64,000 nucleotides of DNA from positions 71,762,738-71,826,737 of the forward strand of contig OY757010.1 in assembly GCA_963580285.1 (NCBI GenBank), in the 5' to 3' direction. Below are positions 1 through 64,000 of the stretch, piece by piece. How positions within the stretch are numbered: position 1 is the stretch's first letter; each line of letters opens with the position of its first letter. A model generated the notes under the pieces. That model did no database searches and had not been told where the DNA came from. It worked only from the letters and a program-made list of their open reading frames with translations. This DNA is from Lucinisca nassula. Its lineage: Eukaryota; Mollusca; Bivalvia; Lucinida; Lucinidae. The translations under genes were made by a program, and so were the position numbers.

Positions 1-13
1 AAGTTCTACTGTA
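1..13. repeat. MITE family D, right terminus only
   Basis: The window opens with AAGTTCTACTGTA, the right terminal sequence of the D family seen complete at 8317-8664, 20825-21176 and 28399-28748. The rest of the element lies outside the window. Confidence 0.6.
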
Positions 14-298
14 AACTGTGTTTTATCAAAAAATGTATAGATCGTATAGAAAAATGTTGGGTGAGGCAAAGGTGACATACATCTTGCGTCACTGGGGTGT
101 CCAACTGATATTAGCTTACAGCTGGACGAGGCCTGCTATCCTTGCAGCATGGAAGGGTTGAGGGAAAATGTGGTTGAGGGAAAATGTTGTTATTTCTGTT
201 TGTCCTATCTCCTTTCTCCCTTTTTCTTGGAGACGGCACAAAATGATCCACAAGGGTTGACGTGTGGTTAAACCCAAAACAAATCAATCAATCATTCT
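14..298 (+). repeat. Probable non-LTR/SINE 3' end
   Basis: Noncoding. It ends in GTGGTTAAACCCAAAAC followed by CAAATCAATCAATCATT, the kind of short tandem tail left by RTE-type LINEs and SINEs that use their machinery. No box A or box B was seen, so this is a 5'-truncated copy. No gene is visible here. Confidence 0.4.
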
Positions 299-341
299 TA
301 TAGAAAAAAGACCATTTGCAGTCATTTTTGTCATGCCTGCT

Positions 342-554
342 TTAACCTTTACCCTGCTGTAGGCGACAAGCCCTATCTTTGCAAACAGTGTAGATCCAGA
401 TCAGATGGCTTCTGAAGAAGCCATCTGATCAGGATCTACACAGTTTGACATTCAGTTTATGAATATGTAGAAATAAGCTGCATCAAGTAATCTGATTGGT
501 TCAAAGTCAGAAATGAGTGTGGCTTAATTGAATATTCAGCAGGTTAAAGGTTAA
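342..554. mobile_element. TTAA-flanked MITE (piggyBac-like)
   Basis: TTAA at 342-345 and 551-554 flanks an element with termini CCTTTACCCTGCTG and CAGCAGGTTAAAGG, an inverted pair with one indel. A palindrome at about 381-448 (GCAAACAGTG...TTTGAC, family P) sits inside. The element interrupts a repeat whose uninterrupted version is at 1036-1060 (CCTGCTATTAGCATGGCAC). TTAA target sites are typical of piggyBac-type transposases. No coding capacity. Confidence 0.65.
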
Positions 555-1460
555 GCATGGCACAATATAGGAGTCTGGTTTTCTGTTTATCGGTTTGTCC
601 ATCGGTTCGTCCATCAAGCCGTCAACATCTGTGACCACCCTAACTTTCGCCTTTATGTAAGAGTCCATTTCTCAAGAATTATAAGAGCTTCATTAATGAA
701 ACTTGGTATGACCTTGTATCTAGCAGTGGCAACTTTAATGCAAGCATTCATATCTGACCTTGACCTACATTTTATGGTTCACTGACCTTTGTGAATGATT
801 GTGACCACCCTAACTTTCACCCTAATGTAAGAGTCCATTGTTAGAGAACAATAAGAGCTTCATCAATGATACTTGGTACAAGCTTGCATCTAGGGGGTGG
901 CAATTTTTATTTAGGCATCCATGTTTGACCTTGACCTAGTGGTTCAGTGACTTTGCACCCTGACGGGCGCGACAGTACCTTCGAGGGAATTCTTGCTCTC
1001 CATAATCGAAACATTTATAACCAATTATGGTCATTTTTGTTGTGCCTGCTATTAGCATGGCACTGTAATAGGCATCTGATTTTCCATCTGTCCATCCATT
1101 TGTTCATCCATCCATTTGTCCGTTTGTCAATCTGTGAACATTTGCTGCAACTCTAGCTTTCACCCAAATGGTCAAGTTCATTTCTCTTAGTGATACTTGG
1201 TACAGACTTAGATCTGAGGATGACAACAATAACGCAGACATCCATATGTGACCTTTTTTCATAGTTCACTGAGTTTGTTAACTGTTGCATCAAACCTGGC
1301 GTTTACCCTACTTTTCAAGATCATTTCTTAAGAACCGTAAGAGCTTCATTAATGATACTTGGTATAAACGTGCATGTGAGGGTGACAACAATAATGCAGG
1401 CATGCATATTTGACAAACTTTCCATGGTTCACCGACTTTGTAAAGTACTGCTTCAAACCT
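555..1460 (+). repeat. Degenerate tandem repeat, about 165-bp unit
   Basis: The motif AAGAGCTTCATTAATGATAC-TTGGTA recurs near 684, 851, 1189 (partial) and 1338, together with GACCTTGACCTA and TGTGACCACCCTAACTTTC. This is a degenerate tandem array of units of about 165 bp preceded by TTTGTCCATC-rich sequence. The same type of repeat occurs at 10171-10610. No ORF here looks real. Confidence 0.6.
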
Positions 1461-1494
1461 AGTTCAAAATTTACTTATGGGGGAATATTGCCAT

Positions 1495-1680
1495 TTTTTG
1501 TAAACAAATGTGAATAAAATGCCTTTTAAATGTCATATATGACAAATAGAATCTTGCATCCCTGCTCATTATTACTATATTTATTAAACTCGTTGAGGAA
1601 AATGGATAAAATGCTTGGCCTTTGTCAAGCATTCAATGAGTTTAACCAAGTCAATAATACTTGAACGCTCATGTTAGATC
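1495..1680 (-). repeat. Hairpin repeat family E, degenerate copy
   Basis: AATAGAATCTTGCAT is followed by TTTATTAAACTCGTTGAGGA, GGATAAAATGCTTGG and an imperfect inverted partner up to TTCAATAATACTTGAACGCTC. Better copies are at 17205-17405, 18385-18750 and 48740-49093. Confidence 0.55.
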
Positions 1681-2100
1681 CTCAATGTATATTTTTGTGT
1701 TCCATCTTTAAACTGTGATATGTCCAAAACCGTAATATAATGATCAATGTTATGAAGAGGTTGAGTTGTACATAACAAGGAAAATGGTCATAATAATACT
1801 GTCTTTCCTTTGTTAGCTCGGCTGTTTTCAAAGAAAACGACGAGGTTTTGTCATAGCTCTGGCGTCGTCTGCGTCGTCATCATCGTACAAAAACTTGGAC
1901 ATTTTGTAATATCTCTGTCATTACTGAACATATTTACCTGAAACTCGGACTAGTTGTTCATTATAAAAAAGGGGAACTCATACCAATAGGTTAGGTAACC
2001 CTCAAACTATTTTTGGCACAGTTATGCCCCTTTTTCGACTTAGAATTTTTGCAGCCGAGAGCTTGCACCCCGCATGCGGTGCTCTTGTTTAATCTTTGCA
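1681..2100. repeat. Dispersed repeat ending in CTCTTGTTT
   Basis: No gene. From about 1815 to 2090 the sequence runs from GTTAGCTCGGCTGTTTTC to GGTGCTCTTGTTT. Its end resembles that of the element at 12711-14938, so both are probably nonautonomous elements of a common bivalve type. Direct evidence is limited to the shared ending. Confidence 0.35.
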
Positions 2101-2728
2101 TTAACCCTTTACCACTCAGATACGTGTTTTTACGTGTCTGCACCCCCCCCCCCATTTTAAGCCCCAGAAGCACCTAAAATCTGCATTCCCACCCCTGGAC
2201 AGTTATGTTTGCTTTAGGATTTGTGGGGCAAAAAAGTGACCTTTTTTTTCGCGCGCCTCCCCACTAAAAATATTCTGGGGGGGATTGAAGGGGGGCAGCG
2301 CCCCCCTCACATCCCAAAAAATTTTGGGTGTATGGCCCAACCAGCCGCTAAAATTTATATCTGAGGGTGTCTGGGGTCAAAAATGCCTGAAAATTGATGC
2401 TGATAAAACATGCTGCAAACAGTGAAAATGGCCAGAGCCAAACACCTTAATTGTTGCCTTGACAGCTGTGTGAAGATTAAAATGTGATCAAAAATTCATA
2501 TGAAAACACACTTTTTGCCAAGCTTGAGATGCCCCCTCTTTACCATGACAACAATGATCAAGTCATGAAAGGTTGCATTTGAAAGGCTACTGCCCAATGA
2601 ACATTCATACCGAGTTTGGTGTAAAACAGACCATCCATTATGAAACAATGGCTAGTTGAAGTTGCTGTCAGGTGCAACACTGTGAAAATCAGCGAAATTC
2701 ACAAAATCCCTGAGTGGTAAAGGGTTAA
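2101..2728. mobile_element. TTAA-flanked MITE, full-length copy
   Basis: Flanked by TTAA (2101-2104 and 2725-2728). Perfect terminal inverted repeats of 15 bp, CCCTTTACCACTCAG and CTGAGTGGTAAAGGG. TTAA targets and a CCC start fit piggyBac-like transposition. About 620 bp of noncoding interior with C and G homopolymers. A deletion derivative sits 118 bp downstream. Confidence 0.8.
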
Positions 2729-2845
2729 TGAAGAAAATCCAAACTGACCAAAATAATGTTTTTTCTTCATTTTATTGCAAGAAACAATATTTCAGATAGA
2801 ATTCATGCATTTTAGACTAAAATTCAGTATGTTCCCAGATTTCAG

Positions 2846-3182
2846 TTAACCCTTTACCACTCAGATACGTGTTTTTACGTGTCTGCACCCCCCCCCCCCC
2901 CATTTTAAGCCCCAGAAGCACCTAAAATCTGCATTCCCACCCCTGGACAGTTATGTTTGCTTTAGGATTTGTGGGGCAAACAAGTGACCTGTTTTTGCGC
3001 GCCTCCCCACTAAAAATATTCTGGGGGGGGGATTGAAGGGGGGCAGCGCAATGAACATTCATACCGAGTTTGGTGTAAAACAGACCATCCATTATGAAAC
3101 AATGGCTAGTTGAAGTTGCTGTCAGGTGCAACACTGTGAAAATCAGCGAAATTCACAAAATCCCTGAGTGGTAAAGGGTTAA
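2846..3182. mobile_element. TTAA-flanked MITE, internally deleted copy
   Basis: Same termini and TTAA targets as 2101-2728. Left and right parts match that copy closely, but about 290 bp of the interior (from the GGGGGGCAGCG run to CAATGAACATTCATACC) is missing. Two copies this close in direct orientation suggest local re-insertion or a segmental duplication with later deletion. Confidence 0.8.
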
Positions 3183-3264
3183 AGTTTTGCTTTAAAACTA
3201 TGTTTTTCAGCACAAGGCATAAACGAGCAAATATGCTGTTCTGAGACAGTTTTTGAGTTCATGC

Positions 3265-3504
3265 CCAGGGCCCAGTTGTTCCAAGCATTGTTAGCTTAAT
3301 GAGCTTGTTAGTGGTCATATTGTTAGCTGTTCTAGCAAGTTTAATATTCAAAATTTTGGTATTTTTGCTGCAAAAATGTGAGCAGCTGCAAAAGCTGCTC
3401 ACATTTTTTCATCAAATATATTAGCATATTTGCCATAATAAATGAACAAAGTTTTAACGATATGTTAACTAACGCCATTGTTAGTTTTGAACAGCTGGCC
3501 CCAG
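3265..3504. mobile_element. MITE family C, copy 1
   Basis: Ends GGGCCCAGTTGTTC and GAACAGCTGGCCCC form an imperfect terminal inverted repeat. A central hairpin at about 3370-3409 reads ATGTGAGCAGCTGCAAAAG and its complement. Other copies are at 5563-5811 and 11706-11951. No coding capacity. Confidence 0.65.
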
Positions 3505-3559
3505 GTCTGTAGAAAACAAGACTTAAGGCAAAAACAGAATTTATATTTTGTAGCTCAGG

Positions 3560-3800
3560 TTTTAGGCTGTATCAATCAGTATTAATGATGTTGAATAGTG
3601 AAGTATTATTTTTCTTTTGCATTAGGATAACACACCCATGTGGCATATTGTATTCTTTCATTTCTCCAAAATTGTTAATTTCCTGACGAATATTTAGGAC
3701 GTTTTTCTTATTTATACTGCAAACAAGGTTGTGGGTGCTTGTTTGACCCACTCAAAGAGGCAGTTCTAACAAGCACCAACAACCAATGCCTTGGAACATT
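3560..3800. repeat. MITE family B, degenerate copy
   Basis: Carries the B-type end GATAACACACCCATGTGGCA, the phrase CATTTCTCCAAAATTG and the decayed core GTTGTGGGTGCTTG ... GAGGCAGTTCTAACAAGCACC. Compare the better copies at 7826-8104 and 32223-32488. Confidence 0.5.
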
Positions 3801-3823
3801 AGAAAGAAAAATGATGTTTACAC

Positions 3824-4437
3824 CGCAATCAGGCATTCTAGTAACCTAATAAAGGGGGTCGAATAACTGCACGCTATAATCGGTAGTGACCTACAATACC
3901 TTCTACTGACCTATAATACATCTAGTGACCGATTATAGACCGGACCTACTTTTCTGGTCCCTAATTTGCAAGCGTAAACAATAACAGGCGACCTTTTATA
4001 CACGAGAAAACAACGAAACTGCAAGTTATAATCTTTGCAATATTTATTTAAATAAATTTTAAGAAATTTCAGCTATATTCTTACCTTCTCAGGCTTTCCT
4101 GGTTTGAATGGCCCGTTGGAATAATTGCGCACTGCTACTGCGGTTGCGTCTCAACCTCGAATATATTTTCTTAAGCTAAAATAAACTATTTATTTGCAGA
4201 TTTTTATACAGAATGTTAAGCGTTGAGAAACATTTATTCGAGCGTCCATGTTGTTTCCTGCGTCTCCGTGGTGCGGTGACGTCAGAAACTTTGCGCTATT
4301 TGACGTCACGTTATACTACGTGTTCGCGCCATGGCACTGATTGTCGTTTAACATGCCACCCTGTCTGCTGTCTTTTTTGCTCAAATTTGCCAAATCATTG
4401 CAAAACCCTTGATTGTTTTGAATTGCGGTATAAACTA
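3824..4437 (+). mobile_element. Dispersed element H, copy 1
   Basis: Runs from ACCGCAATCAGGCATTCTAG to GAATTGCGGT, short inverted ends. It contains CACGCTATAATCGGTAGTGACC and the same body found inverted at 20478-21310. Two TGACGTCA-type sites lie at about 4278-4312. The only reading frame (4213-4497) crosses into the adjacent palindrome and shows no known domain. Confidence 0.55.
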
Positions 4438-4579
4438 AATACATGGTTAGTGTCTTTAATAATAAAATATAATCGGTTCGCCACGACAATTTTATAGGGG
4501 CTCGCTAAAGCTCGCCCCTATAAAATTGTCTAAGGCTCACCGATTATATTTTATTATTAAAGACACTAACCATGTATTT
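4438..4579. repeat. Palindrome N, copy 1
   Basis: Near-perfect 140-bp palindrome: ATACATGGTTAGTGTCTTTA ... its complement. The tip is GGGGCTCGCTAAAGCTCGCC. A second copy borders element H again at 20322-20477, so N and H travelled together or N is the end module of H. Confidence 0.7.
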
Positions 4580-4599
4580 ACTATATAGCCTGCTAAAAC

Positions 4600-4841
4600 C
4601 CAGTTTTCTCTATACAGTGAAACTTCAATTACTGGAATACTGTTAATTCGTTTACCATGGCTACTTCGAACTGACTCTTGGCCAAGTTGGGTCCCTAGAT
4701 ATTTGTTCATATAGCTCCAGACATCCATGTGGTTAGGTCAATTTATGGAGGTTTGTTTCATTTTAACTTTACAAAGTACATGTATGTTGTGAGTACTCAT
4801 TAGAATCACCTCATTGAGTACACACAGCATACATTTATTTT
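4600..4841. repeat. MITE family D, decayed copy
   Basis: Starts near TACAGTGAAACTTCAATTAC and ends with ATTAGAATCACCTCATTGAG and TACACACAGCATACATTTA. The right half of the D hairpin is present, but the right terminus is missing or replaced by the SINE at 4842. Confidence 0.45.
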
Positions 4842-5148
4842 ATGCCGGCCTCGGTAGCCCAGTCGGATGCGCGTCTGACTGGTGATCAGGAGGACGCAGG
4901 TTCGATTCCTGCTGGGGTCGGCAACATTCTTTCGTGGAGATTGATCATGAAATCTTTTCTACGGTCATTCTCTCCCTTCCACTGTTTCAAGAAGGGCAGT
5001 TGTCAGTTTCTGGCGAAAGAATGTGCACTGTTCTGGTTAACCACCTACGTATAAGCCTGCCCAGGAAAAGTGTGGATAGGTAAACTGACCTGCTCAAAAA
5101 TAACCTAAAATAGTGTTGACTGGGCCATTTAACACCAATACAAGCTGC
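4842..5148 (+). mobile_element. tRNA-derived SINE, copy 1
   Basis: The head folds like a tRNA: GCCTCGGTAGCCCAGTCGG resembles box A, and the box B GGTTCGATTCC lies at about 4899. A body with CAGTTGTCAGTTTCTGGCG and a tail GGGCCATTTAACACCAATAC follow. The same head is at 26157-26290. The extended body and the diverged acceptor stem argue for a SINE rather than a tRNA gene. No protein is encoded. Confidence 0.65.
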
Positions 5149-5562
5149 GAGCCAGCAAATAATGCAAAAATTGTGAATACAAGTATTTTGCAGAGCTTAT
5201 TTATATTCTAAGGGAAATTGTTTTCAAGGGAGACAAATTTTGGGACATTTAGATTGCTTTCCAATGAACTGAGCTCAGCTGTGGAAAGGGCCTACCATTG
5301 AAGGAAAGCTTTTAGAGGAGGTTCCTGTTGAAAAGGGAGATAATATTCTTTGAAAGAGTTGCCCTCCCTGAAGATGTATTCGTTACCATGACGGTGACTT
5401 CCATTCTTGTCGTCACTTGTCACTGTGACATGTATTCTGAATATTGCACTTCATTGCAATTCCATTCATTGTCTTCACTTGTCATTTTACCATGTATTCA
5501 TTGCACTTCCAGTCATTGTTTTCATTTATCATTTAACCAGTTTTCTGCTTAAGAAATAGATT
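5149..5562. other. Intergenic or intronic sequence with a weak minisatellite
   Basis: No gene seen. Between about 5390 and 5545 the phrases TTCATTGTCTTCACTTGTCA and CATGTATTC recur two to three times, a decayed tandem repeat of roughly 75 bp. Confidence 0.4.
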
Positions 5563-5811
5563 AGGGTCCAGTTTATTGAAACAAATAATGTTGTTAGTAT
5601 TAATAAAACTTGGCCCATTGAATATGGCAAATATATTTTTGCTGAAAAAAAATGTGAGCAGCTTTTGCAAATGCAAAAGCTGCTCACATTTTTTTTCAGC
5701 AAAATGCCACTATTATATAGATATTGTATTTGCTAGAATATAAATTATATAGTTAACAGTTTGACCACTAGCGATCTCATTAAGCTAATGATGCTTGAAC
5801 AACTGGGCCCA
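5563..5811. mobile_element. MITE family C, copy 2
   Basis: Central perfect hairpin at 5643-5703 (GTGAGCAGCTTTTGC and complement). The right terminus GAACAACTGGGCCCAG pairs with the left AGGGTCCAGTTTATTG. Interior phrases AACAGTTTGACCACTA and CTCATTAAGCTAATGATGC are shared with 11706-11951. Confidence 0.7.
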
Positions 5812-5859
5812 GCTCGAGCAGTGATTTGTAGTGTAATAAATCACAGTTTGGAAGTCAGT

Positions 5860-6251
5860 TAGGGCTGGCTAATCGGACCTGAAAATATAATCGATTATCA
5901 GTCCTGTCATTGCGATCGATAATCGATTAGTAATCGCTAAGATTTTTGTCCTTATTTTACCTGTCTGGCTTTCTGTCTGAGCATGACTCTTACCATATGT
6001 TGCACTTTACCATATGTATATTTGAACAGACAGGCCTGAGCAAACAGTGTAGACCCAGATGAGACGCCGCATGATGCGGCGTCTCATCAGGGTCTGCACC
6101 GTTTGCCACTCTTCCAGCTATTTTAGGCATAACTTTGGGTAGTAAATTGTACCTATCAAGTAATCGATTAAAAGCAAATCAGAAATGATAATCATTTTTG
6201 TGGAATTTATCGATCGATTAATCGATTATACGATTAATCGCGGCAGCCTTA
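5860..6251. mobile_element. hAT-like MITE with 8-bp target duplication
   Basis: The termini TAGGGCTGG and CAGCCTTA are flanked by an exact 8-bp duplication AAGTCAGT (5852-5859 and 6252-6259), the usual hAT target length. Subterminal sequences are rich in AATCGATTA and its variants. A family P palindrome at 6040-6110 is nested inside. Noncoding, so nonautonomous. Confidence 0.75.
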
Positions 6252-6607
6252 AAGTCAGTTGTAAAGTAGTTCAAGTCACAAATGCTTAGCACAAGTGATT
6301 CTTCTACTTACAACTGGCCGACAAACTGTGATTTATTTCTCAACAAGTCACACACTTGTATTGATCTATATTGATTCTAACACACTAAATATCAACAGTA
6401 ATGTAGTTGTTTCCTTACAATTTTCCCAACCTTTTGCCATTGCTAGTAGAAACCATGTGAACCTTTTTGACAGTATATCACACACACTTATGTCCTTTTG
6501 AACTGTTTTTGATATACTAGGGACAAAAAATAAGGGAACCCCCAAATTCAAATACATACAAGAAGCGAAACTTCAATGTCACAGGGAATGTTTATATGCA
6601 AAGGAGA

Positions 6608-7010
6608 TCAATATCTGGTCCATGCACCACGAGCATTGATGCATGCACAACACCTTCTGGGCATGCTAGTGATTGTGCGATGCATTATCTCCCTTGGTAT
6701 CCGTCGCCATTCTTCTTGCAATGGCCGGCCAAGCTGTTGCAGATTGTTACAACGCTGCGGTATGTTGCTCATGCGGCGACCCAAGACATCCCAAATGTGC
6801 TCAATCGGCGACATATCGGGGGATTTGGCTGGCCACAGCAGTGTCCTTACACCTGGTTGTCTCAGAAATTCAACGGCAACACGGGCTCGATGTAGGCGTG
6901 CGTTGTCGTCTTGGAACTCGAAGTTCCCACCAATGCGCCGGGTGAATGGGACAACCACTGGGCGTACAATTTGGTCTATGTAACGCTGGCCAGTCAAGTT
7001 ACCTTGAACG
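6608..7010 (-). pseudogene. Tc1-like transposase, C-terminal fragment (left arm)
   Basis: On the minus strand this arm encodes the end of a Tc1-family DDE transposase. Visible motifs are FQDDNARLHRARVA, with the second catalytic aspartate region, and PDMSPIEHIWDVLGRR, with the catalytic glutamate. A basic C-terminus ends in INARGAWTRY. The helix-turn-helix domain and first catalytic aspartate are missing. The open frame continues into the other arm to 7141, but that stretch is antisense of the second copy. It cannot make an active transposase. Confidence 0.75.
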
Positions 7011-7011
7011 A

Positions 7012-7330
7012 TCATGGTAACTTGACTGGCCAGCGTTTTGTAGACCAAATTCTGAGACGACAACGCACGCCCACATTGAGCCCGTGTTGCCATCGAATTT
7101 CTGAGACAACAAGGTGTAAGGACACTGCCGTGGCCAGCCAAATCCCCTTATATGTCGCCGATTGAGCACATTTGGGATGGTTTGGGTCCCCGCTTGCGCA
7201 ACAGACCACAACGTTGTAACTATCTTCAACAGCTTGGCTGAGCATTGCAAAAAGAATGGCGACGGATACAATCACTAGCATGCCCAGAAGGTGTCATGCA
7301 TGCATCAATGCTCGTGGTGCATGGACAAGA
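7012..7330 (+). pseudogene. Tc1-like transposase, C-terminal fragment (right arm)
   Basis: Mirror copy of the left arm reading on the plus strand. The counterpart of the PIEHIWD region is readable at about 7157-7185. Compared with the left arm, part of the region before it (the QDDNARLHRAR segment) is deleted and frames are shifted. It is non-functional and meaningful mainly as the second arm of the fold-back. Confidence 0.65.
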
Positions 7331-7426
7331 TACTGATCCCCTTTGCATATAAACCTTCCCTGTGACATTGAAGTTTCGCTTCTTTCTCTTTAATTTTGGG
7401 GGTTCCCTTATTTTTTGTCCCTAGTA

Positions 7427-7825
7427 TATGATAAAATAACGTTTCAGCCTCTAATGTCTTAGAATCTTTGTGTGGTGTGAGGTCATTAAACAGCAGCGTT
7501 TCATGTCATGCTGTTCTGTTCAGTAATTTGTTACAGAATAAATCAAGAGTTCTGTTCTGATGCCTACCATAATGATCCTAAGTACTGGGACAGATAGGCC
7601 TGAGCAGACAGAGCAGTCTGATCAGGGTCTGCACTGTTTGCCATTCTTTCTGCATCTTTTCAACTCCTTAATCGATCATGAAACACATTTGTTAAATTTT
7701 TAGGAGAATTACAGCAAGTCCTCAAGGTATATAGGTGCACTGTGTTAGAATCAAAGGTATCAGTAGAGCCAAAACCACTCTGTGTGACAGGTCTGTGTTA
7801 TGAGTTACCCTGTAAATCACTTTTA
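7427..7825. other. No gene; family P palindrome remnant
   Basis: Noncoding AT-rich sequence. At 7590-7650 there is a decayed family P copy (GGCCTGAGCAGACAGAGCAG, CTGATCAGGGTCTGCACTG). Nothing else recognised. Confidence 0.4.
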
Positions 7826-8104
7826 TCATCACGTGAACAAGTCCATGAAATGAAGACCCCCCTAAACCCCACTTTATAAAGAGAAAATTGGGGTTTACGG
7901 GGGTAAACATTATTTTTCTTATTAATGTTTTAAGACATAGGTTGTGGGTACTCGTTAGAACCGCCTCAATGAGGCGGTTCTAACGAGCACCCACAACCTA
8001 TGTTTCGAGCATTGATAAGAAAAATATATCGGATTTTCACCAGATTAGTTGCCAATTTGGAGATGTGAAAAATGCACTATGTCGCACGGGTGTGTTATCG
8101 TTAT
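7826..8104. mobile_element. MITE family B, copy 1
   Basis: Left end CATCACGTGAACAAGTCC, right end GCACGGGTGTGTTATCGTTA. The central perfect hairpin TAGGTTGTGGGTACTCGTTA ... GAACCGCCTC and complement is at about 7938-8004. Flanking phrases AAACCCCACTTTATA and GAGATGTGAAAAATGCAC define the B type. Noncoding. Confidence 0.75.
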
Positions 8105-8316
8105 GTATAGCAAAAATGAGGTCTACAAAGAGAAACATCATGTGCTTTATTATTGCATAAAACAGACTGGGGTTCTCATTTTAACAAGCACCTACTATCT
8201 ATGTTTGTAATAGAAAGAAGAAAATACAGCATACTGTATTTACTGTAAATATTTGTACACCTCAACTCCCTAACATAGTTGTTCTATAATTGAACAAGTA
8301 CGGTTTACCACCAGAT
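8105..8316. other. MITE B fragment and intervening sequence
   Basis: Contains a fragment AACAAGCACCTACTATCTAT resembling half of the B hairpin. No gene. Confidence 0.35.
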
Positions 8317-8664
8317 ACAGGCGAACTTCAATGGCTCGAACACCTTTGGGACCTTGAAAATCTGTTCGAGACATGGATAGTTTGAGCCTCTAAGGGCTAC
8401 TGCCAGGAGGTATACGATATACTTTTTGATATTTTTTGATGTTCTATATTGGAAATGTATGCTGTGTGTACTCATTAGAATCACCTCATCGAGGCGATTC
8501 TAATGAGTACACACAGCATACATTTTTAAGATAAAAGACGAAAATCTCCTAAATTATCTCCCACTATTCCTTACGCAGAGGACTTCCCTAGGGGCTTAAG
8601 AAGGGATTTGACTCAGCCATGGTAGGCGAGCCATCAGTGTTCCAGCGATCGAAGTTCTACTGTA
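8317..8664. mobile_element. MITE family D, copy 2
   Basis: Inverted termini ACAGGCGAACTTCAATGGCT and GATCGAAGTTCTACTGTA. The central hairpin is GTATGCTGTGTGTACTCATT ... AGAATCACCTC and complement. Related to families A and B through the hairpin core but with unrelated termini. Confidence 0.75.
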
Positions 8665-9087
8665 TTTTGTTTAAAAATAGCTATGAGTGTCAGGCAGTGT
8701 TGACCCTGATGAGATGCTGCATTCTGGACACTTGTTGCTCCGAATACTACAGACAATATGCTAGTTAACTTATTGTTAAGCTTTGATAATTTAAAGACAC
8801 CATGCCTGTGATAAAATTTTGAACTGTATTGGTGAGATTTGCCATTTTAATGAGGGAGATGTAAAGAATATATAGGGAAATTCTCAGGTCAAATGAGGGA
8901 AATTGCAAAATTGTACTAAAATTTAGCATACATTGGGCAAAAATTAGCATCAGAATGAGGGAGTTTCCCTCCTGATGAGGGAGGTATCATGCACTATTAG
9001 TTTTACTGTCAGAAAAGGTGAGAGTAGTTTTCACAGTTCAAACACTTCTTGCACATGGAGTAGTTATTTCTACTTGCTTAAATTTTA
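8665..9087. other. No gene recognised
   Basis: AT-rich. The phrase GATGAGGGAG or TGAGGGAAATT recurs several times between about 8850 and 8985, a weak minisatellite. No convincing ORF. Confidence 0.35.
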
Positions 9088-9360
9088 CATTACGAAAACA
9101 CACCTATACAAATACATTGTAAACGAAATCGCCGAAAAATAAAAAAAAATTCAGATGAAAAATTGTGATGTTTTTCTTATTTCTGCTCAAAATATAGATT
9201 GTGGATACCCGTTAGAACCGCCTCATTGGATGAGGCGGTCCTAACGAGTACCCACAATCTATATTTTAGAGCAGAAATAAGAAAAATAAGGTTTATCCCT
9301 GTTAACCCCAGTTTTACTTTATAAATCGGGTTAAAATCATACAGGAATGTTTTTGTGATG
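9088..9360. mobile_element. MITE family A, copy 1
   Basis: Left end CATTACGAAAACACACCTAT, right end GTTTTTGTGATG. The hairpin TAGATTGTGGATACCCGTTA ... GAACCGCCTC lies at about 9193-9262, with flanks TTCTTATTTCTGCTC and GAGCAGAAATAAGAA extending the stem. Other copies are at 9502, 21890, 48216, 54090, 60432 and 60782. Confidence 0.8.
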
Positions 9361-9501
9361 AGTACAAGTATGGTAAGGAGTTGAGGTGTCAAAAATGTTG
9401 GTAAATGTTTAGGATTAAAATGGTATATTATACACTGCAAAGCTGGGCCCTGACCTTACTTCTGACATTTCATAGGCATTCGTATTTGAACCTATCAGTT
9501 A

Positions 9502-9780
9502 CATCACGAAAACATGCCTATGTAATTTTGACACCCTTAAACCCCACTTTTATATAGTAAAACTGGGGTTTACTGGGATATACATTATTTTTTTTTTTTT
9601 CTGCTCAAAAACATAGATTGTGGGTACTCGTTAGAACCGCCTCGATGACGTGGTTCTAACATGTACCCACAATCTATATTTTGAACAGAAATAAGAAAAA
9701 TATCAAAATTTTTCATCTTAACATTTTCATTTTTCGCCGGTAAAATTTACAATGTATTTGTATAGGTGTGTTTTCGTAAT
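9502..9780. mobile_element. MITE family A, copy 2
   Basis: Left end CATCACGAAAACATGCCTAT, right end TATAGGTGTGTTTTCGTAAT. The hairpin core has decayed on one side (GATGACGTGGTTCTAACATG). Opposite orientation to the copy 140 bp upstream. Confidence 0.8.
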
Positions 9781-10170
9781 TTACAGTATTTACCCTGAGT
9801 ATTCTAACACCCAAACTCTTCACCATACTTGTTCTAAAATTTTAACAAGTAAAATTTAAAACCTGATATGTCTAAAAATAGCTCAGTGTGTTGCATACAC
9901 TACAGCTCCTAAGGAACAAATTCTTTCCTTTATGAGTAGACCCCTTTTTGTGTGGGTCAGAGTTTATAGAAAAGCTAATAGGAAGTCCCAAAAGTTGTCT
10001 CCAGAAAACTTTCATGTATTCCCATTCTCCTTAAGGCATCCGAACTCAAAAGTTGAAATGGCATACAAATATACTAAAACTACTCATATTTTACAGCAAA
10101 AACATTTACATTTCAATAACACATCACTGTCCAAAGATGTCTTTCATATCTCTTAAACTACCATTTATAG
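9781..10170. other. No gene recognised
   Basis: AT-rich noncoding sequence. An open frame at 9932-10156 shows no motif, low complexity or conservation cue that would support a gene. Confidence 0.35.
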
Positions 10171-10620
10171 ATGATTTTTGTCGTACCTGCTTTAGCAGGA
10201 AGACATAGCCATGCAAGTTTCTGTCCGTCAGTCCATCTGTCCGTCCAGTTGTCCATCAGTCTTTTTAGTCAACATTTTACACTGGGTATCATGTCATGGC
10301 AACTCCTCTCACTGTTTTATACCAATCATTTTGAAACTTTGTATGTGTTTTTGCCATGGTATGAGGATGTGCATGTGGTTTAGATATAAATCTTGAATCA
10401 AATTTTGTCAATTTTTTTTCACATTGTGAACTTACTCAATTTTAACCTTCAGTTGATATACAGTATTGGTACCTCTTGCCATCACAACTCCTCTTACACT
10501 TTTATACCAGTCATTTTGAAACTTTGCATGTGTTTTTGCCATGGTATGAGGATGTGCATGTGGTTTGGATAAATTTTTGTCACTTTTCCCACATGGTGAA
10601 CTTAGTCATTTTTGTTCTAC
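10171..10620 (+). repeat. Tandem repeat, about 185-bp unit
   Basis: Begins TTTTTGTCGTACCTGCTTTA followed by TCCGTCAGTCCATCTGTCCG. Units share TTTTGCCATGGTATGAGGAT and ATTTTGAAACTTTG at about 10325 and 10512. Same class as 555-1460. Confidence 0.55.
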
Positions 10621-11059
10621 TAGTTGTAAAAATTTGCAGATTTTTTAATGTAACTTATCAGAATATGCATGTGCTTTCAATAAAATACCTATATTTATTT
10701 CTTCTACTTGAAATAATCTTTACTTTTTCAGTGTTGGGGAGGCTTGGGTGGGGGTGGAGGTTGTAGTAGGGGGACAGGTGCGACATCATCTTCACCAAAG
10801 TTGAAGCTATATTTTATATAATATATATATAATTTTTTATAATTATTATTATTCCTAGTCCAAGTATTGGTTGTGAGTGCTAGTTAGAGAACTGCACGAA
10901 TGCCCACAATTTATGTTTGTTTATAATGTACACCCCAGTAAATGGCATTTTTCTTCATGAAAAGTGGATTTTGGAGGGATGTTTATTACACATAGTTGTC
11001 AACGTGATGTGTGATTTGCCTTACTGAATGGTTGCCATGTTTATATACTGTTAATATTG
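10621..11059. other. Noncoding; decayed hairpin MITE fragment
   Basis: GATTGTGGGTGC-like sequence appears as GGTTGTGAGTGCTAGTTAGA and CACGAATGCCCACAATTTAT near 10868-10912, a ruined A/B-type hairpin. ATATATATA and GGGTGGGGGTGGAGG simple sequence also present. No gene. Confidence 0.4.
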
Positions 11060-11665
11060 TTATTGCATTGCGATAAAACATCTATTTGACATTGTGCATT
11101 TTTCACATCTCCAAAATGGCTGCTTTGTTTGATTTGAGGTTTAACATCCCTGTCAACACTGTAAAGGTCATTTTGGAGACGTTGCTGCCAATTTTGTGGG
11201 ACTTTTACCCGACATTGAGATGAAATGACATCTCAAGCCCTGTCGCCCAATGAAACCAATAGGGTTTATTAGCATGGACGGTCCGCCTCGCACCGCGGTT
11301 CCTTGACAGGCTTAGATCCTCTAAGCGGTTTACCAGTACTAGTGTCCGGGCCGGATTCAGCTCTGCGTGGAAGCATCATGCAGCCCATATATTTCTTCGA
11401 GCCCCTATGGGCGGGGGCCGCCAAAATGGCTGCTGTTCTGATGAAAAGCTGTGATATTTTTCATTTTTATACTGCAGCACAGGTTGTGGGTGCTCATTAG
11501 ATCCGCCTCATTGAGGCAGTTCTAACAAGTACCCATAACCCATATTTTGGAGCAGAAATAAGAAAAATAATTTATATCACCGTAAACCCCAGTTTTCTCT
11601 ATATAATGCGGGGTTTATGGGGGTGTTCATTTCATGGACTAGTTCATTTGATGGTTACACCTAGC
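11060..11665. mobile_element. MITE family B copy split by an R3 insertion
   Basis: Left B end (GCGATAAAACATC ... ATTTTTCACATCTCC) and right part (hairpin TAGGTTGTGGGTGC-like at 11483-11545, then CCCCAGTTTTCTCTATATAA and GTTCATTTCATGGACTAGTT) flank the R3 repeat at 11125-11420. R3 is bounded by an exact 14-bp duplication CCAAAATGGCTGCT at 11111-11124 and 11421-11434, proving that R3 arrived after the MITE. Confidence 0.75.
11125..11420 (-). mobile_element. R3 short interspersed repeat, nested in MITE B
   Basis: About 300 bp. In its own orientation it starts GGCCCCCGCCCATAGGGGCT and ends GGATGTTAAACCTCAAATC. The variable 10-14-bp target duplications and the GTTAAACCTCAAATCAAAC tail make it SINE-like, probably moved by a LINE. 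No clear tRNA box B was found, so the head origin is unknown. Confidence 0.75.
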
Positions 11666-11705
11666 TTTGTACAGCTGGGCCCAGTATGACACATCATTAA
11701 ACTGC

Positions 11706-11951
11706 CAGGGCCCCGTTATTCGAAACTAATGACATCATAGTTAACAATTTGTTAAATATTTGATCATTTGATACAATGGTCAATGTACTAATACATGTTT
11801 TTTTTGCTGAAAAAAATGTGAGTAGCTTTTGCAATTGCAAAAGCTACTCACATTTTTTCAGCAAAAAGATAATTTACATGCTATAACAGTTAACAATTTG
11901 ACCACTAACTAGCTCGTTAAGCTAACAAGGTTTTGATCAGCTGAATCCAGG
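11706..11951. mobile_element. MITE family C, copy 3
   Basis: Perfect central hairpin at 11808-11868 (GTGAGTAGCTTTTGCAATTG and complement). Interior AACAATTTGACCACTAAC and termini CAGGGCCCCGTTATTC / GATCAGCTGAATCCAGGG match the other two copies. Confidence 0.7.
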
Positions 11952-12164
11952 GTACAGAATTTGAGCCAGAATTTCATTGTATCAGAGCATACAGCTTAAA
12001 TTGTTAGTCATCTGAAATTAGATATTTACCAAAGATTTATACATATTAGGATCAAAATATTCTTAGCCCACCCTCAGTTTATATTAAAATAAAAAAAAAC
12101 TTAATGTTTTTAAATGTGTTGTCTTTTATACTGCCATATTGGGAAAATATATGTCAGATAATGG

Positions 12165-12478
12165 TTTTTGGTCTCTGGTTGGGCCCATCAGAGTCTAACT
12201 GTTTGTTTTCTTTTTTCTAGAGCATTTCAGTGTTTTTTTTCTGTCGAGTCCTCACAGTTGTTTCATCTCTGTGGTTGATGGATTTTTGTGTTCACGGAGA
12301 TGTTGCACTGATGAACTAGGAGGCCTTCATGCGGACTGAGCAAATTATTTGTCTAAATCCCGACGGAAGTAAGGGCAAGGATTGCAGCCACGTAAAATCG
12401 ATTTAAGCCCCACCCCCACCGTGGAATTCATTACACTGACCATTCCAAGGCGGTTCTTCTGTCGTGGTTTATTAGCTC
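12165..12478 (+). repeat. Dispersed repeat M, copy 1
   Basis: Shares TCAGAGTCTAACTGTT, TTTCATCTCTGTGG, GTGTTCACGGAGATG, CATGCGGACTGA and CCAAGGCGGTT-TTCTGTCG with 60237-60775, where a family A MITE has inserted. No coding signal recognised; could be part of a LINE or unknown element. Confidence 0.5.
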
Positions 12479-12710
12479 ACCTGTCACGTAGTGACAAGGT
12501 GAGCTTTTGTGATCACTTTTCGTCCATGGTGCATCCTTCTGTGTGTGCGTCCGTAAACAATTCTTTAAACTACATCTTCTCCTAAACCACTGATCGGATT
12601 TTGACCAAACTTCACAGGAATGATCCTTAGGTGGTCCCCTTTCAAAGTTGTTCAAATGGTTGCGGTCCATTGCATATCTAGATCACAGGAGCAAAAAAAA
12701 ATAGATTTTT
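12479..12710 (+). repeat. Dispersed repeat beginning GCTCACCTGTCACG
   Basis: Starts with an imperfect hairpin GCTCACCTGTCACGTAGTGA-CAAGGTGAGC and continues TTCTCCTAAACCACTGATCG. This is a head module related to the one at 12711, not coding. Confidence 0.45.
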
Positions 12711-14938
12711 AGCTCACCTGACCGAAGGTCATGGTGAGCAATTGTGACTGTGAGATGTTCGGCGTCATTGTGCGTCGTTCGTCGTGCGTGCGTAAACTTT
12801 TCTTGTTAACACTCTAGAGGCCACAGTTTTGATCCAATCATCATCAAACTTAGTCAGAATGATAATCATGACAATATGTCGGTCAAGTTGGAATATGGGT
12901 CATGTCGGGTCAAAAAGTAGGTCACCAGGTCAGATCAAAGGAAAACCTTGTTAACACTCTAGAGGCCATAATTTTGGTCCAATCATCCTCAAACTTGCTC
13001 AGGATGATCATCTTGATACTATCTTGGTCAAGATGGAATATGGGTCATGTCGGGTCAAAAAGTAGGTCACCAGGTCAAATCAAAGAAAAACCTTGTTAAC
13101 ACTCTAGAGGACACAATTTTGGTCCAATCATCCTCAAACTTGCTCAGGATGATCATCTTGATAATATCTTGGTCAAGATCGAATATGGGTCATGTCGGGT
13201 CAAAAAGTACGTCAATAGTACAAACCACAGAAAACCCTTGTTAGCACTCTAGAGGCCACAGTTTTGGTCCAATCATCCTCAAACTTGCTCAGAATGATCA
13301 TCCGGACAATATCTCAGTCAAGTTCGAATATGGGTAATGTCGGGTCAAAAAGTAGGTCAGTAGGTCAAATCATAGAAAAACCTTGTTAACACTCTAGAGG
13401 CCACAGTTTTGGTCAAATCATCAAACTAGGTCAGAATGTCCATCATAACAATATCTCGTCCAAGTTTGAATATGGGTCATTTCAGGTCAACAAGTAGGTC
13501 AGATCATAGAAAAAAAACCTTGTTTACACTCTAGAGGCCACAGTTTTGGTCCAGTCATCCTCAAACTTGCTCAGAATGATCATCCTGACAATATCTCGGT
13601 CAAGTTCGAATATGGGTCATTTCTTGTCAAAAAGGAGGTCAAACCACAGAAAAACCTTATTAGCACTCTAGAGGCCACAGTTTTGGTCCACTCATCCCCA
13701 AACTTGCTCAGTATGATCATCCTGACAATATCTCGGTCAAGTTCGATTATGGGTCATGTCAGCCAAAAAATAGGTCAGTAGGTCAAATCATAGAAAAACC
13801 TTGTTAACACTAGAGGCCACAGTATTGGTCCAATCATCCTCAAACTTGCTCAAAATGATCATCCTGACAATATCTCGGTCAAGTTCAATATGTGTCATTT
13901 TGGGTCAAAAAGTAGGTCAGTAGGTCAAAGCATAGAAAAACCTTGTTAACACTCTAGGGGCCACAGTCAAATCATCAAACTTGCTCAGAAAGATCATATC
14001 TACAATATCTAGGTCAAATTCGAATACGGGTCAAAAGTAGGTCAAATCATAGAAAAAACCTTGTTTACACTCTAGAGACTGCAATTTTAGTTTAATTATC
14101 ATCAAACTTGTTCAGAATTATCATCTTGACAATATCTAGGTCAAATTCGAATATGGGTTATGTGGGGTCAAAAAGTAGGTCAGTAGGTTAAATCATAGAA
14201 AAACCTTGTTAACACTCCAGAGGCCACAGTTTTAGTCCAATCATCATCAAACTTGCTCAGAATTGTCCTCTTTTTGTAATACCTTGGTCACGAGGGGTAT
14301 TTTATTTGACAGAAAATGCTGTTAGCAAACAGTGCAGACCCTGATCAGATGCCACGTTCTGCGACGTCTGATCTGGGCCTATGCCGTTTGCCAGGCTGTT
14401 TCAGGGTTTTCCCGCCTTTTAGGGGTTATTATAACTTTAAACAATTATTCTGTATGATAATACAGTATCTCAAGCAATTTAGACTTTCAGGGTGTTTGGA
14501 TCATGGTCAAAGTTCTTTTGGCTATTTTTAGAAAAAAACATTGCCATCACTCGACCTACTTTTGTTTCATAATTTCCCCACCATAAGCATGCTACAGATT
14601 AGAAATGATTGAAATCAACCTTGAAGCTGCAGAAATATAAATGCTGTCAGACATGAAGGGGCGGACCTTTCATCTCAATGTCGGGTAAAAATCCCACAAA
14701 ATTGGAAGCAACGTCTCCAAAATGACCTAAATAGTATAAACCTCAAATCAAACAAACAAAATTGGTCAAATCATGCTTGAGACTGCATTTTTGGTTCAAG
14801 CTTCATGAAACTTGCCAAGAATGTTTGCCTTTATAAAATCTTGAATATGTTTGAATATTGGTCATGTTGGATCAAAAACAAGGTGATGAATAGACTCAGG
14901 TGAGCGATACAGGACCATCATGGTCCTCTTGTTTAAAT
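12711..14938 (+). repeat. Element with 11 tandem units of about 145 bp
   Basis: Opens with GCTCACCTGACCGAAGGTCA-TGGTGAGC and closes with CAGGTGAGCGATACAGGACC and GGTCCTCTTGTTT, imperfect inverted ends. AACACTCTAGAGGCC or variants start units near 12808, 12953, 13098, 13243, 13388, 13525, 13663, 13805, 13948, 14065 and 14211. Each unit has TCCAATCATCCTCAAACTTG and GGTCAAGTTCGAATATGGGT. Short ORFs in the array are repeats of one another, not genes. A family P palindrome (14326-14393) and an R3 fragment are nested. Confidence 0.75.
14665..14762 (+). repeat. R3 repeat, 5'-truncated copy
   Basis: Only the 3' third is present, from TTTCATCTCAATGTCGGGTA to AACCTCAAATCAAACAAAC. 5' truncation is expected of copies made by LINE machinery. 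Confidence 0.65.
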
Positions 14939-14944
14939 GAAAAC

Positions 14945-15405
14945 TTTAAAAATCTTCTTCTCTAAAATGGCAAGGCCCAGGTCTTCAATATTTGATATGA
15001 AGCTTTATCTAGTGGAACTCTACCAAGATTGTTCAAATTATAGCCCTGGGGCCAACAATGCCCCCGTGCAAGGGCCCACGAATTTTACATAGACTTATAA
15101 AGGGAAAACCTTAAAAAATCTTCTTGTCTGAAACCAGAAGGCCCAGGTGTTTGATATTTGGTGTGAAGCTTCATCTAGTGGATCTCTATCAAGATTGTTC
15201 AAATTATAGCCCTGGGGCCAAAAATGCCCCCAGCCCGGGGCCCTTTGGTTTTACATAGGCTTATATAGTGAAAATCTTTAAAAATCTTCTCTGAAACTGT
15301 AAGGCCCAGGTCTTTTTGGTATGAAGCTTCATCTAGCGGACATCTACCAAATTGTTCAAATGATAGCCCTGGGGCCACAAATGCCCCCGCATGCAGTCTG
15401 TCATA
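14945..15405 (+). repeat. Three tandem units of about 150 bp
   Basis: Units share ATAGCCCTGGGGCCA, AATGCCCCC, AAGGCCCAGGT and GAAGCTTCATCTAG. Translations in this stretch are artefacts of the repeat. Confidence 0.65.
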
Positions 15406-15489
15406 TAACATTTATGTTGTACCCTATCATTTTATATTGAAGAATGATTTAACGAAATTGGGTGCTGAAGTCATTGCATTTATATAATT

Positions 15490-16385
15490 TCTGAATTTAT
15501 ATTCTAAGTAACCATAAAATTCGGGTTCCGATAGACCTTGTTACAGAAGAGATGTAAGTCCAACATTGAATTTTGAAATTAAAACAGAGTGACAACTATA
15601 ACATTTTTTAAAGGCTTTGTGTAGTTTATGATAACCATAACACTGATTAAGAAGTTTAGCAGTTAACAATTTATTGTGAGTGTTGAAGTCAGTTACTTGA
15701 CTAGACACTCTGAAAATTGAATTAATTGCGAAATATAAATGCCATAGGATGCCGCACGAGGAACATCACCATCCAAGAAAGGAAAATTTACAATCTCAAA
15801 ATTAAAATCACCATGCTTATCATAAATTTTGCAAGAAACAAACCCATCTACAATAGATAGATGTAAATCCCAAAACGGGGCCTCGATATCAGTAGAGTTT
15901 GCTTTATTTAACTGGGGGGGGGGTGTTAATTTGACTGATCAAACCATCGAAATAAGTATTTTCAATATGTAATAAATCATCCAAATATCTAGAAGTTGAG
16001 CGAAAGGCTTCATTGATTTCAGATTGGTTTTCAACAGAAAGAGACATCGTGAAGTCTCTTTCATAACAAAACAAGAACAGATCAGCCACACGGGGTGCGC
16101 AATTTGTACCCATCGGAATACCCTCAATTTGTCTAAATAACTTAGTACCAAATCTTGTGTAAATATTTCCAAGTAGAAAGATGAGAGCTTCACACACTTT
16201 CTGACATCACCATAAAGTATAATTTCTATGCTCCTCAGAAGTGAAAAGAGCATTTCTTACATAGGTGCAAGATAGAGGGAGTCTTCCTATGAAATTTCAT
16301 TCTATTAAATCATTAAGTTTTTCTTTTATAAGATTGTGAGGAAGTGTAGTGTAAAGGGTGTAAAAATCATAAGTAGACAGACTTT
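15490..16385 (-). pseudogene. Penelope-like element reverse transcriptase, broken
   Basis: Reading from 16385 down, the minus strand encodes pieces of a Penelope-type reverse transcriptase. They are a YDFYTLYTTLPHNLIKEKLN-like start, then GIPMGTNCAPRVADLFLF at about 16120 and the catalytic-loop region SRYLDDLLHIEN near 15970. A downstream segment SYGIYISQLIQF lies near 15740. The active-site pair is DD, as in the family. Frames shift at least at about 16200 and at the G-run 15914-15921, and stop codons interrupt the 3' part. No GIY-YIG nuclease is recognisable. A second fragment is at 45555-45780. Confidence 0.8.
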
Positions 16386-16399
16386 AAGCAAGAAAATGG

Positions 16400-16797
16400 C
16401 TGGATTTCAATTTATTTTTGGTTCACGTAAGAAGATTTATAAAGGTTTTTGCTAATTTTCCCATGCTCATTGCCATGACAACCAGAGATCTGCGTGGAAT
16501 TGAATTCTTTGAACGACTTTGAAAGAGGACCACCCAAAGGTCATTTCTGCCGTTTGGCTAGAATCTGTTCAGTGGTTTAAATAATGTCGTTTAAGAAATT
16601 GTAGACGGATGGACAGATGACGACGGACAGTGAGTGGACACGATAGCGCCACCGAAGCCTTCATTTACGGTGAACTAAAAATCCTAGGACCAAGACCAGA
16701 CATTGTAAACCCCGATCACCTGATATGTCCTGAGGCGCTTGATCTGGCTCTACAGTGTCCTTTAGTGTCCAGAAAAGTATACTAGGAAAATATGGAT
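16400..16797. repeat. Dispersed repeat and unassigned sequence
   Basis: From about 16405 to 16675 there is repeat-like sequence ending GACGACGGACAGTGAGTGGA and CCACCGAAGCCTTCATTTAC-GGTGAACTAAAAA, typical of dispersed noncoding repeats in bivalves. 16686-16785 is a short protein-like stretch on both strands without a convincing splice context. Confidence 0.35.
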
Positions 16798-17025
16798 GTA
16801 ACCCATTTTATATTAGAAACCCCAAATGGGTACCCTGGCAAACAGTGCATATCCAGATCAGAAGCCACAGAAGGCGGTGTCTGATCAGGGCCTCCGCTGT
16901 TTGCTAAATGTTCAGTAATTTTCCAAATAAATTTTGATGAAAACACAACCTGACACCCCTAAATTTTGAAATGAACTCATGCTATATACAAGGAGGAAGA
17001 TTCCATTTGGTACAAAAAGGGTTAA
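16798..17025. mobile_element. TTAA-type MITE, second family, copy 1
   Basis: Ends GTAACCCATTTTA and TTTGGTACAAAAAGGGTTAA, where the left TTAA has decayed to GTAA. The interior carries a family P palindrome (16830-16905), then CACCCCTAAATTTTGAAATG. It matches 19301-19494. Confidence 0.6.
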
Positions 17026-17204
17026 CAGTACATAAAACTTTAAACTTGCATTCGGTTTATAATTTATTAGTCGAAGATAATCACATGGAAAACAGCAGTG
17101 AAGTATGCAACGTTGTTGAAATTTCTTATCTGGCGTAAATAAACGGTTGATTATCTTTCTCATTATTTCTTCTCTATGGGTCTTCGCAGTCCACTGTAAA
17201 CATA

Positions 17205-17405
17205 TAAAGAGGATCTTACATGAGTGTTCATGTATTATTGAATTTATTAACCTCGTTGTGGAAAAGGGATAAAATGCTCGGCGAAATATTGAATTTATTA
17301 ACCTCATTGAGGAAAAGGGATCAAAAGGCGAGGCTTTGCCGAGCATTTTATCCCTTTTCCTCAACGAGGATAATAAATTCACTTATATCAAAAGCATTTT
17401 AGCGC
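17205..17405. repeat. Hairpin repeat family E, copy 2
   Basis: GGATCTTACATGAGTGTTCA leads into GAATTTATTAACCTCGTTG, GGGATAAAATGC and the tip CGAGGCTTTGCCGAGC, followed by the complement. One arm is partly duplicated (17235-17270 and 17289-17325). Confidence 0.65.
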
Positions 17406-17419
17406 ATTATGGACTTCCG

Positions 17420-18029
17420 TCCATTTTAGTCTGCTATGCTCACCTCCTTCCAAAGAGGATTGGAAAAAAACACTTAACCACAAAATAAATAATATGGCTG
17501 AATCATCTTGGAAGTCTGATATTACAAGCAAATCCTCAACTAAATATGTAAACCCTGATATTTTGAAGGTTGGCAGTTGTCATCATGTATGGTCTACTGT
17601 GAGAGACAATGTTCATGACAGTAAACGGGCAGAGATAAAATGTAAACTTCTAACGGGGACATACATTCTTCAGGCAAATAGGGCTGCTTTTAATCAATAC
17701 AATGTGAATTCAACTTGTAAGTTGTGTCATTCTGCACCTGAAACACGTCAGCATTTCATTGGGGAATGTGAATTTTTAGTACTGATAGAGATTACTACTT
17801 GAAGAAGCTAGTTAACAGTCAGATTCTCCCAGAGGACCGCCTTCAACAACTACACGATTCAGAACTACTTACACAGCTCACATTGGATGCTACAGTGATC
17901 ATAGATACAACTAAGCTAGCCTTTGAAAAGTTGGGGTTGCTTGAACTCTATACGCGCGAGTACATATTCAGAATACATATGAGAAGACTTGTGGCTCTGC
18001 GACAGAGCCCTGACGCGTGGAAAACATAA
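17420..18029 (+). pseudogene. LINE ORF2 C-terminal fragment
   Basis: Two overlapping frames meet near 17800 and together resemble the C-terminal region of a metazoan non-LTR retrotransposon ORF2. The cysteine/histidine pattern CKLCHSAPETRQHFIGEC (C-x2-C-x8-H-x4-C) at about 17722-17770 is the terminal zinc-knuckle-like motif of these proteins. The second frame (17799-18029) continues to a stop and ends ALRQSPDAWKT. Reverse transcriptase and endonuclease domains are absent. The frame change and 5' truncation make it a dead copy. The clade (CR1, Nimb or relative) cannot be decided. Confidence 0.6.
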
Positions 18030-18169
18030 GGAAACAGACAGTCTACATGTATAAAATTTACAGCACATAAGTTTAAATTACAGCACATGTAATATAGATC
18101 ACCAGTTTACGAGCTTTTAAGAATTTCCAAGAACCTAACTTTAACGTCCTAGACGTGTGCCACGAATAA

Positions 18170-18320
18170 AGAAGCGTGGGAACTCTACGATACAACAACA
18201 ACAACAACAACATGGCCTTGTATTTTCATCCCTTATCCTCAACGAGGTTAGTAAATTCAATAGTACATGGCCTCGCATTTTATCCCTTTTCCTCAACGAT
18301 GACAATATTTTTTCAATCAA
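18170..18320. repeat. (CAA)n and family E fragment
   Basis: CAACAACAACAACAACAAC at about 18195-18211 is followed by partial E arms (ATCCCTTATCCTCAACGAGG and ATCCCTTTTCCTCAACGA). Confidence 0.55.
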
Positions 18321-18384
18321 TTCAATATACAATATAAACCATTAAGATAGGTTGTATGGAACTGGTGTTGTACCCTTTGGCTGT

Positions 18385-18750
18385 CGTAATCTTACATAAG
18401 TGTTCATGTATTGTTGATTTATTAAAGAGTGGAGGAAAAGGTATAAAATGCGAGGCTTTGCCGAGTATTTTATCCCTTTCCCTCAACGAGTTTAATAAAT
18501 TCAATAATACATGAACACAAATGCAAGATTCTATTTATCATATGACATTTAAATCGTATTTAATTCACGATTTTCGTATAAAAATGTCAATATTTCACCA
18601 TTAGTAAACGCGACGTCGTTAAGGATGTCGTACATGTAATGTTGCGGAGCGTATCTAACAGATTTGCATAATTAATCCACTAGTGGATTACCGAATTTAT
18701 TGCATGACGTTATTACATTCCCAGACGCGACGTCATACGATAAAAACAGA
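18385..18750. repeat. Hairpin repeat family E, copy with 3' flank
   Basis: Palindrome 18400-18515 with tip CGAGGCTTTGCCGAG, then CAAGATTCTATTTATCATAT-GACATTTAAAT and a long flank containing AATCCACTAGTGGATTA. The same flank is found inverted at 48740-48960, so the family is a defined element larger than its hairpin. Confidence 0.65.
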
Positions 18751-19039
18751 AAATTATAGCGTTTGATGATTCTAGCTCCATATTAAGTGATTTTGAATGG
18801 AAACGATTATGATTAATATTGCGGGTTAATATTTGAAATTTAAAACGTTTGGGATCGCATACGGGACGCGGGGTGTACAGACATGTATAAAAATTGAAAT
18901 TTGCATTTGACTAATGTCCGCAGTTGCTAAGCTTGTCTGGCGTCGCTGTATTATTAACGTTGCCTAGGTGCAAAAAGTGACGTCATCAACGTCGGAATGA
19001 CGTGAAAACGTGCGTGACGTAATTTCTGTCACACATTCT
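18751..19039. other. No gene recognised
   Basis: Noncoding, with several ACGTC/GACGT motifs. Probably the remainder of the family E element. Confidence 0.3.
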
Positions 19040-19261
19040 GATCCCCGTAAACCCAACTTTTATATAGTAAAACTGGGGTTTGCAGGAGTATTTACTTTTT
19101 CTGATTTCTGAGGCGCTACAATCTATGTTTTTGAACAGAAATATGAAGAATTCTATGTTTGTGAACAGAAATATGAAAAATATCAGGATTTTTATCTGAA
19201 ACGTTTCAATTTTGGTGGTAAAATTTGACCAATATATTTGAATAGGCACGTTTTCGTAATA
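19040..19261. mobile_element. MITE family A, hairpin-deleted copy
   Basis: Retains CCCAACTTTTATATAGTAAA-ACTGGGG, GAACAGAAATATGAA (twice) and the terminus AATAGGCACGTTTTCGTAAT. The GAACCGCC hairpin core is lost apart from GAGGCGCTACAATC. Confidence 0.6.
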
Positions 19262-19300
19262 GTTCCTCTAAGAGTAGAGCTCTTCTCAGAGGGGCTCACC

Positions 19301-19494
19301 TTAACCCATTTAGTACCGGAAACCCCAAAACGGGTACCCTGGCAAACAGTGCAGGCCCAGATCAGACGCCGCATAACGCGACTGTTTGTAAAAAAATTCA
19401 GTCATTTTCCAAATGAATTTTGAAGAAATCACATGACACCCCTAAATTTTGAAATGGACTACAGCTATATATCATTTGGCACAAAAAGGGTTAA
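19301..19494. mobile_element. TTAA-type MITE, second family, copy 2
   Basis: TTAA at both ends (19301-19304, 19491-19494). Termini CCCATTTAGTACC and GGCACAAAAAGGG are inverted with two mismatches. A half family P palindrome is inside. Same family as 16798-17025. Confidence 0.7.
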
Positions 19495-20100
19495 TGGAGG
19501 ACAAACAGGAAGTTACCAAAGTTACCTCCATTGAAAAAGGGGGCAGAAAATATACAATTTTGTATCCATTTCCCTTTCGTACAGGAAATTATTTACGCTC
19601 TGCATGCTGGGTAGTTTTTTCAGCAGGCAACACCTTAAATATTTTTCAACAGGATTTGGCAACTCATGTAAATTGTCTCCTTTGAAAAATATCAACAAAC
19701 AGTCGTTTGTTGAAATAGCTCAAAAGAGTGGTAAAGGTTGATATGAACCAGCGAGCGGCAATCCCGACATAAGATCTGAGTGCCCAGGAAATACTCAGAT
19801 CAGCCTGCGCATGCATGCAGACAGTTTGATTGCGAATCGTTCTATGCATATTCGCTATCTTAGCCGGTCACACAGGTCTTACTGTATCCAAAATTGTCGT
19901 TTGTGGGGAGTAAATCGGCGGTTTTACCGTCGGAAATTTCGTTTTACGGCTTTGCGACAACGGAGCCGTAGAACGGGATTTGCGACCGTAAAACCGATGG
20001 CAGCCTGTAAATAGGTTGTTTTGTGATCGGAAATTTCGTTTTACGGCTTCGCGACAGCGGAGTTGCGACCGTAATACCGACCATTTACCTCCTATTTATG
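19495..20100. other. Noncoding; repeated TTTCGTTTTACGGCTT motif
   Basis: No gene. Between 19915 and 20085 the phrase GGAAATTTCGTTTTACGGCT appears twice, and TGCGACCGTAAAACCGA / TGCGACCGTAATACCGA twice. Related sequence lies at 49780-49825 beside the next element's other copy. Confidence 0.4.
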
Positions 20101-20129
20101 CTCAAAATAACACAATTTCCACAGTAATC

Positions 20130-20316
20130 CCCATTCTTATTCACCTGCTTTGTTGAAACAAAAATGCTCTCTTTGGCCAATCAGCTGCGTAAAACAACAT
20201 ACCAACCAATGAAAAGTGACGTTACATGATGACCTCGAGTTTCCGACAGTGTATCGAAGGAAATTGGTGACGTTATCCAATAAAACGTCGTGTTACACAC
20301 GCAAGTGCATTAGAAT
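20130..20316. mobile_element. MITE family I, copy 1
   Basis: Right end AAGTGCATTAGAAT (20303-20316). The left end near 20132 is decayed. Interior CCAATCAGCTGCGTAAAAC, CCAATGAAAA and GACGTTATCCAATAAAACG match, inverted, the cleaner copy at 49510-49736. Confidence 0.5.
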
Positions 20317-20321
20317 ATAGT

Positions 20322-20477
20322 AAATACATGGTTAGTGTCTTGAATAATTAAATATAATCGGTGAGCCTTAGACAATTTTAAAGGGGCGAGCTTTAGCGAG
20401 CCCCTATGAAATTGTCGGGGCGAACTAATTATATTTTAGGATCTTTTATATTTATTAAAGACACTATCCATGTATTT
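20322..20477. repeat. Palindrome N, copy 2
   Basis: AATACATGGTTAGTGTCTTG ... ACACTATCCATGTATT with tip GGCGAGCTTTAGCGAGCC. Adjoins element H as in copy 1. Confidence 0.65.
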
Positions 20478-21310
20478 GGTTTATACCGGATTTCAAAACA
20501 GTCAATGGGTTTTGAAATAATTCAGCAAATTTAAGCAAAAAAGACAGCAGACACTGTGGCATGTTAAACGGCATTCAGTGCCATGGCGCGCACACGTAGT
20601 ATAACGTGGCATCAACGAGTGCAAAGTTTCTGACGTCACCGCGCCACACAGACGTCGGAAACAACATGGACGCTCGAATAAAAGTTTCTCAGTGCTTTAC
20701 TTTCTGTTTGAAAATCTGTAAATAAATAGTTTTTTTCTGAAAATCTGTTTAAATAAATATTGCAAAGATTATAACTTGCAGTTTCGTTGTTTTTCCGTGT
20801 ATGAAAGGTAGCGTGTTATTGTTTATACAGTAGAACTTTGATGGCTCGAACTCGGATGGCTCGTTTACCATGGCTGAGTCGAACACTTTATTGAGTCCCT
20901 ATGGGATTTCTCTAGATAAGAAATAGTGAGGGCAAGTTTGGGATATTATCGTTTTTACCTCGCAAATGTATGCTGTGTGTACTCATTAGAATCGCCTCTA
21001 TGAGGCGATTCTCATGAGTACACACAGTATACAGTCATCATACAGAACACCGAAAAGAAGTCCAAAATTACTCCCGTCATGCCTCCTGGCTGTAGCCCTC
21101 AGTTGCTCAAACTACCGCTGCCTCCAACAGATTTAAATTGTCCCAAAGGTGTTCGAGCCATTGAAGTTCGACTGTACTTGTAAAATAGGAACCTGGAAAG
21201 AAGGTCCGGTCTATAATCGGTCAGTAGACATATTATAGGTCACTACCGATTATAGCGTGCAGTTATTCGACCCCCTTTATTAGGTTACTAGAATGCCCAA
21301 TTGCGGTATA
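20478..21310 (-). mobile_element. Dispersed element H, copy 2, split by MITE D
   Basis: Inverted relative to 3824-4437. Shared sequences include AAGATTATAACTTGCAGTTT-CGTTGTTTT, CACTACCGATTATAGCGTGC and TTATTAGGTTACTAGAATGC. A family D MITE occupies 20825-21176. A CTGACGTCACCGCG site is present near 20630. Confidence 0.6.
20825..21176. mobile_element. MITE family D, copy 3, nested in H
   Basis: Inverted termini TACAGTAGAACTTTGATGGC and CCATTGAAGTTCGACTGTA. Central hairpin TATGCTGTGTGTACTCATTA ... GAATCGCCTC at about 20969-21031. It sits between otherwise contiguous halves of element H. Confidence 0.75.
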
Positions 21311-21345
21311 AATATGTTCATAATGCCCTGACTCATTTGTTTGCA

Positions 21346-21651
21346 CGGCCCCCGCCCATCGGGGCTTGAAGAAATAGATGGGCTGCATGATGCTTCCACG
21401 CAGAGCTGAAACCGACCCGCACACGAGTACCGGTAAACCGCTTAGAGGATCTAAGCCTGCCCAGGCAAAGCGGTGCGCGAGTGGGACCATCCATGCTTAT
21501 AAACCCTATTTGTTTCATTGGGCGGCAGGGCTTTAGATGTCATTTCGTCTCAATGTCGGGTAAAGGTCCCACAAAATTGGAAGCAACGTCTCCAAATGAC
21601 CTTTAAAGTGTTGACGGGGACGTTAAACCTCAAATCAAACAAACAAACAAA
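21346..21651 (+). mobile_element. R3 repeat, full-length copy
   Basis: Starts CGGCCCCCGCCCATCGGGGC and ends in GTTAAACCTCAAATCAAAC plus AAAC repeats. Exact 12-bp target duplication CATTTGTTTGCA at 21334-21345 and 21652-21663. A useful reference copy of the family. Confidence 0.8.
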
Positions 21652-21663
21652 CATTTGTTTGCA

Positions 21664-21889
21664 ACATACCGTCTATTTCAAACACTTCGACAGTGCCGGA
21701 AGAGCTAGCGCCGGCCAGAAGAAGAGGCTTGCCACATGGACTGTCCTTTGCCTCCACCACTCTGAAAGGAATTTAAACTTAACACATCACAATAATCCTG
21801 CAAGAACTAAGCATTTTAGATGTGCATTTGTCTTATTTTTCAACGAAAATAAGACTTGATATTACTTGTGAATCGCCCGCTGGGAAGAC
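21664..21889. other. No gene recognised
   Basis: Short non-repeat stretch. An open frame here starts inside the upstream R3 copy and shows no recognisable motif. Confidence 0.3.
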
Positions 21890-22480
21890 CATCAGGAAAA
21901 TACGCCTACCTAATTTTGAACCCCTCGAACCCCACTTTTATACACACCGGCCCCGATAGCTCAGTTGGTAGAGTGTCCGCTCCGGGGAACGGGAGGTCTG
22001 GGGTTCGATCCCGGGCCGCGACATACCAAAGTCGTTAAAAATGGTACTAGCTGCTCCTCGCTTGGCACTCAGGTTTACGGGGAAGAGCTAGGACTGGTCG
22101 ATCCAGTGTCAGGATAATGTGACTGGGTGTGGTATCATGTAATGTGTCTGGGACATGATACTTCAGTGAGGCAGCACTATAAACGTGAGCATTGAGCTCC
22201 CTGTCGCAACCAGACACCGTCGTGATATGACTGAAAAATTGTTGAAAGCGACGTTAAACCCGAATTCACACACACACACCACTTTTTTACAGCAAAAACT
22301 GGGGTTTACAGGGGTAAACCTTATTTTTCTTATACCTGCTCCAAAATATAGATTGTGGGTCGCCACAATGTATATTTTGAGCAGAAATAAGGAATATATC
22401 ACAATGTTTCATCTTACAATTTTCACTTTATCGGCGGTAAAGTTTACAATGTATTTGCATAGGCGTGTTTTTGGTAATGG
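21890..22480. mobile_element. MITE family A split by a tRNA-derived SINE
   Basis: Left end CATCAGGAAAATACGCCTAC, right end ATAGGCGTGTTTTTGGTAAT. The SINE at 21949-22270 interrupts the CCCCACTTTTATA segment, which is duplicated as CCACTTTTTTACAG on the right (diverged target duplication). The hairpin is reduced to GATTGTGGGTCGCCACAATG. Confidence 0.75.
21949..22270 (+). mobile_element. tRNA-derived SINE (GCCCCGATAGCTC head), copy 1
   Basis: Box A-like TAGCTCAGTTGGTAGAGTG, box B GGTTCGATCCC at 22002-22012. Body GGACATGATACTTCAGTGAG and tail GAAAGCGACGTTAAACCCG followed by (CA)n. The acceptor stem does not close, so it is not a tRNA gene. A near-identical inverted copy is at 61316-61650. Confidence 0.8.
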
Positions 22481-22499
22481 ATTCATTTGAAATGACAAT

Positions 22500-22790
22500 G
22501 GGTTCAGAATCAATAGAAAGGTAATCCTTTGCAAGCAAGCAGCGAAAAGAACACGGATTGAAAAGTGTACAGTTCACGAGTCTTTTGCTGAACCAGACAC
22601 GATAGTCTTGGCCAATTTTATTAAAGGGGTATCCTTTGGAAGCACAGAATACACCGCTGAACTGAACAGTATGGAGTGTATAAATATTCCTGGACCAGAC
22701 AAGCTAGTTTCGGCCAATTAGGCCTCATCAGTGACCCCCAAGTATTTACAAAACTCAAGAATGGAATTAATTATGTAAAAGGACAAGAAA
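22500..22790 (+). repeat. Dispersed repeat L, copy 1
   Basis: Contains GGTAATCCTTTGCAAGCAAG and CTAGTTTCGGCCAATTAGGC-CTCATCAGTGACCC. Other copies are at 23605-23870, 44385-44710 and 51750-52175. Function unknown; apparent ORFs differ between copies. Confidence 0.55.
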
Positions 22791-22892
22791 TTCCAAACTA
22801 CTCTACGGTGAAGGGCAGGGAGACTTTTCACAGTGACCATCGGATATTTTCCAAATTCCTTAGTGGACGCAATGATTTCAAAAGGACTAGAA

Positions 22893-23130
22893 ATAGAGGA
22901 TCTTACACTCGTGGTCATTTCATATGAAATTTATGAAACGAGCCTTTGGCGAGTTTCATAAATTTCATACCAAATGACCACGAGTGTAAGATTCTGTTTA
23001 TCATATGACCACTTTTAATTGGATTTTATCACCTTTAAATTTGACACATTTTCCACAAACAGTGCATGGTTGACATGGACGTCGTCATGACGTTACTTAA
23101 TCCCGCCACACGACGTTATCCACTGCTTAT
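22893..23130. repeat. Hairpin repeat family F, copy 1
   Basis: GAGGATCTTACACTCGTGGT-CATTTCATATGAAATTTATG, tip CGAGCCTTTGGCGAG and complement to CGAGTGTAAGATTCTG, then TTTATCATATGACCAC. The framework flanks match family E while the stem sequence differs. Confidence 0.65.
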
Positions 23131-23214
23131 CAACGACGGGATATGATAAAATATTTTCTTGCACACCAGACAAGGAAATCCGTGATTTTACCCTGGTATA
23201 GAAATTTATGTTCT

Positions 23215-23330
23215 GACCCTGGTGGCTTCTCCAGACTTTCGGATGAGTCTTTAAACCGAGGTCCCGTCTCCGTATGACCTTAGCTGTTGGTGGGACGTAA
23301 AACTAAAACTCACTCACTCACTCTGACCCT
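23215..23330 (+). repeat. Nin-DC-like SINE 3' part
   Basis: TCTTTAAACCGAGGTC and GCTGTTGGTGGGACGTAAAA-CTAAAACTCACTCACTCA match the 3' half of the SINE at 57408-57747. 5'-truncated. Confidence 0.6.
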
Positions 23331-23466
23331 GGTGTTCTGACCCAGGCAACTAACACAAATGCGCTTCAATTCTATTCAACTGCCGGAACTACTTCCGCAC
23401 TACTTTTATTTTGTAAACAATATACATGTGCGAGCTGTCAAATGTTGTGCAAGAAAAAAGAATCCA

Positions 23467-23603
23467 ATATGGGGTTCTGTTGTAGATGGGCGTTTCCAAC
23501 CCGAGGGATGACCGTGCTGAGCAGAACCTCGGCGTAGCCTCGGTTCCGCTTAGCACGGTCATCCCTCGGGTTGGAAACGCTCATCTACAACAGAACCCCA
23601 TAT
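23467..23603. repeat. Palindrome G
   Basis: A near-perfect 137-bp palindrome. Outer arms ATATGGGGTTCTGTTGTAGA, then GGCGTTTCCAACCCGAGGGA, tip AACCTCGGCGTAGCCTCGGTT. Followed by CAGAATCTTATAA, reminiscent of the flanks of families E and F. Confidence 0.7.
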
Positions 23604-23604
23604 C

Positions 23605-23870
23605 AGAATCTTATAATCCATACTATGATGAAGGGTGGGTAGACTTTTTACGACCACCACACATTCCCTTAACACCAGCTGTCGAGAAGTTAAATAAGTT
23701 ATTTGAAATGGTAATCCTTTGGAAGCAAGGAAACAACCCTGAGTTGAAAAGTGTCGAGTGCATTAGTTTTTATTTCTGGGTCAGACTAGCTAGTTTCGGC
23801 CAATTAGCCCTCATCAATGACTGTGGGATATTTCACGATTCCGTTGTGGAATTATTGATCTCAAATGACT
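23605..23870 (+). repeat. Dispersed repeat L, copy 2
   Basis: GGTAATCCTTTGGAAGCAAG, ACTAGCTAGTTTCGGCCAAT and CTCATCAATGACTGTGGG align with copy 1. The open frame 23486-23872 joins palindrome G to this repeat and is not considered a gene. Confidence 0.55.
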
Positions 23871-24016
23871 AAAAAACGCAACCCATAAGCCTTATTTTTT
23901 TTTGCTACAAATACTGATAAAAACCAGACCGATGTTTGCTATAGAATTTTCTGAAGCACTTTCCGAACCACGAACTACTTTATTGTTGGAGAAAGGGAGT
24001 TTTCAAGTATATATTT

Positions 24017-24314
24017 GCCCCCGCCCATCGGGGCTTGAAGTAATAGACTGGCTGCATGATGCTTCCACGCAGAGCTGAAACCGACCGCACCCGAGTACTG
24101 GTAAACCGCTTAGGGGATCTAAGCCTTCCAAGGCAAAGCGCTGCAAGTCTGACCGTCCATGCTTATAAACCCTATTGGTTTCATTGGGCGACATAGCTTG
24201 AGATGTCATTTCATCCCAATGTCGGGTAAAAGTCCCACAAAATTGGAAGCAACGTCTCCAAAATGACCTATACAGTGTTGACGGGGACGTTAAACCTCAA
24301 ATCAAACAAACATA
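24017..24314 (+). mobile_element. R3 repeat, full-length copy
   Basis: GCCCCCGCCCATCGGGGCTT to AACCTCAAATCAAACAAAC. Exact 10-bp target duplication CAAGTATATA at 24004-24013 and 24315-24324. Confidence 0.8.
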
Positions 24315-24392
24315 CAAGTATATACAATCAGGCTAGTTCTGAAATTGGCACCATCTTATACCCCACTGTATATGGAATAAAATAATAAAATA

Positions 24393-24992
24393 CATCACGT
24401 GGACAAGTTCGTGAAATGAATACATCGCTAAACCACACTTTATATAGAGAAAACTGGGGTTTAGGTTTGTGTGTGTGTGTGTGGGGGGGGGGGGGTAAAC
24501 AATATTTTCTTATTTCTGCGCCAAAACAGGTTGAGGCGGTTCTAACGAGCACCCGCAACCTCCTCATTGAGGCGATTCTATTGAGCACCCGCAATCTCCT
24601 CATTGAGGCGGTTCTAACGAGCACACGCAATCTCCTCATTGAGGCGGTTCAAACGAGCACCCGCAATCTCCTCATTGAGGCGGTTCTAACGAGCACCCGC
24701 AACCTCCTCATTGAGGCGGTTCTAACGAGCACCCGCAATCTCCTCACTAAGGCGGTTCTAACGAGCACACGCAACCTCCGCATTGAGGCGCATCTAACGA
24801 GCACCCACAGCCTCCTCATTGAGGTGGTCCTAACGAGCACCCACAACCTCCTCATTGAGGCGGTTTTAACGAGCAGCCACAATCTATGTTTTCAGTATCA
24901 TTATGAAAACAATCACTTATTTTCGTCAGGGAAGTAGCCATTTTAGAGATGTGAAAAAATGCACTATGTCTCACGGGTGGGTTAGCATAATG
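24393..24992. mobile_element. MITE family B with an expanded 36-bp tandem array
   Basis: B ends CATCACGTGGACAAGTTCGT and CACGGGTGGGTTAGCATAAT. Instead of one hairpin, the right half-stem GAGGCGGTTCTAACGAGCAC is repeated about nine times. A (GT)n/G-run precedes it at 24465-24493. Confidence 0.8.
24530..24885 (+). repeat. 36-bp tandem array from a MITE half-hairpin
   Basis: About nine units of GAGGCGGTTCTAACGAGCAC + CCGCAATCTCCTCATT. Because 36 is divisible by three, both strands stay open and translate as periodic peptides (LLIEAVLTSTRN in the plus direction). These are repeat artefacts unless expression is shown. Confidence 0.8.
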
Positions 24993-25640
24993 AGGGGTTT
25001 ATAGGGGTAAAAGTCCATTTTATAATTTCTTGTGTGGGTACTTGAGCACAAACAACCTATGTTTGGGATGAAATTAAAAAAAAAATCAAACATTTTCATC
25101 AGAAAATTAATATTTTTGAAGATAAGAATGCTATTTGTTCGGTCCCTCATGTTATTTCCCCGAAAAAGGAGACTGTGCGGCCTCAGAAGATGGCATCATA
25201 CAATATATTTGTTTGTATAGGAGTTTAACAACCCAGTGAACACTGTTTTGTGTTTTTTTTAGCCCGTCTGTTTACCTCTCTACACTTTACAATCATGTAC
25301 CTCGACAAGCTTATACGGCAGCGGTTAACCAGTACAGTGCACATTATTTTCGCAAGAAAATGACAACTGCCCTTCTTGAATGAGCGGAAGGGAAAGAATG
25401 ACCGTAGAAAAGATATTAATATGTGTTTGGAACACCAATATGGAAGAATCAGACATTTTTCTCAGACCGATGTTAACTTTTGAGAATGATAACGCGGATC
25501 TTGCACTACATGCAGTTGTCAATTCGTATGAAATTAAAAAAAAAAAAAACAAGGCCCCAGCGAGTTCAATAAATTTCAAATGGGACGAGGCCGAGTGTGA
25601 GATTCTTTTTGTCATTAAACGATTTAAAATTGGATTTTAC
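24993..25640. other. No gene; family F fragment at the end
   Basis: Mostly unassigned. 25550-25640 (GCGAGTTCAATAAATTTC, GAGTGTGAGATTCTTTTTGT) is a family F remnant. The open frames on either strand at 25325-25655 are not supported. Confidence 0.35.
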
Positions 25641-25647
25641 TGTCCAT

Positions 25648-25850
25648 TACGTTAACAAGTCCGTGTAATGAACACCACTCTAGACCTCACTTTATATAGA
25701 GAAAACTGGGGTTTACGGGGGTATAGATTAATTTTCTCAGTAATCTCTGCTCCAAGACATAGGTTGTGGGTACTCTTTAGAACTCTTCACATCTAACGAG
25801 CACCCACAACCTATGTTTAGAGTAAAACAAGAAAAATATAAACAGAAGTG
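25648..25850. repeat. MITE family B, partial
   Basis: AACAAGTCCGTGTAATGAAC, AAACTGGGGTTTACGGGGGT, TAGGTTGTGGGTACTCTTTA and GAGCACCCACAACCTATG identify the B type. The hairpin tip is altered and the right end missing. Confidence 0.6.
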
Positions 25851-26156
25851 AAGGAAATGATCAGGAATCGATACAATTAACTCACAGCTCTCATCAGATA
25901 TACCAAAGGGAAAGAAGCACAGACATGAAACAACTAGACCCTAATGGAAACAACAATAGCGGAGAGCCAAACGGACAGTTACTTTCCCACAACATGGCCA
26001 ACTGGCTATCCAAAACAAAATAATATGAGCGACACACACACTCAAAGACAAACCATAACAAAAATAAACCGCAACAGAAGAACCGCTTTGGAACGGTCAG
26101 TGAATATACAGATTGGACCCCGGGCTACATGTATTTACATTTGTAAGAAATTTCAT

Positions 26157-26290
26157 GAACTCGGTAGCTCAGTGGGATGCGCGTCTGACTGGTGATCAGG
26201 AGGACGCGGGTTCGATACCTTCCGGGGTCGGCAACATTCTTTCGTGAAGATTGATCATGAAATCTTTTCTACGGTCATTTTCTCCCTTCT
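26157..26290 (+). mobile_element. tRNA-derived SINE, copy 2 (3'-truncated)
   Basis: TCGGTAGCTCAGTGGGATGC, box B GGTTCGATACC and the body start AACATTCTTTCGTGAAGATT-GATC match 4842-5148. Confidence 0.6.
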
Positions 26291-26295
26291 GCTGA

Positions 26296-26403
26296 TTCCC
26301 TACTATTTCTTATGTAGAGGATTTCGCTAGGGGCTCAAGAATGGGTTCGACACATCAATGGTAAACGAGCCATCGGTGTTCGAGCCATCGAAGTTCTACT
26401 GTA
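26296..26403. repeat. MITE family D, right end only
   Basis: TAAACGAGCCATCGGTGTTC and GAGCCATCGAAGTTCTACTG. Confidence 0.6.
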
Positions 26404-26482
26404 TGTTGAACGAATTTCAACTTTCAGTGTTGAAGACATGGCTATATTCAATGTTCAAAGTGCAATAACTGTAAAAGCAGGT

Positions 26483-26790
26483 TGGTTGGTTGGTTGGTTG
26501 ATTTGAGGTTTAACGTCCCCGTCAACACTGTAAAGATCATTTTGGAGACGTTGCTTCCAATTTTGTGGGACTTTTACCCGACATTGAGATGAAATGACAT
26601 CTCAAGCCCTGTCGCTTAGTGAAACCAATAGGGTTTATTAGCATGGACGGTCCGCCTCGCACCGCGGTTCCTGGACAGGCTTAGATCCTCTAAGTGGTTA
26701 ACCAGTACTAGTGTGCGGGCCGGATTCAGCTCTGCATGGAAGCATCATGCAGCCCATATATTTCTTCAAGCCCCTATGGGCGGGGGCCGT
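26483..26790 (-). mobile_element. R3 repeat, full-length copy
   Basis: Minus orientation, with tail (GGTT)n beside GATTTGAGGTTTAACGTCCC. Exact 12-bp target duplication GTAAAAGCAGGT at 26471-26482 and 26791-26802. Confidence 0.8.
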
Positions 26791-27299
26791 GTAAAAGCAG
26801 GTAGACCAGGACTAAAGTTCATATGGTCAACACGTTGCCTCGTATTGTTATACATTTGTACGAAGTTTCATGAAAATATCTCTAACAGTGTCAGAGTTAT
26901 GGAGCAGACACCAGTACATATTAGAAATGGCTAGGTTCAATGTTCAAAGGGCAATAACTCGAAAAGTAGAAAAAGCAGAGTTACGGCTGATATGTTCTGC
27001 ACGTCATCTCATAGTGCTGTACATACCTGTGACGTTTCATGTAAGGGAATTATGGAGCAGACACACGAACGGGCGGACTGACCCACACTTAAAATTTCGT
27101 ACGGTATAACATAATTCCCCGCCATTTTTTTTTTATTGCGGTGCATGAAAATGTATAAGAGTGTTGATCCAAGAATGGACACCTGTTGCAACCCAGACCG
27201 TTAGATCAGAAAGAACGTTATCACGATAACATTTTCGACTGCTTGCCATCACTGAAAAACGCTTATATAATTTTGCTCCCCCCCCCACACACACACACA

Positions 27300-27546
27300 C
27301 ACTGGAACCCCACTTTTTATTGTAAAACTGGGGTTTAAAGGGGTATACCGTATTTTCTTATTTCTGCTCTAAAATATAGAATGTGGGTACTCGTTAGAAC
27401 CGCCTCGGTGAGGCGGTTCTAACGAGTACCCACAATCCATATTTTGAGCAGACATAAGAAAAATATCACAATTTTTCATCTTTAAATATTCATTTTTTTC
27501 GGCGATAAAGGCTACAATGCATTTGAATAGGAGTGTTTTTGCACTG
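27300..27546. mobile_element. MITE family A, copy
   Basis: CCCCACTTTTTATTGTAAAA-CTGGGG, perfect hairpin core GTGGGTACTCGTTAGAACCG-CCTC and complement, GAGCAGACATAAGAAAAATA, and right end AATAGGAGTGTTTTTGC. The left terminus is replaced by a (CA)n tract. Confidence 0.7.
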
Positions 27547-27549
27547 ATT

Positions 27550-27765
27550 CGATTCATCACGTGACAAAGTCCGTGAAATGAACACACCACTAAACCCCCA
27601 TTTATATAGAGAAAACTGTGGTTTACGGGGATTTACTTATTTCTGCTCCAGGCCATAGGTTGTGGGTACTCGTTAGAACCGTCTCAATGAGGCGGTTCTA
27701 ATGAGCACCCCACAACCTATGTTTGCAGTATAAATAAAAACAAGAAAGATATGACACAAAGTGCC
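27550..27765. mobile_element. MITE family B, copy lacking right end
   Basis: CATCACGTGACAAAGTCCGT, ATTTATATAGAGAAAACTG, hairpin TAGGTTGTGGGTACTCGTTA and complement. It directly abuts the A copy, giving a side-by-side comparison of the two families. Confidence 0.7.
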
Positions 27766-28202
27766 ATATCAAGTGATTCGATTGTGATTGCATTGCACTA
27801 TTTTGGAAAGGAACAGGCAATGAAATCTTATTATTCAACCGTTCAGTTATGAACTAGAATTATTTGACCGTGTCGACATGAACACTCAATTTGCAGTACC
27901 ATATTCAACATGACCGGTTGTCTTGTCAGTTTGATCATGTTTGTGGAAAATTGGTTTAAACAATATTTTATTTCTAGCAAATATCGTGTACAATTAAATA
28001 CATTGGAACTGACAAATAGGATTTGACAGTAAGCCTGAGGCTTATAAATATCATCTCCTAAAGAAAAAATTGTATTGAATTTAACAGTGCTACAGCGTTG
28101 GCGTTGAATTCGACAAAAACTGATCATGGGCACAGCCTTAGGGATATAACAAACCGACAAGCGCAATGAACAAAGAGACTAGTCTTCATTATGCAGTCGA
28201 TT
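27766..28202. other. No gene recognised
   Basis: AT-rich. The minus-strand open frame 27843-28166 has no motif and no splice context that I could support. Confidence 0.3.
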
Positions 28203-28392
28203 TTGTTTGTTTGATTTGAGGTTTAACGTCCCCGTCAACACTGTAAATGTCATTTTGGAGACGTTGCTTCCAATTTTGTGGGACTTTTACCCGACATTGA
28301 GATGAAATGACTTCTCAAGCCCTGTCGCCCAATGAAACCAGCCAAGTCTATAAGCATGGACGGTCCAACACTCACACCACTTTGCCTGGGCA
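28203..28392 (-). repeat. R3 repeat, truncated copy
   Basis: GTTTGATTTGAGGTTTAACG to CACTTTGCCTGGGCAG, then cut off just before MITE D. Confidence 0.7.
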
Positions 28393-28398
28393 GAATTA

Positions 28399-28748
28399 TA
28401 CAGTCGAACTTCAATGGCTCGAACACCTTTGGGACCTTGATAATCTGTTTGAGACTGGGGTAGTTCGAGCCACTGAGGCCTACTACCAGGAGGTATACGA
28501 TATACTTTTTAATATTTTTTTGATGTTCTATGATGAAAATGTATGGTGTGTGTACTCATTTGAATCGCCTCATCGAGGCGATTCTAATGAGTACACACAG
28601 CATACATTTGCAAGATAAAGGACGAAAATCTCCTTAATTATCTCCCACTATTTCTTATATAGAGGATTTCCCCAGGGTCTCAAGAACGGGTTCGTCTCAG
28701 CCATGGTAAACGAGCCATCGGTGTTCGAGCGATCGAAGTTACACTGTA
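28399..28748. mobile_element. MITE family D, copy 4
   Basis: Termini TACAGTCGAACTTCAATGGC and GCGATCGAAGTTACACTGTA. Hairpin GTGTGTACTCATTTGAATCG-CCTC and complement. Confidence 0.75.
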
Positions 28749-28794
28749 CCTCCTTTTCAACACCAAGAACAACAGGAATCCATTTTTGTCGTAC

Positions 28795-28942
28795 GTGCAT
28801 GTGTTTATTTATTTATTTATTTATTTATTGTTGTTATTATTATTACTATTATCAACTGAATCATCGTTTTCTATATTTATTATTATTACTGATGAATTTT
28901 CAGCAAATGTTTGTTCATTTTTTTTTCCAACACATATATTAC

Positions 28943-28987
<45 letters not shown>

Positions 28988-29150
28988 CAAAATCATAATA
29001 CTTGTTGTAAAAGTAGCAGTTGAAGTAATGGTGGAAATAGTAGTAAGTATAATTATTATAATAATCGTTTAGATTATTGAAATTATTATTATCATTATTA
29101 TTATTGTAGTAGCAGTAGCAGCAGAAGTAATGGGAGTAGTAATAAGTGTA
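28795..29150. repeat. Microsatellites (TTTA)n, (TTA)n, (AAT)n
   Basis: TTTATTTATTTATTTATTTA near 28805, an uninterrupted (AAT)n at about 28943-28987, then AGT/TTA-rich sequence. Translations here are simple-sequence artefacts. Confidence 0.8.
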
Positions 29151-29154
29151 GTAG

Positions 29155-29700
29155 TGTTTGTTTGATATGTGAGTTAACTATTTAGGTCATTTTGGGACGC
29201 TGCTTTCAGTTTTGTGGGAGTTTTACCCTACATTGAGGTGAAATGACATCTCAAGTCCTGCCACCCAATGAAACCAATACATGAATAGGGTCTATATGCA
29301 TGGACGGTCCGACTCGCGCCAATTTACCTGAGCAGGCTAGTAGTAAGAGTTGTAGTTAGAGTATAATTATTATTATAATTGTTTTTAGTATTAAAATTAG
29401 AAGTTGTAGTTTGTTTCAATCCCCGTCAACTCTATTTAGGTCATTTTGGAGACGTTACTTCGAATTTTGTGGAGCTTTCATCCCGCATTGAGATGAAATT
29501 GTCATCTCAAGCCCTGACGCCCAAACAAACCAAAATGTTTGCATGTAGGTGCTGTCTGACTCGCACCATTTTGCCTAGGCAGGCTTAGACCCTTTAAGAG
29601 GTTTACCAGTAGTCATGTGTGGTCGGTTTCAGCTCTGCGGGGAAACATTATGCAGCACATATATATTTTCTGCAAACCCCGATGGGCAGGGGCCCATGTA
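29155..29700 (-). repeat. Two degenerate R3 copies
   Basis: 29155-29338 (TAGGTCATTTTGGGACGCTG, ATGAGATG-like, CATGGACGGTCCGACTCG) and 29395-29697 (CCCCGTCAACTCTATTTAGG to GATGGGCAGGGGCC). Both are diverged and flanked by trinucleotide repeats. Confidence 0.65.
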
Positions 29701-30248
29701 GTAGTGATAGTTTAACTATTTTCATCATCATTTTCATTATTATCAGTAGTAACAGTAGTAGTAGTAGTTGTTGTTGTTGTGATATTATTATTATTATTAT
29801 TATCATTATAATTATTATTTACATTCCTACATACAATATTGCCTAGTTTAAATCAAATTTCGTTTTCATCACGTAAACATGCTCTTGTAGTGCCCTTAAA
29901 AATCCGATTTAATGTTTAACAACATTTCAACCAACAATCTTCAATTGAATTGTTAGAAAAATGCAATTTTTTCAGTCAAGCAACACAGCATTATTATGGA
30001 CGAATTGTAAATATGTTTTCTGTCCTTGTGAACTTCATTTGAAACAAATGAGAATCATAATAAAATGATATATTGAGGACAGCTTTGTATTAATTTTTGT
30101 GACCTAAGTGCTTATAGCAGTTATACGTCTTCTAAGTGAGCGTATCCACCGTCAGGGCACAGCAAAATTTACAAGTTGGTAAATTTGAAACACAACTTCC
30201 CATACAAAGTGTCCACTAAGTTCCTTACGCAACCATATACTATTCACC
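29701..30248. other. Trinucleotide repeats, then no gene
   Basis: (AGT)n, (TTG)n and (ATT)n at 29740-29820. The remainder is AT-rich with nothing recognised. Confidence 0.4.
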
Positions 30249-30540
30249 AATTAAGGCGTAACCATACCTAATTTAGTGACACAGAGGCCTTTCTGATATT
30301 TAATCTTCATCAGTGTGTCTCAACCCCAAAGTTTTGAAACCGAAACGGATGATGGACAAGACCCGGCAAACACAGCACATCCCCCCTCCGAGCACACACC
30401 GACCGACGTAGCCTATGAGACAGGTCAGCTGGAGGCATCAGGCAAGAGAGCCTACCCGCGGACTTATAGGGTCCCCCACCGAGCCAACATCAGCAAACAA
30501 GACCCACACTCCACGGAAGTCCCGGGCATCAGGAAGGAGA
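30249..30540 (+). repeat. Duplicated segment with an ORF, copy 1
   Basis: First of two direct copies, 576 bp apart. A frame from about 30315 to 30578 encodes an 87-residue polar peptide (HPPSEHTPTDVAYETGQLEA in the middle, RTYRVPHRANISK later). No domain was recognised and there is no good ATG. It may be a fragment of a larger element or of a gene exon. Confidence 0.45.
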
Positions 30541-30824
30541 TGTCCAAAGTAGCCAGACTTGCAAAATTTAAAATATAACAAAAAGTGTAAACCAAATCCG
30601 CTAAGATACATGTCTCACCTGACAAGTCAGTCTTAGTTTTAGAACAATTAGAATTTTATGCTGTAAAAAATTAAGATATAATATAGTTATTTAAATCAGT
30701 ACTTGAGCACTGACGTCAACACCGCAGTATCAACCTCAGCACTAAGGAACTGATACTGAGCTGATGATACCCTCGGGGACGAACGAATTATCCACCAGCA
30801 GAGATATCGACCCAGAGGTTGCAA

Positions 30825-31100
30825 TTAAGGCGTAACTATACCTAATTTAGTGGCACAGAGGCCTTTCTGATATTTAATCTTCATCAGTGTGTCTCAACCC
30901 CAAAGTTTTGAAACCAAAACGGATGAGGAACAAGACCCGGCAAACACAGCACACCCCCCTCCGAGCACACACCGACCGACGTAGCCTATGAGACAGGTCA
31001 GCTGGAGGCATCAGGCAAGAGAGCCTACCCGCGGACTTATAGGGTCCCCCACCGAGCCAACATCAGCAAACATGACCCACACTACACGGAAGTGCCGGGC
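30825..31100 (+). repeat. Duplicated segment, copy 2
   Basis: About 95% identical by eye to 30249-30525. One base is lost just before the run CCCCCCTCCGAG, shifting the frame that is open in copy 1, so the peptide is not preserved. Confidence 0.6.
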
Positions 31101-31339
31101 AACTGATCTTTTTATAGGGTACTCGAGTATGTAAAATAATCAGAGTCAATCTTTATACTACTATTCAAAATGTGATGTGCAACCTTTTCTTGCTGAACAG
31201 CTAGAATATCATGAACAACCTTCATGTAAGCATTGCTGCATTTCAAGAACTACTTGTGTGAAGAAAATGTGTAAGAATTGGCGTGTTGAAGTCCTAAACT
31301 CTAATATTAGTGACATATGAACAGTTTAGGTCAACCAAC

Positions 31340-31437
31340 AGTTTCGAGTCACAAAAATATCGCGGATTTTTATCAGAAAGGTAGCCATTTTGGAGATGTG
31401 AAAAATGCACTGTGTCACACGGGTCTCAGATACGAAA
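31340..31437. repeat. MITE family B, one end only
   Basis: TATCGCGGATTTTTATCAGA, TAGCCATTTTGGAGATGTGA and CACTGTGTCACACGGGTCTC. The hairpin half is missing. Confidence 0.6.
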
Positions 31438-31459
31438 CAAACCATTTATGTGTTTTATT

Positions 31460-31680
31460 CGGGCCTCCGTGGCCTAGTCGTTAAGAGCGCTGACTCTTAA
31501 TCACTAGGTCTCTAGAGCACCGCTGTAGGTTCGAACCTGGCTCGGCTCACATGTGAGTCGCTAAGATCTGCAACGGAAGATCAGGTGGTTTTTCTCCGGC
31601 TACTACGGTTTTCGTCCAACTTTGATTAACGATCGGCTCGAAATGAGTGAAATAATCCTGAAAGGGCCGTAAAACAAAAA
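31460..31680 (+). mobile_element. tRNA-derived SINE (GGCCTAGTCGTTAAG head)
   Basis: Box A-like GTGGCCTAGTCGTTAAGAG, box B GGTTCGAACC at 31528-31537. Body GCAACGGAAGATCAGGTGG-TTTTTCTCCGG and end GATCGGCTCGAAATGAGTGA ... GGGCCGTAAAACAAAAAC. Its 3' body is the source of the repeated blocks inside the fold-back element at 38271-42257. Confidence 0.75.
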
Positions 31681-31752
31681 CAAAAAGGTGATCTATTGCT
31701 TAATTTATAGCATGTTAATTTGCGAAATAAGATCGATTGGTCAGCTACGTCA

Positions 31753-31913
31753 ATTATGAAAACATCCCCATATAAATACATTGTAAATTTTAACGAAAAA
31801 AAAAAAAAAAAAAACACGAAAAGTTTAAGATGAAAAATTGTGATAACTTTGCTTATTTCTGCTCAAAATATAGATAGTGGGTACGCGTTAGAACCGCCTC
31901 AACGTAATTAAGG
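31753..31913. repeat. MITE family A, left half
   Basis: AATTATGAAAACATCCCCAT to TAGATAGTGGGTACGCGTTA-GAACCGCCTC, stopping exactly at the hairpin tip, where unrelated AACGT-rich sequence begins. Confidence 0.6.
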
Positions 31914-32000
31914 CAACGTCAAAACAACGTAGGTGCAACGTCATGACGTTGCATTGACGTTGATTTGACGTTGCATCACAATTTCGGCATGTGCTTTAAG
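31910..32000. repeat. AACGTCA/TGACGTT degenerate array
   Basis: Alternating CAACGTCAAAAC, CAACGTCATGACGTTGC and TTGACGTTGATTTGACGTTG form short overlapping palindromes. A similar AACGTTGA array is at 33600-33680. Confidence 0.6.
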
Positions 32001-32222
32001 CCGAAACCGGTTTCATCAAACCTTTAAAAACTGCGATATGTTGTTGCGAGCTGTTTTGCTTTCAAAGTATTTGAATTTATCTTTCGAGAAAGACAAATCG
32101 AAAAATGATTGCTAATTGTATATATTTCAGTGTTAAATCCAAGATTACTCGTATAAATGGCCAGTAATTGAATAGGATGATTGAGTGCTCCGTTTCATTA
32201 TTGATATTACATGTAGTTGTGG
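32001..32222. other. No gene recognised
   Basis: Short AT-rich noncoding stretch without a recognisable repeat. Confidence 0.3.
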
Positions 32223-32488
32223 CATCACATGACCAAGTCCGTGAAATGAACACCCCTCTAAACCCCAAACATGGGTTTACGGGGGTAAACGTTATTGTGC
32301 TTATTTCTGCTCCAAGACATAGATTGTGGGTACTCGTTAGAACCGCCTCAATGAGGCGGTTCTAACGAGCACCCACAACCTATGTTTGAAGTTTAAATAA
32401 ATAAAATATCACGGATTTTCTTCAGAAAAATAGCCATTTTGGAGATGTGAAAAAGTGCAATATGTCGCACGGGTGTGTTATCGTACTG
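32223..32488. mobile_element. MITE family B, complete copy
   Basis: CATCACATGACCAAGTCCGT ... GCACGGGTGTGTTATCGTAC. Hairpin at about 32322-32386 with GATTGTGGGT on the left and ACCCACAACCTATG on the right, i.e. the two arms have drifted apart. One of the best B reference copies. Confidence 0.75.
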
Positions 32489-33150
32489 AGAGGTCACACA
32501 ACTGAAAATGCTATTTTAACAAGATGTTAGGTCAACGTTGAAGCCAACCATGAGTTCTCTCCTCCCGTAGCTTGGGCTGGTGTTAATTCGTCTTCAAATA
32601 AGTCCATTCAATCTTCCACTCTTGGTGCATACTGGGGGGTTGGGGGGGGGTGGATATAGGGAACACAGAAGAAATGGCTTTGAATAAGGCATAGACACCT
32701 CGACCGCTAAACAGTCAATAGACGACTATATTTTACATGTAACAATTGTTTGTTTAATTTGATGTTTAACGTCCCCGTCAACACTATTTAGGTGATTTTG
32801 GAGACGTTGCCGATTATATTTAGCACTAATTTGAAGTAAATATTAACCCCGCCGGTTTTATCATGCGTATCTATGCGATCTTTACGAAAGAAATCAAAGG
32901 TCAATTTTCATGTTGAGCCTCCAAGGTGTCCTGGAATGAAAGTCCGTTTAAATGGATCAGGTCACTTGACCAAGATGGCCGACATAGCCATATATGTTTT
33001 AAACGTTTCAAAAATCTCTCCGGAACTCCATATGGTGACAACACTCGAGTGAGCGATTAAGGACCAATCGTCACATCGTTTCAAAGAAGAAAGAAAGGTT
33101 ATCTTTCTTATTCACCTTATTTGCATTATCTGCTGGTTCCTAGTCTGAAG
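32489..33150. repeat. R3 fragment and unassigned repeat
   Basis: R3 tail at 32748-32812 (TTTGATGTTTAACGTCCCCG). 32815-33080 looks like a dispersed repeat (CAAGGTGTCCTGGAATGAAA, CACTTGACCAAGATGGCC). No gene. Confidence 0.4.
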
Positions 33151-33159
33151 GTAATCAGT

Positions 33160-33232
33160 GTTGGAAAAACAGGTAACCAGACCCCCCTGACCTGAAAAGG
33201 TCAGGGGGTCTGGTTACCTGTTTTTCCAATAT
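33160..33232. repeat. Perfect palindrome
   Basis: TTGGAAAAACAGGTAACCAG-ACCCCCCTGACCT, four-base loop GAAA, then the complement. Position directly before a SINE-type phrase (CTGGGAGCCAGCAAATAATG) also seen at 5150. Confidence 0.7.
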
Positions 33233-33379
33233 TGACTCTGTGCAAGCTGGGAGCCAGCAAATAATGCAAATATGGTGAATGCTTCCAGATCCGGAGTTGT
33301 GATTAAACTCAGTGGCTCGAAATACATGTAACTCTATCTCAACATCAGAATAACAGGTACGTGAAATGAGTATAAATAA

Positions 33380-33383
33380 GAAA

Positions 33384-33415
<32 letters not shown>

Positions 33416-33425
33416 ACGCACACGC

Positions 33426-33461
<36 letters not shown>

Positions 33462-33465
33462 CACA
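33380..33465. repeat. (CA)n/(CACG)n microsatellite
   Basis: Pure CA and CACG repeats. The peptide translation is an artefact. Confidence 0.9.
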
Positions 33466-33599
33466 ATTTTTTGTTAGAAACGTGACCACTATGAATTTGG
33501 AGATATGAGCGCTATGTAACCCGAATGCATTACCGTAATGACCATTTTTTATGCTCCGTAGGTGTACGAGCCGTAAAAGTTCAGCGCACTACCCAGCAG

Positions 33600-33680
33600 G
33601 CACTCGACGTTTAATCAACGTTGAAACAACGTTGAAAACGTTGTTTCAATGTTGATTCAATGTTGACTCAACGTTTTGTG
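33600..33680. repeat. CAACGTTGA array
   Basis: TCAACGTTGAAACAACGTTG and TTTCAATGTTGATTCAATGT repeat, preceded by ACCCAGCAGGCA. Same kind of short palindromic array as 31910-32000. Confidence 0.6.
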
Positions 33681-33749
33681 CTTACGTAACCAACAAAACC
33701 CTCTAATGAGCCATCGTAGAAATGCAGCAATCGGAGCCGTTGACATTTA

Positions 33750-33802
33750 CTTGTTCTTTCTTTCTTTTCTTTCTTTCTTTCTTTCTTTCGTTCTTTCCTT
33801 CT
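33750..33802. repeat. (TTTC)n microsatellite
   Basis: TTTCTTTCTTTTCTTTCTTT and continuation. Confidence 0.9.
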
Positions 33803-33877
33803 TAAAGACAATCTTTCATTAACTTTACATTTTGAGAGCACATCTATCATAAACACGCATACATATACGTCACCTAC

Positions 33878-33987
33878 TTGAGTGCTTGAACATGAAGAAG
33901 ATGTGCTCGTCCCGACTGGTAGAGATCGTCCCAGTCATCATTAAGGTCTTCCTCGGTTGGTTTGAAACCCATATACAGCTGGTGTAT
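33878..33987 (-). CDS. Candidate internal exon of a host gene
   Basis: Reading leftward, TCCTCTATTTACAG gives a good 3' splice site. Then 110 bp are open in a protein-like frame: IHQLYMGFKPTEEDLNDDWD followed by DLYQSGRAHLLHVQAL. The exon would end at CTCAA, with GTAGGT as 5' splice site. The stretch is acidic, has ordinary amino-acid composition and lies in no recognised repeat, unlike its surroundings. A second frame is also open across the segment, so the phase is not certain. I do not recognise the protein. A family F repeat starts only about 10 bp upstream of the acceptor. With 49265-49399 it suggests a minus-strand host gene with long repeat-filled introns. Confidence 0.5.
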
Positions 33988-34002
33988 CTGTAAATAGAGG
34001 AT

Positions 34003-34395
34003 CTTACAACAGCTCTCATTTCATACGAAATTCATTCAACTCGCCGAAGGCTCGTGTTTGTTTGATTTGAGGTTTAACGTCCCCGTCAACACTGTAAAGG
34101 TCATTTTGAAGACGTTGCTTCCAAGTTTGTGGGACGTTTACCCGACATTGAGATGAAATGACATCTCAAGCCCTGCCGCCCAATGAAACCAATAGGGTTT
34201 ATAAGCATGGACGGGCCAAGTCACAGGCTTAGATCCTCTAAGCGATTTACCAGTAATCGTGTGCGGGTCGGTTTCATTTCTGCGTGGAAGCATCCAGCAG
34301 CCCATTTATTTCTTCAAGCCCCGATGGGCGGGGGCCGGAAGCAAAGGCTCGTGTCATCGATTTCATATGAAATGACCACGAGTTTAAGATTCTGT
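34003..34395. repeat. Hairpin family F copy split by R3
   Basis: Left GAGGATCTTACAACAGCTCT-CATTTCATACGAAATTCATT, right CATATGAAATGACCACGAGT-TTAAGATTCTGTTTA. Between them is R3 with an exact 10-bp duplication AAGGCTCGTG (34047-34056 and 34344-34353), which landed in the hairpin tip. Confidence 0.75.
34057..34343 (-). mobile_element. R3 repeat nested in family F
   Basis: GTTTGATTTGAGGTTTAACG to CCGATGGGCGGGGGCC. Target duplication as given for the host element. Confidence 0.8.
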
Positions 34396-34549
34396 TTACG
34401 AAGTACTGCAAAACAAAGCATTAGGTTGTCACGGACGGCGAAATGACGATACGCACATGTAACCCTGTGCTTTCACACGTGTGGTATTTCTATTTTTATG
34501 ATATGACATTCTTGCACACCAGATATGGAAATCCTTAGTTATAGTATGG

Positions 34550-35720
34550 AACGCCAAAGCTGTCTGGAAGTAAGTGAAAAATTACTGGTATGCACTAACA
34601 TGTAAATTATTTATATAGTACAAAACATCTTTATGTCCTGCTCACATTTTATTATATCCTGCATAATATTCTTTATATGATGTATCTACGGAACCCGGGA
34701 AGGGACATGATTTTTTTTTTTTTATTATGTTGTGCGAACAAGATATATCTTGAGCGGACAAGATATTATCTTGTTCGGACAACATATTATCTTGTGCGGA
34801 CAAGATATGATCTTGTTCGCACAACATAATATCTTGTGCGCACAAGATATTATCTTGTTCGCACAACATATTATCTTGTTTGCACAACATAGATCTTGTG
34901 AAGTTATGCGAACAAGATATTATCTTGTGCGGACAAGATATTATCTTGTGCGGACAAGATATATCTTGTGCGGACAAGATAATATCTTGTGCGCACAAGA
35001 TCTATGTTGTGCAGACAAGATATTATCTTGTGCAGACAAGATAATATCTTGTTCGCACAACTTAATATCTTGTTCGGACAAGATAATATCTTGTCTGCAC
35101 AAGATAATATGTTGTCCGCACAAGATAATTTCTTGTGCGGACAAGATATTATGTTGTGCAGACAAGATATTATCTTGTCCGCACAAGATAATATGTTGTC
35201 CACACAAGATAATATCTTGTCCGCACAAGATATTATCTTGTGCTCACAACTTATAAAATAAAAAAAAAATCATGTCCCTTCCCGGGTTCCGTATGTATCA
35301 CCTACATTATGCAGAAACCTTATGATGTTATGTATCAGCTACATTACGTGTTGCAGAAACCTTATGATGTCATGTATCAGCTACATTATATGCTGTTATG
35401 AACTTTATTATGTCATGAGAAATTGTCTTTATGTCTTGAGTCTTGTTCTTTATGTCATGCTTATGTGATGACACAATCGTATTACGTTCTGCATACTACT
35501 CATTATGAAATGCGCCAAAGCTGCCTGGTAGTAAGCGAAAAATACATTGTATATGGAACGCTCTAACATAATTATATAGTAAAAAACATCTTTATGTCCT
35601 GCTCACATTTTATTATATCCTGCATGATATTCTTTATATGATGTACCACCTACATTATGTGTTGCAGAAACCTTATGATGTCATGTGTCAGCTACATTAT
35701 ATGTTGTATGAAATTTATTA
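34550..35720 (+). repeat. Duplicated unit flanking and hosting a fold-back element
   Basis: TTTATGTCCTGCTCACATTT-TATTATATCCTGCAT occurs at about 34632 and 35592. ACCTACATTATG...CAGAAACCTTATGATG-T recurs near 35300, 35345 and 35650. Related sequence is at 43855-43945. The copy at 35637-35660 (ATGTACCACCTACATTATG) is the uninterrupted version of the target of the element at 34687-35293. No ORF is real here. Confidence 0.65.
34687..35293. mobile_element. Fold-back element FB1 with 22-bp palindrome array
   Basis: Inverted termini TACGGAACCCGGGAAGGGAC and GTCCCTTCCCGGGTTCCGTA, each followed inward by ATGATTTTTT. Exact 6-bp target duplication TGTATC at 34681-34686 and 35294-35299. The interior (34737-35250) is about 23 units of a 22-bp palindromic repeat, ATTATCTTGTGCGGACAAGA, with variants at the central bases. 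The six reading frames stay largely open because the repeat lacks stops in most phases; no protein is claimed. Confidence 0.85.
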
Positions 35721-35759
35721 TCATATCCTATCCTAAGAAGTTTTCTCTATGTCTTGAGT

Positions 35760-36180
35760 CAGGGAGCCGGTGTAGCGTGAGATTATTGATCCCGTGAGAT
35801 TCTTCAGTCGCACCGGAAGCGGCTGAAATCCCTCACGGAGGGGTGTGAGATAATTCAGACGTGAGAAGTGTAATACGATAACTCTATAAAAGACTGGGAT
35901 GTCGAAACTCTCTTAGTATATCAAATGAGCCCCGCCAAGCGAATTTGGGTCTTCGAGCATTCCGTCCTGACAAATTTTAACTGCGCATGCCCAGCCATTC
36001 AGAGGGGCCAGGGATATGGCTTTCTGTCTGAAGGTTCCTCTTGATTCACTGCTTGTATGAGCGAGCAGCGAAGGTTCTGGCGAGACTGCGCGGATGCGCA
36101 GGCTCGCCTGAACCTTTGCTGCTCGCATAGGCGATAAGTACCAAAATCGCTTGACATGGCCCAAATGATAAATTATGCTG
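35760..36180. mobile_element. MITE with inverted ends and GAGCAGC hairpin
   Basis: CAAATGAGCCCCGCCAAGCG (35923) pairs with CGCTTGACATGGCCCAAATG near 36150. A perfect internal hairpin GCGAGCAGCGAAGGTTCTGG / GCCTGAACCTTTGCTGCTCG lies at about 36059-36127. 35760-35915 upstream holds GTGTAGCGTGAGATTATTG and is unassigned. No gene. Confidence 0.55.
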
Positions 36181-36295
36181 GCACATTAATTAAAGTTTAA
36201 TTTTATGCTGCAGCAGCCTATCTAAGGAAATTCGAAGCTGTGTTACTAGTGATTTTATAATATTATAATATTTATTTATTTATTTATTTATTTAT
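36180..36295. repeat. AT-rich sequence with (TTTA)n
   Basis: TTTATTTATTTATTTATTTA near 36270. Confidence 0.7.
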
Positions 36296-38200
36296 AGACG
36301 ACTCGCACCGCTTTTCCTGGTTAGGCTTAGATCCTGTAAGCCGTTTACCAGTACTCGTGTGCGGGTCGGTTTCAGCTCTGCGTTGAGGCATCGTGCACTC
36401 TATCTATTTCTGCAAGACCCGATGGACGGGGGCAAGCTGACTTCTTACTTCTAACTTCTGTTTCGACGTTGTTTAGGTAGGTGAGTAAGTAGGTAGGTGG
36501 TTTTTGGCGAGATAGCCGGGTAGGTAGATTGGTGGCTGGGTAGGTAGGTAAGTTTGAGTTGAGGTTTAACGTCCCCTTCAAAACTATATAGGTAATTTTG
36601 AGACGCTGTTCCAATTTCGTGGGACCCGACTTTGAGATAAAAAGACATCTCAAGACCTGCGACCCAATGAAACGATATGGAGCGTGAGAGCCCAGTGGTT
36701 AGTGCACTTGCCTCTGATGCTAGAAGTCCTGGGTTCGATCCCCGGCAGCGGCGATAAAATTTCGATGTCCGAACACGCTCCATTGGCATCATTTGCAGGG
36801 TTGAATGTCATAAAGTGCACCGTTCTTCGGATCGGGACGTTAACTGGAGCCCCCCCCCCTCCCTCCCCCCCCCCCACAGTGCACGGAGAACCATCCCCTG
36901 TGCAGGTTAAAGATCCCTTCCGTAATTAGTAATTACATGATTACTGTGTAGGCTTTCATCCTGCAAACCTGGAGTGTATGTAATGTACACCTGCGGTAAT
37001 GGCCAAATATGACCGACGCAGTATCAGTAGAAAAAAAGAAGGAAACAAAAGAAACTAATAGGGTTCATATGCACTGACGGTCCGACTCGCATCACTTTGG
37101 GCGAGGGCTTAAGCGGTTTGCCAGTACTCATGTGCGGTCGGGCATCATGCAGTCCATCATTTCTTCAAGTCCCGATGGGCGGGGTAGATTTAAGTTGGTA
37201 GGTAATGAGATGTGTCTTGGTGGGTAGGTAGGTAGGTAGGTAGGTAGGTAGGCTTGATTTGAGGTTTAACGTCCCCGTCAATACTATATAGGTCATTTGG
37301 AGACGATACTTCCAATTTCTTGGGACTCGACTTTGAGATGTAAAGACATCTCAAGACCTGCCGCCCAATGAAACAAATAGGGTTTTTATGCATGGAAGGT
37401 CCTCCTCACATCACTTTGCCTGGGCAGTCTTATGCTTTGTCTGTTTGTTTGATTTGAGGTTTAACGTCCCTGTCAACACTCTAAAGGTCATTTTGGAGAC
37501 GTTACTATCAATTTTGTGGGACCCTTACCCGACATTTAGATGAAATGACATCTCAAGCCCTGTCGCCCAATGAAACCAATAGGGTTTATTGGTTTATATA
37601 GCATGGACGGTCCGCCTCGCACCGCGGTTCCTGGACAGGCTTAGATCCTCTAAGCGGTTTACCAGTACTAGTGTGCGGCCGGATTCAGCGCGGCGTGGAA
37701 GTATCATGCAGCCCATATACATGTATTTCTTCAAGCCCCTATGGCCGGGGGCTAAGGGCAGGCTTATGCGGTTTACCAGTACTTAGGTGGTAAGGAATCA
37801 TGCAGCCCATCTAGTTCTTCAAGTCCAGATGGGCGGGATAGATTTAGGTAGGCAGGTAAGGTGGGGGTGTTGGTGGGAAGGTAGGTTTTGTTTGAGTTGA
37901 GATTTTACGTCCTCGTCAACACTGTAAAGGTCATTTTGGAGACGTTGCATCCAATTTTGTGTGACTTTTACCCGGCATTGAGATGAAATGACATATCAAG
38001 CCCTGCCGCCCAATGAGACCGATAGAGTTTATAAGCATGGACGAGCCGACTCGCACCGCTTTGCTTGATCAGGCTTAGATACTCTGAGTTGTTTACCAGT
38101 ACTCATGCGCGGGTCGGTTTCAGCTCTGCGTGGGAGCATCATGCAACCCATATATTTCTTCAAGCCCCAATGCGCGGGGGCCTAAGCGAAGGTAGGTAGA
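36296..38200 (-). repeat. Cluster of R3 copies
   Basis: At least five R3 copies or pieces in the same orientation: 36296-36432 (body), 36554-36671 plus 37056-37186 (one copy split by a SINE), 37252-37440, 37441-37752 and 37887-38190, with tails of GTAGGTAGGTAGGTAG between them. The fragment 37755-37855 lacks the tail. Same orientation and near-tandem spacing suggest preferred insertion in the GTAGGTA/GTTTG tail tract or unequal exchange. Confidence 0.7.
36672..37050 (+). mobile_element. tRNA-derived SINE nested in R3
   Basis: Head GAGAGCCCAGTGGTTAGTGC, box B GGTTCGATCCC at 36732-36742. Body CACCGTTCTTCGGATCGGGA-CGTTAACTGGAG, a C-run (36850-36876), then CGTAATTAGTAATTACATGA and CGACGCAGTATCAGTAGAAA. 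It splits R3 between ACCCAATGAAAC and GAAACTAATAGGGTT (duplicated GAAAC). Confidence 0.7.
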
Positions 38201-38284
38201 TGTTTGTTTGTTTGCTTGTTTGTTTGACTTGAGGTTTAAAGTTCCGGTCAACACTGTTAAAGTTAGTTAGTACGAAAGCCGGGT

Positions 38285-39685
38285 AGGGCCATTTCTTATT
38301 TCTAACTTCTAACTTCTAACTTCTAACTTCTTAACTTCTAACTTCTAACTTCTTCTAACTTTCTTACTTCTAACTTCTAACTTCTAACTTCTTCTAACTT
38401 CTAACTTCCATGTTGTATATTGTTGTTTTTAATATATTTTTGGGTGTGAGGGAGGAGGGGGGGGGCGGGGTGATTTTACGGCCCTTCCAAGATTTTTACA
38501 CTCATATCGAGCCGACCGTTGATCAGAGGTAAGCGAAATCCGAAGTACCCGGAGAAAAGCCATCTTGCATTCCGTTGCAGAACTTGCGTTTCAACTCTGG
38601 CAATACATGTTTGGCTGTGCGTGTGGTGGGGGGTGGGGGTGGGAGGGTGTGGTGCGTGCGTTCGTGCGTGCGTGCATGTGTGTGTATACCTGTGTGAACA
38701 TTTCTTATTTCTAACATCTTATTTCTAACTTCTAACTTCTTACTTCTAACTTCTAACTTCTAATTTCTAACTTCTAACTTCTAACTTAACTTAACTTCTA
38801 ACTTCTAAACTTCTAAATTCTAACTTCTATACTTCTAATTCTAATTCAACTCTAATTTCTAATTTCTAACTTCTAACTTCTTACTTCTAACTTCTAACTT
38901 CTAATTTCTAACTTCTTACTTCTTACTTCTTACTTCTAACTTCTAACTTCCATGTTGTATAATGTTGTTTTTAATATATATTTTGGGGGGAGGGGGGCGG
39001 GGTGATTTTACGGCCCTTTCAAGATTTTTTACACTCATATCGAGCCGACCGTTGATCAGAGGTAAGCGAAATCCGAAGTACCCCGGAGAAAAGCCACCTT
39101 GCCTTCCGTTGCAGAACTTGTGCGTTTCACTCTGGCAAACCTGTGTTGGCGTGTGTGTGTGTGGGGGGGGGGGGGGGTGGGGGAGGGAGGAGTGTGGTGC
39201 GTGCGTTCGTGCGTGCGTGCATGTGTGTGTATACCTGTGTGAACATTTCTTATTTCTAACATCTTATTTCTAACTTCTAACTTCTTACTTCTAACTTCTA
39301 ACTTCTAATTCTAACTTCTAACTTCTAACTTCTTACTTCTAACTTCTAACTTCTAATTTCTAACTTCTTACTTCTAATTTCTAACTTCTAATTTCTAACT
39401 TCTAACTTCTTACTTCTAACTTCTAACTTCTAATTTCTAACTTCTTACTTCTTACTTCTAACTTCTAACTTCTAACTTCTAACTTCCATGTTGTATATTG
39501 TTGTTTTTAATATATTTTTTTTGGGGGGAGGGGGGCGGGATGATTTTACGGCCCTTTCAAGATTTTTTTACACTCATATCGAGCCGACCGTTGATCAGAG
39601 GTAAGCGAAATCCGAAGTACCCGGAGAAAAGCCATTTGGCCTTCCGTTGCAGAACGTGGCGTTTCACACTGGCAAACCTGTGTTG

Positions 39686-39772
<87 letters not shown>

Positions 39773-40320
39773 GGTGGGGGGTGTGGTGCGTACGTGCGTT
39801 CGTGCGTGCGTGCGTGTGTGTGTATACCTGTGTGAACATTTCTTATTTCTAACTTCTTATTTCTAACTTCTAACTTCTTACTTCTAACTTCTAATTCCTA
39901 ACTTCTTACTTCTAATTTCTAACTTCTTACTTCTAACTTCTTACTTCTAACTTCTAACTTCCATGTTGTATATTGTTGTAAGCGATATCCGAAGTATTTT
40001 TCTTTCTTTTTTTCTTTTTTTAGGGGGCGGGGGTTGATTTTACGGCTCTTCAAGATTTTTACACTCATATCGAGCCGATCGTTAATCAGAGGTAAGCGAA
40101 ATCCGAAGTACCCGGAAAAAGCCATCTGGCCTTCCATTGCAGAACTTGGCGTTTCACACTGGCAAACATGTGTTGGCGTGTGTGGGGTGGGGGTGGGGGG
40201 GTTGTGGTGCGTGCGTTCGTGCGTGCGTACATGCGTATGTGTGTGTGTGTATACCTGTGTGAACATTTCTTATTTCTAACTTCTTATTTCTAACTTCTAA
40301 CTTCTTACTTCTAACTTCTA
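38285..40320 (+). repeat. (TTCTAAC)n arrays with four SINE-derived blocks
   Basis: Each block reads TGATTTTACGGCCCTTTCAA, TCATATCGAGCCGACCGTTG-ATCAGAGGTAAGCGAAATCC, GAGAAAAGCCATCTTGCC and TTGCAGAACTTGCGTTTCA, then (GT)n and GGTGCGTGCGTTCGTGCG. The first part is the reverse complement of the 3' body of the SINE at 31460-31680. The long (GT)n at 39690-39770 is in the third block. Confidence 0.8.
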
Positions 40321-42245
40321 CACACACGCACGTACGCACGCACATACGAACGCACGCACGCACCCCCCCCCACACACACACGCCAACACAGATTTGCCAG
40401 TGTGAAACGCTAAGTTCTGCAAGGGAAGGCAAGATGGCTTTTCTCCGGGTACTTAGGATTTCGCTTACCTCTGTTCAACGATCGGCTCGATATGAGTGTA
40501 AAAATCTTGAAAGGGCCGTAAAATCACCCAGCCCCCGCCCCCCACCCCCCCCCCAAAAATAAGAACAACAATATACAACATGGAAGTTAGAATTTGGAAG
40601 TAAGAAGTTAGAAGTTAGAAGTAAGAAGTTAGAAGTAAGAAGTTAGAAGTAAGAAGTTAGAAGTAAGAAGTTAGAAGTTAGAAGTAAGAAGTTAGAAGTA
40701 AGAAGTTAGAAGTTAGAATTAGGAAGTTAGAAATAAGAAATGTTCACAAAGGTATACACACACACATGCACGCACGCACGAACGCACGCACCACAACCCC
40801 CCCCCCCCCCCCCACACACACACGCCAACACATGTTTGTCAGTGTGAAACGCCAAGTTCTGCAACGGAAGGCCAGATGGCTGTTCTCCGGGTACTTCGGA
40901 TTATGCTTACCTCTGATTAACGATCGGCTCGATATGAGTGTAAAAGCTTGAAGAGCCGTAAAATCACCCCCACCTCCCAAACAAAAGAAAAAAAGAAAGA
41001 AAAATACTTCGGATTTCGCTTACCTCTAATTAACGATCGGCTCGATATGAGTGTAAAAATCTTGAAAGGGCCGTAATATCATCCCCGCCCTCCCATCCCC
41101 CCCCCCCCCCCCCCAAAAAAAAAAAAAAAATTAATAACAACAATATACAACATGGAAGTTAGAAGCGAAGTAAGAAGTTAGAAGTAAGAAGTTAGAAATT
41201 AGAAGTTAGAAGTTAGAAGTTAGAAGTAAGAAGTAAGAAGTTAGAAGTTAGAAGTTAGAAGTAAGAAGTTAGAAGCTAGAAATAAGAAATGTTCACAAAG
41301 GTATACACACACACATGCACGCAGGCACGAACGCACGCACCACAACCCCCCCACCCCCCCCCCCCACCACACACACACACACGCCAACACATGTTTGCCA
41401 GTGTGAAACGCCAAGTTCTGCAACGGAAGGCCAGATGGCTGTTCTCCGGGTACTTCGGATTATGCTTACCTCTGATAAACGATCGGCTCGATATGAGTGT
41501 AAAAACCTTGAAGAGCCATAAAATCACCCCCCTCCGCCTCCCAGAAAAAAGAAAAAAAAAAAAAGAAAGAAAAATACTTCGGATTTCGCTTACCTCTGAT
41601 TAACGATCGGCTCGATATGAGTGTAAAAATCTTGAAAGGGCCGTAAAATCACCCCCCCCCCCAAAAAAAAAAAAAAAAAAAAATATTAAAAACAACAATA
41701 TACAACATGGAAGTTAGAAGTTAGAAGTTAGAAATTAGAAGTTAGAAGTTAGAAGTAAGAAGTTAGAAGTTAGAAGTTAGAAATTAGAAGTTAGAAGTTA
41801 GAAATAAGATGTTAGAAATAAGAAATGTTCACACAGGTATACCACACATGCACGCACGCACGCACGAACGCACGCACCACACCCTCCCTCCCACCCCACA
41901 CACACACATACATACGCCAACACAGGTTTGCCAGTGTGAAACGCCAAGTTCTGCAACGGAAGGCAAGATGGCTTTTCTCCGGGTACTTCGGATTTCGCTT
42001 ACCTCTGATCAACGGTCGGCTCGATATGAGTGTAAAAATCTTGAAAGGGCCGTAAAATCACCCCCTCCCCCCCCTCCCCCAAAAATATATTAAAAACAAT
42101 AATATACAACATGGAAGTTAGAAGTTAGAAGTAAGAAGTTAGAAGTTAGAAGTAAGAAGTCAGAAGTTAGAAGTAAGAAGTTAGAAGTAAGAAGTTAGAA
42201 GTAAGAAGTTAGAAGTTAGAAGTTAGAAATAAGAAATGGCCCTAC
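40321..42245 (-). repeat. Inverted arm: (GTTAGAA)n arrays with SINE-derived blocks
   Basis: Mirror of the left arm: CAACGGAAGGCCAGATGGCT, TCTCCGGGTACTTCGGATTT, ACGATCGGCTCGATATGAGT and TTGAAAGGGCCGTAAAATCA separated by GAAGTTAGAAGTAAGAAGTT. Arms differ in block number and in homopolymer lengths, so they are not a trivial mirror copy. Confidence 0.8.
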
Positions 42246-42257
42246 CCGGCTTTCGTA

Positions 42258-43545
42258 GTTTAGAGACAATGCGACCAATTGCGAACAATTTGTTGGTTTT
42301 TACCCGACATTGAGATGCAATGACATCTCAAGCCCTGTCGCCCATTGAAACCAATAGGGTTTATTAGCATGGACGATCCGCCTCGCACCGCGGTTCCTGG
42401 ACAGGCTTAGATCCTCTAAGCGGTTTACCAGTACTAGTGTGCGGGCCGGATTCAGCTCTGCGTGGAAGTATCATGCAGCCCATATATTTCTTCAAGCCCC
42501 TATGGCCGGGGGCTTAGGGCAGGCTTATGCGGTTTACCAGTACTCAGGTGGTAAGGAATCATGCAGCCCATCTAGTTCTTCAAGTCCAGATGGGCTGGGT
42601 AGATTTAGGTAGACAGGTAAGGTGGTGGTGGGAGGTGTTTGTAGGAAGGTAGGTTTTGTTTCATTTGAGGTTTAACGCCCCCGTCAACACTAAAGGTCAT
42701 TTTGGGGACGTTGCTTCCAATTTTGTGTGACTTTTACCCGAAATTGAGATGAAATGACATCTCAAGCCCTGCCACCCAATGAGACCGATAGAATTGATAA
42801 GCATGGACGAGCCGACTCGCGCCGCTTTGCTTGGTCAGGTTTAGATCCTCTAAGCGGTTTACCAGTACTCATACGCGGGTCGTTTTGAGCTCTGCGTGGA
42901 AGCATCATGCAGCCCATATATTTCTTCAAGCCCCGATGGGGGGGGGGGGGGGGGGGGGGGGGTCCTAAAGGAAGGTATGTAGATGTTTTGTTTGCTTGTT
43001 TGTTTGACTTGAGGTTTAAAGTTCCCGTCAACACTGTGAAAGTTAGTTTGGAGACATTGCGACCAATTGCGACCAATTTGTTGGATTTTTTACCCGACAA
43101 TGATATGAAATGACTTCTCAAGTTATACCGCCTTATGAAACCAATAGGGTACTTAGGTAGGTAGGTAGGCACGTACGTACGTAGGTACGTAGGTAAATAT
43201 AAGTAAATGTATGTCTAACCGCCCATTCCCATACAGAAGGAAGCCTCCTTTCTGATTAGGAAGAAAGACCTATTTAATTGATAACTGATTGAAATGTAAT
43301 TAGTACATTTGTTTGTTTGATCTGAGGTTTTACGTCCCCGTCAACACAGTATAGGTCATTTTGGAGATGTTGCTTCCAATTTTGTGGGACTTTTACCCGA
43401 CATCTCAAGCCCTGCCACCCAATGAAACCAATAGGGTTTATATGCATGGGCGCACCACTTTTAAACCGGTCGGTGTCAGCTCTGCATGGAAGCATCATGC
43501 AACCCAATCTATTTCTTCAAGCCTCGATGGGCGGGGGCCAGAAAT
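42258..43545 (-). repeat. Cluster of R3 copies, right of FB3
   Basis: 42291-42520 (continuation of the copy split by FB3), 42522-42600 (fragment), 42655-42945 (complete, ending in a G-run at 42939-42962), 43005-43160 and 43308-43540. (GTAG)n/(GTAC)n tracts lie between. The block 42360-42640 is very close to 37610-37850, including the odd GGCTTATGCGGTTTACCAGT fragment, so FB3 is flanked by long direct duplications. Confidence 0.7.
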
Positions 43546-43656
43546 TAGTACAAACTTACAAAACGGGAAAGTATTTTTACCAATTACAATTAACATATTC
43601 TAATTGGAAATTAAAGGAGTGTATCAGCCATCCCACTCCCTAACACCACCTCAAGA

Positions 43657-43855
43657 ATATGGGACGTTTTGTCCACCCTGTCAAATTAGCATGGGAGGCT
43701 TTGTCCACCCTGTCAAAATCATGTGGGACGTTTTGTCCACCCAGAAAAAATGATGTGGGATGTTTTGTCCACCCTGAAAAAATGACGTGGGACGTTTTAT
43801 CCACCTGGTCAAAAAAGGCATGGGACGTTTTGTCCATGGGACGTTTTGCCCCTGA
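43657..43855. repeat. Tandem repeat, 32-33-bp unit
   Basis: Seven units starting ATGGGACGTTTTGTCCACCC or variants at about 43659, 43691, 43724, 43756, 43788, 43820 and 43837. Each unit contains GGGACG..TTTGTCC, a weak palindrome. Confidence 0.75.
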
Positions 43856-44384
43856 GTCTTGTTCTTTATTTATGCTACTATTTCGTTATATATGATGACA
43901 AAATCGTATTACGTTCTGCACGCTACTCATTATGAAATGCACTAATTTCTTTATATAATGTATTATATTATTTGATGTGGTGCTTTTATATGATTTTGCT
44001 TTTCTTTATATGCGGTGTCAAGTTCATTACATTATGTAAAACTTCTTTATATGCGTGGCTTTCTTTATATGATGGGGGTAAATTTAATATATAAAATGGA
44101 TTATATCACCGGTTTGAAATATTTGTATATTTGCCGGAATGAATACGGGTGATTCGCATCTGCGTTATTTCTCCTTGTCATTTCACCATTGGATGTTTCG
44201 CCCTACTTTATAGAGTTGTCGATTCGCACCAGCTAGAAATGTGTCGATAGAACACGGATGCCCCAGCCTGGTAGCACAGTTATGAAAATTGTAGCGTAAA
44301 ATGATAACGCAATATCGGACGAGTACTACATGCCCTTTCCAACAGTCTTCACTTAGCCCTAATACAGATTTGCCCATATTCCTT
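43856..44384. repeat. Copy related to 35446-35515, then unassigned
   Basis: GAGTCTTGTTCTTTATTTAT and CAAAATCGTATTACGTTCTG-CACGCTACTCATTATGAAAT match 35446-35515. The rest, including GGATGTTTCGCCCTAC at 44191, has no gene that I can support. Confidence 0.45.
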
Positions 44385-44710
44385 TCGAGAAAGGCTTGTC
44401 AAGTTCTGTGGTGTAGCCTTTGTTTCCAAAGTATAACCCTTTTATAAAACATATTTAACTTCACTACAGTTGGTGTGTGGGAATGTGTGGCGGCCGTAAA
44501 ACGTCTCCCTGCCCTACATCATAGTGTAAATTATATTTTCTTGTCCTTTGGAATCATTGATTCTATTGTGGAAATGTGAGGGTCACTGATGGTCACTGAT
44601 TAGGCCAAATTGGCCGAAAATAGCTAGTCTGTCCCAGAAAACATGTACACTCCATATTGTCCAGTTCTGTGGTGTAGTCATTGCTTCCAAAGGATTACCC
44701 TGTTATAGAA
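44385..44710 (-). repeat. Dispersed repeat L, copy 3
   Basis: Contains GTGGCGGCCGTAAAACGTCT-CCCTGCCC and TCACTGATTAGGCCAAATTG-GCCGAAAATAGCTAG, the complement of the corresponding parts of copies at 22500 and 51750. Confidence 0.55.
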
Positions 44711-45172
44711 CATATTGCAGATAGTAGTGCAATAAAGGAAGATGGGGTGGTGGGTTTGTATGTGTTGGGATTTGGTAGGAAGAAAAGAGTACTGCGTATG
44801 ACAGTTGGGTAGAATCGATAGGTAATGGTAGACTGGGTGTGGTAGGTTGAAGTATAGCCCTGAATTGTTTTTGTTTCCGTGATATATCCAAATATAACCA
44901 AGTTACAGCCAAATTCGAAGAATAGATACTATTGTGTCTATAATTAAATTGTACATTTATCTATTTATTTATTTATTGTATAATGTATTTATCATGTTTG
45001 CATTTGCCTGTCATTAACGATTAAAGGATGTATATATGTAACTGCACAATTAATACTATGGAATAGCTCTGCGCGCAGTCCCAATATAATTTCTTTGATG
45101 TCCGATGGACGTGGGCTTCCGACCAATGGTACCGGTTTGTATCTATCATTGTTTTATTTTACACCGTTTGAA
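44711..45172. other. No gene recognised upstream of the SAM-like exon
   Basis: AT-rich, with TTTATTTATTTATTG near 44965. If the exon at 45173 is the first coding exon, a promoter would lie here, but I see no clear TATA or initiator. Confidence 0.3.
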
Positions 45173-45355
45173 ATGGCGGATTTCTCTCTCATGGACAATG
45201 TCCTGAAATCCCTTGGCCTTATCAGACTGCTTTCAAACTTCCAAAGGTCGAAAATCGATACTTTGCAATCGCCAAACAGTTGGCAGACCAGGATCTAGTG
45301 GCCCTTGGTCTGACAACTATCGGCGACAGGGTGAGATTTAAGGAGGCTGTAAAAG
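45173..45355 (+). pseudogene. SAM-like domain exon with a frameshift
   Basis: An ATG at 45173 opens MADFSLMDNVLKSLGLIRLL and SNFQ-SKID. One frame back, from about 45262, the sequence continues FAIAKQLADQDLVALG and LTTIGDRVRFKEAVK. Together these have the spacing of a small SAM-like helical domain (LGL..L..F...KID....A.QL.DQDL..LGL.T.GDR.R). SAM domains mediate protein-protein binding. The shift is a single missing base near 45255-45261 and truncates the product at a TAG (45296-45298). AAAAG|GTACGG at 45355/45356 is a fair 5' splice site. It could be a decayed exon, part of a transposon gene, or an assembly indel. Confidence 0.5.
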
Positions 45356-45554
45356 GTACGGGCATCATTTTTATCGCACAAGTATAGCTTTTGTAAAAAG
45401 CTAGGTCTACGCTTAGCACATATCAACTGTAGATGTCTAGAATTATATCCCAGAAATATATTTTATAGAAATCTAATTGCCATTCTGGCATTTTAATAGT
45501 AATACTACTAGACCATGTGCATTTCCATCCTTGTTTGATACTTTTGGACTTATT

Positions 45555-45780
45555 AACTTCCTGTCTTACTGCTATTATAACCCATGCGATTAAATATTAT
45601 GACAAAGTCTTTGAAAGATCAGGAAGAAATCTTTTTGGTCTAAAAAATTCAAATGAGGTTTTAAATAAATTGAAATCCAGACGTTTTCGTGCTTCAAGTC
45701 TGTCTACTTACGATTTGTCCACTCTTTTCACTACACTTCCTCATAATCTTATAAAGGAAAAGCTTAATGATTAAACTGAA
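45555..45780 (+). pseudogene. Penelope-like reverse transcriptase fragment
   Basis: YYDKVFERSGRNLFGLKNSN, then LNKLKSRRFRASSLSTYDLS and TLFTTLPHNLIKEKLND, the N-terminal part of the reverse transcriptase core of Penelope-like elements. It is the segment just upstream of the one preserved at 15490-16385 (which begins at the same TTLPHNLIKEKLN). It ends in a TAA and is truncated on both sides. Confidence 0.75.
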
Positions 45781-45785
45781 TGGGC

Positions 45786-46370
45786 TGTTGTGTCGTGAGC
45801 TATCCTGAAACGCCGACCGGAAGGTAATGAGTTTTACCAACTTGGATATTCAATAGTACCCGGGAAGCGAGAAAAGCATGCAGTAGAGACCACGCTCTTG
45901 AGTACAGCTCGGCCACTTCAAGAGACAAGACCAGTGCATCTGCCAGGGAGATTCTCAGCCATTTACCCAGGTAAGGCTTGTTTCCTGTCCCGTCCCCAGT
46001 CCTGGTCCCGCATACGGGTTATTAAAAATACATTATTTGGCGACGAGCGATAAAACGGAAGGGGGGAATTCTCCGGTCATTTCGTTAGAAGTGTATTACT
46101 ACTTCACGAGTTATCCTCGGATTCGTGAGGGACGGTGAACATGATACGCGGTCCACTTCGTTATTTATTTAACGTTGGGGATTGTGAAGGGTTCAAATTT
46201 ACTTCACGTTTTCGGACGTGGGGGACGGTGAACATGATACGCGGTTCCTTTTGTTTACAGAGTGAACTGTGAAGGGTTCAACTCTTGATAGCCTGAAGGG
46301 TTGAAATTGTAGGCAGGTGAAGTTCTGAGGCATTTAGCTTCTTGGTTTGGCCTGTTTATTTATTCAACAT
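45786..46370 (+). repeat. Possible solo-LTR or leader of an LTR element
   Basis: TGTTGTGTCGTGAGC at 45786 and ATACA at about 46030 could be LTR ends, followed after four bases by TGGCGACGAGCG, which resembles a primer-binding start. Downstream, GGGACGGTGAACATGATACG-CGGT occurs twice (46129 and 46228) and GTGAAGGGTTCAA twice. No gag or pol follows. Weakly supported. Confidence 0.3.
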
Positions 46371-46374
46371 CGTG

Positions 46375-46570
46375 TCCCCCCTGTAAACTACGCGAAATTC
46401 AGGGTAAAGTTTTATGGGGTAAACATTATTTTCATTTCTGGGCCAAAAACATTCGTTGCGGATACTCGTAAGAACCGCCATACTTATGCAGGCCTAATGA
46501 GTGCCCACAATCTTTACTTGTGAACGAAATAAGAAAACGATAACACATTTACATGAGAAAAGTACTCGTA
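46375..46570. repeat. A/B-type MITE, degenerate
   Basis: TAAAGTTTTATGGGGTAAAC, GCGGATACTCGTAAGAACCG-CC and GAGTGCCCACAATCTTTA are recognisable remains of the hairpin core. Confidence 0.5.
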
Positions 46571-46853
46571 ACACGTATTGCGTCATGAAATAACGCGAGG
46601 TGCTTTGTCGTACCACAGGACATTGACGTTTCACTATTCAACCTAAAACAAGCCTAAATCCACTTATTCTCTTATTAAGCACCGAAGTCTATGACCACAA
46701 GCAGCTATGTCTAGGGCTGTTCTTTGTTCTTCTGTCAGTAGAGCCATTACCATGACACACGAAAATCAACACCATTTACTTGCAGGCAAACGCCGATCAA
46801 ACAAATTGTACAGAAAGACGAATAGAAAGTCCAAAAATATGTAATAATATATA

Positions 46854-47782
46854 CTCAGTCAAAAAAGTTCCTATACGTAAAATTGCTTCTTTTACTATAG
46901 CTACTACAGAAAAAAACTACATGAAGTTTGTTATCTTTTGGTAAGAAGACGCATTTTTTTTTCGTGTTAAAGCCCCATTCGTTTTTGTTTGCGTAAACAC
47001 ATCACTGTAGACTATTGCTTTAAACACCCAAGGGGTCACTATGTCATTTTCACAGAGAAAATCATTAAAACCTGCTATGATTTAACATCACAAAATTTCC
47101 CTGTACCCTACATTTCTAAAATTTGATACAAGTTACATTTCATTAGATACCATTTGCGTTTATTCACAAAAGATTTGGAACTTTAGTTGCATCAGCAACG
47201 AGAAACAGGCTATCACATATTGACCTCCAATTCTTAGAAGTTGTGCGCAAATGCTGCTTTCAATGGGAACTCCATAGAAAATCGCAGTCGATAGTGCTAC
47301 ATGCTACATGATTTTTCTGTATTTTTACCATTATGATGAACAGCAATAGTGGAAACAAAGCGTTTGTTTGAAAAATGGCAAAAATTGATTGACAGGAATA
47401 AAAATGACAGCAGTTCGAAAATTGCCATACTTTTAATTGCAAGGGAGATAATTTGAGAATTTCACAAATTAAAACCTCGCTTATAATGCGAGATCATGAG
47501 ATATTGCAAAAGTAAGGTGTTATCCGATGTTCAGACGACATTTTCTTCCATCTTAGATGAAAAAGAGATTTCTGCGCATGCGCAATGTCCATTTTCTACC
47601 AAAATCTTTCTAGACACATATTGCAAGACAACTCTGGAGCAGAAAGGTATGAGCAAATGCAAGTTTAGGCATACTCTAGCTAAACGTTCGATTTACATCT
47701 CTACAGCCAAACTTAGCTCAACAGCTGTCAGATATCTAGTGAGTTTCACCCGGAAGTTGGTATAGTTACTTTTTTGACTAAG
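46854..47782. mobile_element. Tc1/mariner-like nonautonomous element
   Basis: TA-flanked termini CTCAGTCAAAAAAGTTCCTA and TAGTTACTTTTTTGACTAAG, imperfect inverted repeats of about 24 bp. 929 bp without a recognisable transposase. The open frame 47496-47765 shows no DDE or helix-turn-helix motif. Confidence 0.6.
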
Positions 47783-48215
47783 TATATAAAAATAACGATA
47801 ATATCTTTTAAAAAGTGTAGATTTCTTTCAAATTGTAAGGAACACCGGCCTTTAGACGTTTTCCGACGTTAAGAGATTACGGGTTTTATCCATTTTCAGT
47901 ACAGTTACTTCCCTTGAACCATTTACTGCGGGATATCCTGATTGATCTTGATCGATACGAGGAAGTAAAATTTTATCGGATAAAAATGGGAATTGTAGAC
48001 TTCTGGCTGAAATATTAGCGCCGTTTGTTGAAGAACAAATTGTTCCTCAAGTCAAATACAAATACATTTATGACGTCCCAGATTGTGTCACAAATTAACA
48101 AACAATAGTGCTTGTCTGCATCGGACGTGGTTGTCCTTCGCAAGTTTCGCTTGCTTATAAGAGTATAAGTGGATTTAGGCCACTGTGAGGGCTCTTTTAA
48201 GTTTTCTGGTGAAAC

Positions 48216-48502
48216 CATCACGAAAACACACATATATAATTTCGACCCCCTTGAACCCAACTTTTATATAGTACAACTGGGGTTAACATGGGCAAACCTT
48301 ATTTTTTTATTTCTTTTCTAAATATATAGATTGTGGGTACTCGTTAGAACCGCCTCGATGAGGCGGTTCTAACGAGTACCCACACTCAATATTTTGAGCA
48401 GAAATAAGAAAAAAATATTACAATTTTTCATCTTAAAATTTTCATTTTTACGGCGATAAAGGGTATAGTATAATGTATTTGTATAGGCGTGTTTTCGTAA
48501 TG
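48216..48502. mobile_element. MITE family A, complete copy with known empty site
   Basis: CATCACGAAAACACACATAT ... TATAGGCGTGTTTTCGTAAT. Perfect hairpin at about 48327-48386. The inverted relative at 46600-46625 reads GTGAAACGTCAATG where this locus has GTGAAAC + element + CGTCAATG, so the target duplication is at most one or two bases. Confidence 0.8.
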
Positions 48503-48569
48503 CGTCAATGTCCTGTGGTCGTACGGAAGTGTTATTCTTGTGGTTGTTGTTTTGTGCTCATCACGTTAT

Positions 48570-48720
48570 CATCAATACGATAACACACCTGTGTGGCATA
48601 GAGCATTTTTCTCATCTTCAAAATGGCTACTTTTCTGATGAAAATCCTTGATATTTTTCCTATAAATGCTCACAACATAGGTTGAGTATGCTCGTTAGAA
48701 CCGGCTAACTGATCAGAAAA
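48570..48720. repeat. MITE family B, left half
   Basis: ACGATAACACACCTGTGTGG, CATCTTCAAAATGGCTACTT and CATAGGTTGAGTATGCTCGT-TAGAACCGGC, cut at the hairpin tip. Confidence 0.6.
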
Positions 48721-48739
48721 GTAACCATTTTGTAGATAT

Positions 48740-49093
48740 GCACTTTAGCATATGACGTCGCCTCTGAGAATGTAATAACGTCGTGTAATAAATTCGATAA
48801 TCCACTAGTGGATTAAATATGCAAATTAGTTAAATACGCCTCGTAACGTTACATATATGACGTCCTTAGCGACGTCGCGTTTACTAATGTCGGAAAATTG
48901 ACATATTTGTAAAATAATCGTGAATAAAATGCGTCTAAATGTATTATGATGAATAGAATCTTACCTTCGTGTTCATGTATAATTCAATTTATTAAACTCG
49001 TTGAGGAAAAGTGATGAAATGCTCGGCAAAGCCTCGCATTTTATCCCTTTTCCTCAACTCGTTTAATAAATTCAATAATACATGAACACTCAT
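48740..49093 (-). repeat. Hairpin repeat family E, best full copy
   Basis: Flank AATCCACTAGTGGATTAAA, then ATTATGATGAATAGAATCTT, then the palindrome GTGTTCATGTATAATTCAAT with GATGAAATGCTCGGCAAAGC at the tip, ending TTCAATAATACATGAACAC. Inverted relative to 18385-18750. Confidence 0.7.
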
Positions 49094-49119
49094 ATATCAC
49101 ACGGACGTGTTATCGTAAT

Positions 49120-49121
49120 GT

Positions 49122-49215
<94 letters not shown>

Positions 49216-49232
49216 GCACGCACGCACACACA
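49120..49232. repeat. (CA)n/(CGCA)n microsatellite
   Basis: Pure ACACAC and CGCACGCA tracts. Confidence 0.9.
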
Positions 49233-49264
49233 AAAAAACAGTAAGAGAACCCAAGAAACATTAC

Positions 49265-49399
49265 GGTAAATCCAGATGAAAGGCTGCTCCTTTTAATGTC
49301 AGTGGCAAAGATTCCCCCGATGTTCTCAAAACCTCCAAGCACAAGATCACGTTCACCATCACAGACCTTCATTGTCGCCACAGATTCTATTTCCAGTCC
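49265..49399 (-). CDS. Candidate 45-codon host exon (phase 0-0)
   Basis: Reading leftward, a polypyrimidine tract and TTATTTTTTCACAG form a good 3' splice site. 135 bp are then open in phase 0, encoding GLEIESVATMKVCDGERDLV then LGGFENIGGIFATDIKRSSL and SSGFT. ACC|GTAATG gives an acceptable 5' splice site. The composition is protein-like, the length is an exact multiple of three, and the segment is not in any repeat family seen here. I do not recognise the protein or a domain. It lies on the same strand as the exon at 33878-33987 and could belong to the same gene. The microsatellite beside it is intronic on this reading. Confidence 0.55.
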
Positions 49400-49509
49400 C
49401 TGTGAAAAAATAAAAAAGTACCATTTACTCAACATATCTGATCTTGGTCAATTCCATCGGGATGAAATAGTATTCACACTTGAGGACCAAGTGATCCGGA
49501 TGAAACTGC

Positions 49510-49736
49510 ATTCTAATGCACTTGCGTATGTAACGCGACGTCTGATTGGATAACGTCAAAAATTTGCGACAAAAGTTTGCGACAGTATATTCTGTGATAT
49601 TCTGTCGGAAACCCGACGTCATCATGTAAACTCGTTTTTCATTGGCTGGCATTTGGTTTTACGCAGCTCACATAGCCTGCCGCTTTGTGCAAAAAAGTAC
49701 ATTGTTAACAAAACAACCGAATAAGTGCATTAGAAT
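49510..49736. mobile_element. MITE family I, copy 2
   Basis: Perfect 14-bp inverted ends ATTCTAATGCACTT and AAGTGCATTAGAAT. Interior TTGGATAACGTC, CGACGTCATCATGTAA and TTTCATTGGCTGGCATTTGG-TTTTACGCAGCT match, inverted, 20130-20316. Noncoding. Confidence 0.7.
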
Positions 49737-49971
49737 GGGGGTAACAACTGCAAATTTTCATTTGGGGAGGTACATCGTCGGTTTTACGGTGACGTGTTAG
49801 TGCCGAATTTCCGACCGTAAAACTTCAATATAGCTATTGCCGTTCTGTTGTTTAGACAAAAAATTGTACTTTTTTTACTCATGTTATGCATAAGAATTTA
49901 TTTTTCTGATTCCCACTTTCACCCCACTGTTGACCTAATAGTGCTATAAATATCTTGTTAATCTTCTTATA

Positions 49972-49984
49972 GAAGATTCTAGAA
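49972..49984 (+). promoter_or_regulatory. Heat-shock element, three perfect units
   Basis: GAAGATTCTAGAA: alternating GAA/TTC/GAA at exact 2-bp spacing, the binding pattern of HSF trimers. About 157 bp upstream of the TATA box. Confidence 0.6.
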
Positions 49985-50011
49985 AACTGAGTCACAGATT
50001 AATTTCATTTT

Positions 50012-50030
50012 TGTAAACAACATGTTTACA
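50012..50030. promoter_or_regulatory. Paired forkhead-type sites
   Basis: TGTAAACAACATGTTTACA is an exact inverted repeat of TGTAAACA around three bases, matching the FOX core TGTTTAC on both strands. Function is inferred. Confidence 0.4.
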
Positions 50031-50045
50031 AGGAAAAGTACTTCA

Positions 50046-50063
50046 GAACCTTCCAGAAAGTTC
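50046..50063 (+). promoter_or_regulatory. Heat-shock element, four perfect units
   Basis: GAACCTTCCAGAAAGTTC: GAA, TTC, GAA, TTC at exact 2-bp spacing. It lies 77 bp upstream of TATAAAAG, as in classical heat-shock promoters. Confidence 0.65.
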
Positions 50064-50140
50064 AGGTTTGCATTATTTTTAGAAAATTACATCATCTTAT
50101 TCCATAGCCCTGTGGAACATGCTAGAGAAATCTTAGGGTC

Positions 50141-50148
50141 TATAAAAG
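50141..50148 (+). promoter_or_regulatory. TATA box of the LTR
   Basis: TATAAAAG, with the sequence downstream free of ATG until the leader; transcription would start about 30 bp on. Confidence 0.55.
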
Positions 50149-50435
50149 AGCTTGATTTTTCTCATTGAAACTTTGGAGTTTGAAGTTTGGGCTTAGAAGA
50201 AAAGTTAGTTCTAAATTCTGTGTTGGATTGTTATAGGATATTACTTTTCCTTTTGGACTGTGAGTTCTGTGGGATCAAGGAAAAGAGATTCATTCAGGAT
50301 AATTCATAACAGAGCTAAGTACATTTAATTTTCTTACTTCTACAGGTTAAATTAACTTGTAAATGAATTTTGTTGAATTTAATCAAAAGGCTTGTTTGCT
50401 TATTCTTTCTGCTACACCTGGCTCGTAACAGAAAT

Positions 50436-50453
50436 TGGGGGCTCGTCCGGGAT
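50436..50453 (+). promoter_or_regulatory. Primer-binding site, tRNA-Pro type
   Basis: TGGGGGCTCGTCCGGGAT, the 18-nt primer site complementary to the 3' end of tRNA-Pro known from murine-leukaemia-type retroviruses. Five bases after the LTR end. It fixes the LTR boundary and the plus orientation. Confidence 0.85.
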
Positions 50454-50730
50454 AAAAACATCTTGAGCATTTTAGGACTGACAATCTATTTGTAGGTAAG
50501 TAATTGTCATTTGTTATCAAATAAAGACTTGGCAGTTGCTTCACAGGATTTGTATTTCCCTATAGGCATATAGGGATTGTCATTTCATGTGAATTGTCAT
50601 TTCAGGTGAAATAGTACTTGTCATTTCATGTGAAATTTTCGTTGGGCTTTTCATTGCAAAAAAAAACTTTGTCAAATTAACCTCAATCTGTATTACCATA
50701 ATTACTTTATAATACTAACAAAAAGCAAAC

Positions 50731-51750
50731 ATGTCGTTTGATTTGAGAAGCTTTTTGGCTCAGCCTGCTCATGAGTTGTTTAATCTGGCCAAAATGACAG
50801 ATTTGTTAGAAATTGCTTCCCATTATGGGGTCACTGCTGTCAAAACAAGCATGAAGAAGCATGAAATGAAGAATAATTTGGTACAGTTTTTTCTTGATGA
50901 AGAACTTTTCGATCCATCTGCTTGGTCTCTCATTATGGTTTCACATACGGAATTACAAATGAGACAAATTGAAATAGGAAGGCAAATTGAATTAGAAAAA
51001 TTAAGGCTAGAGATGGAAGAACGCATACAGAAAGAAAAAAAATGAAAAGGAAGAACAAGAAAGAGAAATGGAGAGACAAATGCAGATGGAAAGATTAGAA
51101 ATGGAAGAAAGAGAGAGGGAAAAACAAAGAGAAATGGAGGAACGCATTCAGAAAGAAAAAAATAGAAAAAGAAGAACGGCTCGTGTTGGAAAAGGAAAAA
51201 AATGAGATATAGTATTGAAGAAAAAGAAAGGGAAAGGCAGTTTCAGTTAAGATTGAAGGAAATGGAACTCCAGGGTCAAGATGAAACATACCCCTGTTTT
51301 TGACTGTGGTAGTTACTTTGATGCCACAAAGCACATCAGATTAGTTCCACCATTTCAGGAAAAAGAGGTAGATAAGTATTTTTTGCATTTTGAAAAAGTT
51401 GCAGAAAATTTAAAATGGCCAAAAGAGCATTGGACCTTACTTTTGTAAAGCGTTGTTGTCCGAAAGGCTCGAGACATTTACACTCAGCTGACTGTCGAGC
51501 AAAGCTCAGACTATGATTTAATTAAGGAGCTTACTCTTAAGGCATATGAGTTGGTCCCTGAGGCTTACAGGCAGAAATTTAGAGATTGTAAAAAAGAAAT
51601 TTCCTAGACCCATGTAGAATTTGCTCGAACCAAAGAACGGCTATTTGATAGGTGGTGTTCTTCTAAAAAAGTAGGCTCTAATCATGAAAAACTTAGACAG
51701 CTTGTCCTTGTTGAAGAGTTCAAACGGTGCATAAATTCAGACATTAAAAA
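50731..51750 (+). pseudogene. gag: Gmr1-like gag, N-terminal and capsid part, frameshifted
   Basis: Starts MSFDLRSFLAQPAHELFNLA at 50731, followed by a charged coiled-coil-like stretch rich in E, R and K. The frame is broken at A-runs near 51038, 51155 and 51197. The capsid-like region follows in another frame, with FDATKHIRLVPPFQEKEVDK, AYELVPEAYRQKFRDCKKE and LRQLVLVEEFKRCINSDI. The last part resembles the capsid C-terminal region from which the vertebrate SCAN domain is thought to derive. TAA (51447) and TAG (51605) stops also interrupt it. Gag would package the element RNA. This copy cannot make an intact protein without correction, though several breaks are in homopolymers and could be assembly errors. 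Confidence 0.75.
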
Positions 51751-52175
51751 TAAAAAATGAGTGCCTTTAAGAGCAATGAAAACCTTCATAAGAAAGAAGA
51801 TGGGTCATACTACGCAGTTTCGGCTAATAAAGCCTCATCAGTGACCCTGTAATGATCCGGCAACGAAAGCCAGAGGAAACGTACTGCAATTTTGCGAATT
51901 TCGAATAGGCAGTCAATTCAAAGACTGATATAAATCAAAATGGGGTCCAAATAAATAAAAACCTGTCTAGAATATGAGTCTAAACCAATAATTTATTTCT
52001 GATTTCTCAGAATATTTACGCTGATCGCAAAGGACCAAAAGTAAAATATAAACTGCACTATGGTTGATGTACGGGGAGACGTTTTACGGCCGCCACACGG
52101 CACAACACCAGCTGCAGTGAAGGCAAATAAAAATCAAAAATGAGTGCCTTTAAGAGCAATGAAAACATTCATAAG
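51750..52175 (-). repeat. Repeat L copy inserted in gag
   Basis: Flanked by a direct repeat of about 45 bp (AAAATGAGTGCCTTTAAGAG, then CAATGAAAACCTTCATAAGA) at 51757-51803 and 52138-52180. Inside are GGCTAATAAAGCCTCATCAG-TGACCC and GGGGAGACGTTTTACGGCCG, shared with 22690 and 44490. Gag-like coding resumes at about 52181 (GACAGGTTGAAACTTTGGAG). Confidence 0.6.
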
Positions 52176-52180
52176 AAAGA

Positions 52181-53031
52181 TTAAGACAGGTTGAAACTTT
52201 GGAGGAAGCTTCTCGTTTGGCAGATGATTATGCTTTGACTCATAAAGTAGAAGAAAAACAAAGATCAGGAATTTTTCAGGATCAGTCTCATTTGTGAACA
52301 AGCCTTATCCTCGAAAACCTTATAATCCACAGACAGGTCCTCGATTCTATCCCAGTAATCCTTCTGGTAGTTATAGCCATACATCTAGTACTATGCCCAA
52401 ACTTTCTGGTGAAAATAAAAGCCAGAATCCTTCCAAACCTTCTGGAGAAAACAGAAGCCAGAATTTTTCCAAACCTTCTGGTGAAAACAAAGACCAGAAT
52501 CCCTTATCTCAATCTCAAGTAGTTTGTTATTATTGTAAAAATACAGGTCATTTGATCTCTGAGTGTTTAAAATTAAAGCGAAGGAAAGAAAGAGAAAGAC
52601 AAGAGGAACTTAAGCCTACAGGCTTGACTTCTATAAGGCCAAAACCACAGTCTTGTGTAAGGGAGGAAACTCTTTCTGATACCAAATTATCTGAGACTGA
52701 TTCAGTTATGAAGATTTATGAACCATTCTTGTCAGATGGTTTTGTGTCACTAAATGGTGACAGTTATGCCCATCCTACCCCTATTAAAATCTTACGAGAT
52801 ACTGGAGCTTCTCAATCTCTTATTCTAGCAGATACTCTGCCTTTTTCTGAGAAGACTTCTATGGGCCAAAGTGTCCTTATTCAGGGTGTGGAATGTGGAT
52901 TTGTTAATGTTCCGCTTCATAACGTTTATTTGTCATCAGAGTTGGTATCCGGTTCAGTGGCTGTTGGTATTAGACCTTTACCTTTTAAAGGTGTTCATTT
53001 ATTGCTAGGCAATGACTTAGCTGGAGATTAG
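52181..53031 (+). CDS. Gmr1-like gag end and aspartic protease
   Basis: After the insertion the gag frame reads VETLEEASRLADDYALTHKV. The main open stretch from 52294 has Pro/Ser-rich repeats (KLSGENKSQNPSKPSGEN), then a CCHC zinc knuckle CYYCKNTGHLISEC (C78, C81, H86, C91 counted from 52294). The protease follows, with the active-site triad DTG at residues 169-171 (LRDTGASQSL) and the LLGNDLAG motif at the C-terminus. The knuckle binds RNA; the protease would mature Gag-Pol. No ATG opens this segment; it is part of a polyprotein. The frame ends at a TAG (53029-53031), after which integrase follows in the same frame. Confidence 0.8.
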
Positions 53032-53034
53032 GTT

Positions 53035-54000
53035 GTGGTAAACCCACTTTTGACTTCTAATCCTTGCACTGATCAACCACCGGATCCCATTGAGCAGGAA
53101 ATTCCTGATCTTTATCCGTCCTGTGCAGTCACAAGGGCTATGGCACGTATAGCCAAGCAAACTGATGGGAAACAGGATTTTGATTTTACTGATACCTTTT
53201 TGCGTCAGTCTTTTAATGACGAGATAACAAGGTCTCTGTCTTCAAGCCTGCCTGATAAGCAGACAGATTTTCACGAGAATAAGTCCTCTTTAGATCTAGG
53301 CCATGACAAAATGTCCGGGTCTCAACTAGCTATAGAACAGCGTAAGGATCCTGAAATTTCGCCTTTGTTTGAAAGGGCTTTAGATGAGCATGAAGTATCT
53401 CAGGTCCCAGTCTGTTATTATGTCAAAAAGGACATTCTTATGAGAAAATGGCGTCCGCCCGACGTCTCAGCAGAAGACGAGTGGACAGTCAACCACCAGA
53501 TAGTGGTTCCACGGGTTTACCGTCCCGGATTATTAAACTTGACATATGAAACTCCCATGTCAGGACATTTAGGTGTAAATAAAACCTATCACAAGATCCT
53601 TAATCATTTTTACTGGCCTGGGTTAAAATCAGATGTTTCTCAGCATTGTCGGTCCTGCCATACATGCCAAATGGTAGGAAAACCCAATCAGACTATACCT
53701 AAGGCTCATTTGCAGCCTATACCTGCTTATGATGAACCTTTTAGTCGAATTATTATAGACTGTGTAGGTCCCTTGCCCAGAACTAAGTCTGGCTGTGAAT
53801 ATCTTTTGACTATTATGTGTGCTTCCACACGTTTTCCTGAAGCCATTCCTTTAAGAAATATCAAAACTAAGACAATCGTCAAGGCCTTAGTGAAGTTTTT
53901 CACATTTGTTGGGCTTCCTAAATCTATTCAGTTAGACCAAGGCTCAAATTTTATGTCTGGAATATTTCAACAAGTACTGCATGAACTTAATATCACCATT
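53035..54000 (+). pseudogene. Gmr1-like integrase, truncated in the catalytic core
   Basis: In frame with the protease after one TAG. It begins with a linker (YPSCAVTRAMARI), then the HHCC zinc-binding domain (GHLGVNKTYHKILNHFYWPG and CRSCHTCQ, first His near residue 178 from 53035). The DDE core has D242 in DCVGPLPRTKSG and D301 in LDQGSNFMSG. The catalytic Glu is missing because the frame runs into family A MITE sequence at about 54001, so it cannot integrate DNA. Integrase follows protease directly, with no reverse transcriptase or RNase H between. That is the domain order of Gmr1-like elements and not the usual gypsy order. The 3' part with reverse transcriptase would have lain beyond the break. 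Confidence 0.8.
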
Positions 54001-54072
54001 TTTCAGCTTAAAATTTTCATTTATTCGGCGGTTAGTGTTACAGTGTATTTATATTGGCGTGTTTTCGTGATG
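54001..54072. repeat. MITE family A, right half
   Basis: TTTTCAGCTTAAAATTTTCA to ATTGGCGTGTTTTCGTGATG. No hairpin; marks the break point of the retrotransposon. Confidence 0.65.
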
Positions 54073-54089
54073 ACACATCACTCACTTGT

Positions 54090-54369
54090 CATTACGAAAA
54101 CACGCCTGTACAAATGCATTGTAAACTCTACCGCCAAGAAAAACGATTTTTTTTATGCCGAACATAGTTATATCTTTCTTATTTCTGCTCAAAATATAGA
54201 TTGTGGGTTCTCGTTAGAACCGCCTCGGTGAGGCGGTTCTAACGAGTACCAACAATCTTCGTTTTTGAGCAGAAATAAGAAAAAAAAGGTTTACCCCGGT
54301 AAACCCCAGTTTCACCATATAAAAGAGGGTTCAAGGGGGTCGAAATTATATAGGCGTGTTTTCCTGATG
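54090..54369. mobile_element. MITE family A, complete copy
   Basis: CATTACGAAAACACGCCTGT ... TATAGGCGTGTTTTCCTGAT. Perfect hairpin core TCGTTAGAACCGCCTCGGTG and complement near 54212-54248. Its left half accounts for the C-terminal residues of the open frame that starts in the integrase. Confidence 0.8.
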
Positions 54370-54408
54370 TATTTCGGTAAAGCATGTCCATCTTGGTAAT
54401 CAGTCAAG

Positions 54409-55445
54409 TACGGAACCCGGGAAAGGACATTTCTGTTCCAGTATCTAGCAGAACAGAATTTAAAACAATAAAATTAGAGTGGAGAGGAAAACAAGATTGT
54501 CGTTTAAACGATATACTGTGTCGTTTAAACGACATATTTCTTGTTTTTTGTTCCACTCTGAAAAAGTAGCGTGGGGTTCAAAACAATACAATTAGAATGG
54601 AACAAAACACAAACATGTGTCGTTTAAACGACACATTTCTTGTTTTCCGTTCCACTCTGAAAAAGTAGGGTGGAACATAAAACAATAAGATTAGAATGGA
54701 ACAGAAAAACAAACGACATATTCCTTCTTTTTCTTTCCACTCTGATAAAGTAGCCCGGAATTTAAAATAATAAAGATGTAGTTTAATCGACATAATCTTG
54801 ACCTTTCATTGGCTTATATCACCAACCGATGGAAGGCTAGGATTATATCGTTTAAACGACATATTATGTTGAAAAAGCGAGATCTTGAACCAATGGTAGG
54901 TGAAGATTATGTCGATTAAACGATATCTTTATTGTTTTAAACTCCACGCTACTTTTTCAGAGTGGAACGGAAAAAAAGAAATATGTCGTTTAAAGGACAT
55001 ATTTTTTCTGTTTGATTTGAGGTTTAACGCCCCCGTCAACACTGTTTCGGTCATTTTGGAGACGTTGCTTCCAATTTTGTGGGGCTTTTACCAGACATTG
55101 AGATTAAATGACATCTTAAGCCCTGTCGCCAAATGTAACCAATATGGTTTATAAGCATGGTAGGTTCGACTCACACCGGTTTGCATGGGCAGGCTTAGAT
55201 ACTCTAAGGGTTTACCAGTACTCGTGTCAGCTCTGCGTGGAAGCATCATGCAGCCCATCTATTTCTTCAAGCCCCGATGGGCGGGGGCCAAAACGACATT
55301 TTTTTGTTTTCTGTTCCATTCTAATTTTATTGCTTTAAATTCCACCCTATTTTTTCAGAGTGGGAAAGAAAACATATTCCTTGTTTTCCTCTCCACTCTA
55401 ATTTTATTGTTTTAAATTCTGTTCTGCTAGATATTGGGTTCCGTA
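54409..55445. mobile_element. Fold-back element FB2 with TCGTTTAAACGA palindromes
   Basis: Starts TACGGAACCCGGGAAAGGAC, ends GATATTGGGTTCCGTA. Exact 6-bp target duplication GTCAAG (54403-54408 and 55446-55451). Inner inverted repeats CTAGCAGAACAGAATTTAAA and complement, then nested palindromes. Perfect TCGTTTAAACGA occurs at about 54500, 54520, 54620 and 54848, separated by inverted copies of GTTCCACTCTGAAAAAGTAG. An R3 copy is nested at 55005-55290. Noncoding. Confidence 0.85.
55005..55290 (-). mobile_element. R3 repeat nested in FB2
   Basis: GTTTGATTTGAGGTTTAACG to CCCCGATGGGCGGGGGCC, between the FB2 sequences ACATATTTTTT and AAAACGACATTTTT. Confidence 0.75.
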
Positions 55446-56160
55446 GTCAAGGGTGGATTTGCCTTTTGCTTCGATTTTCTTCTTTTACGAGGCTGAAAGA
55501 CCATTTCTTTGTTGGAATCACTGGCCGACATTAAGTTAAGTTAGGCCAGTACATTTAGCCGGAAATGACCCTTGACCCACAACTAATTCCTTGAGAAATG
55601 TTATCAGCAGTTTTAGTATCAGGAAGGTGTCCTGATTTATAGAAAAAAAGTCCTCAAAAAAATTCCGAGGGGAAAGGGTATTTTTGGGGGTGAAACAAAT
55701 TACGAAAAATGAAGAAAAATCACAAAAACCAGGCGTATGTTAAAAAATCAATACTTGACTTCATTAAATCATCCAAAATGAATATTTCTATCTGGGGAAA
55801 AATAATAAAAATTCTGAAGATAAAGTTTTCTTTTAATTTTTTTTTTGTATATTTTTTTGTGTGAAATTTCGAAAAACAAGTATTAGCTTTTATAAAAAGC
55901 TTGAGTCTATGCTAAGCACACATTAATTTGTGTAGAATTAAAATGTGCCAGTTACTACAAAGTGTAAAAAAGTCACAGATATCAAATGAGGGTTTCCAAA
56001 ACTTATCACCAATGTCACATAAAACAAAATTTCCGATTTTTTTCACTATCAATTACAACTAATTGTACTACATGCCTACATTTACGGTTTCTTCATTTCG
56101 CATTCTAGTTTAAAATTTCATTTTACATTCTAGGTTAATGTCATAAAAAACACAATCTGC
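55446..56160. other. No gene; possible left end of a 4.2-kb element
   Basis: AT-rich. CAACTAATTCCTTGAGAAAT at 55580 has an inverted partner ending at 59813. TTTATAAAAAGCTTGAGTCT and CTAAGCACACATTAAT (55889-55925) resemble 45392-45425 downstream of the SAM-like exon. No ORF supported. Confidence 0.4.
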
Positions 56161-56393
56161 CAAGATTGCCATCTAGAAATGAAAACATTAAGAACTGGAT
56201 GTGGGAAGAACTAGAGCTGTCAGTGAAACTGACTAGGGCCCCGGCAGCGCTATCAGAGGAGTAGGAAAAAATTTGTGGACGGACAGACAGACAGACGGAC
56301 GGACAGAGTGATTACTATAGGGCATCCACACTTTCAGTGCGGGGCCCTAATAAGAAAGTTATGGAGGATAAAAAAATTGTGGACGGACAGACG

Positions 56394-56460
<67 letters not shown>

Positions 56461-56985
56461 GGACGGACAAAATGATTACTATAGGGCACCCACACTTTCA
56501 GTGCGGGGCCACATTATGGTTAACATTTCTGCCAAGTAATATTTAAATCCATCCAGGAATAATAACAAAGTTATTAATTGGACACAGGAAAGACCCTTTT
56601 TTGACCTTTAACCTCTAAGTATGACCTTGACTTTTGAGGTACGGACCTGAGTCTTGCGCGCAACACTCCATCACATTATGGTTAACATTTCTGCCATCCA
56701 GGAATAATAATAACAAAGTTATTAATTGGACACAGGAAAGACCCTTTTTTGACCATTAACCTCTAAGTATGACCTTGACCTTTGAGGTACGGACCTGAGT
56801 CTTGTGCGCAACACTCCATCACATTATGGTTAACATTTCTGCCAAGTAATATTTAAATCCATCCAGGAATAAGAAAGTTATGGAGGATAAAAAAATGTGG
56901 ACGGACAGATGGACGGACAGACAGACAGACAGAGTGATTACTATAGGGCACCCACACTTTCAGTGCGGGGCCCTAATTAAGGGCA
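56160..56985 (+). repeat. Dispersed repeat with (GACA/GACG)n minisatellite
   Basis: ACTATAGGGCAYCCACACTT-TCAGTGCGGGGCC occurs three times (about 56311, 56478, 56939). A GACAGACAGACAGACAGACA tract lies at 56395-56470 with shorter ones at 56275 and 56905. ACACAGGAAAGACCCTTTTT-TGACC occurs twice (56581 and 56730). Peptides rich in TDRQ are artefacts. Confidence 0.75.
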
Positions 56986-57407
56986 AATATATGTTAATTT
57001 TGCAAGTGTGAGAGCAATCGTGCATATCCATGTGATAAACTTTAGGCAGCTTTCAGGTAATTGCTGGGTTTCAATATGCAAATGGTCGTTCCAGCATGAC
57101 CAGAGTTGGGGTGTCCTGGGGTAACCAGAACCAGTCAACAGAATACCAGTCATGACCTTTCATTAAATGCTATCATTAAGATTGTCTACACCCGTGGGCG
57201 TAGACAATAATGGAAAGTCGCTTGAAACAAGAAAAAATTAATATCACTGACATATATCTTAAAAGTAAATCCATATCGGTACTTAACTTCAATAAATCAT
57301 TAAAAAAATGACAGTTTCTGTGCGCCAAAATAAATGATAAGTTATTGGTACACCAAAAGATTTTTTTTTTAGAGGGGGGGGGGGGGGGGGGGACTGCCCG
57401 ATCAGAA
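56986..57407. other. No gene recognised
   Basis: Unassigned sequence ending in a T-run/G-run at 57360-57391. Confidence 0.35.
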
Positions 57408-57747
57408 ATAAGTGAGTTAGTGTGTTTGAGGTTTACATCCCGCCAACAGCAAATGTCATATGCAGTGGTTTCAAAAACATTTCGGCATCTAGATTTCAAG
57501 GAAAGATAGGAGTTTGATTTTCAATGTTATCTGATTAAAGCCCTTACAAATTTATCAAGCGTAGCAGGGGAATAATGTCAAAGTAAACGGGGAAAATCCC
57601 CACTACCCGTCTGTTGATGAAACCCCTGCATACGGAGACCATACCTCGGTTTAAAGACTCATCTGAGAGTCTAGAGAAGCCCTGGGATCGAACCCACGAC
57701 TCCTGGTTTATGAGGCTAGTAGCTTATCCACTACACCATGGAGGCTT
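57408..57747 (-). mobile_element. Nin-DC-like tRNA-derived SINE
   Basis: In its own orientation: GCCTCCATGGTGTAGTGGAT, box B GGTTCGATCCC (plus-strand 57684-57694), ATGAGTCTTTAAACCGAGGT, and tail GCTGTTGGCGGGATGTAAAC-CTCAAACACACTAACTCA. The GGCGGGAYGTAAAMC end is the hallmark used here for a Nin-DC-type 3' domain. Second copy at 23215-23330. Confidence 0.7.
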
Positions 57748-58015
57748 CTTTTAGCAGAAATAAGAAAAATAATGTACATGTACACCCCCTAAAACTCCCC
57801 ACTGCCCCACCCACCCAGGTGTAAATGGGTAGCAGTGGTGTAAAAGTCAACTGCCTCTCCCTCGTGCGCGTGAAAACATCCGGAATGAGTGTTCGAGAGC
57901 GATTAATTAAGCTTTAGGCTTTCATCGCAATCGAACTAAAATAAATTAGTATAAACTAAAACTCCAGTAGGAGGGGGTTTCTATCGAGTACCCACAATCT
58001 ATGCTTTTGAGCAGA
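57748..58015. repeat. MITE A fragments
   Basis: GCAGAAATAAGAAAAATAAT at 57755 and GAGTACCCACAATCTATG at 57982 are pieces of family A. The rest is unassigned. Confidence 0.45.
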
Positions 58016-58272
58016 CATTACGAAACACGCCTAAACAAAAACATTGTCAATTGTTCAGCCCAAAAATGGAATTTTAAGATAAAAAAAAATGATGTTTTTC
58101 TTATTTCTGCTCAAAACATAGATTACGGAGCTCGACAGAACCGCCTGAACTTGGCAGTTCTACCGAGTACCTACAATCTATGTTTTTGAGCTGATATAAG
58201 AAATTTTATATTTATCCCTGTACTATATAAAAGTGGGGATCGAGGGGTCAAAATTATATAGGCGTGTTTTTT
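58016..58272. mobile_element. MITE family A, copy with diverged hairpin
   Basis: CATTACGAAACACGCCTAAA, hairpin TAGATTACGGAGCTCGACAG-AACCGCC / GGCAGTTCTACCGAGTACCT, right end ATATAGGCGTGTTTTTTACC. Confidence 0.7.
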
Positions 58273-58505
58273 ACCCCACCCATCTGGGCTTGGGGTAATA
58301 GATTGGGCTGCTAATGCTTCCGCACAGAACTGATACCGACCGCATATGAGTACTGCTAAACCGCTGAGAATATCCAGAAAAGTTGCTGCGAGTCAGCCTG
58401 TCCATGCATGTAAACCCTTTTGGATTCATTGGGCGGCAGGGATTGAGATGTCATTTTATCTCAATTTTAGGTAAATGTCCCACAAACTTGGAAGCAACGT
58501 CTCGT
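58273..58505 (+). repeat. R3 repeat, 3'-truncated copy
   Basis: CCCACCCATCTGGGCTTGGG to CAAACTTGGAAGCAACGTCT, then cut before the GTTAAACC tail. Confidence 0.65.
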
Positions 58506-58589
58506 TTTCGTGATGAATAAGATAAACCTCAGAATTTTTCTCTGGATTTTTTGCGGGGTGGTCAAATCTCCCAATAGATTTGAATATGC

Positions 58590-59140
58590 GTGTTTTCGTT
58601 ATGTTTTTTATGACCTTAACTTTAAAAAAGTTGGAGGGGCATATTGCTTCTGGTTCGTCCATTCGCCTTTGATGCATAGCATAACGCAAGAAACGTGCAT
58701 GCTAGGGTTTTGAAATTTCATATATCGATTCTTCATGGAAAATTAGCTAACGTGTATTTTTTTCTTATCCGGATTATGCCCCTTTCAAAAGTAATTGCCC
58801 TTTGAATTTTTTTTTATAAAATCTTGTCAGCAAAATATCTCAAAATCTATTGGAGCTAGAGCCTTGTAAGTTGGTGACGAGTAGATGTCCTGATAAACTT
58901 TTGACTAAATACCGAAAAATACTTTGTGGCTAATGACCCTTTGTCACTTTGGGTACATTGAAGGCCTATGCTTTGTGATGCATAGCAAAACTTTACAACC
59001 TTGTATGCCAGGGTTTTGAAATTTCGTTTATGGATTCCTCATGGCAAATTAGCTGAAAGATATTTTTCTCATCCGGATTTTGCCCCTTTTATGGTTGTTT
59101 GAGTCAACCTTTGTGTTCAGTCAGCTCAAAACAGTTATTG
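58590..59140 (+). repeat. Two diverged units of about 306 bp
   Basis: GATGCATAGCATAACG and GATGCATAGCAAAACT, each followed by AGGGTTTTGAAATTTC and CATGG-AAATTAGCT, at about 58671 and 58977. No gene. Confidence 0.55.
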
Positions 59141-60236
59141 TGCGCAATGTTGGGAGACAAAATTTGTAAATCAATTTTAAGGGGTTACACCCTATTATTT
59201 TTCCTGCCTGTTAAAGTCAGCGGCCAATTTCTATTGCAGTAAGTAGATAGGACAGTATTGCAATTGTTCTGATTGTGATTTTGAGTGGTTGCTTCCACAA
59301 AGTCACACATAGCTATCAAAATCTTACGTGCGCCATGTTACCGGAATACACCGTATGCACATATTTACGATATTAATTCATTTGATTCTGATGGCACAAA
59401 TGTGCTTCCATACATTAAAATTTTGTCATGAGACATTGACAAATGTATTTTCCGAACCAAAAAAAAAGTTTATTTTTACAACTTGAACATAGATCTTGTT
59501 TATCAATAGCATACAAGGAAAATATAAATTCCATGTAGTAAAAAATAGAATGTAGATAGACTGCACTTTATCAATTTCTGACGTAAGTTTTGTTTTTGAT
59601 GACGTCATTTGTTTGCGCGTGAGGTGCCTTACAGCCGGTAAAACATTGTATGGTGCTGTCATCTGGCCATTACTTATTTAATGCTTTTTCTGCGGATTAA
59701 ATCCTAATTTTCTCAGAACTGGCACGGATATTTTTTTAGGACTTTTTTTTTGGTAATTAATATAACATAGCCCTGTATTTTGGTGTTAAAAGAATTTCTC
59801 AAGGAATTAGTTGGATCATAAAAATTAAAGTACCTCGCCTAAGTCTGTTTATCATACAAAATATTTACACAATTCTAACGTTTCGAAGTCGTTAATTTTT
59901 TTTAAAAAATATATATATTTTACTCCGAACGCCAAAATCCACGTCATCGTGAATATCAATATTAAAATTAATTTATTTAACGTTCACTGAAGTATAATTA
60001 ACAGTGGGTCAGAAGCAAAGTTATTCGGGAGAAGAACCTTATAAGTATCCATATGCTTCCGTTCTAATCCTGTCATTATTTCATGTGTTGTGTATATCTG
60101 TGTTGTATATCGAAGAATGAAATAAATATGTTTAAACTAAGCAAAGTTTAAGTCAACCTCTACGGGGATATTTGTACAAGACATGTTTAGAGGAGTTAAA
60201 ACAGCACCGGCTGCGAATTTCAATAAATTGAATTTA
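59141..60236. other. No gene recognised
   Basis: AT-rich. Contains the inverted partner (59720-59813) of the sequence at 55580-55670. Open frames on the minus strand have no supporting motif. Confidence 0.35.
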
Positions 60237-60775
60237 TTGGTTGGGCCAATCGGAGTCTAACTGTTGGTTTTCTTTTGCTCCAGCTTTTCAGTGGTTTCTT
60301 GCTGTCGAGACCTCAACACTGTTTCATCTCTGTGGATGATTGAGTTTTGTGTTCACGGAGATGTATCACTAATGAGTTAGAAGGCTATCATGCGGACTGA
60401 ACAAATTGTATGTCTAAATCGTGATGGAAATCATCACGAAAACACGCCTATAATATTTTGACCCCCTTGAACCCTACTTTTATATAGTAAAACTGGGGTT
60501 TCCGGGGGTATACCTTATTTTTCTTATTTCTGCTCTAAAATATAGATTGTGGGTACTCGTTAGAACCGCCTCGATGAGGCGGTTCTAACTAGTGCCCACA
60601 ATCCATATTTTGAGCAGAAATAAGAAAAAAATATCACAATTTTTCATAAAAATGTTTTCATTTTTTCTGCGAGAAAGGTGGCAATGTATTTGTATAGGTA
60701 TGTTTGCGTAATGAAGGGCGTTTCACTGACTGCTCCAAGGCGGTTGTTCTGTCGTGGTTTATTTTTGTTATGGCT
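60237..60775 (+). repeat. Dispersed repeat M, copy 2, split by MITE A
   Basis: CGGAGTCTAACTGTTGGTTT ... CATGCGGACTGAACAAATTG, then MITE A, then CTGCTCCAAGGCGGTTGTTC-TGTCGTGGTTTA. Aligns with 12165-12470. Confidence 0.5.
60432..60713. mobile_element. MITE family A, complete copy
   Basis: CATCACGAAAACACGCCTAT ... TATAGGTATGTTTGCGTAAT. Perfect hairpin at about 60541-60602. Faces an inverted copy 68 bp away. Confidence 0.8.
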
Positions 60776-60781
60776 TGTCAT

Positions 60782-61196
60782 CATTACGCAAACACACCTA
60801 TACAAATACATTGCCACCTTTATCGCTTAAAAAAATGAAAATTTTATGATGAAAAATTGTGATATTTTTCTTATTTCTGCTCAAAATATAGATTGTGGGC
60901 ACTCGTTAGCACCGGCTGCTCGAGGCGGTTCAAACGAGTCATCACAATCTATATTTTAGAGCAGAAATAAGAAAAATAAGGTATACCCCCGGAAACCCCA
61001 GTTTTACTATATAAAAGTGGGGTTCAAGGGGGTCAAATTATTATAGGCGTGCTCGAGGCGGTTCTAACGAGTACCCACAATCTATATTTTAGAGCAGAAA
61101 TAAGAAAAATAAGGTATACCCCCGGAAACCCCAGTTTTACTATATAAAAGTGGAGTTCAAGGGGGGTCAAAATTATTTAAGCGTGTTTTTGCGATG
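60782..61196. mobile_element. MITE family A with duplicated right half
   Basis: CATTACGCAAACACACCTAT at the left. The right half (from CTCGAGGCGGTT to the TATAGGCGTG end) occurs twice, 60921-61051 and 61052-61196, joined at the hairpin tip: TTATAGGCGTG|CTCGAGGCGG. This is an early stage of the kind of expansion seen at 24530-24885. Confidence 0.75.
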
Positions 61197-61315
61197 TGCG
61201 TGTGTATCGCTTATATTTTTTGCTTTGGATAGCCAATGGGCCATTTTGTGACTAAGTAACTGTCCTTTTGGCTTTCCGCTATTGATGTTTCCATTGGAGT
61301 CTAGTTGTTTCATGT

Positions 61316-61650
61316 GTGTGTGTGTGTGAATTCGGGTTTAACGTCGCTTTCAACAATTTTTCAGTCATATCACGACGGTGTCTGGTTGCGACAGGGAGCT
61401 CAATGCTCACGTTTATAGTGCTGCCTCACTGAAGTATCATGTCCCAGACACATTACATGATACCACACCCAGTCACATTATCCTGAGACTGGATCGACCA
61501 GTCCTAGCTCTACCCCGTAAATCTGAGTGCCAAACGAGGAGCAGATAGTACCATTTTTAACGACTTTGGTATATCGCGGCCCGGGATCGAACCCGAGACC
61601 TCCCGTTCCCCGGAGCGGACACTCTACCAACTGAGCTATCGGGGCCGGTG
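61316..61650 (-). mobile_element. tRNA-derived SINE (GCCCCGATAGCTC head), copy 2
   Basis: Inverted relative to 21949-22270 and nearly identical. Exact 14-bp target duplication TAGTTGTTTCATGT at 61302-61315 and 61651-61664. (GT)n tail, GAATTCGGGTTTAACGTCGC, and head GAGCTATCGGGGCCGG. Identity of the two copies suggests a recently active family. Confidence 0.85.
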
Positions 61651-61664
61651 TAGTTGTTTCATGT

Positions 61665-62263
61665 AAGTGTTTCTTTTCCTTGGTGTCTCTGATGGGATAT
61701 GTGGGTTTATTGTATCAATTCCTGATCATTGTCTTCACTTCTATTTTATTGTGGTTGTCCAACATGCGCTGAGGACATTGCTTTATTCGCAGGGTGAACA
61801 TGAAGTACTGGCCGTGACAAATGTAGTAGCAGCAGGGGGTTGGGGTGGGGGAGGGGTGGGGTAGGGGGAAGGTGAATGGACTTTTTGTTCCAGCCATGAA
61901 AGGTTTTTCGGCTAATTAAGGTCCCAGCCTTTTTTTTGCCCAAATATATTCTTTTTTTGGCAAATTAAACCTCTCAACCCTTAAACATCCATATCCTCTT
62001 TTTGGCAAATTAAACCTCCCAACCCTAAAAAATATTCCACCCCAACTGGCTGCGACATACCAAGGGCACTCGCCGAGTGCAGTAGCAGTGGGGGGGGGGG
62101 GGGAGGGGGGGGTCCCAGTATATACAATATAAGTTCTAAGACACACCCCATTCAGTAAATAAAGCCACCCAACACCCAGACGTTTTACTGCCGGGATAAA
62201 GAAGTAACCCATTTAGACAAGTATTTGTTTTGGTTATAACGGTTTTAACGCTCATTCTTAATC
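61665..62263. other. No gene; G-rich tracts beside a GC-rich element
   Basis: TTTTTGGCAAATTAAACCTC occurs twice (61951 and 61999). G-runs at 61836-61868 and 62088-62112. This is the left neighbour of the polymerase-bearing block. I could not find a terminal inverted repeat because the right end lies outside the window. Confidence 0.4.
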
Positions 62264-62530
62264 ATGCTTAAGGGACGCAACAATTGTAAGTGGTTGACTT
62301 TGGGTTCGGTTGAGTCCTGTGGTAAGAGTTGTATGGAAGAGTACTGTGAAATCCACCGCATGCTTCTCCGCAAAGGTTCATACACGCAGCCATGCAAGGT
62401 TTGTGGGACGGGGGTTACACAGAAACAACGACTTTGTTGGTCGCACGGAAATGCAAGTGCGTGGAGCCGTGCAGCCAGAGAGGTGGAGAAGGAATTTAAG
62501 CGTATGTCCGATTTTGAAGTTTCTAATTAG
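62264..62530 (+). CDS. Small Cys/His-rich protein (possible zinc-binding)
   Basis: An 88-residue ORF with a good ATG (ATCATGC). It has two Cys/His groups: C8, C19, C23, C28, H31, and C44-x2-C47-x10-C58-x2-H61. The second is a plausible zinc ribbon or finger. The C-terminal part is basic then acidic. It is the first of three tightly packed plus-strand coding blocks, 36 bp before the next ATG, with no introns. That compactness suggests a virus-like or large mobile element rather than host DNA. The protein was not recognised. A nucleic-acid-binding role is only a guess from cysteine content and company. Confidence 0.6.
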   Translation: MLKGRNNCKWLTLGSVESCGKSCMEEYCEIHRMLLRKGSYTQPCKVCGTGVTQKQRLCWSHGNASAWSRAAREVEKEFKRMSDFEVSN

Positions 62531-62566
62531 AGAATATTTTGATAACTAGTATACCTATCTGCAACT

Positions 62567-62941
62567 ATGGATGAACTGATCGATGAGATCCTTGCAGAAA
62601 TGCCCGACCAAGCCGCTGCCCTCGGCGGCGAATTTACCGACCTGGACGGTCAGGTCCCTCGCCCGGTGGGGCTTCCAGCCGACCAGTGGGTCGAGATTCT
62701 TAACGACGTCAAAGAAGAGTTCGAAGTCGACGACACCAACCTCGCCCCACTAAGAGATGGCGATCTCAACTGTGTGGCCCAGAGAGTTGTGGAGCACTTT
62801 GAAGGTGCCCTGAAGGGTCAGGGGCTAACGCCAGTGCGCCGCCAAAAAATACAAAAATGGGAGGAGAGAGTTCACAGAGGTGGCGCAACTATTGACGACG
62901 CGTCCGAGCTGGAAAGGATCCTCAAAAAGCAATCATCCTGA
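62567..62941 (+). CDS. Acidic hypothetical protein upstream of polymerase
   Basis: Starts MDELIDEILAEMPDQAAALG, runs 124 residues, rich in D and E, and ends ILKKQSS. GC content jumps here relative to all DNA to the left. The end overlaps the beginning of the polymerase-like reading frame, which opens one frame back (-1) across CTCAAAAAGC near 62927. So this may be a stand-alone protein or the N-terminal part of a larger product joined by frameshifting or separated by an indel. No domain recognised. Confidence 0.55.
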   Translation: MDELIDEILAEMPDQAAALGGEFTDLDGQVPRPVGLPADQWVEILNDVKEEFEVDDTNLAPLRDGDLNCVAQRVVEHFEGALKGQGLTPVRRQKIQKWEERVHRGGATIDDASELERILKKQSS

Positions 62942-64000
62942 GGGACATTGCTGATGAGGACATCTTCAACAGTGGCAAATATGGTAGAGGTGGGGATGGC
63001 GGCCATAGATCCGTAGAACACATCTGCCACAACGGCCACGCTTGGTTCAAAGACATCCACTTCACCCAAAGTAGAGAGGTTCACATATACGAGGGCGACA
63101 TCTGGCAGGCTATTCGGGAAGCAACCCGTGGGGAGCCGATCGCGGTCTGGTTCATGGGCGGCCAAGACGCGAACGAAGTTCGCAAGCTCTCAGCTGACCA
63201 GTTCGTGCTCAAGGACGGCGGGAGGCCCAAGAGCGTTTCCAAGCAATCTGCGCCAAACTGGGCAACCCTGAACTTGCTGAGAGAGCCTTCGGCGAAAATC
63301 AGACGGCCAGCATTGTGGCAAAGGAAAGGACCGGCTGGAAGCCAACCCCATCCAACCTCCTCCAAGTCGTTGAGAAGGCCTGTGTAGAGCACGGTCACGG
63401 CGGCCTCTGGAACTCGATGAATTATGACACGAGGGAAGTTGTCAGCATCTACATGAAGGCCTGCTATCCGGCATCCTTCCAGGGCATGGGTGAAGCCAAA
63501 CCCTATTTCGAGCGGTTCGGACACCCAACCCACAGGATGGTTCATGTAGCCACCAATGGCACTCTCCCCAAAGACACAGGCACAGGTTTCGCCGAAATTC
63601 AAGAATGGGAGTTTGATGCAACCTGCCATCCTGTCAACCCTGCCTGGTTCGGGAAGCATTTCGCCCCCGAAAGCGGTGGTTGGGCACCGACACAGCTCAT
63701 TGCCTTCCTCACAGAGTCTGGCTTGCTGAAAAGCCTCAAGGTTCGGGAAGCCATCACCGCCTTTTAGAAGCAAACCGATGGGTGGCTCCCAGAAGACCGT
63801 GACCAAGGCTGCAGTGTTACCGGCAAGTTCACCCAAGGCGCCAACGGAGTTGGCTGCAAAAGACTGACACGAAGGCTTGTGACCGACCAAGGAGAATTCG
63901 ACTTCCTCGTGCGAGATACCCGCCAAGACGGCACCCTGGTCGGAGCTCCCGAAAGGTGTCCTCTGGGCTATGTTCTCACGTATTATGACGGCTCCCAACC
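62896..64000 (+). pseudogene. Family-B DNA polymerase-like gene, degenerate, runs off the window
   Basis: The coding signal runs through three pieces: frame A from 62896 to about 63216, frame B from about 63217 to 63767, then frame B again after a TAG (63765-63767) to the window end. Frame B has IYMKACYPASFQG (about 63449-63487), followed about 40 residues on by TGFAEIQEWEF. HPVNPAWFGKHFA, GGWAPTQLIAFL and LKVREAITAF come next. This order fits the palm of protein-primed family-B polymerases: motif A DxxSLYP, then GF.., P.LP.., W...EL..A. Here the motif A metal-binding Asp position reads Tyr. After the TAG the sequence continues KFTQGANG and LVRDTRQDGTLVGAPERC. Two -1 shifts (in CTCAAAAAGC and near GGCGGGAGGCC), the stop and the altered motif A indicate a dead copy, unless the shifts are assembly errors. 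Catalytic motifs B and C lie beyond the window. Confidence 0.5.

Follow-up and report, generated by a model that had tools for sequence, protein, structure and literature searches.

Elements sharing a short terminus in the bivalve Lucinisca nassula, probably of MITE and fold-back type, and insertions within the family's own ends

The window, i.e., the whole stretch of 64,000 nucleotides analysed here (Lucinisca nassula, contig OY757010.1, positions 71,762,738 to 71,826,737 of the forward strand), holds three repetitive elements, FB1, FB2 and FB3, whose coordinates and termini agree with the preliminary description of this DNA, save that FB2, with its left end as described, departs from the family terminus at its right end after TACGGAACCC. 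The features are as follows (window positions; "no strand" where none was assigned).

34681..34686, + strand: left target duplication of FB1, TGTATC
34687..35293, no strand: FB1, a 607-bp non-autonomous element with the 22-bp family terminus at both ends and an array of 21-bp palindromic units
35294..35299, + strand: right target duplication of FB1, TGTATC
38266..38270, + strand: left target duplication of FB3, GTTAG (GTTTAG minus one T)
38271..42257, no strand: FB3, a 3,987-bp fold-back element with the related terminus TACGAAAGCCGGGTAGGGCC
42258..42263, + strand: right target duplication of FB3, GTTTAG
42837..43150, + strand: uninterrupted paralogue of the repeat that hosts FB3, a stand-in for the empty site, with GTTTGG at the target
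54403..54408, + strand: left target duplication of FB2, GTCAAG
54409..55445, no strand: FB2, 1,037 bp long, of a fold-back class whose palindromes centre on GTTTAAAC
55010..55299, no strand: interspersed repeat within FB2 (bounds approximate), a homologue of the repeat into which FB3 is inserted
55436..55445, - strand: shortened right terminus of FB2, where TACGGAACCC alone is kept of the 22-bp end
55446..55451, + strand: right target duplication of FB2, GTCAAG

The ends of FB1 are alike over about 22–25 bp only, and beyond this the two sub-terminal arms differ. The palindrome array reported for its interior is present (TRF 34726-35249, 24.8 copies), with a period of 21 and not of 22. Aligned over its full length with its own reverse complement, FB1 reaches an identity of 0.858 (maximum of 100 dinucleotide shuffles, 0.581), and this palindromy lies mostly inside the 21-bp unit, off-register self-alignments giving 82–84% vs. 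86% in register. FB1 lacks what characterizes fold-back elements, long arms in inverted orientation that contain tandem repeats, its symmetry sitting in the unit, and FB1-type copies, short, present in high copy number and provided with inverted ends and target duplications, correspond to MITEs. The single open reading frame longer than 120 aa is located in the repeat array, and Rfam matches to miRNA precursors over FB1 were below the gathering score and are read as hairpins only.

In FB3 and in the FB2 class the inverted arms are long and do contain tandem repeats. Each arm of FB3, ~2 kb long, combines (TTCTAAC)n arrays with a dispersed-repeat block, the inversion of the arms lying at about 40,320, and FB3 over its full length has an identity of 0.760 to its reverse complement (maximum of 10 shuffles, 0.526). 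The block, a putative SINE of the preliminary description, is a dispersed repeat, with pieces 76–89% identical at window positions 31583-31674 and at seven loci. FB2 is marginal by identity (0.543 vs. a maximum of 0.538 in 100 shuffles) and clear by alignment score (187 vs. 46), and without its interspersed repeat it reaches 0.656 vs. 0.557, so that the self-complementarity claimed for all three elements over their whole length is evident by identity in FB1 and FB3 and by score in FB2. Longer relatives of FB2 were found at the loci L011 (1,461 bp) and L015 (1,214 bp).

Consistent target duplications, whose absence genome-wide was to count against a transposon family, were recovered in our samples: all of the 33 two-ended FB1/FB2-type copies tested (15, FB1 and FB2 among them, plus 10 and 8) carry an exact duplication of 6 bp. 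The duplications of FB1 and FB2 are both exactly 6 bp, as previously described. L018's outer copy and L026, whose right ends were located via the duplication, were left out of the 33, and both fit 6 bp. For FB3-type elements the duplication was examined in FB3 itself, where it is imperfect, as proposed, with one base lost: joining its flanks and comparing them with the paralogous repeat at 42837-43150 indicated GTTTAG as the original target, reduced to GTTAG in the left copy, instead of the pair AGTTAG/GTTTAG given before.

The 22-bp end common to FB1 and FB2 occurs at 7,634 + 7,595 places in the 2.93-Gb genome (up to 2 mismatches), the reversed-pattern control giving 0. The FB3 terminus, found at 171 + 187 places, is related to it and distinct, matching the FB1 end at 16 of 20 positions and starting with TACGA instead of TAYGG; the short terminus of the families reads TACG.AA.CCGGG.AGGG.C. 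TACGG..CCGTA ends were observed in FB1 and FB2 and, among 13 sampled copies, in 11; the remaining two have a TGCGG left end. The preliminary description would have been refuted by termini occurring mainly unpaired; among the 100 exact matches listed for each end, neighbours within 10 kb faced inward in 25 of 28 cases (FB1/FB2 end) and 27 of 28 (FB3 end), yet 9 of 24 copies in the sample L009-L029 were one-ended, a count that omits the degenerate end of L019 (at 506) and the second end of L027 (at 707). The terminus had no exact match in viral contigs, and the listed papers among those matching terminus strings of 10–13 bases look, by their titles, unrelated.

As previously noted, the interiors are unrelated between the FB1, FB2 and FB3 classes. 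Swapping was not seen, and the idea of an interchangeable cargo is not supported: 13 FB1-type copies align collinearly from end to end, two subfamilies among them being 93–98% identical in their interiors, and within each class the interiors look inherited by descent. Pairwise gaps longer than 12 bp among FB1-type copies are most commonly of 21 bp (29 cases), followed by 17 (19) and 42 (9), and the lengths of ordinary copies, one pair above 1 kb excluded, follow a ladder with R = 0.66 at period 21 (n = 24) vs. 0.59 at 20 and 0.50 at 22.

Family ends were also found abutting an interrupted family end at a fixed position. The interrupted stretch is GGGAAG, bases 11–16 of another copy's 20-bp end, and the two kinds of junction occur 75 and 104 times as exact matches; for the first, a neighbouring site gave 3 matches and an 8-mer of matching composition, used as control, 0, while the second was controlled by the reversed pattern alone. 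Inserted copies with both junctions numbered 39 among the matches listed, against about 0.04 expected under random targeting, and these nests, spread over 15 contigs, fall into 20 different inner lengths between 244 and 1,587 bp. In the first set of 75 junctions, 36 had no exact partner among the matches listed, and in the second set of 100 this was so for 61.

IS3EU elements are described as having TA..TA ends, target duplications usually of 6 bp and a transposase devoid of an H2C2 (HHCC) domain (PMC10045372), and fungal members as having TAYGG..CCRTA ends and, in TET+ families, terminal inverted repeats longer than 30 bp (PMC12730594). The tentative IS3EU-like assignment of the preliminary description agrees with this signature, with TACGG..CCGTA ends and duplications of 6 bp (33/33), FB3 having TACGA and GTTAG/GTTTAG (PMC10045372; PMC12730594). 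Terminal inverted repeats measure 220 bp in the FB2 class, above 30 bp in FB3 and about 25 bp in FB1, and the difference from IS3EU/GingerRoot elements lies in these short FB1 ends and in the lack of a transposase found here (PMC10045372), as well as in the fold-back arms, undescribed for IS3EU in the excerpts of both papers. The 8–10 bp duplications of Mutator fold-backs were not observed, all 33 copies having 6 bp.

An autonomous copy with a transposase between family ends, which had been proposed as a search target, was found at none of the NF033577 and KRBA2-like loci inspected. The NF033577 profile search scored 68 candidates, and the 30 loci fetched were discarded as a transposase source, being mostly long frames that frame length suggests are gypsy-like (domain scan: L036 only); at up to 6 mismatches the family terminus was absent from them save for single 6-mismatch matches in six loci. 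KRBA2-like proteins, whose kinship with GingerRoot this analysis does not support, gave 11 strong genome matches, nine of them with internal stop codons. L060, the one locus read of the 11, was rejected as a partner: it carries an H2C2 domain, its reading frame is broken by a stop codon and a frameshift, and its 4,601 bp yielded no family terminus even with 7 mismatches allowed. From the sequence signature of the ends and duplications we infer, nonetheless, a transposase of IS3EU type.

The elements are probably transposons, FB1 a MITE and FB2 and FB3 fold-back elements, mobilized by a transposase supplied in trans that recognizes the short terminus and inserts with a 6-bp duplication. Their interiors do consist of tandem repeats, but to see in them satellite DNA or simple repeats that inverted repeats flank by chance is hardly credible, given the uniform 6-bp duplications (33/33), the nested insertions with duplications and the empty reversed-pattern control for the FB1/FB2 end. 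It is also unlikely, though far less so, that they are non-autonomous members of another superfamily with 6-bp duplications, such as hAT6, Dada or an undescribed one, with a convergent IS3EU signature: the NF033577 and KRBA2-like searches recovered no transposase and the FB3 end departs from TAYGG, but the IS3EU description is matched twice, by TACGG..CCGTA in FB1/FB2 and by the 6 bp of 33/33 copies.

As for the palindromic fill, the preliminary description invoked replication slippage or fold-back repair. The ladder of lengths in steps of 21 bp speaks for slippage or unequal exchange. Continuing fold-back repair is unsupported for FB1, since the two arms remain distinguishable in most of 11 FB1-type copies. 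The active regeneration of palindromic interiors in each copy appears quite unlikely overall: the two 220-bp arms of L011 are 100% identical to each other and 9% different from FB2's left arm, as it would predict, but the arms of L015 (95% alike) are no closer than those of L011 and L015 compared between copies (97–98%), and FB1-type interiors are collinear by descent. Similarly, the own-end junctions could in principle reflect the amplification of one or few composites instead of repeated targeted insertion. An inner length of 670 bp recurs in 11 of the 39 paired nests and 649 in six, and five listed unpaired junctions cluster at C10:27.9-30.0 Mb in what looks like a local duplication, so that some nests could descend from a single composite. 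As a general account this is nevertheless improbable in view of the 20 inner lengths on 15 contigs, which follow the same ladder as ordinary copies (own-end insertions below 1 kb, two longer nests excluded: R = 0.847 at period 21 vs. 0.67 and 0.69), and of three differing interrupted ends among the 33 tested copies, L018 sitting at GGGTTC, L065 in an end without any mismatch in the 18 bp read and L083 in one with a single mismatch over 18 bp.

Under the transposon reading, a transposase acting in trans would recognize the short terminus and produce a 6-bp duplication, weakly favouring G-W-W-W-W-C, and slippage or unequal exchange would change the number of units. Fold-back arms may have arisen from the inverted duplication of one end, via gene conversion or template switching, and own-end insertions when the transposase on one copy's end captured another copy's end as target. 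We tentatively suggest, as a possibility that falls short of the favoured one, that an IS3EU-type transposase prefers its own bound ends as targets, copies having entered bases 11–16 of other copies' termini dozens of times with exact 6-bp duplications, and that end-in-end insertion with template switching produced both the fold-back architecture and the one-ended copies. Own-end insertion would be a concrete way for simple pairs of ends to turn into nested, inverted and one-ended repeats, and would bear on the formation of fold-back elements and of transposon-borne satellites. A fixed own-end site, for which one kind of junction occurs 104 times as an exact match, makes target choice by a eukaryotic transposase testable by an end-capture model.

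Insertion directed to an element's own end is a feature of the bacterial IS911 and IS30, where it adjoins the inverted repeat, whereas the FB families are hit inside the end; a short terminus around very different interiors is found in maize Ds, of the hAT superfamily. The Ds ends are, however, of 11 bp (PMC3260210). The novel point here is the self-targeting, shared ends and fold-back arms being already known from Tetris/DAIBAM and Galileo; literature searches on self-insertion and MITEs returned nothing but work on Helitrons, those on fold-back elements and IS3EU found "foldback" only in a reference list, and those on fold-back elements in molluscs gave, in the excerpts returned, the Tetris work and one review. 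Tetris and DAIBAM of Drosophila virilis resemble our elements in their variable tandem-repeat arms, in an end common to a fold-back and a MITE and in an autonomous partner not found, but they have 8–10 bp duplications and are assigned by their authors to Mutator, and DAIBAM is regarded as derived by deletion from an element like Tetris (PMC4079207); FB1 and FB2, by contrast, have only the end in common. Most fold-backs seem to be Mutator (PMC4079207); if the IS3EU assignment is true, this architecture also arose in IS3EU elements. Galileo likewise has long inverted ends with internal repeats, expanding tandem repeats and arms that lengthen by exchange, but its transposase is known and belongs to the P superfamily (PMC3573991). 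The IS3EU-like Styx of Zymoseptoria, a fungal coding element with a 36-bp TIR, has 6-bp duplications and solo ends that arise de novo (PMC10853768). In oyster, CgiSat35 and CgiSat47, listed as table entries only in an excerpt that describes neither ends nor fold-back structure, are annotated as DNA/IS3EU and likewise tie bivalve tandem repeats to IS3EU-type elements (PMC8268682).

The three elements compared here lie in the window as follows.
34687-35293: FB1, a probable MITE
54409-55445: FB2, a fold-back element
38271-42257: FB3, a fold-back element

The boundaries proposed in the preliminary description hold for FB1, FB3 and the left side of FB2, whereas on the right FB2 has kept only the outer 10 bp of the terminus. 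The sequence common to FB1 and FB2 is limited to their first 22 bp, and neither matches FB3 (BLAST, E 1e-3), whose end is identical to that of FB1 at 16 of 20 positions. The FB1/FB2 terminus recurs in the 2.93-Gb genome with 7,634 forward and 7,595 reverse matches (two mismatches or fewer), against none for the same pattern read backwards, and the FB3 terminus with 171 and 187 (control 1 and 0). Among the first 100 places listed per terminus, all of them exact, 25 of 28 neighbours within 10 kb faced inward for the FB1/FB2 end and 27 of 28 for the FB3 end, none facing outward in either case; the listed FB3-type pairs measured 368-6,253 bp (median 2,964).

The family inserts by both ends with a 6-bp target duplication, and the expected consistency of these duplications was borne out in 33 of 33 two-ended copies of FB1/FB2 type tested. 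A first sample of 21 loci (L009-L029), which took in all listed places as far as 20.12 Mb and therefore sites with at least one exact end each, held 24 copies, 15 of them two-ended with exact 6-bp duplications and nine with one end found. For 13 of these 15 the right end was located independently of the duplication; with FB1 and FB2 added, 15 of 15 had an exact duplication, 6 bp being the sole fitting length save for one poly-A target that also allowed shorter ones. The other 18 exact listed pairs, tested with 22-bp stretches, gave the same result (10/10 and 8/8). The first duplicated base was G in 36 of 66 readings (both strands counted), and the middle was A/T-rich. FB3 is inserted within a dispersed repeat; with the paralogue at 42837-43150 taken as the equivalent of the empty site, its duplication is read as GTTTAG, the left copy lacking one T. 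Among the sampled loci, a two-ended copy at L026 (524-802) resembles FB2 in having its right end reduced, here to TGTTCCGTA, with an exact 6-bp duplication; at L027 (501-726) a family end is followed 206 bp on by a second in the same direction, mismatched at its first two bases; and at L021 a hairpin-like palindrome of ~100 bp (TCAAAATTACTC...GAGTAATTTTGA) adjoins the broken end of a 21-bp array, just past a one-ended copy.

According to the available text of one source, IS3EU (also GingerRoot) transposons always have TA..TA ends, usually 6-bp duplications and no HHCC motif (PMC10045372), and that of another gives, for fungal members, TAYGG..CCRTA ends with TIRs >30 bp (PMC12730594). The ends and duplications of the family match these published features, while the decisive feature for membership is the transposase. 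A search with profile NF033577 returned mostly long, probably gypsy-like frames instead. Eleven KRBA2-like places were found; L060 (G000:C2:60390900-60395500), the sole one read, was rejected as partner, since it carries an H2C2 domain whereas IS3EU is described without the HHCC motif (PMC10045372, in part), and no family end was found at this locus. L060 is a transposase relic with one stop and one frameshift; its C-terminal frame is rich in cysteine, and short palindromic repeats form a stretch upstream of the gene.

The interiors had been regarded as interchangeable cargo, yet no present-day exchange was seen; comparison of the FB1, FB2 and FB3 interiors indicates that each class has its own, inherited class by class. 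Thirteen FB1-type copies could be aligned end to end and include two subfamilies of four copies each (interior identity 93-96% and 93-98%). Their length changes by units: pairwise gaps >12 bp were most often of 21 bp (29 cases), then 17 (19) and 42 (9), although these counts depend on one another. The lengths of elements with FB1/FB2 ends followed a 21-bp ladder (R = 0.66, Rayleigh p ~3e-5, against 0.59 for a 20-bp and 0.50 for a 22-bp period; n = 24 of 25 pairs, leaving out one of 1,461 bp). In most of 11 FB1-type copies the two arms still differ. The FB2-type copies L011 (1,461 bp, two identical 220-bp arms) and L015 (1,214 bp) contain palindromes centred on GTTTAAAC, with tandem units inside; because the two L015 arms show 95% identity to each other, against 97-98% between L011 and L015, homogenisation of arms within a copy is not supported. 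In FB3, dispersed-repeat blocks stand between TTCTAAC arrays, four of the blocks pointing one way and six the opposite way; seven loci and other parts of the window hold pieces 76-89% identical to the block. Rfam hits to miRNA precursors across FB1 (34801-35254) stay under the gathering score and are expected of hairpin arrays.

The termini of the family are themselves an insertion hot spot. Of the 33 insertions tested, three have landed within another terminus of the family:
L018: own-end insertion, target GGGTTC
L065/L066: own-end insertion, target CTTCCC
L083/L084: own-end insertion, target TGGAAG within GAACCCTGGAAGGGACAT

Insertion at end bases 11-16 predicts two junctions, CCCTTCCC followed by TACGG and CCGGGAAG followed by TACGG, which have 75 and 104 exact matches genome-wide, with no match for the reversed control of either. 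The neighbouring-site junction (CCGGGTTC before TACGG) has three exact matches, and a control 8-mer with the composition of the first junction (CTCCCTCC before TACGG), a control made for that junction only, has none. Pairing all 75 first junctions with 100 listed of the 104 second ones gave, among the matches listed, 39 inserted copies for which both junctions were present; they are spread over 15 contigs and have 20 different lengths, whereas some 7,600 insertions targeted at random would be expected to place ~0.04 at one site. The 37 of these 39 copies under 1 kb follow the 21-bp ladder (R = 0.847; 0.67 at period 20, 0.69 at 22). No exact partner was found for 36 of 75 first and 61 of 100 listed second junctions, which may reflect a diverged other side, local duplication or a partner outside the listed 100 of 104. 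Five unpaired same-strand junctions on G000:C10 lie within 2.2 Mb (27.86-30.00 Mb), which suggests that one nest was duplicated locally; four neighbours on the same strand hint at nests arranged in chains.

A transposase of IS3EU type would act in trans on these elements, and own-end insertion could arise when transposase-bound ends are captured as targets; a bacterial parallel is the IR-targeted insertion of IS911 and IS30. Unit number may have been changed by slippage or unequal exchange, and inverted duplication, a route put forward for Galileo (PMC3573991, in part), may have formed the fold-back arms. As far as the available text of each source goes, several traits have precedents: one end with differing interiors, as here, in Ds (PMC3260210), tandem-repeat fold-back arms whose end is common with a MITE in Tetris/DAIBAM (PMC4079207), and solo ends in Styx (PMC10853768); likewise, MITE-borne tandem repeats and models of their growth have been reviewed (PMC12628747), and oyster satellites are annotated as IS3EU (PMC8268682). 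In the literature searched, with subscription papers mostly outside it, no IS3EU fold-back family, nor own-end targeting by one, was found, and this targeting is the part most worth following.

Two further features of the window were also recorded. Two adjoining frames at 52294-54231 (245 and 398 aa), with H2C2 and rve domains and a zinc knuckle hit that falls slightly short of the cut-off, are a piece of a gypsy-like retroelement ending 178 bp before FB2. On the minus strand, a 177-aa frame with a DDE_3 domain (6608-7141) is a Tc1/mariner-like transposase fragment.
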